Part shown: piece by piece, positions 1 through 37,255 of the stretch | Layout: each line of letters begins with the position of its first letter | Numbering within the stretch: the first letter of the stretch is position 1 | NCBI GenBank assembly: GCA_003165795.1 | Contig: PMWW01000187.1 | Span: forward strand, 1 to 37,255 | Direction of reading: 5' to 3' | Source: Acidobacteriaceae bacterium | Lineage (GTDB): Bacteria > Acidobacteriota > Terriglobia > Terriglobales > Acidobacteriaceae | DNA: 37,255 bases | The notes under the pieces: generated by a model | Databases searched by the model: none | Told to the model about the DNA's origin: nothing | The model's input: only the letters and a program-made list of their open reading frames with translations | Translations under genes and position numbers: made by a program

Positions 1-614
1 TCAATGTCCAAGTCCTCCTCCAGACCCCATCCCGTATTGCCGGCCGGCCTGCCGTCGCAACTGGCGGTCATGCCGTTAAGAGTTCCCCAGCTCGAATTGG
101 CATAGATCTTAGTGAAGGTCGCTGCAGGCAGGCCATAGTTACTGGAAAAAGCCGCCAGGTCGGAGGCTGCATTCGGGTTGTCAAAAGCGTCCACTAACAC
201 GATCGCGCCGAAGCCGCCGCTGGGGTGGTTGGTGCCGCCGGTTGCCGGGTTGCAGCCTGCGTAGATCGGGCCAACCTGGTAAACACAGCCTAACGATGCC
301 GGAGTCTCACCCGTAAAGGTGTAGTTGGGGCCGCCGGAAGACGACTGGTGAGCGGCAGGCACGAAAATGAAAACATTGGTGTGAGCGCGCACGCCGGCGT
401 CCTCCGCCCGCACAACACTGCTCTCCGGGGTGATCACGGTGCCTTGAGGCCGAAAAACCGCGGGCTGGGCCGCTTGTTCCGGCGCTGCTACCATCTGCGC
501 CGGGGCCGCTTCCTGAGGTGGAGTCCGCTCTTCTTCCTGAGCGACTGCCAGTGCGGAGGTTCCCAAACTAAATGACAAAAGCGACGCAAGTGCAAATAAC
601 CTCGTCTTAGTCAT
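1..614 (-). CDS. Secreted S53 (sedolisin-like) peptidase, 5' part only
   Basis: The reading frame runs off the left edge, so only the first 204 codons are present. It begins at ATG 614-612, with AGGAG about 8 bases upstream. Residues 1-25 form a signal peptide (hydrophobic core LFALASLLSFSLGTSALA). A Pro/Ala/Glu-rich stretch follows to about residue 100. The segment GAIVLVDAFDNPNAASDLAAF, starting near residue 136, resembles the start of the S53 catalytic domain. The last visible residues, EEDLDI (199-204), fit the family's catalytic Glu-x3-Asp pair (E199/D203). The catalytic serine would lie outside the window. S53 enzymes are secreted, usually acid-active endopeptidases. Typical members have a pro-domain of about 170-200 residues before the catalytic core. 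Here only about 110 residues lie between the signal peptide and the core, and they do not look like that domain. It may therefore be a pro-domain-less S53-like protein. Family call fairly sure, activity unknown. Confidence 0.72.
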   Translation of the reverse strand, partial: MTKTRLFALASLLSFSLGTSALAVAQEEERTPPQEAAPAQMVAAPEQAAQPAVFRPQGTVITPESSVVRAEDAGVRAHTNVFIFVPAAHQSSSGGPNYTFTGETPASLGCVYQVGPIYAGCNPATGGTNHPSGGFGAIVLVDAFDNPNAASDLAAFSSNYGLPAATFTKIYANSSWGTLNGMTASCDGRPAGNTGWGLEEDLDI

Positions 615-1135
615 AACTTACTCTCCTCTTTCGCTTACACGGAATTGAGTTGATGTAGCTGACCTCAGAGTCACTAGGCGGACCTGACACTGAAGACCAA
701 CGCCGAGACTCAAATCGCTCGGATCCAATACTTGTGATCTACCAGAAATTTTCTATCCGGGTTGGCGGTCGGCTACGTTTGCCACTGCATTGGTCAGGCC
801 GGAGTTCGAGAGTGCAGCTTTCGCAAGCTTGGTCAGCAACTACCCTCTTGTGCTATGCACCGTCCGTCAACCGCTACCGACGCACCTCCTCGCATCTTAG
901 GAGCACTTAGGCTGCCAAATTACGGTGACACCAAGATCGAAGTAAAGTTATTGTTTCTCTCGGAAAGTCGGCTGCAAAACGCCTCTCAGTTGGATCTATT
1001 TACCATCGAGCTATCTGCTCGGATAGCCTTAATAGGCCTTTCGGATAGGTACTCCAAAAGCTAATAGGTTACCAAAGGCTGCGCGCCACGCAGTTTCGCT
1101 GGCGTCCCCCCTGGCATTGCAGTGGGCGCTGAAAA
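615..1135. other. Intergenic stretch, no gene recognised
   Basis: About 520 bases separate the S53 gene start from the end of the propeller/lectin gene; both genes are on the minus strand. Short open frames exist on both strands (for example 762-1064 plus) but have no convincing ribosome binding site or recognisable motif. The S53 promoter should lie at the left end. No strong terminator hairpin was seen after the propeller/lectin gene. Confidence 0.5.
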
Positions 1136-4100
1136 TCAATGCAGGTCCGGGCCTCGAGAATAGGATTTCGGGCTCTTCAAGAAGTCGTCCTGGCCCTCGG
1201 ATCCGGGAATGTACGTCCAATTCAATATCTCCTGGGTTGCCGCAGCGCCACCGGTCGCCGCTGTGAAGCCGAGGTAAGCGTTAGTTCCGCCGACGATTGA
1301 CGGGATATCCACCGACCATGAAGTTTGGAAGGTTGCCTGCGTGACGGTATCGGTTATCTGCATGACTAACGCAGTCCCGTCATAGCTCATTTGCACGTTG
1401 AATATGTCACCACTGTGCAGGTTGACACCACTGCCGGACATGTCAACTGCCGGCACAGTCGGAGAGGCCCCGTAGATATATAGACCCGTTGAATCGAATC
1501 CTTCTCCCTCGTTGTTGTACAGGTCGAACTTTACGGCAATGCTATTGGGGATCCCCGCTGGGCCCTGTCCCGGGCTCGGCTGGCCATAGCCAAGTCCCGC
1601 TCCGCCGGGACCAAGCGCAGTGGGTCCCACGCTTTGAATGGCAAATGTTAGTCCGTCGGCGGCCGCGTCCGTTAACTGGAAACTGAACGTTTGCGTGAAG
1701 CTTTGAATGTTCATTGGTTGAGAGAACCAGGCGCTGGTGAATTCACCGATTCCACCATCCGTCAGGCGAAGGCGCGTTCCATTCAGAGTAGCTCCTCCAT
1801 TGAGCGTCAGTCCCGTGGACTTGAAACCGCTGCCGTAGTCAATGGCTGCGGGAGAGACAAATGACCAGCTGAGAATCTCCTGGATGGCCGTTCCTCCGCC
1901 CGAGGCTCCGGTGAACCCTACATACGCGGAGGTGCCGCCGACGGTGCCGGGAACATCGACTGGCCATGACGTGCTGAACGATTGCTGCGTGTAGACATCG
2001 ATGACGGTCATAGCGAGATTGACCCCGTCATAGGTCATATGTACGTGGAAGATATCGCTGCTGCGTAGATTAATTCCGCTTCGCGTCATATCCACTGCGG
2101 GTATTGTCGGAGAGGCACCGTTCAAGTAAAGGCCGGTAGAGTTTGTCCCCTCGCCCAGGTTGTTGTAAATGTCGAACTTGACGGCAACACTTTCGGGTAT
2201 GCCCAGTTGTCCACCGGGGCTGGTTGCGCCATAGCCAAGGCCAGCGCCGCCAAAGCCCATGGCCGTGGTCCCATTGTTCTGGATGGCGAAGGTAATTCCG
2301 TCCGCGTCGGGATTGGTTAGCTGGAAGCTGAAATCCTGGGTGAAGGCCTGAACGTTAAGCGGTGTCGAGTACCACGCACTGGCTTTTTCGGAAGTCCCAC
2401 CGTCCGTTAGTTGCAGACGTGAGCCGTTGTAGACGGCGTTGCCGTTCAGGGTCAAATTGTTTGAGCTGAATCCACCGCCGTAGTTGACGCCGCCAGGCTC
2501 GAAGATCCAGTTGAGTACGTCCTGCACGGCCGTGGCTCCGCCTGAGGCGCCCGTAAATCCTATGTAGGCTGTGGTTCCGGCAACCATGGTGGGGATGTCA
2601 ATCGTCCATGATGTGCTGAAGACTTGGTGAGTGACCGTATCCGTAATGGTCATGCTCAAGGTTGTGCCGTCGTAGGTCATATGCACTTGGAATATGTCCC
2701 CACTGTGTAGGTTCACGCCACTGCCGGTCATGTCAATGGCAGGTATCGTGGGGGAGTTTCCGTTGGTGTACAAGCCGGTAGAGTCGGGACCCTCACCAAA
2801 GTTGTTGTACAAGTCGAACTTCACGGCAATACTGGTAGGTATGCCCAGGGCTCCGCTGGGACTCTGAGCGCCATAGCCCAAACCAGCGCCGCCGGGACCA
2901 AGCGCCGTGGATCCCAAGTTCTGAATTACAAAAGCCATTCCATCGCCAATCGGGTTGGTCAATTGAAAACTGAAATCCTGGGTAAAACTTTGAATGCCAA
3001 CCGGCGTGGGATACCAGACGCTGCCACTCTCGCCGGTGCCGCCGTCCGTCAGTCGCACCCGCGTGCCGTTGATCTTGGCAGTCCCGTCGAGCACCAGTTG
3101 CTGGAAACCGGTGCCGAAGTTCAGCGAGCCTCCGCTGCCGGTGGTGATGGTGTAAAGCGACGGAGCCACACTGCTGTTGTTGTATCCCGAGGCCACAGCC
3201 ATGGCTTTGATCGTCGAAGTCTGGCTTACCGGGATCGGGCTGCTATAGATCGGAGAAGAAGTGGTCGGTGTCGCTCCGTCGGTTGTATAGTAGATCGTCG
3301 CACCGGGAGTAGTGTCTTCAAGGGTGACCAGCTGCTGCATTGTATAGGTGCCGCCGTCTGGCGAGAAGCTGGGCATCGCGGCCGGCTGCTCTCCGCGGAG
3401 CAAACCGTAGACGCTAACCTGCCGCACCGCGCCTACGTAGACTTTGCCGTTCGCGATGGTGGGCACCGCGAACTTCACTACTGCTCCTGGATTGTCGCGC
3501 GGTTCGTTGTCGGTGCTGGCATAAAGCAGATTGCCGAGATTGGTCGCGTCGTAGGCATATAAAGCCTCGTAACCATCATTTAGTGCCGCTGCCGTTTGTA
3601 ATATCCAGATAATGCCATTACTCGTACCGTTGGCCGATACACTCGGTGTAGCCCCGGGCCATCCTAGACCTGACAGCGATTCGGAAGTTGGTGAGGTTGA
3701 TAGCAAACCGTTATTCAGGGCAAATGCCTTGAGCGTATCGTTGGCGCCGCCAAAGTATACATAATTGTTCCAGTAGGCCGGCATTGAATAGAGGCCTTCT
3801 ATCTGGCCGGTGATGTTTTGCACGATCTGGGAATTATTGTTGGGGTTGAAATGCCCCATGTTGTCCCGGTCGACGACGTAGATGCTTCCTTCCTTTCCTG
3901 CCTCCACTAACTCATGAGGATGGTTACCCGGCTGGTCGGGCAGGAGCAATGCTCCACCCGAGGCCACGTCGACATCGCCTACGTCGAGCGTGCCCTCATC
4001 ATAAGGGGTGAAATAGTCGACCAGGTTGAGGGCGCCTCCGCTCAACGTGAGCTTGACTATACTGTCGCCAAAGTCTGTGGGATTACCTGATGATTCGAAG

Positions 4101-5020
4101 GTGCCATTTCCGGTGGGAACAAAAACGTTACCGCTCGCATCCGCCGCAACTCCGGCGCCGCTCATCCATATTCCCCCGGCCCGCCCATTGGGGGTCGTCA
4201 CCCAAACGCCCTGCTGGGTTAGGGCGGTCTTGTCATAGGCCATGACCCAGCCGTGGTAGGGATCGGTATCGCAGTTGGATGACCAGGCAAGATAAACGTC
4301 GCCGTTGTTCAGCAATAATCCTGGCCGGTTCAAGTGCTGCACCGGATCAAAGGTGATGATCCCGCCCGAGCCGCCCTCTCCCGTACCCGGATAGGTTGCC
4401 TGAATGGTTACTGGTCCTCCCAGTTTCTCCGCGCCCGTGGTTATATCAAGCGCGTGCAGGCGATGGAAAAACTGGCCATTTTCCTTGGTTTCGGCCAACA
4501 CGTAGATCGTATTTGTGGTGACATCGATGACCGGCGTACTGGTAATGCCAACCTCAGGCGCTATGGCGCCACAACCCATTAGGTCGTTGTCCGATATGGT
4601 AGTGATGCCGTTTCCGGGATTGATAAAGCTGGTGTGCCAGAGCGGCACTGAGTTTCCTCCCGTGTCACTGTCTGCGTCCAGTGCGTAAACGCTGTCGTGC
4701 TCCGTCGCTATGTAGAGTACGTTGTGCACACCCTTTCCTGGGATGGTTAGATTCGGTACATAGAGCGATTGCGCATATACGTAACCGTCGACTGCGACGG
4801 AAAACATCTTGCCAAACTGTCCAGAACTGACGTTCGAGCTTGTGAGAATGGTCTCATTGAGGTTCTGTCCGCTACGATAATTGTCATTGTGCTGGGTAGT
4901 TACCTGAACTTGGGCGGACATGGTTCCGCATAGCAACAGCAGCAATAACAGGGCACCCGTAAGGAGCAGGTTAGCACGGTATGCTCCGAAAGCGGTTGGA
5001 CGAGAAATCCTCGAGCTCAA
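1136..5020 (-). CDS. Secreted beta-propeller / HEX-C / triple L-type lectin protein
   Basis: The 1294-residue product starts at TTG 5020-5018, chosen because AAGGAG lies 8 bases upstream. Residues about 15-36 are a signal peptide ending near SAQ. Residues about 37-545 resemble a PQQ-like beta-propeller, with recurring VLYIATEHDSVYALDA-like blades and paired TPVID and TPSVSANGTSNGIIW motifs. Residues about 550-625 match the chitobiase/beta-hexosaminidase C-terminal type (ATIYYTTDGATPT, then TIKAMAVASGY). Three homologous L-type-lectin-like domains follow at about 632-843, 843-1060 and 1060-1280. Each has a DG-(M/I/L)-(A/T)F-(V/A)IQN strand, a GGAGLGYG loop and an AVKFD-YNN metal-loop motif. 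No PQQ-dehydrogenase catalytic set was recognised, so a binding or structural role is more likely than an enzyme. It is the last gene of the minus-strand EPS run and is related to the proteins at 22132-23907 and 26580-28259. Ligand unknown; EPS is an inference. Confidence 0.85.
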   Translation of the reverse strand: MSSRISRPTAFGAYRANLLLTGALLLLLLLCGTMSAQVQVTTQHNDNYRSGQNLNETILTSSNVSSGQFGKMFSVAVDGYVYAQSLYVPNLTIPGKGVHNVLYIATEHDSVYALDADSDTGGNSVPLWHTSFINPGNGITTISDNDLMGCGAIAPEVGITSTPVIDVTTNTIYVLAETKENGQFFHRLHALDITTGAEKLGGPVTIQATYPGTGEGGSGGIITFDPVQHLNRPGLLLNNGDVYLAWSSNCDTDPYHGWVMAYDKTALTQQGVWVTTPNGRAGGIWMSGAGVAADASGNVFVPTGNGTFESSGNPTDFGDSIVKLTLSGGALNLVDYFTPYDEGTLDVGDVDVASGGALLLPDQPGNHPHELVEAGKEGSIYVVDRDNMGHFNPNNNSQIVQNITGQIEGLYSMPAYWNNYVYFGGANDTLKAFALNNGLLSTSPTSESLSGLGWPGATPSVSANGTSNGIIWILQTAAALNDGYEALYAYDATNLGNLLYASTDNEPRDNPGAVVKFAVPTIANGKVYVGAVRQVSVYGLLRGEQPAAMPSFSPDGGTYTMQQLVTLEDTTPGATIYYTTDGATPTTSSPIYSSPIPVSQTSTIKAMAVASGYNNSSVAPSLYTITTGSGGSLNFGTGFQQLVLDGTAKINGTRVRLTDGGTGESGSVWYPTPVGIQSFTQDFSFQLTNPIGDGMAFVIQNLGSTALGPGGAGLGYGAQSPSGALGIPTSIAVKFDLYNNFGEGPDSTGLYTNGNSPTIPAIDMTGSGVNLHSGDIFQVHMTYDGTTLSMTITDTVTHQVFSTSWTIDIPTMVAGTTAYIGFTGASGGATAVQDVLNWIFEPGGVNYGGGFSSNNLTLNGNAVYNGSRLQLTDGGTSEKASAWYSTPLNVQAFTQDFSFQLTNPDADGITFAIQNNGTTAMGFGGAGLGYGATSPGGQLGIPESVAVKFDIYNNLGEGTNSTGLYLNGASPTIPAVDMTRSGINLRSSDIFHVHMTYDGVNLAMTVIDVYTQQSFSTSWPVDVPGTVGGTSAYVGFTGASGGGTAIQEILSWSFVSPAAIDYGSGFKSTGLTLNGGATLNGTRLRLTDGGIGEFTSAWFSQPMNIQSFTQTFSFQLTDAAADGLTFAIQSVGPTALGPGGAGLGYGQPSPGQGPAGIPNSIAVKFDLYNNEGEGFDSTGLYIYGASPTVPAVDMSGSGVNLHSGDIFNVQMSYDGTALVMQITDTVTQATFQTSWSVDIPSIVGGTNAYLGFTAATGGAAATQEILNWTYIPGSEGQDDFLKSPKSYSRGPDLH

Positions 5021-5028
5021 GGGTAGAT

Positions 5029-5071
5029 CTCCTTAGTGCTGGCAAACCTTAAAGAGACTGGTTCGCCAGCA
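5029..5071 (-). promoter_or_regulatory. 5'-leader hairpin abutting the ribosome binding site of the propeller/lectin gene
   Basis: On the minus strand, TGCTGGCGAACC (5071-5060) pairs with GGTTTGCCAGCA (5048-5037) across an 11-base loop. All 12 positions can pair in RNA, one as G-U. Two bases later comes AAGGAG (5034-5029), 8 bases before the TTG start at 5020. This is either a leader hairpin affecting translation or mRNA stability, or a DNA operator dyad. No U-run follows, so it is not a classic terminator. Confidence 0.5.
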
Positions 5072-5185
5072 GATGCGAGCATTGTTGTGAACTTAGCTAA
5101 AGTAGGTGTGGCGAAGTTTAGCGTGGCTCCGCGGTTTGCGCAACGGCACGAACATGCTATGGAGGAAAGCTTGTATTAGCCCCCA

Positions 5186-6013
5186 CTAGATGGCTACCAG
5201 AAGGGCCTCTAAATTGGTCGCGAAATGCTTCAAAGGTGTATGTTCACACAAGAAACGGTCCATGGGCTCTAGCGCTTTGTCAAAGGAAATCGGCACCGAA
5301 TTCTTCGGAAGGAGTTGTCCGTACGAGGTGCTTGCCAGCTGAAACTTGGCGCTGTTCGCAAGCCGAAGAAGCCGCCGCTTATTGTAAAGGCGGTCATGAT
5401 AGCCGATCCCGCGGAGACGGGCCAAGGCCTGGGTCCACGACAAAAAGTAGGGAAGAAAGGTCACGTATACGATCCCTCCCGGTTTCAGAACTCGCCGTAT
5501 TTCATGCAGAGATGCGAGGTCGGATTGCACATGCTCCAGCACCCCAAAACTGACCACGCAGTCAAACTCCTGGTCACGGAAAGGCAGGTCGATCGAGTGG
5601 CGAAGGGGGGTGACCGCGATCCCTCTGGCCTGGACGATCGGAGCTTCCTGTCCGAACATTGTCGTGTCGTCGATTGCTCTGTCAACATCACAGCTCGTGA
5701 CATCAAATCCACGATTTTGTAGCAGGTAGGTAATGTGGCCTTTGCCACACCCCCAATCGAGCACCTTGATCTGCCCCGTAGGGACGCTTTGGTAATCGTT
5801 CAGAATGGCAGAAAGGAATGCGACCTGGCGACCATAAACAGCCTGCGCACTATTGGCCAGAAATTGATGGGAAGGCGTCGTCCGCGCAACTTGCGACAAG
5901 AAATCGTCAGCGACAACCGGAGCGCTCAAAACTGAGCGATACTTGCCGGCTAGCTGGGCTACGGTCACAGTGGCCTTCTCGTCAGGCAGCGTGCTATATG
6001 ACTGCGGCGGCAT
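5186..6013 (-). CDS. Class I SAM-dependent methyltransferase (EPS locus)
   Basis: The product is 275 residues from ATG 6013. A TTG six codons upstream (6031) keeps the frame open, and neither start has a strong ribosome binding site. The Rossmann-fold SAM motif is clear (VLDWGCGKGHITYLL), followed by an acidic residue after the second strand (TSCDVD). Later come a Methyltransf_11-type VVSFGVLEHV segment and RRVLKPGGIVYVTF. No signal peptide or membrane segment is seen, so it should be cytoplasmic. It lies between the GH28-like gene (143-base gap upstream from 6175) and the propeller/lectin gene (165-base gap). The context suggests methylation of a sugar or lipid-linked precursor, but the sequence does not reveal the acceptor. 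Family very likely, substrate unknown. Confidence 0.85.
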   Translation of the reverse strand: MPPQSYSTLPDEKATVTVAQLAGKYRSVLSAPVVADDFLSQVARTTPSHQFLANSAQAVYGRQVAFLSAILNDYQSVPTGQIKVLDWGCGKGHITYLLQNRGFDVTSCDVDRAIDDTTMFGQEAPIVQARGIAVTPLRHSIDLPFRDQEFDCVVSFGVLEHVQSDLASLHEIRRVLKPGGIVYVTFLPYFLSWTQALARLRGIGYHDRLYNKRRLLRLANSAKFQLASTSYGQLLPKNSVPISFDKALEPMDRFLCEHTPLKHFATNLEALLVAI

Positions 6014-6174
6014 TATCGTACCCGGTGTCAATACTCTTGTGAAACGAATAATCGCGATGGTTCTAGACGCACGATCTCATGTTGCTTGGTCATTTCAGTT
6101 CCTGCCAAACGCCACCTTGCGGGACCGCTTGTTGTAAGTGAGTGGATTCGTAGACTCCATTCCGTAGCCGGGGT

Positions 6175-7776
6175 TTAGGGTAATCCCACTATTGCGCTGG
6201 CGAACTTTTCTTCTACAGCTGAATTAGATTTGTCGAGGGGTTTACCATTAACGACAATGTTTTCTAATTTGACATCTTCAATGTCGCTTTCGTCGCTCGC
6301 CCCTTGTAGTTGAATACGCAGCTTGGGATTCTGCGCCGACGTTGTCACTTGGGTGTTGGAGAAGAGGACCCCGCGGACCTTGCCTAGCGGCTTTGCCTTA
6401 TCGGCTGCGGATTCCCAATCTGACGGCCGGATATACACGAAGATCCCTTTGCTTTCGCCGCTATAGTCGTAAAGATTGCCTGTACGGTCGATACGGTTGC
6501 CTTCGAAACGGATGTTGCTCACCGTACCACTGCCCGCAAGGTAGATGCCTTCCGTGGCTCCGCGCGCCAAGTCGCGGATCACATCATTGTCGATGAAAGT
6601 GACCGTGCTGATGTCGGCTCCGACCTCGGTTCCGATTTTCATCGCGGAACCAGTCTCGCTCCAGAGTCGATTTCCCCGCACCACCACATTCTTCACTTGA
6701 TCGCCCGCAGTAGCTATAGTACCGCTACGGATTTTAGACTTGATAACGATCACATCGTCCACGGTGCGAATAAAACAACCCCGCACGGTCACGTCACGAC
6801 TGCTATAGATATCGATCCCATCCGAATTGGCCCGGTACCCGAGTATCTTCAAGTTCGTAACCGATACCCGGTCGGAGTTCGAGATCGGCATGAACCAGCT
6901 CCCCGAATTTTTCAGTATAACGCCTTCCATGCTGATGTCTTGTCCCTCGATAGACAGCAAAAACTTGCCGAGGCTCGGCGTGCCATCGAGAATGCCGCGA
7001 CCGCGGAAGTGGATATTCGCCCCGTATAGTTTGATCGCCGGTTCGGTGTACAACTTCGATGTGTACCCCATTAAAGTGGAATTTACCGAAGCCGCGCCTT
7101 GACGAACCACGCTCCTGACCACCGCTCCCCCGGCAATATAAACGGTCTGACCATCGCGGACCACCAAATTGTCGACCGTGTGGATCCCGGGGCCAAAATA
7201 GAAAATGGTCTTGCCCTGGGGCACTTTCAGATCGTTCAGCGCGTGAGTTCCGGGAGCAAAGTACAGAACGTTCGCATCCTGAGGCGTGGGCACACTGGGC
7301 TCGATGGGATTGACGAAGATATGCAGCGTGCGAACGATCTGATGGTTCACTTCCAAGGTCAGGTTCTGAGGCCCATTTACAGAAAACCGAATAGTGTTGC
7401 CTTGGATCTTCAGCGGACCGGTAGACGAGGCGGGCAGGAATCGCGCGGCGGCAACCGCACAATTGCAAGTCACCGTCACGTCGACACTACCATCTGCATC
7501 GAAGTAAGCAAAGGCCGCTTCATCAAACTTAACGCCGTTTTGTGACTTGTCGTCCACCGCATTAATCCGGAGGGTCTTGTCCTCCGGCGCCACTTGAAGC
7601 TGATACGCAGGAACGTCCCGGCCTTCGACCTGTACCTTGTAGGCGCTGGAAAGCGGTTCCCCAGGGGGTGCAGGATAGATTGTCAACTTGGTCGCCGCCA
7701 TGGACGGCGACCCCAGAAGTAATACGACACTGAGAACGAAACCGCCGAGTAACGAGAACAACCCAATCTTTCTCAT
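6175..7776 (-). CDS. Secreted right-handed beta-helix protein, GH28-like
   Basis: The product is 533 residues from ATG 7776. An in-frame extension to 7854 exists, but the 7776 start puts the signal peptide (MRKIGLFSLLGGFVLSVVLL) at the N terminus. Residues about 30-170 are a beta-sandwich-like region. From about residue 170 a parallel beta-helix begins, with the FYFGPGIHTVDNL and VYIAGGAVVRS entry strands of GH28/GH49-type enzymes. NSDGID (about 317-322) and VDDVIVIKS (about 339-347) match GH28 motifs carrying catalytic aspartates. The usual Gly-His-Gly motif is replaced by SAMKIGTEVGAD, so activity on polygalacturonan is doubtful. In an EPS cluster such proteins are often periplasmic polysaccharide hydrolases or lyases that trim the polymer. 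It sits 171 bases after the Wzy-like gene. Fold confident, reaction inferred. Confidence 0.75.
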   Translation of the reverse strand: MRKIGLFSLLGGFVLSVVLLLGSPSMAATKLTIYPAPPGEPLSSAYKVQVEGRDVPAYQLQVAPEDKTLRINAVDDKSQNGVKFDEAAFAYFDADGSVDVTVTCNCAVAAARFLPASSTGPLKIQGNTIRFSVNGPQNLTLEVNHQIVRTLHIFVNPIEPSVPTPQDANVLYFAPGTHALNDLKVPQGKTIFYFGPGIHTVDNLVVRDGQTVYIAGGAVVRSVVRQGAASVNSTLMGYTSKLYTEPAIKLYGANIHFRGRGILDGTPSLGKFLLSIEGQDISMEGVILKNSGSWFMPISNSDRVSVTNLKILGYRANSDGIDIYSSRDVTVRGCFIRTVDDVIVIKSKIRSGTIATAGDQVKNVVVRGNRLWSETGSAMKIGTEVGADISTVTFIDNDVIRDLARGATEGIYLAGSGTVSNIRFEGNRIDRTGNLYDYSGESKGIFVYIRPSDWESAADKAKPLGKVRGVLFSNTQVTTSAQNPKLRIQLQGASDESDIEDVKLENIVVNGKPLDKSNSAVEEKFASAIVGLP

Positions 7777-7947
7777 AGACAGATGATAACTCCCAAGAGT
7801 ATTTGCAACAACCTTAATCCGATAGATGCGGTCAGCAGGTGTCCGCCACAACAAACAGAAAATACAGCGTCAGCGTTTCCTCTCTCGTGACCCAACTATC
7901 CAGGAAGTCAGCCTTCTCTTCATCCGGCGATATTCGGCCCCCAATGG

Positions 7948-9264
7948 TTAATATGCGGGGATTCCGGGCTCTGCTGCGGAGTACTTACTTAGAGAGGTTT
8001 GAGGGGTTTCATATCGCAAGCAGAGTGACTCATAAATTGCTAGACCAAGCACATCCAAAACCAGGGGAAGCAGTTTGTTTTCAAATAGACTGTTCATTCC
8101 AAACCAGAATAGTATGCAAAATGCAAACCAGGGATACAACACAATGCCAAGCGGCCTTCCCAATTTGACCGACCGCCATACTACACCGCAGAGTAGTCCT
8201 TCAAAAAACACGAAGAATGGGGCCAGCCAGCCAATGTCCGCAAAGATATAGCCGAATGCCCCCCCCCAGATAGCGTTTTCCGTAAGGCCGGCTGGCCCCA
8301 TTGCGCGAAATTCCGATTGCCAGTACTCCATGAAGCTCGGCCAGCGCAAGATGTCCCTAAAAGGGACCACCATGTTAAGCATGTTGTTATAACCGAGGAA
8401 ACTAAAAAGATAGATACCACGTCCGCCATACGGATACCGTAGGCGGCCACTCAGCAATGCCGCGAGTCTGTTGTAAGAGGCAATGGTATATGCAAATACG
8501 TCCTTGGTTAGGTCCGTCGTTCCTCTAACGAATGAGCCCAGAAGGAATAGCACAAGTACGCTTGAGGCAAATATGACGAAGAACTTGACAAGGAAAGCGC
8601 CCTGTCTCTCTGCCCGAAAACTCTTCCTCAGCAAATAGATTATTGCGACACCTATAATCACGGGCATTAACTCACCGCGTACCAGTTTGAGGATCGTGGA
8701 AAGGATTACGGACGCTGTCGCCAGATATTGCGCTATCTTGACCAGGCGGCGCTGCCGGCCTTGCAGGTTCAGTTGGTCGCAGCGCCAGGTCGCCCACCAC
8801 ACTATGCCGATCAAATATATGCCTGCCATGCCCAACGCGGACTGAAATTGCAGCTCGGTTTTTAGCTCGGCACCACCCTGCTCCAGAAAAAGCCGGAAGA
8901 GGTCCGGGGCGCTGCGTATGATGATAATGTTCGAGATCACAGAAAACACAAGACCAAACCCTAAAGGAATTAAAAGGAAGGTCACTGGTGACAGGCGGCA
9001 CACCAGGGTTTCATCGTTCAGGCCAGCTACGGGGAGGAGTAGATCGAGGAGCCAAACTCCCAAAAGAAAAGAAATTACACACAACGAATAGAAGGCTAAT
9101 GCCGACATGTCCATGAAGATGTAATCTGGTTCGTCCATGTACGAGACATATGCGGCAGGTGGAAATGACCAGGCAAGCAAAAAAATCGCATACGACACCA
9201 ACGCCAGTGCGTATGGCGACACCGCCTTCGTCAGGAATGCTGTTTGCCCGTCGCGTCGCACCAT
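7948..9264 (-). CDS. Wzy-like O-antigen/EPS repeat-unit polymerase
   Basis: This 438-residue protein is very hydrophobic, with about 10-12 predicted membrane segments (for example LALVSYAIFLLAWSF, FYSLCVISFLLGVWLLDLLL, LIPLGFGLVFSVISNIIII). It has a long extracytoplasmic region at about 260-340 containing NRLAALLSGRLRYPYGGRG and a late GYIFADIGWLAPFFVFFEGLLCG segment. This layout fits Wzy and oligosaccharide repeat-unit polymerases, which join flipped undecaprenyl-linked repeats on the periplasmic face. These polymerases are poorly conserved, so the call rests on topology and on neighbouring GT2, Wzx and Wzz genes. The ATG at 9264 lies 9 bases after the GT2 stop, indicating one transcript. 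Alternative: another multi-pass EPS membrane protein. Confidence 0.7.
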   Translation of the reverse strand: MVRRDGQTAFLTKAVSPYALALVSYAIFLLAWSFPPAAYVSYMDEPDYIFMDMSALAFYSLCVISFLLGVWLLDLLLPVAGLNDETLVCRLSPVTFLLIPLGFGLVFSVISNIIIIRSAPDLFRLFLEQGGAELKTELQFQSALGMAGIYLIGIVWWATWRCDQLNLQGRQRRLVKIAQYLATASVILSTILKLVRGELMPVIIGVAIIYLLRKSFRAERQGAFLVKFFVIFASSVLVLFLLGSFVRGTTDLTKDVFAYTIASYNRLAALLSGRLRYPYGGRGIYLFSFLGYNNMLNMVVPFRDILRWPSFMEYWQSEFRAMGPAGLTENAIWGGAFGYIFADIGWLAPFFVFFEGLLCGVVWRSVKLGRPLGIVLYPWFAFCILFWFGMNSLFENKLLPLVLDVLGLAIYESLCLRYETPQTSLSKYSAAEPGIPAY

Positions 9265-9273
9265 GGATGCCGC

Positions 9274-10329
9274 CTAGAAAGATCCTGACTGTCTTATGTT
9301 ACCAAACTGCGGGCTGCGGCCAAGGAGGCTACGGATGCTCCGGGTAAGGGAATCGCAGTTGCGCGCCCCAAGCGCATATCCCCCAAGACAGTAGAGGTGG
9401 AACATTGGGTAGCGGGAGAACCCCATCGTTCCCAGTGATCGATATAGTTCTATAAACTTGTTTAACGGAAGGTCCAGCTGCTCCCTTATATAAGGATAGA
9501 AGTAATTCGCATAGTCATGCATGACTTCGTCGACGACATCAATGCCCTTCGTACTTCTCAATTCCTTAATAATAGATAGTATGCCGGCGATCATGGTAAC
9601 GCGGGTGAGAGCAGTAATTGTACCGGGGGTATGTTTGCCTTGCTCCGCGGGGCTGTTCCCGAATTCATATGGTTCGCTGGCACGGCACAGGATCAATACC
9701 TTCGGGGTGAAAACCGCATTCTTGAAGGCCAGGATGTTCGCGGTTAAATGCATCTGATAGTACAGACAACCATCAAACTTGTCAGTAGCGGCGTCAACTG
9801 CACTTTCACGATGTACAACGTAGCCTGATATCACGCCCGACCGTCGAAAGCATGTCTTGATAGCCTCAGGCCCGGCAGAGAAAAAGCGTTCTTCATTGAA
9901 ATATCGAATCTCCTGATTTATGTCACCTGGTTCACGATCGAACCAAGCGTAGCTTCTCAATACCACGCCGACGTTCTCGTAGCGCGTCAGAAGGTCGGCG
10001 ACGGTGGTCAGCGCTCCGGGACACATCAAGTCGTCGTTGCCCATAAAAAAGCAGTATTCACCGTTGGCTTTTTCAACAAGGTTGCGGATATTAGCGTCGT
10101 AGCCAAGGTTATTTTCATTTTCGTAGTAATAGACTGTATTGGGATAGCGATCGGCGAATTCGTGGGCGGCGGAAGCGATGGCCGATCTCTCGCGCGACTT
10201 GTCTTCGCAGATCACCACATTGAAGTTGCTATAGTCCTGCGCAAAAATGGAGGTCAATAATGGAGGCAGAAGTCGAGCGCGATTGTAAGCAGGGATGCAA
10301 ATTGAGAACTTCGGCCGGTGCGGAGTCAT
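9274..10329 (-). CDS. GT2 family glycosyltransferase
   Basis: The product is 351 residues from ATG 10329. This start overlaps the TGA of the upstream acyltransferase gene as ATGA and has GGGAG 5 bases upstream; an ATG four codons earlier is less favoured. The GT-A fold is plain: FSICIPAYNRARLLPPLLTS at the N terminus, VVICEDKSRER, NNLGYDANIRNLVEKA, and a DxD-like YCFFMGNDDLMCPGAL. The C-terminal 200 residues are hydrophilic with no clear membrane anchor, so it should act at the cytoplasmic face on a lipid-linked acceptor. It is tightly packed between an acyltransferase and the Wzy-like polymerase. Donor and acceptor sugars cannot be read from the sequence. Confidence 0.88.
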   Translation of the reverse strand: MTPHRPKFSICIPAYNRARLLPPLLTSIFAQDYSNFNVVICEDKSRERSAIASAAHEFADRYPNTVYYYENENNLGYDANIRNLVEKANGEYCFFMGNDDLMCPGALTTVADLLTRYENVGVVLRSYAWFDREPGDINQEIRYFNEERFFSAGPEAIKTCFRRSGVISGYVVHRESAVDAATDKFDGCLYYQMHLTANILAFKNAVFTPKVLILCRASEPYEFGNSPAEQGKHTPGTITALTRVTMIAGILSIIKELRSTKGIDVVDEVMHDYANYFYPYIREQLDLPLNKFIELYRSLGTMGFSRYPMFHLYCLGGYALGARNCDSLTRSIRSLLGRSPQFGNIRQSGSF

Positions 10330-11123
10330 GGGCGCTCCCACGACCGTGTCGTCGGGTCAAAGCGCTTTATTATCTTGGCCGGAATGCCGGCAACCATCGT
10401 CGCCGGCTCGACATCTCTGCGCACGACGGAATTGGCGCCAATGATCGCACCGTCTCCAATCGTTACCGGGCCCACGACAATGACGTTGTCCGCAATCCAG
10501 ACGTTCTCTCCTATTAGGACAGGTCCGCCGCCTCCCAGTTCCCGATGGGCGGGCGGCTCGCTCGGCAGACTATGCTTTTGTCCTCGATAGAGACCGTGGT
10601 TATAGTCCGAGATGTATATGTGGCTTCCCATGAGTACGTTCTTCTTTATAACGACGCGATCGATACAGGAGACATGAACGCCATCCGAGAAACAAACGCC
10701 ATCTTCAATTCGAAGGGCTGGTTCAAATCCCTGCTCCCCATGGTGAGCGATGGCTTCGAGGCAAAGGTTGCTTCGGGCGCGAATACCTGTTCCAAGTGAC
10801 ATGTACCTACTTCCGCGTACAGTGCTTCCAGGTCCCAATTGTATATCTTGGGCTCGAAGGGCGAATCCCTGCAACATGGAACTGATTCTCAAGAGTGCGC
10901 GACCGAAGATCAGCCACAAAGCCCACGTGGGCGGATCAGCGGCGAACGTCTCTCGTGTCCTGGTGATGATCTTTATCGTTGGCCTCCCAGGGGGCCGTCC
11001 GCGGCAACGGGCAGCAGGCGGCCGCTGCAATGGGGTACGGAGAAGTGAGTAACCCAGACGCCCTTCGGCCCAACAGTGCCGCAATCCACGGTCATGCTCT
11101 GCCTCCTCTGCCTCCGATGACAA
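10326..11123 (-). CDS. Left-handed beta-helix acyltransferase (WcaF/WbbJ-like), copy 1
   Basis: The open frame gives 265 residues from TTG 11123, but the true start is uncertain. The first 48 residues are Arg/Pro-rich and do not resemble the paralogue at 11949-12719. Similarity begins at about KIITRTRETFAADPPTWALW. Hexapeptide repeats typical of maltose/galactoside-type O-acetyltransferases follow: IEDGVCFSDGVHVSC, VLMGSHIYISDYNHGLY (with the likely catalytic His), VLIGENVWIADNVIVVGPVTIGDGAIIGANSVV, and the terminal AGIPAKIIKRF. Likely role: transfer of an acetyl or similar acyl group to a sugar of the EPS repeat unit, in the cytoplasm as a trimer. Its TGA overlaps the start of the GT2 gene. 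It is separated from its paralogue only by a methyltransferase gene, suggesting local duplication. Confidence 0.82.
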   Translation of the reverse strand: MSSEAEEAEHDRGLRHCWAEGRLGYSLLRTPLQRPPAARCRGRPPGRPTIKIITRTRETFAADPPTWALWLIFGRALLRISSMLQGFALRAQDIQLGPGSTVRGSRYMSLGTGIRARSNLCLEAIAHHGEQGFEPALRIEDGVCFSDGVHVSCIDRVVIKKNVLMGSHIYISDYNHGLYRGQKHSLPSEPPAHRELGGGGPVLIGENVWIADNVIVVGPVTIGDGAIIGANSVVRRDVEPATMVAGIPAKIIKRFDPTTRSWERP

Positions 11124-11132
11124 GCCGTCTCT

Positions 11133-11846
11133 TTATTTTGTTGCGCAGGCAGCGAGAATGCTAGTAAGAATGCTTGGTTTGGTTGGCATGTAGAGTCTTA
11201 CTATCAAGCCTAACAGCATTTCTACCATGTCTTGCCCGGCCCTCTGGATACCGCGGGCCACCGACTCTCGAGGAACCTTGCACCCGTATAGACAGACGTC
11301 GGAGAAGCCAGCGCTCAACATGACGAACTCCAGGCTCCGATCTGTAAAACCCACATGATGTGTAAAGTCGGCATAGCGCATGTTGATTCCAGTTACGGGA
11401 TGGGCAGAGTTAGGAACCTCCAAGATGACCCGGCCCCCGGTTTTCAAGGCAGTATGGATCGCCCGCAGGAAGGGTAGCACCTCGGTCTTTGGGACATGTT
11501 CTATGACATGGAGTAACAATATCAGGTCGAATTCTTCCTTGTGGTCATTCAGGAACTGCACCGTGTCGGCCACCAGCTTAGTGCTACCGGGAAGAATCGT
11601 GTTACAGACACTAACCACCTCGGGAGAGATGTCTATGCCGTTAACATTCTTGTAGCCGCATTTGTCGTGCAGCAACTGAATGATGTTACCAAAACCTGGT
11701 CCGACATCGAGTATTACGGCATCAGGACTCGGCGGCAGCTTCGAACCATGATTCGAAAGGACCCAGGTCTTCTTCCTTTCTAGGCTCGCCGGTGTAGAGA
11801 CGTGGGAATAGTGATTACTGAGGTACTGACCGTATTCATCGCTCAT
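11133..11846 (-). CDS. Class I SAM-dependent methyltransferase (EPS locus)
   Basis: The product is 237 residues from ATG 11846, with AAGG about 9 bases upstream. The frame stays open to 11912, but the extension is low-complexity and has no site. The SAM motif VILDVGPGFGNIIQLL, the second-strand acidic NGIDISPE, the LLLHVIEHVPKTEVL segment and HTALKTGGRVILEVPN identify a Methyltransf_11/23-type enzyme. A C-terminal hydrophobic stretch (VEMLLGLIVRLYMPTKPSILTSILAA) may contact the membrane. It lies between the two acyltransferase paralogues, with a 9-base gap to the next gene's TTG. Probable role: O- or C-methylation of a nucleotide-linked or lipid-linked sugar of the EPS. Acceptor unknown. Confidence 0.86.
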   Translation of the reverse strand: MSDEYGQYLSNHYSHVSTPASLERKKTWVLSNHGSKLPPSPDAVILDVGPGFGNIIQLLHDKCGYKNVNGIDISPEVVSVCNTILPGSTKLVADTVQFLNDHKEEFDLILLLHVIEHVPKTEVLPFLRAIHTALKTGGRVILEVPNSAHPVTGINMRYADFTHHVGFTDRSLEFVMLSAGFSDVCLYGCKVPRESVARGIQRAGQDMVEMLLGLIVRLYMPTKPSILTSILAACATK

Positions 11847-11948
11847 GGAGCAGGGCCTTAGTATACTGCATCGCGAAAAGTGAGTTAATCGATAGCGGGC
11901 AGTGGCGCGCACGCTTGGAGGTGGACCTGAGCTTGAAGAATCTTGCCG

Positions 11949-12719
11949 TCATACTATCTCCCAGCATTCTGTTGCCTGACGAAACTCTTTTACTGGTACT
12001 GCCGGCACACCCGCAACCATGGTCCCGGGAGGAACATTCCGTCTGATAACAGAGTTCGCGCCGATCACGGCTGCATCTCCAATGGTAACGGGCCCAACAA
12101 TAACAACGTTTGCACCGATCCAGACATTTTCGCCAATTACTACCGGGCCGCCTATCCCGAGCTTACGGCGGGCGGGAGGCTCGTCCGGGCGGCTCTGGTG
12201 TAGACCTTTATAAAGTCCATGGCTACTGTCGGAAATATAAACTCGGCTCCCTATCAAGGCGTGTCGCTTGATCACGATGCGCTCGACACATGAGATGTGC
12301 ACCCCGTCGGCAAAGGAAACATCGTCTCCGATCTCAATCACGGGGTGGGACCTTTGATCCCCGTACCTAGGTACCGCTTCCAGCCAAAGATTGCTATGAG
12401 CGGAGACACCCCTCCCAAACGACATATATTTTGCCCCGCGAACCAGACTGCCCTGTCCAAGATACAGTCCAGGCGCATCAAAGAGCATTGCCAACAATAA
12501 ACTCTTCATCCGCGGTATCAGTTGGCGTGCCGTCAGCCCTATAGCCCAGAGAGCGGGATCCGACGCGAAAGCATCGTGACGGTCAGGAAAGGTCGCGATC
12601 TTCTTCACCCTTGTTCGCCAGTAGCTAATTTGATAAATGCTTAAGACTGAAAGCAGTTGAAGTGGCAGAGGCCGCCAGGGATGAAAAACATTGCCTTCCG
12701 CCAAAACCCGCGGAAGCAA
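11949..12719 (-). CDS. Left-handed beta-helix acyltransferase (WcaF/WbbJ-like), copy 2
   Basis: The open frame encodes 256 residues from TTG 12719. Alignment with copy 1 begins at about KKIATFPDRHDAFASDPALW, so a GTG at 12608 (219 residues) is also plausible. The two proteins match closely across the domain: LYLGQGSLVRGAKYMSFG, IGDDVSFADGVHISCVERIVIKRHALIGSRVYISDSSHGLY, VVIGENVWIGANVVIVGPVTIGDAAVIGANSVIRR and AGVPAVPVKEF. The His of DSSHGLY is the expected catalytic base. As for copy 1, the role is probably O-acylation of an EPS sugar. Two divergent copies could modify two positions or two sugars. It appears to head the minus-strand EPS run, divergent from the flippase gene. Confidence 0.83.
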   Translation of the reverse strand: MLPRVLAEGNVFHPWRPLPLQLLSVLSIYQISYWRTRVKKIATFPDRHDAFASDPALWAIGLTARQLIPRMKSLLLAMLFDAPGLYLGQGSLVRGAKYMSFGRGVSAHSNLWLEAVPRYGDQRSHPVIEIGDDVSFADGVHISCVERIVIKRHALIGSRVYISDSSHGLYKGLHQSRPDEPPARRKLGIGGPVVIGENVWIGANVVIVGPVTIGDAAVIGANSVIRRNVPPGTMVAGVPAVPVKEFRQATECWEIV

Positions 12720-12802
12720 ATATGCACGCCCCCAGTCTTATGACCATGCAACACATTATACGAGCGTTACTCCGCGTTCGACTAGGCCTTCGGGGAAGAA
12801 AG
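12720..12802. promoter_or_regulatory. Divergent intergenic region between acyltransferase copy 2 and the Wzx-like gene
   Basis: If the flippase starts at 12803 and the acyltransferase at 12719 (or 12608), this short gap must serve both transcripts unless promoters lie inside the N-terminal codons. GGGGA at about 12792-12796 is a plausible ribosome binding site for the ATG at 12803. I see no convincing -35/-10 pair, so this is a positional call only. Confidence 0.35.
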
Positions 12803-14338
12803 ATGACCAAGGCAGAAATAGAAGTTGGTCTGTATACTCCAATCGACTCCATGAATATTCGCGCGCGGCTTCTGAAGAATACAATCGCGAACCTCGGTCG
12901 AGGTGGCGCGACCGGGATCGTGGCCCTGTTCCTGCCTCCGCTGCTGGTGCGTCATATGTCAACTGCGGAGTATGGCGTGTGGGTCTTGGTATTGCAGGTG
13001 GCTGCCTATATCAGCTACCTGGACTTGGGATTGCAAACGGCGGTAGGGCGGTACGTGGCCTATACTACCGAAAAGAATGATTTCGAACAACGCACTTCGA
13101 TCTTCAGCACTGCTTTCGCGGCACTTTCGGCCGCGGCCGTTGCCGGGCTGATTCTTCTGGTGGCATTCGCCGCAGCCATACGCCTGGTTTTTCCGAGCAT
13201 TCCCGCCGACTCGATTCTGATGATGCGATGGGCCCTGCTAATTCTGGGAACTTCGCTCGCGCTGGGCCTGCCGGCATCGGCGTGGAGTGGAGTCTTCGTC
13301 GGGCTGCAGCGGAATGAGATTCCGGCGCTCGTCATTGGTGGCTCAAGGCTTCTATCAGCTGTCGGTGTTGTGGTGGCGGCCTTCGCCGGCAAGTCGGTGG
13401 TGGTGATGGCAACCATCATGGCAATCACGAATGTCGTTTCCTACGCTGTCCAGTATGGGGCGATGAGGAAGATGGTCCCGGATACCGAGTTTGTCCTGAG
13501 ACTGGTAAGGCGTTCCACCGCAAGCGAGCTACTCCCATACTGCTTCGGCTTGACGGTGATGTCTTTTTCCATGTTGCTGGTCACCGGTCTGGACCTCATT
13601 GTGGTGGGACATTTTCAGTTCAGCGCGGTCACTGCCTATTCAGTAGCCGCCAGCATGGTTACCTTCATTGCCGGAGGGCTGTACGCCGCCCTTAACGCCC
13701 TGATGCCGCACGCTGCGACGGTACATGCCCGACAGAAACCGGAAGAACTGGGTCGCCTGGTCATAGTCTCTACGCAGATCGCGGTCATTCTGCTGGTTTT
13801 CACCAGCATTCCAGTTCTGATTTATTCCGCACCGATCTTGAAGGCGTGGATTGGCCAGCAGTATGTGCAGGTAGGGTACCCCATCCTGGTGGTTCTATTG
13901 ATAGCCAACATTATTCGGCTCATCGGGGCCCCGTATGCCACGGTCCTAGTTTCCGCGGGCCAACAGCGTTTGATCAAAATCAGCCCGCTAACCGAGGGGG
14001 TCAGCAATTTGCTGGCAAGTCTGGTGCTGGGATCGATGATGGGCGCGATCGGCGTTGCGCTGGGAACCCTGGTCGGATCAGTGTTCGGCATCGCAGCCCA
14101 TATTCTCTACAGCATGCCGCGAACTGACGCGGAAATCCGGATCTCGAGGGGGGAATATGTTCTTTCCGGGGTGATAACTCCATTCCTGGCCACCACCCCA
14201 CTTCTGCTGGCCGCAGCGTTTTCATTGATCAGGATGCCGGCCACGGCGGGTCGTCCGATCATCTTGCTGGCAGCGGCTGCGTTGTCGCTTCCGGGAAGCG
14301 CCCTGGTGCTCAAGCACTCAGGAATATTGCGTATCTGA
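12803..14338 (+). CDS. Wzx-like polysaccharide flippase (MOP superfamily)
   Basis: The product is 511 residues from ATG 12803, preceded by GGGGA 6 bases upstream. The frame is open back to 12662, but that would overlap the divergent gene, and a further ATG at 12851 lacks a site. From about residue 20 the protein reads NTIANLGRGGATGIVALFLPPLLVRHM-AEYGVWVLVLQVAAYISYLDLGLQTAVGRYV, characteristic of Wzx/RfbX flippases. About 12-14 membrane segments follow, with short charged loops and paired six-helix halves. It would move undecaprenyl-diphosphate-linked EPS repeats to the periplasmic side for the Wzy-like protein at 7948-9264. It ends 34 bases from the convergent Wzz-like gene; no terminator is obvious in that gap. 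Confidence 0.88.
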   Translation: MTKAEIEVGLYTPIDSMNIRARLLKNTIANLGRGGATGIVALFLPPLLVRHMSTAEYGVWVLVLQVAAYISYLDLGLQTAVGRYVAYTTEKNDFEQRTSIFSTAFAALSAAAVAGLILLVAFAAAIRLVFPSIPADSILMMRWALLILGTSLALGLPASAWSGVFVGLQRNEIPALVIGGSRLLSAVGVVVAAFAGKSVVVMATIMAITNVVSYAVQYGAMRKMVPDTEFVLRLVRRSTASELLPYCFGLTVMSFSMLLVTGLDLIVVGHFQFSAVTAYSVAASMVTFIAGGLYAALNALMPHAATVHARQKPEELGRLVIVSTQIAVILLVFTSIPVLIYSAPILKAWIGQQYVQVGYPILVVLLIANIIRLIGAPYATVLVSAGQQRLIKISPLTEGVSNLLASLVLGSMMGAIGVALGTLVGSVFGIAAHILYSMPRTDAEIRISRGEYVLSGVITPFLATTPLLLAAAFSLIRMPATAGRPIILLAAAALSLPGSALVLKHSGILRI

Positions 14339-14372
14339 AGTATCCATAGGGCGCACTCGCAAGCGGAGCCGG

Positions 14373-15683
14373 TCAGCGGCGGAATACTGGACCGAACAAT
14401 CGATTGGTTAGCCGTCGGCGGGGATCATTCGAATCCAGGCTTCTGTAACCGGCTTCCCCCAGAACCCATAAGCATGCGACTGCAATAGACACGAACGTTC
14501 CAAAGAGGACAATGAAGAGGCGCGGTGGCCAGGACTTGCTCTCCGGCACGGTGGGAGCGTCCAAAACCTTGATCGACGGAATTTCTTTGGCTTCTTCGAC
14601 TTTGGCGAGTTCGTACTCTTTGGTCAGGATTTCATAGATCGCCTCGTCGATCTTGGCGCGCCGAGCGAGGTCGTAGTAGGTGTTGCCGAGAAGGGGAAGC
14701 TGCTCGATCGAAGGATACGGTTCTTCTGATTGATCGTGAGCGACGGTGTCTTGCAGGCTGCTGCCGTTCAGCCTCCGCAGCTTGCTTTGCAACTCAGAGA
14801 GCTTGGCGGACCCAGCCCGGACACGGGAATTCTCGGGTCCGTAAATCTGCTCCAGACCTCGCAACTCAGACTCGGCGGCAATCGCTTGACCCTGCAAATT
14901 GGAGGCAGCCTCGAGCATCGCCTTGCCTTCGATTTCCGGGTCGAAGGTCTTGGTCTTGCTGGAGAAACGGCTAAGCTGTAGCGTAGCTTCGTCGAGCTGC
15001 TGCTTCACCGTCTGCAGGCGGCCTTCCAGGAACACCCGTTCGCGATGGGCCGATGAAGTTGTAAGCTGCGAAACGCGGCTGTTCAAAGCGTCGAAATAAG
15101 CTTGCGCAAGCGCGGCGGCCCGCCGCGGATTGGCATCCTGCACGCGGATGGTGATGATCCCGCTCCTGCGGTCCTCCAATAGATCGGTACGCCGTGTGAG
15201 GACCTCGCGGGCCGCCTCGTATTTTTTCTTGGAGTAAACCGCCCGCAGATCGAACCGGTTAATAAGCTCGTCCTGCACGGTGTTGCTGGAGAGGATTCCA
15301 ACCAACGTGGCAGTAGTGTTCTGGGCGCCCAGCAGGTCGCTGGCAAGGCCGCCCACGGCGTCGCCCGCCTTGGCGGTCAACGCACCAATCATTCGGGCGC
15401 CCATACCGCTGGACTGGTCCGGCGGCATCAATCGAGTAACCGCCTCATATCGGGCGGGAATCAGGAAGGCAATTGCCACCGATAACAGAAAACCGCACGC
15501 CACCAATGTGAGCAGGAGCTTTCGCTGCTGCGCGACTAGATCAAGCAGCGCGAGGAGCTTTGCTGCCGAAGATCTTCCTGCCGCGGGTGGCGCACTTGAC
15601 CAGGCCACCGATGTGACTGGACGAACCTCGAGGTCCGAGAAAGGAGCCACGGCAACATTCCTGTCCTCCTTGTCCTCCATCAT
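14373..15683 (-). CDS. Wzz/GumC-like polysaccharide co-polymerase, no kinase domain
   Basis: The 436-residue product has tandem ATGs at 15683 and 15680; the site is weak and the start could be either. It has the Wzz layout: a cytoplasmic N-tail rich in Ala/Pro, TM1 at about 52-73 (KLLLTLVACGFLLSVAIAFLI), then IPARYEAVTRLMPP. A long periplasmic domain follows, with coiled-coil helices at about 185-320 (RVFLEGRLQTVKQQLDEATLQL, SELRGLEQIYGPENSRVRAGSAKL). TM2 lies at about 388-410, preceded by the Pro-rich VLDAPTVPESKSWPPR. It ends soon after TM2 with no Walker motifs or tyrosine cluster. It is thus a chain-length/export partner lacking the BY-kinase module, and no separate kinase gene is in the window. 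It is divergent from the beta-helix gene at 16250. Confidence 0.88.
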   Translation of the reverse strand: MMEDKEDRNVAVAPFSDLEVRPVTSVAWSSAPPAAGRSSAAKLLALLDLVAQQRKLLLTLVACGFLLSVAIAFLIPARYEAVTRLMPPDQSSGMGARMIGALTAKAGDAVGGLASDLLGAQNTTATLVGILSSNTVQDELINRFDLRAVYSKKKYEAAREVLTRRTDLLEDRRSGIITIRVQDANPRRAAALAQAYFDALNSRVSQLTTSSAHRERVFLEGRLQTVKQQLDEATLQLSRFSSKTKTFDPEIEGKAMLEAASNLQGQAIAAESELRGLEQIYGPENSRVRAGSAKLSELQSKLRRLNGSSLQDTVAHDQSEEPYPSIEQLPLLGNTYYDLARRAKIDEAIYEILTKEYELAKVEEAKEIPSIKVLDAPTVPESKSWPPRLFIVLFGTFVSIAVACLWVLGEAGYRSLDSNDPRRRLTNRLFGPVFRR

Positions 15684-16249
15684 GGCAATTCCACTGGCGA
15701 AGAACTCGCCACCTTCCTGACATACCTGGCCTGCTTCAAGGTAAAGCTCCGCCTTCCTCAGTTAGCTCAAGGACGCCGGACAAGTGGACTGAAGGCTAGC
15801 TGGTTGGCATAGTGACATAAAATACAGGCCAAGCTGTCCGGCCAGCCCAGCTGGTCTCTATCTCATCTCAGAACGAAACAGGAGCTTATCGGGCATCCGA
15901 GCGCAGTTGCTCTTAAAGTGATTAGGAAATTTGCAATTAGCATATGAAGCATCGCTTAGCATGTCAAGAAAAAACGGACAGATTACGCTGTCGCGGCTGG
16001 GATACAAACGACGGCCGAAACCGAAATGGCCGGTTCACTGGTCATCGTGCATCGCATGTAGTCTCGACTGCCTTGCCGAGATACAGCGTGGGCGGTTGGG
16101 AGCGAGAACGGGAATTCCAGTTCCTGTGGGCCCATCAGCTCTCGGCAACAACTGGTCCGCCTTGAGAGTCTTTAGCGGTTTCTAATCCAGCGCAGATCCT
16201 TAATGGAATGCCACCTGCACTTAGATGCAGGCGTTAGGAGCGTGCGACC
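15684..16249. promoter_or_regulatory. Divergent intergenic region between Wzz-like and pectate-lyase-like genes
   Basis: This 566-base region should hold promoters for both divergent genes. Overlapping short open frames near 15931-16185 show no recognisable motif. An AT-rich patch at about 15925-15960 is a possible promoter area for the plus-strand gene. TAGGAG lies 9 bases before the ATG at 16250. No clear -35/-10 pair was found. Confidence 0.4.
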
Positions 16250-17614
16250 ATGGGGAACAGGTTGGTTCAGCCGAGGCGCTGTAATGGTTTAGAATATCTG
16301 CCGCAGAGCAAGCCTGGCTTTGAGGTGATTCTCGTTATTCTAGTCGTAATGGTATTGAACATCATTTCTCTGGCGAGTCCAGACCCCGTACCCCCCCCAG
16401 GACCCCCGCTTAAGTCGGGCAGCCTTAGCGTCCTTGATTTTGGCGCAAAATGCGATGGTGCAACGGACGATACTGCGGCGATCCAAGCTGCCATCAGCGC
16501 CGCACGCACGTCAGCTACCGGGGCCACGATCGTTATTCCCGACAGTGGGCACGGCTGCGTCGTGAGTCAGCTTGACATTACCAACAGCCAGTCGCGAATC
16601 CGCCTGGTCGGAGAAGCTTCTATGAATGGCGCCCAGTCCTATCTTCTTTGCCGGGAACGACTGTCCGATGTGGGCGTGTGCGTGGACTTCAGCGGGACTG
16701 ACAGCTTTAATGTTGAGCATCTGCAGATCATCGGCGGGGCCACTGCGGCAACCGCACCCAAAGTGACCGTGCTGCTGGGCAAGACCCGAAAAAGCGACGG
16801 CAGCATCGGCAATGGTTCAGAGATCACCTGGTTTAGCGTAACTGTAAACACCAATGGAGATTATGGAGTTTACAACTATGGCGGGGAAGCATGGAACTGC
16901 AATCAATGCTATTTTGTGGGAAATGAAGTTGCAGACGTCGTGCTTTCGAATGCGAATAGCGCCGGGATTACCTCGCCCTTTGCAAGCCTGGTGTCTGCTC
17001 CTACGTCCATGACCGCGGTTCACTTTAACGGAGGGACATTCGGCACCAGTAACTCGGCGGTCGCGGTTAGGATTGATCCGTGGCCAGCGGGTGGAGCGCC
17101 AATTGGGGACATCGGTTTTGCTGACGGTTATGCCCATATCGCTGGTCCCGCATTCATCGACGACACCGGTTCTTCGGACAGCCAAGGCATCATCGAGGGA
17201 ATCCGCATAACCGGTTGGCGCACCGAGGCGTTCGCTGCCGCCGCGACGTTCGCCCAGTTTAATAACGTAGTTTTACAGATAACCATTGACGCTGCCTACG
17301 CGGCGGCGCAGGAGCCGACGGTGGCGCCGCTGCAGTTCAACGGTGCCGGGGGTCCCTATAGTGTGATAGTTGGCGACATAAACTTGCGGCCTGCCGACTG
17401 GGGCGGCGCATACCCTCCGACGGTTGTCTATTGTTATGGCGGCACGATGGGAGTGGTCATCCACGATTTTCCCGGACCCACGGGAACGCCAACCCGCAAC
17501 AATTGCGCGGGCGCAACCCTGATGGGAGGCGCGACGGGTGGCGGAGCGGAGCCCGCGTCTCGCGCCCCGGTGAAACGGCCCACCTGTTCCAAAGAAATGA
17601 ATTGCGGTCATTGA
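16250..17614 (+). CDS. Pectate-lyase-superfamily beta-helix protein (Pectate_lyase_3 type)
   Basis: This 454-residue protein starts at ATG 16250 with TAGGAG 9 bases upstream. A single hydrophobic segment (VILVILVVMVLNIISLA, about 25-42) after a basic/polar N-tail suggests a long signal peptide or membrane anchor. A proline-rich linker (PDPVPPPGPP) follows. Residues about 60-95 carry the family hallmark SVLDFGAKCDGATDDTAAIQAAI. The rest is a beta-helix, with many short strands and turns such as FNVEHLQIIGG, GVYNYGGEAWNCNQCYFVGN and GIIEGIRITGW. Such proteins include polysaccharide lyases, hydrolases and epimerases of EPS loci, and phage-like depolymerases. The catalytic residues cannot be fixed by eye. 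Likely outside the cytoplasm, trimming or modifying the EPS. Followed by a strong terminator-like structure. Confidence 0.78.
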   Translation: MGNRLVQPRRCNGLEYLPQSKPGFEVILVILVVMVLNIISLASPDPVPPPGPPLKSGSLSVLDFGAKCDGATDDTAAIQAAISAARTSATGATIVIPDSGHGCVVSQLDITNSQSRIRLVGEASMNGAQSYLLCRERLSDVGVCVDFSGTDSFNVEHLQIIGGATAATAPKVTVLLGKTRKSDGSIGNGSEITWFSVTVNTNGDYGVYNYGGEAWNCNQCYFVGNEVADVVLSNANSAGITSPFASLVSAPTSMTAVHFNGGTFGTSNSAVAVRIDPWPAGGAPIGDIGFADGYAHIAGPAFIDDTGSSDSQGIIEGIRITGWRTEAFAAAATFAQFNNVVLQITIDAAYAAAQEPTVAPLQFNGAGGPYSVIVGDINLRPADWGGAYPPTVVYCYGGTMGVVIHDFPGPTGTPTRNNCAGATLMGGATGGGAEPASRAPVKRPTCSKEMNCGH

Positions 17615-17666
17615 TGAAGGCCCAGAGCTTGTTTCATAAATTCGTCTTGATGTTTTTCGATGGAAG

Positions 17667-17714
17667 CGCGGGCCTTCGGGCCCGCGAGAAATCCCCGCTT
17701 TGAGCAGGGGTTTT
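17667..17714 (+). terminator. Tandem hairpins after the beta-helix gene, probable Rho-independent terminator
   Basis: CGCGGGCC (17667-17674) pairs with GGCCCGCG (17679-17686) around a TTCG tetraloop. A second hairpin, CCCCGCT (17693-17699) with AGC-A-GGGG (17703-17710, one bulged A), is followed immediately by TTTT. Position 53 bases after the stop codon and the T-run support termination on the plus strand. Confidence 0.7.
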
Positions 17715-18306
17715 AGCCCCGGTCAGCCGCAACGAGGTTTATGCAACAAGTTCCAGGGACTAGGGCCAAGCTCTTGGCGCGCTACTTGGTGTGCTCTACC
17801 GTAATGGGACACTCTCAACTCCAGCGCTTCACCCATCTGCGGCTTGGCGAATGCCGCATTCGTCCGAAACACTACTTCTTTGGCCAACTTCCGTCGCGGC
17901 CTTTCGATCTCGGGCAGCATACCGTCTTCCCAGTCTTGGGCACGGTGCACATCTGCAGAAAGTTGGTACTTCCCGCGACCATCGTCCTCGCCTGAACAGC
18001 AATAGGGCGGTTAAGGCCGACTTCCAAAAAGGGAAATGTAGGATCAGGCCTAAGGCCCTCTCCGCCATTTTTCGCTTGACCTATTGGGCGTAGCTTCATA
18101 TCCTGATACACACGTTCTGTACGATGAACAAACGGCACGCCGAACGGACGCCTACTTGCCTTTGGTATTGATTTTAGGTCAGCCGAAGGGGAAGCGATAA
18201 TCCCTTAACTTTTTACTCACAGACTTTACAGCCGCTGGATTTGTCTCTCGGCCGGATGGAACACATCCGGATCTAACTGCGGAGGGCGAAGTCCTGGCGG
18301 GGAAGT
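17715..18306. other. Non-coding stretch before the GT4 pair, with a candidate promoter
   Basis: Nearly 600 bases have no gene I can support; short frames on both strands lack recognisable motifs and start signals. TTGACC (18076-18081), a 17-base spacer and TATCCT (18099-18104) form a candidate sigma-70-type promoter on the plus strand, about 435 bases before the first glycosyltransferase. The frame ending in ...VTHAQWQLTAVFAYRL before a stop near 18370 looks faintly protein-like and could be a gene remnant. Confidence 0.35.
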
Positions 18307-18540
18307 GTGTCTTCTTTCCGGTTACGCATGCTCAATGGCAGCTTACAGCAGTCTTCGCCTATCGGCTTTGAGATCTCTGCAATCGATTGCTGGCGCCGCT
18401 GCGGCCCACTGGGATTCCATGAGACCTCGAAGACTCGTCCTTATCCGGCAGCCATCTGGAGACGGCCAGTACCGGACTGCCGGCTTCTGGGGGCCGGGAT
18501 GACGGGAGAGTTTTACGTGAAACAGACGGTGTCTGTCTAA
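18307..18540 (+). CDS. Doubtful small ORF overlapping the first GT4 gene start
   Basis: A 77-residue frame from GTG 18307 ends at TAA 18538-18540, which overlaps the ATG of the next gene (TAATG). The overlap could mean translational coupling, and the glycosyltransferase has no good ribosome binding site of its own. The product (SPIGFEISAIDCWRRCGPLGF, ending VKQTVSV) matches no family I recognise, and the GTG lacks a clear site. It may be the tail of a decayed gene or chance. Confidence 0.25.
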   Translation: MSSFRLRMLNGSLQQSSPIGFEISAIDCWRRCGPLGFHETSKTRPYPAAIWRRPVPDCRLLGAGMTGEFYVKQTVSV

Positions 18541-19634
18541 TGAACACAGTTGTGATCGACGCGCGGTGTTTGTTGACGGGAATTGGGACCTATACTCTGA
18601 ACCTGGTTCGTGGCCTGAAGTCCTTGGGTGAGATTCAGGTCCGCGCACTAACTTTGTCGTCGCACCGAGATGCTTTGGACCCTTATTGCGACCAAGTGGA
18701 CGTGGTGAGCGCTCCCATCTACTCCGTTCGCGAGCAGTTCCAGATTCCGTGGGCAGCGCGGCGATGCGATTTGCTGCACGTGCCGCATTACAACACGCCG
18801 CTTTTTCACCGCGGCACGATGCTGGTGTCCATTCACGACCTGACGCACATTCTGGACGACACGTTTCGCGCCACCTGGAAGAGCCGGATTTACGCTCAGC
18901 CGATGCTTCGATTGGCGGCGGCCCATGCTGATCATATCTTTACTGTATCGGAGTATTCGAAGCGCCAAATTCTGGAGCACCTGGGGGCGGCCGCCGACAA
19001 AGTGAGCGTGGTGTACAACGGCGTGAGTCCGCAATTTTTTCCCGAGCTCCACGATGAGTCGAAAGCCAGGGCTGGCCGTTGCTACGGTTTCATGGGGCCC
19101 TACGTCCTCTATGTCGGAAACTTAAAAGCGCACAAGAATGTCGCAGGACTGATTCGTGCGTTTGCCATAGTTCGCTCGCGCCACGAGATCGAACATACGC
19201 TTTTGATCATCGGAGGAGATGCGTCAGGCCGCTCCGAGCTTAGGACGTTGGCGGCGGAGTGTGGGCTCAACGGGTCAGCGGTGTTTGTGCCGGCTGTTCC
19301 CGGCGAACTGCTGCGCACCGTTTATTCCGGTGCTGACCTTACCGTGCTTCCGTCGTTCGAAGAAGGCTTCGGTCTTCCTATTGTGGAGTCGATGGCATGC
19401 GGCACACCCGTGGCCTGTTCCTCCGCTGCGTCGATGCCTGAGGTCGGCGGCGGTGCCGCGGAGTATTTTGACCCGCGGGATGTAGAGTCAATCGCAAGCT
19501 CTCTGGAAAAAGTCTTGTTTTCGGAGGAGCGCTGGCAGAGAATGCGGAAACTGGGAATCGAACAAGCTGCGCGATTTACTTGGGAATCGTGCGCTCGTAA
19601 GCACTACGACGTCTATCGAGGTTTCCTGAATTAA
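18540..19634 (+). CDS. GT4 family glycosyltransferase, first of pair
   Basis: The product is 364 residues from ATG 18540. It has the two Rossmann-like domains of GT-B enzymes. The N-terminal half contains VVIDARCLLTGIGTYTLNLVRGL and CDLLHVPHYNTPLF, with a HDLTHI segment. The middle has the VGNLKAHKNVAGLIRAFA motif typical of family-4 donor domains. The C-terminal half has PSFEEGFGLPIVESMACGTPVACS, giving the Glu-x7-Glu donor-phosphate signature, and MPEVGGGAAEYFDP. No membrane segment is seen; it should act at the cytoplasmic face on a lipid-linked EPS intermediate. Only one base separates its stop from the next glycosyltransferase start, so the two are surely co-translated. Mannosyl- or similar hexosyltransferase is likely, but the sugar is not determinable. 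Confidence 0.9.
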   Translation: MNTVVIDARCLLTGIGTYTLNLVRGLKSLGEIQVRALTLSSHRDALDPYCDQVDVVSAPIYSVREQFQIPWAARRCDLLHVPHYNTPLFHRGTMLVSIHDLTHILDDTFRATWKSRIYAQPMLRLAAAHADHIFTVSEYSKRQILEHLGAAADKVSVVYNGVSPQFFPELHDESKARAGRCYGFMGPYVLYVGNLKAHKNVAGLIRAFAIVRSRHEIEHTLLIIGGDASGRSELRTLAAECGLNGSAVFVPAVPGELLRTVYSGADLTVLPSFEEGFGLPIVESMACGTPVACSSAASMPEVGGGAAEYFDPRDVESIASSLEKVLFSEERWQRMRKLGIEQAARFTWESCARKHYDVYRGFLN

Positions 19635-19635
19635 C

Positions 19636-20814
19636 ATGGACAAGCTCTCAAGTTACGGAAGCCAGCCGCTCAGGGTCACCTTAGTTCATGACTGGTTGAC
19701 GGGCATGCGAGGTGGGGAAAAGGTATTGGAACAACTCTGCAAGCGCTTCCCGGAAGCTCCGCTGTGGACCCTGCTCTATGTTCCGGGCACAGTGAGCGAC
19801 ACGATAACCGACCGGGTCATTCACACCAGCCCCATGCAGCGACTTCCCTGGGTGCGATCAAAATATCGTCACTACCTGCCGCTATTTCCGTTGATGGCGG
19901 AACTGACGAGGGTGAGCGATGCCGATGTAGTTATTTCCTCGTCGCATGCGGTCGCCAAGGCTATGGTCAAGAAGGACGAGGGAGGCCGTCCGCTGCATAT
20001 CTGCTATATCCATACGCCGATGAGGTATGTGTGGGACCGTTTCGACGATTATTTTGGTCCTCGCAAAGTGGGAACGATTCTTTCCAGTTCCGTGTTCCGG
20101 CCGGTGGCGAAAATGCTCCAGTGGTATGACCTGCGGACGGTGAATCGGGTGGACAAGTTCGTTGCAAACTCGCGGTTTGTGGCAGAACGCGTACGACGGC
20201 TCTACGGCCGTGAAGCCGAGGTCCTGCCGCCTCCAGTAGACGTGCAGCGCTTTGCTCGAGTTACCAGGTCGCCCGAGGATTGGTATCTGATGGTGACCGC
20301 GCTCGCTCCCTACAAACGTGTCGATGAAGCCATTTGCGCGTGCGCAGCCTTAGGGCGAAAGCTCAAGATCGTCGGCTCAGGCCCGGAGCGAAAACGTCTG
20401 CAAGTCCTGGCCCGCGATCGCGGAGGTGAGGTTGAATTTCTTGGGTTTGTGCAGGACGAAGAATTAGCCGAGTGGTATGGACGCGCTAAAGGTCTCTTAT
20501 TTCCCGGCATTGAAGACTTCGGCATCGCGCCAGTTGAAGCAATCGCTGCCGGTTGTCCGGTGGTCGCTTTGAAGCAGGGTGGAATTCTGGATTCTATGAC
20601 CGACAGGACGGCTGTCCTGTATTCCGAGGAGTCGGTTGAGGGACTGGTGCAAGCCATCCGCGATTTTGAACTCCGTAGCTTTGATGAGCGTGAGCTTCGC
20701 CTTCGGGCGGCACAATTTACGCCGGAAAGGTTCTTAGCAGGTTTCGAAGAGATCTTGGCAGAGGTCCTACCGGGGATGGCCCTCCGAGATTTGGCGTTTG
20801 GTACTTACAACTGA
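19636..20814 (+). CDS. GT4 family glycosyltransferase, second of pair
   Basis: The product is 392 residues from ATG 19636, one base after the preceding stop. The N-terminal domain begins RVTLVHDWLTGMRGGEKVLEQL, a signature of a distinct GT4 subgroup, and includes the CYIHTPMRYVWDRFDDYF motif. The donor domain starts at about residue 215 (YLMVTALAPYKRVDEAI), then KIVGSGPERKRL and FPGIEDFGIAPVEAIAAGCPVVA with the Glu-x7-Glu pair. Cytoplasmic, acting on a lipid-linked acceptor. The pair of different GT4 enzymes, together with the GT2 gene and the initiating transferase, suggests a repeat unit of at least four sugars if all act in one pathway. That count is an inference. Confidence 0.9.
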   Translation: MDKLSSYGSQPLRVTLVHDWLTGMRGGEKVLEQLCKRFPEAPLWTLLYVPGTVSDTITDRVIHTSPMQRLPWVRSKYRHYLPLFPLMAELTRVSDADVVISSSHAVAKAMVKKDEGGRPLHICYIHTPMRYVWDRFDDYFGPRKVGTILSSSVFRPVAKMLQWYDLRTVNRVDKFVANSRFVAERVRRLYGREAEVLPPPVDVQRFARVTRSPEDWYLMVTALAPYKRVDEAICACAALGRKLKIVGSGPERKRLQVLARDRGGEVEFLGFVQDEELAEWYGRAKGLLFPGIEDFGIAPVEAIAAGCPVVALKQGGILDSMTDRTAVLYSEESVEGLVQAIRDFELRSFDERELRLRAAQFTPERFLAGFEEILAEVLPGMALRDLAFGTYN

Positions 20815-20954
20815 TCTGGATGATATTTGGTAGCCGATGCTGAGATAAACGAGGTTGACTCGACGGACACCATTTGATCATTGTGAAGGCAGTACCATCG
20901 CTGAATAGTTGAATGACTGCCGCGATGGTTTGAAGGCGCAAGGTTGGGAGAGTC

Positions 20955-21803
20955 ATGGCTGTTGAATCACTGGTACGTAAGCTGATCCCGTCGACCGTCC
21001 TGGTCGCGAGAAATCCGTTGTTCTGTGCTGCCAGTTGCGTCGTCGACGCCACCTACGGCCGTTACGCCGAATGGCGGACGGGCGTGAAGATGCCACCGTT
21101 GCGCTACATTGTGCGCACCGGTGTGGGGAACAATATCCTGTTTCCTCATCTTTACTATGCAACTGCCGGGCACAAGGTATGGCAGTACTTCTTCTCGGAA
21201 GGCCTGGCCAACCTGGAGTCGAATATTGTGGATATCGGTTGCGGCTGCGGGAAGTCGGGGGCAGCCTTGCGGGATTTTCGCTATGCCGATGTTGAATTTT
21301 CCGGGCATTACTATGGGTTCGATATCGATACGGCCCTGGTGGATTGGTGCAACGGCCACTTTCCCCCAGACCACTTTACGTTCTCACTGGTGAACGGAAA
21401 GAGTAGCCTGTATCCGGCATCAGGAAAGCCGCAGGCAGAAAAAAGCCTGGCTGTCTGCCAAGACAATTCGATTGACCTGGTATTTTCTCAATCCTTATTT
21501 TCCCATCTGCTGGAGGAGGACCTGGAAAACTATGTGAGGGAGTCCTTTCGGGTGTTGAAACCGGGCGGCGCCATGTGCATGACTTTTTTCTGCTTGGAAG
21601 ACCTGGAGACGCTCGGATTGTTGGGCCAGCGATGGAGCTTCGCGCACAAGATTGGACGGGCCTACGTGGAGAACGAAGCTTTTCCAGAAGCAGCGGTCGC
21701 TTATGAAAGGGATGTGATAGTGGGTCTTGCCCAGGCAGTCGGATTTTCTTCGTCGAAGGTCATACTTCCTACGTATCAGAGCTCTCTTTTGTGTAAGAAG
21801 TAG
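20955..21803 (+). CDS. Class I SAM-dependent methyltransferase (EPS locus)
   Basis: The product is 282 residues from ATG 20955, with GGGAG about 4 bases upstream. After a 90-residue N-terminal extension comes the SAM motif NIVDIGCGCGKSGAAL. Then follow YYGFDIDTALVDWC, IDLVFSQSLFSHLLEEDLENYV and FRVLKPGGAMCMTFFCLEDLE, as in Methyltransf_11/25-type enzymes. The C-terminal region (AVAYERDVIVGLAQAVGF) is typical of small-molecule or sugar methyltransferases. It lies 140 bases after the GT4 pair on the same strand. Third methyltransferase of the locus; acceptor unknown but an EPS sugar is the likeliest. Confidence 0.87.
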   Translation: MAVESLVRKLIPSTVLVARNPLFCAASCVVDATYGRYAEWRTGVKMPPLRYIVRTGVGNNILFPHLYYATAGHKVWQYFFSEGLANLESNIVDIGCGCGKSGAALRDFRYADVEFSGHYYGFDIDTALVDWCNGHFPPDHFTFSLVNGKSSLYPASGKPQAEKSLAVCQDNSIDLVFSQSLFSHLLEEDLENYVRESFRVLKPGGAMCMTFFCLEDLETLGLLGQRWSFAHKIGRAYVENEAFPEAAVAYERDVIVGLAQAVGFSSSKVILPTYQSSLLCKK

Positions 21804-22131
21804 ACCTGCTGCGGTGCGGGTTTTCGGTGACGATCATAGACGTGTCGTCCAAGCCAAATCGCAGATAAACCGCACGCTGGCCGCAATTCCGTTGAAAGCG
21901 AGTCGATAACGGGTGCGTGGTTGCGGATATTACCCAAGCGGTAAAGCGCAGCCATGAACCGATGGCCGTTTCCTTTTGGGAATGCAGCCCCTTGAAGCGA
22001 CACCTAGGTGGTATTGCTTCAAGGCACCTCCCCAGATAACATCCTCTTTCACCATTTTGACATAATTCGTTAGTTAGATCGGATTTTAGGCAGCACAACA
22101 TGGCAAGACCGGCGGAAGGAGCTGTGTCCTT
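21804..22131 (+). promoter_or_regulatory. Leader region of the lectin gene, with a nested inverted repeat at 21990-22024
   Basis: This gap of about 330 bases contains no supported gene. CCTTGAAGC (21990-21998) and GCTTCAAGG (22016-22024) are a perfect 9-base inverted repeat. Between them lies the perfect 10-base palindrome CACCTAGGTG (22001-22010). The structure is 108 bases before the ATG at 22132, so it could be an operator, a leader hairpin or a terminator for the upstream methyltransferase. No T-run follows. AAGGAG lies 10 bases before the start codon. Confidence 0.45.
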
Positions 22132-23907
22132 ATGGCAGGTATGATTCAGAGCTTTGGTTGCGTATGCCAGGCTTTATCACTCACCCAGCGAGTTGCCAGA
22201 GCGGCGACCATACTGCTTTTGCTGGTCTCCTTGGCCAGCTTGGTTCAGGCACAAGTCACGACACCGCATAGTGATAGCTTCAGTTCAGGGCAGAGTATCC
22301 AGGGAACTATTTTAAGTCCGGGGGACGTCGGTGTTCGCCGATTCGGCAAGATCACGCCCTACCTAGGTGATGGGGATATTTATGGTCTGCCGCTCTACAT
22401 GGCCAAAATGACCGCGCCAGAGACGGCCCTTCACAATGTGGTCTACATGGGTACTGGGCACGATAGTGTTGACCCATCCGAGGCTAATACGGAAGCCGGA
22501 CCAAGTCCGTCAGGGCACAAAAATTTCATCCACCCTGCAGCAGAAACTACCATTGTTTCTACCCAAACTGTTTCTACACAAGATGCTAACTCCCATGACG
22601 CCGTATTACCACTCGAAGGATCGATAAATTACGGCAGCGGATTTACCTCCAAAGGTCTGGTCCTCAATCTGAACGCAGTGCTTAACGGAGCCCGCCTTCG
22701 GCTAACGGATGGGGGGATCGGCGAGATTGCCAGTGCATGGTATACAAACAAGGTTAACATTCAATCCTTCGCCCAACAGTTCAGCTTCCAGATAACGAAC
22801 CCCAGCGCCGATGGTATGACGTTCGCTATCCAAAACGTGGAGACCACGGCCTTCGGACCGGGGGGAGGGGGTCTTGGCTATGGCGCAGGTACGCCAGGAG
22901 GAAATGGGGGAATACCAACTAGCGTTGCGGTAAAGTTCGATCTCTACAACAACGATGGCGAGGGTATAGACTCCACCGGGCTCTATGTTAACGGAGCCTC
23001 GCCTACCATCCCCGCGATCGACATGACGAGCAGCGGTGTAAACCTGCACAGCGGGGACGTCTTCGATGTGTGGATGACTTACGATGGTACTGCGCTGGCG
23101 ATGCAGATCACCGATACTACGACGCAGGCAACATTTACGACATCCTGGACTATCGATATTCCTGCGACCGTCGGTGGTGATACGGCCTATGTGGGATTCA
23201 CTGGCGCAACCGGCGGTGCTTCGTCTACCCAGGAGGTGCTGAATTGGATGTTTACCTCGCAAGGGGCGGTAGAGTATGGCAGCGGATTCACCTCCAATAA
23301 CCTAGATCTCAACTACTCAGCAACCCTCAATGGAACCCGCCTGGAGCTGACCGATGGGCAAATAGGTGAGATTGCTAGCGCGTGGTATGCCACCCCGGTT
23401 GATGTCCTGGCATTCACCCAGGAATTCAGTTTCCAGCTGACGAATCCCAGGGCTGACGGCATGACCTTCACTATCCAAAATGTCAGCACAAGCGCTACCG
23501 GGCCGGGCGGGGCAGGTCTAGGCTACGGGGCTTCCAGTCCGGGCGGCAATGGCGGAATCAGCAACAGTGTTGCTGTCAAGTTTGACCTCTACAACAATTT
23601 TGGCGAAGGCATCGATTCCACTGGTCTCTATACGGAGGGAGCATCGCCTACGGTACCAGCGATCGATATGAGTAGCAGCGGCGTGAACCTTCATAGTGGC
23701 GATGTATTCAATGTTCGCATGACATATGATGGCACTACGCTATCCATGCGAATTACCGACGCAACTACGCAGGCAACATTCCAGACATCCTGGACCATCA
23801 ATATTCCTTTGACCGTCGGTGCCGGGACCGCATATGTGGGATTCACTGGTGCGACTGGCGGAGACTCGGCAACGCAGGAAATCCTCTCCTGGATTTACAT
23901 TCCGTAA
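22132..23907 (+). CDS. Secreted double L-type lectin protein with relic propeller N terminus
   Basis: The 591-residue product starts at ATG 22132 with AAGGAG 10 bases upstream. A long basic N-tail precedes a signal peptide (ATILLLLVSLASLVQAQ). Residues about 40-135 align by eye with the first propeller segment of the 1136-5020 protein: SGQSIQGTIL against SGQNLNETIL, LHNVVYMGTGHDSV against VHNVLYIATEHDSV, and NFIHP against SFINP. The remaining propeller and the HEX-C domain are absent. A short Ser/Thr/Gln linker leads to two L-type-lectin-like domains at about 164-378 and 380-591, with AVKFDLYNN motifs and GGxGLGYG loops. One blade cannot close a propeller, so the N-terminal part is probably vestigial or an adaptor. 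Role inferred: secreted glycan-binding protein of the EPS matrix. It lies between a methyltransferase and the initiating transferase. Confidence 0.83.
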   Translation: MAGMIQSFGCVCQALSLTQRVARAATILLLLVSLASLVQAQVTTPHSDSFSSGQSIQGTILSPGDVGVRRFGKITPYLGDGDIYGLPLYMAKMTAPETALHNVVYMGTGHDSVDPSEANTEAGPSPSGHKNFIHPAAETTIVSTQTVSTQDANSHDAVLPLEGSINYGSGFTSKGLVLNLNAVLNGARLRLTDGGIGEIASAWYTNKVNIQSFAQQFSFQITNPSADGMTFAIQNVETTAFGPGGGGLGYGAGTPGGNGGIPTSVAVKFDLYNNDGEGIDSTGLYVNGASPTIPAIDMTSSGVNLHSGDVFDVWMTYDGTALAMQITDTTTQATFTTSWTIDIPATVGGDTAYVGFTGATGGASSTQEVLNWMFTSQGAVEYGSGFTSNNLDLNYSATLNGTRLELTDGQIGEIASAWYATPVDVLAFTQEFSFQLTNPRADGMTFTIQNVSTSATGPGGAGLGYGASSPGGNGGISNSVAVKFDLYNNFGEGIDSTGLYTEGASPTVPAIDMSSSGVNLHSGDVFNVRMTYDGTTLSMRITDATTQATFQTSWTINIPLTVGAGTAYVGFTGATGGDSATQEILSWIYIP

Positions 23908-23959
23908 ACTCGGTGGATGACATAGTGAACTGTGATCCAGAATGACGGGGAAGGCCTTG

Positions 23960-24004
23960 ACCCGAGCCTGCGGTCGGGTTTGCCGTCACGTGGCAAGTGC
24001 CACG
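23960..24004 (+). terminator. Hairpin after the lectin gene, and an adjacent 16-base dyad
   Basis: ACCCGA (23960-23965) pairs with TCGGGT (23974-23979) and is followed by TT, a modest terminator candidate 53 bases after the stop. Just beyond, CGTGGCA-AG-TGCCACG (23989-24004) is a perfect 7-base inverted repeat with a 2-base centre. A centre that tight suits a protein-binding dyad better than an RNA hairpin. Confidence 0.4.
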
Positions 24005-24515
24005 AATTGGTGGAGCGAAGTTCCGCCGCGAATTTTCTTGCGGGAGTTGTGCGCAGCATTGCAACTGCGCTGGCCGCGTCAGCTCAGAGCGCCGGCGCTC
24101 GGGGTGAACTCTTCTGTTGCCAATTGAGAAATACGCGTCGGGGCTTGATGTTGCCCCACTGAGGCACGCTTTGGGCAAGACCGTTACCTTCATCAGCACC
24201 TTTTCCCTTGACGTCTGCTCGTTATTGTCCTAATCTTGCGCATAAAGCCACAATTCAATAGCCCACACTGTTCTCCGGTTTACCGCGAGGTTGAACGGTA
24301 TTTATAAAGATCGAGGGCTACGCGGCGCAGTTTGCAATAGAGCTTTCTCGCTCCCAAATTAATAGAGAATACCCACCCAAGATTGTGGGGTAAGCACGCG
24401 CATTCCGCGTTAGTACGGGGTAGGCATTCATTAACCGAAGGTGCGATTGAGCACTCCCGCAGTACGCACTGCATGGCGGGCCAGACGTGCCTAAGACTGG
24501 GGAAGGGGAATTACC
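24005..24515. promoter_or_regulatory. Intergenic region upstream of the initiating transferase gene
   Basis: About 510 bases show no gene I can support. An AT-rich patch near 24290-24310 (ATTTATAAAG) is a possible promoter area for the gene at 24516. AGGGGA followed by six bases precedes its GTG start. Short frames on both strands have no recognisable motif. Confidence 0.35.
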
Positions 24516-25904
24516 GTGAGCTTGCGTCTAAACTCTTATCGCTTCTATATACGATTGTGGTGCTATCTGCTGCCGCTTATGGCGTTTGGAGTGGCGGGTT
24601 ATGCGCGGTTCGGGGTGTTTCGCATGTCGTTGGCGAAGGGAGATTACGACCCCCGCTTCTACCTTGTAGTACTTTTGTTAACCACCCTGGTCTGGGTGAT
24701 CGCGGCGGAGAACTACCGGCTGTGCGACATCGAGGAATTGTTTCAGGAGTACACCGGCATCCATAAAGCAGTATCAGCTTGCGCGACTACGTATGTTGTC
24801 CTGCTGTGCGTGCTGTTTTTTTACCGGCAGCAGAATTTTTCGCGCATTTTCTTCGCGGCTAGTGCGCTCGCATTGCTGGTGGGGACGGTGGTGACGCGGA
24901 CAACGTTCCGCCTACTCTTGCGGGGCTGGCGGCGTCAGCGGCGTCCGCTTCGAGTTCTGGTTGTCGGCGCCGATGCCTATGCCCGCCGGGTTGCAGCGCG
25001 ATTGGGCCGCATACCGTTCGCCGCTTCCGAAGTAGTCGCCCACATTCGTATTGCGGATGAGGAGGTGGCCGTCACTGACTTGCCGGTCTTCGAATTGCGT
25101 GACATCGCAAAGGGAATTGGGTTGCCCTTCGATGAAGTTGTGATTGCAGTTCCTGCCCCGCGGCTGTCTATTCTGTCGACGCTGTTCCGCTCGCTCGAAC
25201 CGTTGTGTGCTCCGGTCCGGGCCGTCATCGATATCGGCGGCGTACCTCTGCTTCGTGAAAGGCTGTTTCAGTTCGGCGATATGCAAATGCTTGACCTGGC
25301 GACGACGCCTGGCGAATCGCCCACCTACTTTGTTTTGAAGCGGATCTTCGATGTCGTGTTCTCGCTCCTGGTCGTCCTCTTGTTGGGTCCCCTGATGTTG
25401 GTGATTGCTGCCGTTATTAAGGCCACGTCCTCCGGGCCAGTGCTTTTCCGTCAGGAACGGGTGGGGCTTAACGGAGAGCACTTCACCATGTACAAGTTTC
25501 GTACCATGAAGGTGGCAGCATCGTCAGAGAGCGAGACGCGATGGACGACCGCCAACGATCCCCGGCGAACGGCTGTCGGCAGTTTCTTGCGAAGTACCAG
25601 TATGGACGAACTACCGCAGTTCTTTAACGTGTTGAAGGGCAAAATGAGTGTAGTCGGCCCCCGTCCGGAGCGTCCTTATTTCGTAAAGAAGTTTCTGGAA
25701 GAGATTTTGCATTACAACACCCGGCATCGCCTGAAAGTTGGAATCACAGGTTGGGCCCAGGTCAACGGATGGCGCGGCGATACCTCGATCGCCAAGCGAT
25801 TTGAGCACGATTTGTACTATCTGCAAAATTGGAGCTTCTGGCTTGACATGCGGATCGTATGTTTGACGGCATGGTCCGGTTTGTTCGGCAAGAATGCGTA
25901 TTGA
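24516..25904 (+). CDS. Polyprenyl-phosphate sugar phosphotransferase, WbaP/WcaJ type
   Basis: The 462-residue product starts at GTG 24516, supported by AGGGGA 7 bases upstream. Four N-terminal membrane segments lie within about residues 10-130. A central CoA-binding-like Rossmann region follows (LRVLVVGADAYARRVAARLG). The C-terminal bacterial sugar transferase domain begins at KRIFDVVFSLLVVLLLGPLMLVIA, the re-entrant helix. Then come GPVLFRQERVGLNGEHFTMYKFRTMK, a DELPQFFNVLKGKMSVVGPRPE catalytic segment and the KVGITGWAQVNGWRGDT motif. This is the enzyme that starts EPS assembly by transferring a sugar-1-phosphate (glucose or galactose in characterised relatives) to undecaprenyl phosphate at the inner membrane. 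It ends in the usual LFGKNAY. Its presence supports reading the locus as a Wzx/Wzy pathway. Confidence 0.93.
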   Translation: MSLRLNSYRFYIRLWCYLLPLMAFGVAGYARFGVFRMSLAKGDYDPRFYLVVLLLTTLVWVIAAENYRLCDIEELFQEYTGIHKAVSACATTYVVLLCVLFFYRQQNFSRIFFAASALALLVGTVVTRTTFRLLLRGWRRQRRPLRVLVVGADAYARRVAARLGRIPFAASEVVAHIRIADEEVAVTDLPVFELRDIAKGIGLPFDEVVIAVPAPRLSILSTLFRSLEPLCAPVRAVIDIGGVPLLRERLFQFGDMQMLDLATTPGESPTYFVLKRIFDVVFSLLVVLLLGPLMLVIAAVIKATSSGPVLFRQERVGLNGEHFTMYKFRTMKVAASSESETRWTTANDPRRTAVGSFLRSTSMDELPQFFNVLKGKMSVVGPRPERPYFVKKFLEEILHYNTRHRLKVGITGWAQVNGWRGDTSIAKRFEHDLYYLQNWSFWLDMRIVCLTAWSGLFGKNAY

Positions 25905-26579
25905 GTAGGGCATCGTGAGTGAAGGACGTAGGCAAGTGATGCGCTGAAAGTTGGCCATGCCGGTATGCCGAGAAGGCGAAAGCTTGACCCAGCTGTTGAC
26001 TCGGCTCGGCGTGGCCGTCGTTAAAGGGCTCACAGAAGACATCTTCACTGATGGGATCAGACGCCATCGACGCGTTTTCCTTTCGAAATTGATTCTTGGG
26101 TTCCAATCGACCAGAGTCGCAACCACCGCGCGGCCGACGTCGCCTATGCCAAGAAGCGGTACTGATTCTGTTGAAATTCGTCGGATGCACCACTTCATCT
26201 GTCCGGCATTCATGACATGAGTCGATGATTTCCGGTGGCAAGGCGCGCTCTTTCTAAAGACACCACCGATCGGCAGATCCGCCTCCGATTGCCGCTATGC
26301 GTGATAGTATTGCAAACTGGCACGTTCGCCCATGGAGCTTAACGACGAGGTTGAACCTGTCCCGGTGTGAAAAGCTGCTTGTCGGTCGTCGCGAGCAACG
26401 GTGTAGCCATCGCTCCCAACCGCCAACCGCGCCATCTTCCAATGTTGGAGGGTGAAACTGTGATAGGGTGTCCACCAGCGATCTGAGGCCTGTACTGCCA
26501 TCCCAGCGCGCCGCCTGCGATTTGCCGTGCCATTAAGATTAGACAGTGGTAGCTAGAATCCACCATTCGGGGGTGACTT
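25905..26579. other. Intergenic stretch, no supported gene
   Basis: About 675 bases separate the initiating transferase from the propeller gene. Open frames on both strands (plus 25951-26220; minus frames reaching into the transferase) show no recognisable domain and no convincing ribosome binding site. Their compositions look like chance or a decayed gene. The promoter of the propeller gene should lie near the right end. Confidence 0.4.
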
Positions 26580-28259
26580 GTGCGAAATCCAGCCAATCTC
26601 ATGTTGTCCGCTCTGCTGTTCATCGGTTCGGTAACGCCTTATGGCGTAGCGGCAACCGCTCCCGCTTCCGCCGCCGCATCGAGTACCGCCCCAGCAAGTT
26701 CAGCGCAATCCCCTCCGATTAATCCAGGCCTCAGCATCCCTTATCCTACCGACGTCCTCACTTATCACTACAACCCTTACCGGTTGGGCACCAACTCCCA
26801 GGAAACAACTCTGACCGTCAGCAACGTCAACTCTGCTACGTTCGGAAAGGTTGCTTTCTATACTGTGGACGGTAAAGTGGACGCGCAGCCCCTCTATGTG
26901 AACAAGCAATTCATTGGCGGCAGCCTGAATAACATACTGTACGTCGTTACCGAAAACGATAGCATTTACGCCTTCGATGCCAGTAGCGGCCGGCAGTATT
27001 GGAAGGTGTCGGCGCTAGGTCAGGGCGAGACCACCAGCGACGATCACAACTGCACCAACATCTCACCCCAGATCGGGATCACCGACACCCCGGTGATCGA
27101 CAAGGCGGGCGGTCCGAACGGCGCCATCTACTTCGTGGCCATGACCAAAGACTCCTCGGGCAACTACCATCAGCGTCTGCATGCCCTTGACCTGACTACC
27201 GGTGCGGAGCTGTTCGGCGGTCCGACAGAGATTCAGGCCACCTATCCCGGCACCGGTGACGGCAGCCAAAATGGCCAGGTTATCTTTGCTCCCGGACAAT
27301 TCGCCGAGCGTGCCGGACTATTGGAATACGGCATCACCATCTACATTGCGTTCGCCTCGCACTGCGACGTCCGTCCCTACACCGGCTGGCTGATGGCATA
27401 CAACGCGCGTACCCTGGCGCAAAGCTCGGTTCTGGACGTGACTCCCAATGGCAACGAGGGCTCAATCTGGATGAGCGGCAGTGGGCTGGCGTCCGATTCC
27501 TTTGGCAATATCTACTTCCTCGATGCCAACGGCATCTTCGACACTACCTTGAACTCACAAGGTTTTCCCATCAACGGCGATTATGGCAATGCGTTCATGA
27601 AAGTCTCAAGTTCGTCGGGTCAGCTGGCCGTCGTCGACTACTTCAATATGTACAACACGGTGCAGGAGTCCGATAACGACGAAGATCTGGGTGCGGGCGG
27701 GGCGATGGTGTTGCCCGATCTCTACGACAACAACGGACAGCTTCATCACCTCGCCGTGGGGGCGGGCAAAGATACCAATCTCTACATCGTCGACCGCGAC
27801 AACATGGGGAAGTTTAATCCTAACAATGACAATGCTATCTACCAGGAGATCGATGGCATTTTCCCCTACGGCATCTTTTCCAGTCCAGCGTACTTCAACA
27901 ACAGCGTCTATTACGGCGACGTAGGCGACAATCTGAAAGCATTCGCCATCTCCAACGCTAAGCTCCCGACAACGCCCACCTCGCAGACCATAAACACGTT
28001 CACCTACCCTGGGGCGACGCCCACTATCTCGGCGAGTGGCACTTCCAACGGAATCGTGTGGGCGATCAACAACAGTAATCCGGCGGTGTTGTATGCCTTT
28101 GATGCCACCAATCTTTCGCGTGAATTGTACGATAGCAATCAGGCGGGATCGCGCGACCAGTTTGGCCCGGGCAACAAGTTCATCACCCCCGTGGTCGCCA
28201 ATGGCAAGGTGTTCGTGGGGACGCAAACCGGGGTCGCGGTGTTTGGTCTGTTGCCGTAG
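26580..28259 (+). CDS. Secreted PQQ-like beta-propeller protein without lectin domains
   Basis: The 559-residue product starts at GTG 26580, preceded by a GGGGG-containing site. Residues 1-25 form a signal peptide, followed by an Ala/Ser/Pro-rich linker to about residue 50. The rest matches the propeller of the 1136-5020 protein: NVNSATFGKVAFYTVDGKVDAQPLYV, NNILYVVTENDSIYAFDA, ISPQIGITDTPVID, LHALDLTTGAELFGGP, IQATYPGTGDG, NGNEGSIWMSGSGLASD, YIVDRDNMGKFNPNND, and TISASGTSNGIVWAI. It ends at the last blade (KVFVGTQTGVAVFGLLP), just where the longer relative adds HEX-C and lectin domains. No dehydrogenase active site was recognised. Likely an extracellular or periplasmic binding or structural protein. 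It is convergent with the GT39-like gene, 59 bases away. Confidence 0.82.
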   Translation: MRNPANLMLSALLFIGSVTPYGVAATAPASAAASSTAPASSAQSPPINPGLSIPYPTDVLTYHYNPYRLGTNSQETTLTVSNVNSATFGKVAFYTVDGKVDAQPLYVNKQFIGGSLNNILYVVTENDSIYAFDASSGRQYWKVSALGQGETTSDDHNCTNISPQIGITDTPVIDKAGGPNGAIYFVAMTKDSSGNYHQRLHALDLTTGAELFGGPTEIQATYPGTGDGSQNGQVIFAPGQFAERAGLLEYGITIYIAFASHCDVRPYTGWLMAYNARTLAQSSVLDVTPNGNEGSIWMSGSGLASDSFGNIYFLDANGIFDTTLNSQGFPINGDYGNAFMKVSSSSGQLAVVDYFNMYNTVQESDNDEDLGAGGAMVLPDLYDNNGQLHHLAVGAGKDTNLYIVDRDNMGKFNPNNDNAIYQEIDGIFPYGIFSSPAYFNNSVYYGDVGDNLKAFAISNAKLPTTPTSQTINTFTYPGATPTISASGTSNGIVWAINNSNPAVLYAFDATNLSRELYDSNQAGSRDQFGPGNKFITPVVANGKVFVGTQTGVAVFGLLP

Positions 28260-28318
28260 ACTGGAGGGGCGGCTGACTGAGAGCGCCGAGTTTCCATCAC
28301 CCTGACCTAACGTCGCGG

Positions 28319-30307
28319 CTAAGGCTTGGGCTGGCTGTTGCTGTAGATTTGTAATCCGTGCCGGCGCATGAACGCGGTCACATCCGCGGTGTCGTGGGGA
28401 AGAGAGAAACGGTCTTCCCGCATAAGCTTCAACGCGATATTACAGTGCTGCTCAGCCATGCCGGCCTCCCCAAGGGTGGCATAGCTGTAACACAGCACAG
28501 CATTCGCTAACCCATTGTTTGGGTCGAACGAGAGAACGTCAGAGGCTTGCGCGATGGCAAATTGCGGGTCGTGCGGCCCCACCGAAGTAGCCAATTTCAA
28601 ACGTTCCGCCGCCACCATGGGGGTCAGGTCGAAGTTCCCATCATAGACAAAGAGTGCGCTACCGCCGAGCTTTGCCTTGGGCTGCACATCCTTGAACAGG
28701 CTTGCCGATCTCTTCCAGAAAGGACTCATGACGCCGTCCACCAGAATGCTGCTGACGATCAGCGTGCCGTCAAAATGCAGGGGCGGAATCTTGCTATAGA
28801 TATCATCGCAAGGGATGCCGTAATCGCTCGCGGTTTCATTGTAGGGCTGGATCAGCCAGCAATGCGTAGGACGGTTGGCGGCGACGTAGTGCCGCGCCAT
28901 CTTAAGGGCCTGGCCCAGGTCAGCATTGGAGTCGGACAGGTATTTGTAAGTGTTCTGCGGGCCTCCCCACAGCTCGTTGCTGTAGCTCAAGTAATTGGGG
29001 AAGGCGCGCAAAGAGGAAACGGCATGAAAGAGGAGCAGCGCCAGCAGGGCAAGCGTCGCCCACCAGCGGTTGCGCGCTACGCTCCATGTGCCTGCAGCCG
29101 CAAAAATCACCAGGAACGGCAAGAGCGGCAGCACATGACGAATGCCGATGTTTATCGTGTAACTCATCGCACTTGCCAGCAAAATGGCTGCGGGAACAAG
29201 CAGGAATGCCGCTTCCCGTTTGCGTTTTTTCCAGAACCCCACGGCGAACGCCGAGACCAACATCAGCAGCAACGTGGGAAGGGTGAACTTGATGGTCGCC
29301 GCCACTGGAAAATAGAACCAGCGCCCCGTGGGGTACATACGGCCTACCAGGAACATGCGTTTGCCTTCGTCAGATTCAACCAGTACATCCTGCAAACCAA
29401 TTAGGTAGGCTTGCGGCAGTATCCGCCAGCGGGCGATGGCCGGGATGACTTTGGTGGCGACAGCGCCGTGGGCGGATTCGAGGCGAGCGGGAGTCCACGG
29501 TCGGGCCTGGTCCGGCCTGGAGTCATACCTGAAGCCGTAAACACCCCAAAGCACGACGAGGGCAATCACCATGACGCTAACCAAAGCGGCCAGGTTCCGC
29601 AACAGTGTCCGCATCCGCTCAGTGCTATCTAAGAGGAGTGCGTCAATCACCACCAGCGAAGGAACAATTACGGCAAGCAAGATTGTCGAGTGCTTCAAGC
29701 ACAACGCCAGACCGGTCGCCAGACCGAGAACGACGAGCCGGGTCCGATCGGGATTCGAGAGATAAACGTACAAAGCGTAAACCGCGAGAACGAAACCTAA
29801 CGCCGCCGGAACATCGGTCATCACCAAGCTGCCGTGGGCGAGCAGGTTGGGCTCGAAAGCGATCAGGGTCCCGGAAATAACCGCGGTGGACACTCCGAAC
29901 GCCCTGCGAGCAAAGAACCAAACCGTCAATAGCAGCAAAATGGCGAGGCCGGATGCAGCCATCCTTGCCGCCATCAGTACCGACTCGGGGTTGGCAAATA
30001 AGAAGTCATGGCCCACTTGGAAATCGACCATCTTGCCGTTGGCCATCCCGCATGGCGACAGGATCGGGTCTTGAATATTCATCGCCAGCAACGGCAAAGC
30101 AGCCACCATTTTCGCCAAAGGCGGTTGTTCGGGATTCCATCCGAAATCGCGGCACTGCAGGTAACGATAGCCGGCGTGGAGGTGATCGGCTTCGTCGGAG
30201 GTGACGGAAAGCTGGTAGACGCTGGTCCACATTTGCGCCAGCATGACGACGACCAGTGCAGCCAGAATAATCCATTGCCAAGAAGTAGTGCGAATGCGAG
30301 CTTCCAT
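28319..30307 (-). CDS. GT39/PMT-like membrane glycosyltransferase with TPR-like tail
   Basis: The product is 662 residues from ATG 30307; an in-frame ATG at 30331 is also possible. TM1 (WIILAALVVVMLAQMWTSVYQL) is followed by the first periplasmic loop with SDEADHLHAGYRYL and a PEQPPLAKM motif, as in the PMT/ArnT superfamily. There the acidic pair is catalytic and the sugar donor is a polyprenyl-phosphate sugar. About 10-12 membrane segments follow to about residue 420, then a soluble domain of about 200 residues. The end (AIAQASDVLSFDPNNGLANAVLCYSYATLGEAGMAEQHCNIAL) looks like TPR-type helices. Likely periplasmic-facing glycosylation of a protein or lipid; the TPR-like tail could dock the acceptor. 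Convergent with the propeller gene, but on a separate transcript from the EPS genes. Confidence 0.8.
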   Translation of the reverse strand: MEARIRTTSWQWIILAALVVVMLAQMWTSVYQLSVTSDEADHLHAGYRYLQCRDFGWNPEQPPLAKMVAALPLLAMNIQDPILSPCGMANGKMVDFQVGHDFLFANPESVLMAARMAASGLAILLLLTVWFFARRAFGVSTAVISGTLIAFEPNLLAHGSLVMTDVPAALGFVLAVYALYVYLSNPDRTRLVVLGLATGLALCLKHSTILLAVIVPSLVVIDALLLDSTERMRTLLRNLAALVSVMVIALVVLWGVYGFRYDSRPDQARPWTPARLESAHGAVATKVIPAIARWRILPQAYLIGLQDVLVESDEGKRMFLVGRMYPTGRWFYFPVAATIKFTLPTLLLMLVSAFAVGFWKKRKREAAFLLVPAAILLASAMSYTINIGIRHVLPLLPFLVIFAAAGTWSVARNRWWATLALLALLLFHAVSSLRAFPNYLSYSNELWGGPQNTYKYLSDSNADLGQALKMARHYVAANRPTHCWLIQPYNETASDYGIPCDDIYSKIPPLHFDGTLIVSSILVDGVMSPFWKRSASLFKDVQPKAKLGGSALFVYDGNFDLTPMVAAERLKLATSVGPHDPQFAIAQASDVLSFDPNNGLANAVLCYSYATLGEAGMAEQHCNIALKLMREDRFSLPHDTADVTAFMRRHGLQIYSNSQPKP

Positions 30308-30686
30308 TGCCCGAGACTGGGTTATGATCATCCGGAGTTTCCGCTTTAGCTCCCAACAGCCTCACACTATATACGCCGAAGGAGATTCCCGCGCGCCGTT
30401 TCTTGCTTTAGCTGTGGGGTTGGCACTCAGTACTGGGTAGGCTACGAGAAGAAACCCAAGTCCCTTGGAGATGGCGCACTCCGCTTCATCGCGTCCGCCC
30501 TCGCGATCAGGGACATCTTGGTCGTGGCGAATGCCGCTAGGAATCACGCCTAGCAGCAGAGTTGCCGCGGGCGCGTGACCGGTCCGTCAGCGGTGAATCG
30601 AAGGGCAACCCCACTCGACCAAAAGAAGCTTGGGCGGGGCACGCAGCCGTCGCAACTCGAAACCTGAAACTCGAACCTTTCTCCCC
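30308..30686. promoter_or_regulatory. Intergenic region between GT39-like gene and ferredoxin-methyltransferase gene
   Basis: About 380 bases between two minus-strand genes hold the GT39 gene promoter and the end of the methyltransferase transcript. GCTAGG (30536-30541) and CCTAGC (30549-30554) form a perfect 6-base inverted repeat with a 7-base centre. AACTCGAA occurs twice at about 30654-30675 in a short direct repeat. No gene is supported. Confidence 0.4.
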
Positions 30687-32036
30687 TTACTTCGTCGCGA
30701 TCATCAGATTGGCCGGTCCGGGCATGCGCACCCGCTTGGACTCTGCAAAGCCCGCCTCCTTCAGCCACGCAGCGTATTCCGGCTCGCTATAGCTGGATCC
30801 CGCGCGTGTGCCCACCAGCATGTTCAACGCGAACAATGCCGCGAAGCGCGGCGCCGTCTTGTCGGCTTCAAGGACGAAGTCTGAGATCACCAAGCGTCCC
30901 TTGGGCGCCAGCGCCGCGTAGGCGCGCTCGATCAACTGCTTATTTTCTTCGGACGAGAACATATGACAGATCGCCGCCAGCAGAACCAGATCGTACTTGC
31001 CGGCCTCTAGGGGCACGCTGAGCATGTCGCCTGCGCGAGTCGAGATGCGATCGGCCAGTCCGGCCTTGCGAACATAGTCGTTCGCCAAGGCCAACACCTC
31101 GGGAGCATCGACAATCTCGGAATGCAGGCCCGGAGCTGCTTTTGCGAAGGCGATAGAATACGCGCCCGAACCTCCGCCCAGATCGAGCATCTGCCGGGCG
31201 CCGGTCACTTCCACCGCCTGGGCGACGGCCCGCGCGCGGCCGCGGGCATTATGGTCCATGGCCGCGATGAACGGTTCCACCGAGCCATTGTCCGGCTTAG
31301 GAGCGACGGTGGTCCCCGCTCGCACGGCGTCGGTCAAGGTTGACCATCGCTTCCACATATTCACCGTGTGCAGTTGCGCACGGCGCGCGCTGTCCGCCGT
31401 TCCTTCCGCGAAGAAGCGCGCCGCGACTGGCGCGTTGGTGTAAACGCCGTCGCGCTTCTCCAGCAGATTAAGGCTGACCAGCGCGTTCAGTAGCATCTCG
31501 GTTGCGCGGACCGCGGCTTGGATCTTGCCGGCAATCTGCTTCGCCGTGCCTCCCTCACCAATGGCGGTGAACACGTCCAGCTCCAGCGCGGTCAGGGTCG
31601 CGCGGCTCGGCATGAAGCCGCGAATCATCTCGTTCACGTCGTCGGGCAATACCCCGGCGGCGTCTTTGCCCTGCAGCATGGCTAGGTACCTGTGATGATG
31701 ATCGACCATCTCGGCCTTCATCGCCTCATAGTCGGTGCGCAGCAGGCGCGCGACCTTCTCGCCGCGCTGGAAGTGCGACGACACGATCTCCCCAACGTCG
31801 TTGGGTGTGAGCTTGGTGTACCAGTCGCCTTCGGGATAAACGACCATCACCGGGCCGCTGTCGCACACTCCAAGACAGCCGCAGCTCGACACCTGCACTT
31901 CCTCGGCGAGGGCCTTCGCGCCGAGTTCGCGATGCAGCGCGTTCAGGACCGTAAATGAACCTGCCGCAGCGCAGCAGGGAACACCTTCACCTTTTTCCTG
32001 AGTACAAACGAATGCGTGATAACGATACGGCTCCAC
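30687..32036 (-). CDS. Thioredoxin-like [2Fe-2S] ferredoxin fused to O-methyltransferase
   Basis: The product is 449 residues from GTG 32036, chosen because GGAGG lies 5 bases upstream; a TTG at 32048 overlaps that site. Residues about 5-90 form a thioredoxin-like ferredoxin: Cys11 and Cys21/22 (FVCTQEKGEGVPCC), then Cys52/54 and Cys58 (VSSCGCLGVCDSGPVMVV). This fits the C-x9-C...C-x3-C pattern that binds a [2Fe-2S] cluster. From about residue 120 comes an O-methyltransferase-family-2 architecture: a winged-helix dimerisation part (MPSRATLTALELDVFTAIGEGGTAKQIA), MLDLGGGSGAYSIAFAKAAPGL, the segment LAAICHMFSSEENKQLI with the expected catalytic-region His, and GRLVISDFVLE. Cytoplasmic. The fusion suggests redox-dependent methyl transfer or regulation. 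Divergent MerR gene next door. Acceptor unknown. Confidence 0.85.
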   Translation of the reverse strand: MEPYRYHAFVCTQEKGEGVPCCAAAGSFTVLNALHRELGAKALAEEVQVSSCGCLGVCDSGPVMVVYPEGDWYTKLTPNDVGEIVSSHFQRGEKVARLLRTDYEAMKAEMVDHHHRYLAMLQGKDAAGVLPDDVNEMIRGFMPSRATLTALELDVFTAIGEGGTAKQIAGKIQAAVRATEMLLNALVSLNLLEKRDGVYTNAPVAARFFAEGTADSARRAQLHTVNMWKRWSTLTDAVRAGTTVAPKPDNGSVEPFIAAMDHNARGRARAVAQAVEVTGARQMLDLGGGSGAYSIAFAKAAPGLHSEIVDAPEVLALANDYVRKAGLADRISTRAGDMLSVPLEAGKYDLVLLAAICHMFSSEENKQLIERAYAALAPKGRLVISDFVLEADKTAPRFAALFALNMLVGTRAGSSYSEPEYAAWLKEAGFAESKRVRMPGPANLMIATK

Positions 32037-32249
32037 GGGAACCTCCAAAATAGTTGTTAGTAGTCAGCTGCCGGTTGTGTATAGATTTGTACCTCTCATC
32101 ATGTCGCGAGCGCGACCCGACGAGAAGTGCGTGGCTCACAGCGAGCCGTGACGGGAGAAATCCCCTTCACCGAGTGAAGCAGGCATTACGGCAAGGTAAA
32201 TTCTCCGGATCTTTATCCGCTGAGGTGCCGATTTGGTCAATAATTCATC

Positions 32250-32288
32250 TTGACACTCCGCCGCGCTGCACTATGATGTTTGAAACAT
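32250..32288 (+). promoter_or_regulatory. Sigma-70 promoter of the MerR gene with overlapping palindrome
   Basis: TTGACA (32250-32255), a 16-base spacer and TATGAT (32272-32277) form an excellent promoter reading rightwards, 43 bases from -10 to the MerR ATG. Overlapping the end of the -10 is the perfect palindrome ATGTTT-G-AAACAT (32276-32288). Its position near the start site fits autorepression. It is also in the gap shared with the divergent ferredoxin-methyltransferase gene. Confidence 0.65.
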
Positions 32289-32319
32289 TTAGTGCCGAAA
32301 TTGTTTTGGATGGCAGGCA

Positions 32320-32865
32320 ATGCAGAAAACGTTCACATCGAAGGAAGTGGTGGCGCTGACCAGGATCAGTCCGCGCCAGCTGCAGTGGTGGGACGAGCAG
32401 GGCATCGTGGTACCGGAACGCGACGGGCACAAGCGCGTTTACTCGCTCGATGACGTGGCCGAAGTTGCGATCGTGTGCGACCTGCGCGCCCGCGGGTTCT
32501 CGCTGCAAAAAATTCGCCGCGTCATCCGCTTCCTGCAGAAGGAGCTGGGGAAACGCCTGGTCGAAACCGTCGCTGCCGCTTCCGAGTTCCATCTGCTGAC
32601 TGATGGCCGCCACATTTTCCTGGAAGATTCCGCCCGCGGCGTGGTCGACCTGCTGAAAAACGCGCGTCAGCCGATGTTAACCGTGTGCCTGAGCGACACG
32701 ATTCAGCGCGTCCTCGATCCCATCGAGCGCGACCGCCGGCGGGCGAAGGGGCACGTTGCCGCATCCGGCGAGCGCAAAGGGAACGCTCGCGTCGAATTGC
32801 GGGCGGCAGGTAAACGTCATGGTTCCGTTCGTCATCCTAATAATCGGCGCAGTAAGGCTTCTTGA
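32320..32865 (+). CDS. MerR-family transcriptional regulator
   Basis: The 181-residue product starts at ATG 32320. The N-terminal 75 residues are a MerR winged helix-turn-helix: FTSKEVVALTRISPRQLQWWDEQGIVVPERDGHKRVYSLDDVAEVAIV, with the RxY-type wing, then CDLRARGFSLQKIRRVIRFL. A dimerising helix follows (QKELGKRLVETV). Residues about 90-150 could be a small effector domain (LLTDGRHIFLEDSARGVVDLL) without the Cys residues of metal-sensing MerR proteins. The C-terminal end is basic (RRRAKGHVAASGERKG). It probably controls the divergent ferredoxin-methyltransferase gene and itself through the 271-base shared region. The next gene follows closely, so the two are likely cotranscribed. Inducer unknown. 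Confidence 0.88.
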   Translation: MQKTFTSKEVVALTRISPRQLQWWDEQGIVVPERDGHKRVYSLDDVAEVAIVCDLRARGFSLQKIRRVIRFLQKELGKRLVETVAAASEFHLLTDGRHIFLEDSARGVVDLLKNARQPMLTVCLSDTIQRVLDPIERDRRRAKGHVAASGERKGNARVELRAAGKRHGSVRHPNNRRSKAS

Positions 32866-32885
32866 ATGGTCCTGAAGGAGGGCAT

Positions 32886-33149
32886 GTGATCGGAGAACTC
32901 AGTATCCTCAGCGAGTGGATCCCCGAACAGATGGAGCCTGGAACCATTTTCGTGCTGGAAAACGCCGGCGAGGTGGGCGAAACCGACGATCCCTACTGGG
33001 CCGTCCTCTCCTGTCCGACTTGCGGGCAGCTCGGCTTGGTCACGCGCAAACAGGTCGGCGGCCTGCTGCCCGTGATCTGCGGCTCCGCGCACTGCTCAGC
33101 TCAATTCTTTATCCGAGACGAGCAAATCATGCCCCGCAAGCCAAACTAA
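32886..33149 (+). CDS. Small zinc-ribbon-like protein next to the MerR gene
   Basis: The product is 87 residues from GTG 32886. AAGGAGG lies 4-5 bases upstream and decides this start over a TTG at 32862, which overlaps the MerR stop. The sequence reads IGELSILSEWIPEQMEPGTIFVLENAGEVGE, then WAVLSCPTCGQLGLVTR and LPVICGSAHCSAQFFIRDEQI. The pairs Cys-x2-Cys and Cys-x4-Cys look like a four-cysteine zinc ribbon. No family is recognised. The close spacing after the MerR gene suggests one transcript. It may be a partner or anti-regulator, but that is only context. It is followed by strong hairpins. Confidence 0.72.
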   Translation: MIGELSILSEWIPEQMEPGTIFVLENAGEVGETDDPYWAVLSCPTCGQLGLVTRKQVGGLLPVICGSAHCSAQFFIRDEQIMPRKPN

Positions 33150-33153
33150 GGCG

Positions 33154-33197
33154 GGCCTCACCGAGGCCTTGAAGGGGCGCACCTTCAGGTGCGCCTT
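33154..33197 (+). terminator. Tandem hairpins ending the MerR transcript
   Basis: GGCCTC-ACC-GAGGCC (33154-33168) is followed by GGCGCACC (33176-33183) pairing with GGTGCGCC (33188-33195) around a TTCA loop, then TTATAAG. They start 5 bases after the stop codon at 33149. The second hairpin is flanked by AAGG and CTT and may also serve the convergent YD-repeat gene at 33447. Confidence 0.6.
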
Positions 33198-33446
33198 ATA
33201 AGTACTTTAATTCGTCATCACGAGCCTGGCTTCAACCCGACGAGGGATCTACTTTTCGACTTCTGCGACCTACTAAGACGGGCATTCGTTCACACCACAA
33301 GTCCATTACTCGCTGGGCCGCCCGCCCGAAAGTAAAAATTCCACCACGTCACCCCCGCAATGGCCGACAAGCTCTTCCAGTTGAAGTGATATTGCAGCAC
33401 TGGCATCTGTCAGCGCGGCGCCCAGGTGCGACAGCGGTGCGGGCCG
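33198..33446. other. Short convergent intergenic region
   Basis: About 250 bases between the hairpins and the end of the YD-repeat gene show no gene and no clear additional terminator. Listed for completeness. Confidence 0.4.
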
Positions 33447-35051
33447 TTAATAACTGCTCGAACCTCCCCCCAACCCGAAACACGCGCATGTGCACGTGCA
33501 TGGTCCGAAAGGGATCTTTCCACAGAATGCGCATATACAATTGCTGAACACCCCGCAGGGGAACGGGAGCGTTAGACATGAGCACCCTCCTCCCCCAATA
33601 ATAGTGGTGGGGCTGGGGTCTTGGAACCAGTATGGGTGATCTGTGGGTGGGGAGTTACCCGGGTCTGGTCCGGAGCCCGCCTCCGGGTGGCTGCAACTTT
33701 TCCCGTTCAGCGCAGTAAATTTTGGAATTCGATTGCCATACCCATCGTAGAAATAGCTCGTAGTGTTGTCGTTCTTGTCGGTGTCGGTAAGAATATTCCC
33801 ATGCGAATCGTACGTCCAATGTCTGGTTTTCCCCAGTGCGTCGGTCTCGCTGAGGCGGTTGCCGTTGCCATCATAGGTATAAGTGGTTGTCTCAAGGCTA
33901 GAGTCGGTCATGCTGGTCATCTGATTGAACACCGGCTCATAGGTGTATCGTCTGACCTTTCCACCAGCGTCGGTAACCTGAATCGGATTTCCTCCCGGAT
34001 CGTACTTGTAGGAGGTGGTGTTACCATTGGCGTCGGTGATCGAAGCGATCTCCAGCGTGTTGGGATCGTACTTGTAAGTGGTTGCCGTCCCATCGGGTCC
34101 AGTTATAGTGACCGGATTGTTGGCCCAGTTCGAAGTATTCGAAAGTGCATATAACGTCGTGCCGTTTGCATCCACCTCTGAATACGGACGGTTCGATTCA
34201 TACAGAATTGTGAGCATCCGCTCGTCACCGTCGTACTTTCCCGTAATTTGCCGAAGGTTGTTGTAGGTGTAGGTTGTCGTTTTGCCTAGCGGGTCTGTGA
34301 TCGCCGTGAGTAACGAGCCGTCGGAGGCGTAGCCAAAGGTCGTCACCCCTCCTGCGGGGTCGGTCACACTGGCCAGGTGGTGGTTGGCGTCATAGGCCAA
34401 GACAAGGCTACGCGCGTATGTGTCGGTGATGGTCGTTAGGTCCCCTGCGGAATAGGTGAGTGTGGTCACGTTGTGGTTGCGGTCGGTGATGCGTGTGAGC
34501 CGAAACACCTGCCCATCCATCGCGAAATGAGTGGCCGGAATCAGCTCGTAATGGTACTTGCTCTGGTTCTTGGCCGTAATGGTAAATGATGCGTCAGAGT
34601 CCACTACTAGCATCTCAAAGTAGCCACGTGAAGCTTTGTAGCTGCCGTCCAACGGCGAAAACTTGATGACGCGACCATCCGGCCCCATACGGAATATGTT
34701 GTCGCCTTGTTTGAACAAAAAGTCGTTGTAGGTGTGCGTCCACCCATATCCCATCCCCGCATCAATTGAGGTGCGGGTGGCGTCGGCGTTGTAGGAGTTG
34801 TAGGTTAGATCGAACGTCAGAGTTGGACCGAAGGCACTGGTTATTCGCACAGCCGAATAGCTTTCAGAGGCATTGCCCTCACTGAGGCCGACGTAGGAGT
34901 AGGTGCTCCAATGCTGCTTACAGGTGGAAGAGCCGCCCTGACATGCGGCGGAGTCATCGGCGATGGCACCAGCCAAGGCTGGCTGCGAGCCAAGCAACAC
35001 TTCGACGACAAGGAACAACAGACAAGCGGGAGTAAGACGCAGACGCGACAT
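33447..35051 (-). CDS. Secreted YD-repeat (RHS-like) protein with cysteine-rich tail
   Basis: The 534-residue product starts at ATG 35051 with AAGGAGG 8 bases upstream. A signal peptide (LTPACLLFLVVEVLLGSQPALA) ends near residue 27. Residues about 55-150 resemble the N-terminal RHS region (FDLTYNSYNADATRTSIDAGMGYGWTHTYNDFLF). From about 150 to 448 there are roughly eight YD repeats, such as TTTYTYNNLRQITGKYDG and TTSYKYDPGGNPIQVTDAGG. The conserved RHS core that closes the shell and carries the self-cleaving aspartates is missing; the protein is far shorter than Rhs toxins. Instead it ends in an 86-residue tail: Pro/Gly-rich, then 10 Cys within the last 45 residues (GCSCLTLPFPC, NCICAFC, PCTCTCACFG). 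The tail may be disulfide-rich or bind metal. It could be an orphan shell fragment, adhesin, or novel effector. Divergent from another Cys-rich secreted protein. Confidence 0.8.
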   Translation of the reverse strand: MSRLRLTPACLLFLVVEVLLGSQPALAGAIADDSAACQGGSSTCKQHWSTYSYVGLSEGNASESYSAVRITSAFGPTLTFDLTYNSYNADATRTSIDAGMGYGWTHTYNDFLFKQGDNIFRMGPDGRVIKFSPLDGSYKASRGYFEMLVVDSDASFTITAKNQSKYHYELIPATHFAMDGQVFRLTRITDRNHNVTTLTYSAGDLTTITDTYARSLVLAYDANHHLASVTDPAGGVTTFGYASDGSLLTAITDPLGKTTTYTYNNLRQITGKYDGDERMLTILYESNRPYSEVDANGTTLYALSNTSNWANNPVTITGPDGTATTYKYDPNTLEIASITDANGNTTSYKYDPGGNPIQVTDAGGKVRRYTYEPVFNQMTSMTDSSLETTTYTYDGNGNRLSETDALGKTRHWTYDSHGNILTDTDKNDNTTSYFYDGYGNRIPKFTALNGKSCSHPEAGSGPDPGNSPPTDHPYWFQDPSPTTIIGGGGCSCLTLPFPCGVFSNCICAFCGKIPFGPCTCTCACFGLGGGSSSY

Positions 35052-35868
35052 ACGGGAACCCTCCTTAAGCGAGTTTGGGACTCTGCGCCTTGGCTCACAA
35101 AGAGAAGGTTTTGTGCTACGGCACCGCAGAGAGCCAAGAACGATGAGAGCGGCGCTAGTTGAATCGGGGCCTGGGGAAAGGCATCTTTACTCCTGCCGAT
35201 CCGCCATTGGCCGTGGACGGATGCCTCGCAGAAGTTCCCTGCCTGGTCGCGAACAGCTTAGGTCGCTGAATTACCCCAACATCTGGACGGAGCGCTTTCG
35301 TACTTGGCCGAAGAGCACTTACTTACTAAGGGAAGAGGACTGCATGGTCACGCTTAGGTGTAGGAATGTCAAGAACTTTTTTACCAAATCTTAATATTTC
35401 TGCTTTTTGGCTGGTTGGCTCATCGCGAAACACCCACCATAGGAACGCAGAGTCAAGTTTGCGGCGGCCTCGTCCCGGGTCCTGGCTGTTTTTCTCTTTC
35501 CGGGAGACCACGTGGATGCCGTCTGACGAGGCGGCTGTTTGGGAGTATGGTACGGCGGATCGCCTGGCTGCCGCCGCCAGCGGGGTAGCCAAAAAACTTA
35601 GGAAAATAAATCCCGCAGAGAGGAGACAGGAGAGGAGAAATGTTTTGAAAGTGTCGGCTGCGCGAGCGGCAGAATCGGGTTCCGAAGATATTTCTCGAAA
35701 GTGGGCAATATTGAACGGACATGGCAACCGCCCAGGATATTCAATATACGCTCAGCGAACTTCAACAACAGAAACTCAAGGATCGTGTGGGGCTGTTGGA
35801 GCCCAAGAAGGAAATTTCCAATATAGTCCTTTAGCTAGGACGAAAATCCTGATTGAAAGAGTGCACCC
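35052..35868. promoter_or_regulatory. Divergent intergenic region with two doubtful small ORFs
   Basis: About 800 bases lie between two divergent secreted-protein genes and should contain both promoters. A minus frame at 35326-35727 (133 residues, TTG start, signal-like core TFKTFLLSCLLSAGFIFLSFLATPLAA) could be a small secreted protein but has no good start site. A plus frame at 35721-35834 (37 residues, MATAQDIQYTLSELQQQKLKD) is helical but has no ribosome binding site. An A/T-rich patch lies near 35380-35410. Neither ORF is called as a gene. Confidence 0.35.
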
Positions 35869-36867
35869 ATGCCTACTGACCCGATTCGCCCCTCCACCAA
35901 GGCGAATTCCACGAACAGAAGAGACTGGCGCTGTTATGCCCTGGCGGTTGGCGTTCTTTGCATTTGGGCGATACCGGTAGTCGCTCAAAGTTGCATGCCG
36001 AGTCCGAGCTGCACGAACCCCCAGTTCAATCTTAGTGCTTACTACGGGGGACAAAATATAACCATCAATGAATGTATGGATCCTAATTCACCTTCCTGTG
36101 CGTGGGCTGACGCGGTCGCGGTGCCTGCCGCGCCCGATGCGGCAAAATACTTCCTTGCCTGCAGCCTGCCGGCAAATGATAACCCAATTGCGCTTTGCTA
36201 CTATTCCGGAGTGCCAGGGGCCCCACAGTACACTCCAAGTTGCACCTTGTCGCAGGACGGGAATGCCGCTGAATGCAACTGTTACGAAATTACTGCGAAA
36301 ACTCTCGGTGCAACTGGGCAGTACAGCTACTCTTACGTAGAGATTACCAGCATTCTGAACCAGGATCTTTACAACCAAACTATCGCAGATTGCCCCGTCG
36401 GCAGTGACGGTAATTACACCTGCCTGACTCTGGCGGATGTACTCGCGGGGAACACAACGAAAATGCAGGCACCGCATTTATGCGCTGCGCTCACGAGCCA
36501 ACCCAACGGAATATTCCCTGGTGCAGATCTGGTCTCCGACTTCAGTGAAATCGGGAACAACCCAGACAATCCCGGGATACCGCCTCCGCTTACGAACCCG
36601 TACGCGTGTCCGACAAACCCACCGCCGCCGGGCAACACCTACGCTGCGTGCATGACGGCCCCCTGTAGGCACACCGGCAGGATAGATCCGTTAACCAAGC
36701 TTCCTCTCGCTCTGTGCACCTGCCCGACCTTCGACGGTCCCAATCAGGTGGGAAATCCCCAAATAGAAGGACCGCCTCCCTTTTCATGCAGTCCAACCGG
36801 CCCCCCCTATGGTCCAACTGCCCTCCCCTGGGTCTGGTCTTCCGCCTACGTCGAGACCACCAACTAA
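35869..36867 (+). CDS. Secreted cysteine-rich protein of unknown function
   Basis: The 332-residue product starts at ATG 35869; the ribosome binding site is weak. A basic N-tail of about 20 residues precedes a signal peptide (CYALAVGVLCIWAIPVVAQ), with cleavage likely near residue 40. The mature part contains about 18 cysteines, an even number, mostly in short clusters: SCMPSPSC at the start, then SC...EC-NC, CPVGSDGNYTC, ACMTAPC and LCTC. A proline-rich linker (GIPPPLTNPYACPTNPPPPGN) lies at about 235-265. The pattern suggests an exported, disulfide-stabilised protein. I do not recognise the family. It is divergent from the Cys-tailed YD-repeat protein, so the two may be functionally linked, though only proximity and composition support this. 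Confidence 0.75.
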   Translation: MPTDPIRPSTKANSTNRRDWRCYALAVGVLCIWAIPVVAQSCMPSPSCTNPQFNLSAYYGGQNITINECMDPNSPSCAWADAVAVPAAPDAAKYFLACSLPANDNPIALCYYSGVPGAPQYTPSCTLSQDGNAAECNCYEITAKTLGATGQYSYSYVEITSILNQDLYNQTIADCPVGSDGNYTCLTLADVLAGNTTKMQAPHLCAALTSQPNGIFPGADLVSDFSEIGNNPDNPGIPPPLTNPYACPTNPPPPGNTYAACMTAPCRHTGRIDPLTKLPLALCTCPTFDGPNQVGNPQIEGPPPFSCSPTGPPYGPTALPWVWSSAYVETTN

Positions 36868-37255
36868 TTCAGGTCGAGGGGAACGAGAAAGCTACAGGAA
36901 GGCGTTGTCAAGGCATAGACAAAGGCGGTAGGCCATGTACGGCTTGGGCGCTAAGAGCGCCGTTGACCTTGGGCAGACCGGTATCGAGCAAGATCAAGTC
37001 TTGGCTGCAGTTCTCGACCGTTCTCGATGGCTGCTAATCCATCCGAAGCTGCGCAGATGATCTGCCGTTAGTGCGTCTTAAGTAAATCGTTGAAGTGACT
37101 TTGTGCACCGGAACGTTCCGATAGCGAGCTGGATTTCCAGCGTTCAACGAATTCCGGCAGAGATAGGGGCATTGGCTGTGACGGAGCTGAAACGTGATTC
37201 TTACAGAGTAGAGTGGTTTCGCCAAGTGCCAGGTTGTGAGCGCCGGGTGCCTTAG
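36868..37255. other. Right-edge non-coding stretch with a small hairpin
   Basis: About 390 bases to the window end. GGCGCT-AAG-AGCGCC (36947-36961) followed by GTT is a possible weak terminator for the cysteine-rich gene, 80 bases after its stop. A 63-residue minus frame at 37034-37225 has no recognisable motif. Confidence 0.4.

Follow-up and report, generated by a model that had tools for sequence, protein, structure and literature searches.

Why should a locus apparently devoted to the synthesis of an exopolysaccharide (EPS) also encode secreted-looking proteins with sugar-binding domains, and could these proteins act on that very polymer? The question is raised by the window, that is, the whole 37,255-nucleotide stretch of Acidobacteriaceae DNA analysed here, for which a preliminary description had proposed a set of three related propeller/lectin proteins (A, B and C; Table 1). 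Since genes for secreted sugar-binding proteins here adjoin slime-polysaccharide genes, the proteins may hold the slime together or attach it to surfaces. We put the probability that A and B are secreted, multivalent and putatively glycan-binding matrix proteins of this EPS locus at about 0.5.

Three proteins in and beside an EPS locus

All three open reading frames are present, A on the minus strand and B and C on the plus strand, and Pfam and HMM searches bear out the architectures proposed for them: propeller, CHB_HEX and three lectin domains in A, a propeller remnant and two lectin domains in B, and a propeller alone in C. The L-type lectin domains claimed for two of the proteins clearly exceed the PF00139 cut-off of 26.3 bits, with three matches in A (192.6 bits; E 1.1e-56) and two in B (135.6 bits; E 2.7e-39); PF18483, with a cut-off of 78.3 bits, scores 178 and 122.8 bits, respectively, and CHB_HEX_C_1 is matched in A with E 1e-24. 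A common N-terminal propeller holds for A and C, which are 48-49% identical in this region, while in B a propeller HMM derived from the A and C sequences aligns with the N-terminus across no more than model positions 13-163 of 575 (58.8 bits; E 7.4e-16), so that the earlier designation of B as a relic is correct. Of the motifs quoted for all three proteins, B contains versions of the first two (SGQ/LGT...TIL and NVLY-AT-HDS), whereas TPVID is absent.

Table 1. Features of the window discussed in the text (positions in nucleotides)
Feature	Position	Strand	Basis or remark
Gene A: propeller + CHB_HEX_C_1 + three L-type lectin domains	1136..5020	-	1294 aa; signal peptide judged by eye
A, lectin domain 3	1205..1840	-	Pfam
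A, lectin domain 2	1841..2482	-	Pfam; one Ca-type Asp replaced by Asn
A, lectin domain 1	2483..3127	-	Pfam; model pLDDT 95.0; top PDB match 7elv
A, CHB_HEX_C_1 domain, residues 554-618	3167..3361	-	Pfam 86.7 bits vs cut-off 22
A, propeller, eight-bladed, PQQ/BamB/YxaL type	3383..4915	-	AlphaFold2 pLDDT 91.8; PDB matches
Methyltransferase between wzy and A	5186..6031	-	kept in G006
GH28-like pectin-lyase-fold protein	6175..7854	-	Pfam
Wzy-type polymerase	7948..9264	-	named by look and context; without Pfam match
GT2 glycosyltransferase	9274..10341	-	
Hexapeptide acyltransferase	10326..11123	-	
Methyltransferase	11133..11912	-	
Hexapeptide acyltransferase	11949..12719	-	
Wzx-like flippase	12662..14338	+	WZX_like E 3.7e-6, below cut-off; without Pfam match
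Wzz chain-length protein	14373..15683	-	Pfam
GT4 glycosyltransferase	18540..19634	+	
GT4 glycosyltransferase	19636..20814	+	
Gene B: truncated propeller + two lectin domains	22132..23907	+	591 aa; signal peptide judged by eye
B, propeller remnant	22132..22563	+	HMM match 22129-22563, model positions 13-163 of 575
B, lectin domain 1	22618..23265	+	domain comparison, site residues
B, lectin domain 2	23266..23904	+	domain comparison, site residues
WcaJ-type initiating sugar transferase	24516..25904	+	TIGR03023 416.9 bits vs cut-off 410.75
Gene C: propeller only, probably dispersed paralogue outside lectin set	26580..28259	+	HMM, tree

As described before, A and B flank wzy and wzx, and C lies outside, past wcaJ. 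Gene A is the last of an eight-gene minus-strand run that includes wzy, in which the longest open frames are separated by gaps of at most 165 bp, this being the distance between A and the neighbouring methyltransferase gene. Scans of the window were uninformative for promoter-like elements (15 and 5; 9.9 and 7.5 expected) and terminator-like elements (16 and 21; 16.0 and 14.4 expected), and yielded no Rfam match at gathering scores. Protein C sits within a propeller-only clade of the genus, whose examined sister copies are mostly distant from EPS genes, and its closest row in the tree is a second copy in its own genome (85% over 527 columns). Hence, the proposed set of three reduces to A and B, and C is probably present at the locus incidentally, as one of the scattered paralogues of a propeller-only family.

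Folds and putative sugar-binding sites

The five lectin domains of the window show identities of 63-74% at the protein and 63-72% at the DNA level, a likeness which, judged from the sequences, is far beyond chance, and old. They evolve under purifying selection (dN 0.19-0.29; dS at least 1.7 or saturated). Recent gene conversion among the repeats is unsupported, given these protein identities and synonymous sites near saturation, and inverted-repeat recombination between the lectin repeats of A and B was rejected because their domain DNA is 63-70% identical, the longest exact run is 15 bp, and a search with seed 14 and length 25 detected no inverted repeat.

The predicted model of lectin domain 1 of A (pLDDT 95.0) exhibits the legume-lectin jelly-roll fold. 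Its best PDB match is the legume lectin of Methanocaldococcus jannaschii (7elv; TM 0.77-0.79, 30% identity), for which a literature search returned no paper, and plant lectins and 7elv make up the best 50 of 221 matches at E<=0.001; a phmmer search of the PDB with protein A likewise retrieves 7elv (E 6.1e-16). The Asp-Gly-Asn triad is the sugar site that defines legume-type lectins, and it is retained in all five domains; among 54 aligned lectins, Asp is found in 48, Gly in 50, Asn in 43 and the Ca-type Asp in all 54. A Mn site with Glu is a trait of plant legume lectins and not of the whole family, and at the position of this Glu, 52 of the 54 aligned rows have Lys.

For the propeller of A, the predicted model suggests an eight-bladed fold, with YxaL (7dxn; Z 32.3, 18% identity) and BamB (4xga; Z 31.0, 13% identity) as PDB matches; Bap1 is absent among the matches listed, which carries no weight for or against. 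The Pfam assignments anticipated in the preliminary description were thus obtained for the lectins but not for the propellers: PF01011 scores 23.2 bits in A and 19.8 in C (curated cut-off 26.7), PF13360 likewise stays under its cut-off, and of the NCBIfam PQQ-dehydrogenase models (TIGR03074/TIGR03075) C falls far short and A has no match. PQQ alcohol dehydrogenases are also among the fold matches of the A propeller, and a sister lectin protein with an EPS neighbourhood in G170 has a GH51-like body, so that one might consider the propeller to be an active enzyme (a PQQ-type dehydrogenase or a polysaccharide-modifying enzyme) which the lectins merely dock on the EPS. With all of these Pfam and NCBIfam models scoring under their cut-offs, and with designed propellers, YxaL and BamB matching equally well or better, we regard this as very improbable.

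Association with EPS genes in the genus and the family

A sister species (G006) retains the order A-methyltransferase-Wzy with gaps of 122 and 11 bp, and its Wzx-Wzz genes lie on a second contig whose start is a Wzy fragment; neither B nor C adjoins WcaJ there. Among the matches listed, and in a lectin survey scoring at most seven candidates per genome, the A2-type lectin, this Wzy and this methyltransferase are present together in the same two of nine genus genomes, and none of them in the other seven. G000 and G006 appear as nearest kin in one gene tree, and the common cassette may therefore reflect a single event. The remaining lectins of the genus (G002, G003, G004 and contig C208 of the same genome) form a separate group. 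By eye, all four are located near kinase or transporter genes and not EPS genes, those of C208, G002 and G004 being close to an RNA-binding protein gene.

In the family, lectin proteins were found in 65 of 398 sampled genomes, from which 23 with few contigs were chosen by eye and blind to EPS (G077, G217 and G380, also of few contigs, were not included). EPS-type genes are present in 12 of 41 lectin-centred regions of these related genomes versus 1 of 40 regions drawn at random (P=9e-4). The only queries were ten window proteins, of which three, a pair of acyltransferases and a PMT-like protein, are not specific to EPS. The positive regions are spread over 5 of 11 genera, and 29 regions have no EPS-type match. 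A first version of the test (15/41 versus 1/40) was circular, as some of its queries came from lectin loci, and we therefore rely on the ten-protein version. The control regions were drawn from 20 of the 23 genomes (G133, G235 and G307 contribute none); two G133 regions have one GT4 gene in common, L182 and L177 each contain at least two lectin genes, L153-L156 are truncated where their contigs end (11 to 18 kb), and several matches are weak (L167 and L178 at 5e-8, L182 at 6e-6). A stricter marker-distance test gave 5 versus 2.58 expected at 20 kb (P=0.11; genus level P=0.38), and P=1.8e-4 at 40 kb (genus level 0.095). Hence, the co-occurrence with EPS genes that had been put forward is borne out by the region test but not significant by marker distance at 20 kb. 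In a set of 78 loci, whose flanks are often cut, only 12 have an EPS-type match, one of them via a methyltransferase alone.

The EPS context is clear in G067 and G103. In G067, a propeller-lectin gene lies 3.5 kb from a Wzy-like gene (assigned by eye, without Pfam match) and 5.3 kb from WcaJ, and in G103 four consecutive same-strand propeller-lectin genes follow Wza- and Wzc-like genes (by eye), a GT4 and a flippase. A further propeller-lectin locus, L052, is found in the named strain Paracidobacterium acidisoli 4G-K13 (NZ_QVQT02000006.1). Nine genomes besides that of the window bear Wzy; at the six loci considered outside the genus (G134, G285, G260, G066, G313 and G103; those of G097 and G159 were not included), a lectin gene adjoins Wzy in none and a propeller-only gene in one. 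A general EPS linkage of propeller genes is unsupported: of 92 propeller matches outside the window's own genome, 4 (G014, G022, G039 and G047, counted by eye) have a TIGR03025 match no more than 20 kb away, where the expectation is 3.4 as an upper bound. Among 15 propeller-only regions, 2 have an EPS-type match.

It might then be argued that A, B and C are unrelated passenger cargo in a hot spot, variable EPS loci being prone to gather accessory genes, and the 85% identical copy of C elsewhere in its genome, the weak strict marker test and the absence of lectin partners at the six Wzy loci all accord with this. We consider it distinctly unlikely in view of (i) the enrichment in the region test across five genera, (ii) the gene order conserved in G006, and (iii) the purifying selection on the lectin domains.

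Known matrix proteins and the proposed role

According to PMC10102183, RbmC and Bap1 of Vibrio cholerae are secreted proteins combining an eight-bladed, EPS-binding propeller with lectin-like domains; the RbmC gene is located between two EPS clusters and that of its paralogue Bap1, for which a crystal structure exists, outside. Protein A, secreted-looking by a signal peptide recognized by eye, likewise unites propeller and lectin (Pfam, models), and a gene adjoining an EPS cluster is found in the window, G006, G067 and G103. However, the Vibrio lectin fold described there is a beta-prism and not of the L-type, and the acidobacterial proteins have one to four lectins, usually with CHB_HEX linkers. 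Sequence kinship to Bap1 was not detected, as phmmer of A against the PDB at E<=0.1 returned only 7elv/7exo and hexosaminidase. LecB of Pseudomonas aeruginosa is a small lectin of different fold and, unlike A, not a propeller fusion. It binds Psl and stabilises the matrix (PMC6522473), and thus resembles what we propose here, a cell's own lectin for its own EPS. RapA2 and RapD of Rhizobium leguminosarum are secreted proteins that bind or act on the EPS of their own cell, shaping the biofilm matrix, but they have cadherin-like domains and type I secretion (PMC5061743, PMC9298526). The nearest solved relative of the lectin domain, 7elv, is a single-domain chain of ∼207 residues without propeller, and YxaL of Bacillus velezensis and E. 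coli BamB, of the same eight-bladed propeller type, are chains without lectin domains. Hence, a matrix-retention system of this kind, which the preliminary description did not know to be described, is known in kind from Vibrio (RbmC/Bap1), Pseudomonas (LecB-Psl) and Rhizobium (Rap proteins); new here is another lectin fold.

Might the lectins instead bind only glycans that come from outside (those of plant litter, or fungal or chitin-like polymers) and serve in adhesion or as accessories to digestion, their nearness to EPS genes reflecting a common cell-surface theme? Lectins of this type also occur fused to a GH51-like body and to a CotH protein, and in G013, by eye, the lectin precedes another CHB domain and a tail resembling CBM6. 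Most lectin regions are devoid of an EPS-type match, and the Vibrio lectin parts are described as binding host glycans, the propeller binding EPS (PMC10102183). We nevertheless consider this reading unlikely, since the lectin gene closes the wzy run in each of two species, and lectin and wzy are jointly present or absent within the genus.

On the likeliest reading, A and B would bind the EPS, tether it to glycans from outside, or do both. The WcaJ/GT/Wzx/Wzy set would build the EPS, and A, probably co-transcribed with wzy, would exit the cell via its signal peptide and be exported past the outer membrane. Its three lectin domains, and the two of B, may bind sugar chains, of the EPS or others, at the Asp-Gly-Asn site and thereby cross-link the EPS or tie it to outside glycans. 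The propeller could serve as a second binding body in the fashion of a 'double-sided tape', and B may be a lectin-only derivative that arose after loss of most of the propeller.

For the family as a whole, it is tempting, albeit doubtful, to speculate that Acidobacteriaceae possess a 'double-sided tape' matrix system, apparently evolved independently of Vibrio, in which shuffled propeller-lectin (and GH51-like-lectin) proteins are passed on together with certain Wzx/Wzy EPS loci, every protein being fitted to the sugar produced by its own locus, and lectin number and body change with the EPS. Acidobacteriota are abundant in soil, and a search of the open PMC literature returned no described acidobacterial EPS-matrix lectin. 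The generality of the double-sided-tape design is posed as a question in PMC10102183, for which the propeller-lectin genes of Acidobacteriaceae represent concrete candidates.

Architecture of the proteins and their locus

Three proteins (A, B and C) had been described preliminarily as a secreted lectin set encoded with the polysaccharide that it might bind. All three frames are present, A on the minus strand, and the claimed lectin and HEX-C domains (table) were borne out by a Pfam search for PF00139 and CHB_HEX domains; Pfam propeller models scored below their cut-offs. Predicted structures identify the N-terminal body of A as a PQQ/BamB/YxaL-type propeller with eight blades (pLDDT 91.8) and its first lectin domain as a legume lectin (pLDDT 95.0), the best solved-structure match of the latter model being a domain from Methanocaldococcus jannaschii (PDB entry 7elv). 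The window spans one entire contig; the genome totals 4.95 Mb over 208 contigs.

Proteins discussed (positions in the window unless a fetched locus, L, is named)
Protein	Position	Strand	Composition
A	1136-5020	minus	signal peptide (by eye), propeller, one CHB_HEX_C_1, three PF00139 (Pfam)
B	22132-23907	plus	truncated propeller, then two PF00139
C	26580-28259	plus	propeller alone
Pectin-lyase fold	6175-7854	minus	GH28-like
Pectin-lyase fold	16250-17614		Pect-lyase_RHGA_epim
Fusion protein	30687-32048		2Fe-2S thioredoxin-like ferredoxin domain, O-methyltransferase dimerisation and catalytic domains
MerR-type regulator	32320-32865
Short RHS/YD-repeat protein	33447-35051		very Cys-rich tail at its end
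Second Cys-rich frame	35869-36867		secreted-looking; no Pfam match
Large lectin protein	L107 1787-7474		CHB_HEX repeats, lectin
Large lectin protein	L106 408-4709		CHB_HEX repeats, lectin
Large lectin protein	L104 12984-17327		CHB_HEX repeats, lectin
G013 protein and genes ~4 kb away	L016 3-1924 and 5786-8986		propeller-CHB-lectin-CHB, CBM6-like tail (by eye)
G285 propeller	L228 7195-9207		propeller only

The minus strand of the polysaccharide (EPS) locus encodes, in order, an acyltransferase, a methyltransferase, an acyltransferase, GT2, Wzy, a GH28-like protein, a methyltransferase and A, separated by at most 165 bp or overlapping when the longest frames are used. Past this run lie Wzx (NCBIfam match under the cut-off) and Wzz, and then, on the plus strand, two GT4 genes, a methyltransferase, B, WcaJ (above cut-off) and C, the last three being flanked by intervals of 328, 608 and 675 bp. 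Wzy has no Pfam match, and its name was assigned from appearance and genomic surroundings. The two pectin-lyase-fold proteins inside the locus may trim or cut the polymer. Elsewhere in the window, a MerR-type regulator adjoins the ferredoxin/O-methyltransferase fusion, and a second Cys-rich frame follows the RHS/YD-repeat gene.

The five window lectin domains share 63-74% protein and 63-72% DNA identity, with dN of 0.19-0.29 and dS of at least 1.7 or saturated, and are therefore old duplicates under purifying selection. All five retain Asp-Gly-Asn, which we take to be the sugar site of legume-type lectins; among 54 aligned lectin rows, Asp occurs at this site in 48, Gly in 50 and Asn in 43, while Lys replaces the plant Mn-site Glu in 52.

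C probably does not form one set with A: in the tree, C is not close to A and falls in a propeller-only clade of the genus, its nearest row being a copy (85% identity) elsewhere in the window's own genome, on contig C118. No EPS-type matches were found around the related copies fetched (L113-L115, L125-L128); a propeller-only protein 61% identical to C adjoins Wzz-Wzy in genome G285.

Linkage of lectin and EPS genes

In the related genome G006, contig C299 carries a counterpart of A (propeller, CHB, three lectins), a methyltransferase and Wzy, in the order and strand of the window, and contig C477 starts within a Wzy fragment and continues to Wzx and Wzz. WcaJ of G006 lies on a 6.2-kb contig, with neither B nor C adjoining. 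Among nine genus genomes (several incomplete, G006 being 74% complete), lectins resembling those of A (A2-type) were detected together with window-type Wzy and methyltransferase in two, the window's own genome and G006; the 7 others yielded none of the three. These two genomes are apparently each other's closest relatives in one gene tree, so a single event may account for the shared presence. The genus has another lectin group (L014, L019, L021, L022), whose genes neighbour those for a kinase or transporters in four genomes and, in three of these, an RNA-binding protein too (by eye).

For 46 lectin genes in 23 related genomes, a marker (TIGR03025 or PF01943 match) lay within 40 kb of 14 (4.86 expected, P=1.8e-4) and within 20 kb of 5 (2.58 expected, P=0.11); by genus, 6 of 11 had one within 40 kb (3.66 expected, P=0.095). 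When regions of up to 20 kb were queried with ten EPS-type window proteins, matches appeared in 12 of 41 lectin-centred and 1 of 40 random regions (Fisher P=9e-4). The genes are non-independent, one match is common to two G133 regions and some are weak. These matches spread over 5 of 11 genera; by body, regions containing a propeller-lectin account for 5 (of 22) and the remaining regions for 7 (of 19). The proposed co-occurrence is significant in the region comparison and at 40 kb, and not significant at 20 kb or at genus level.

Two individual cases are clear. In G067, whose gene content matches Paracidobacterium acidisoli NZ_QVQT02000006.1 (L052), a propeller-lectin gene is separated from a Wzy-like gene by 3.5 kb and from WcaJ by 5.3 kb. 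In G103, four consecutive propeller-lectin genes follow genes resembling Wza and Wzc (by eye), and GT4 genes and a flippase are also present. In G147, G170, G133 and G067:C8, lectin genes without a propeller match lie near GT4, GT2 or acyltransferase genes, a GH51-like match being established among these on the G170 protein only.

Spread and builds of the family

Of 398 genomes of the family, 65 encode an A2-type lectin at E 1e-15. A species-collection scan gave 267 confirmed stretches, and most of the 78 loci kept are from Acidobacteriota, the rest coming from Planctomycetota, Verrucomicrobiota and a small number of other groups; 12 have an EPS-type match (an uncontrolled count, RHS match excluded), one via a methyltransferase alone and one being G006. 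A typical member combines a propeller and CHB_HEX repeats with between one and four lectins; CHB_HEX was not detected in the Planctomycetota propeller-lectin fusions. Alternative lectin bodies are a GH51-like body and a CotH protein. Three large CHB_HEX-repeat and lectin proteins lie in EPS surroundings (L107, L106, L104), and for the one compared, from L107, the body gave a PDB match to GH51 arabinofuranosidases (E 6e-9). At the end of a contig in G013, ~4 kb separates the propeller-lectin from NeuB/PseI-like and WbqC-like genes (by eye). Binning error or transfer would explain loci L061, L063 and L093, where the contigs bearing propeller-lectin or lectin genes have a Gammaproteobacteria or Paucimonas label.

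Relation to known matrix proteins

The best reading of A and B is that they are two secreted, multivalent lectins linked to this EPS locus, with a putative glycan-binding role. By analogy, the nearest known working model is RbmC/Bap1 of Vibrio cholerae, whose propeller, according to PMC10102183, binds EPS while other domains serve outside glycans and surfaces; one gene sits between EPS clusters and its paralogue outside them. A search of A against PDB sequences revealed no sequence link to Bap1, and the lectin fold of A and B differs from that of the Vibrio proteins; the likeness would therefore be one of function and not of membership. Reports on Pseudomonas (PMC6522473) and Rhizobium (PMC5061743, PMC9298526) likewise describe proteins holding their own EPS. 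Given these cases and that of Vibrio, the EPS-holding kind of protein is already known, and the variant represented by A and B is new to us.
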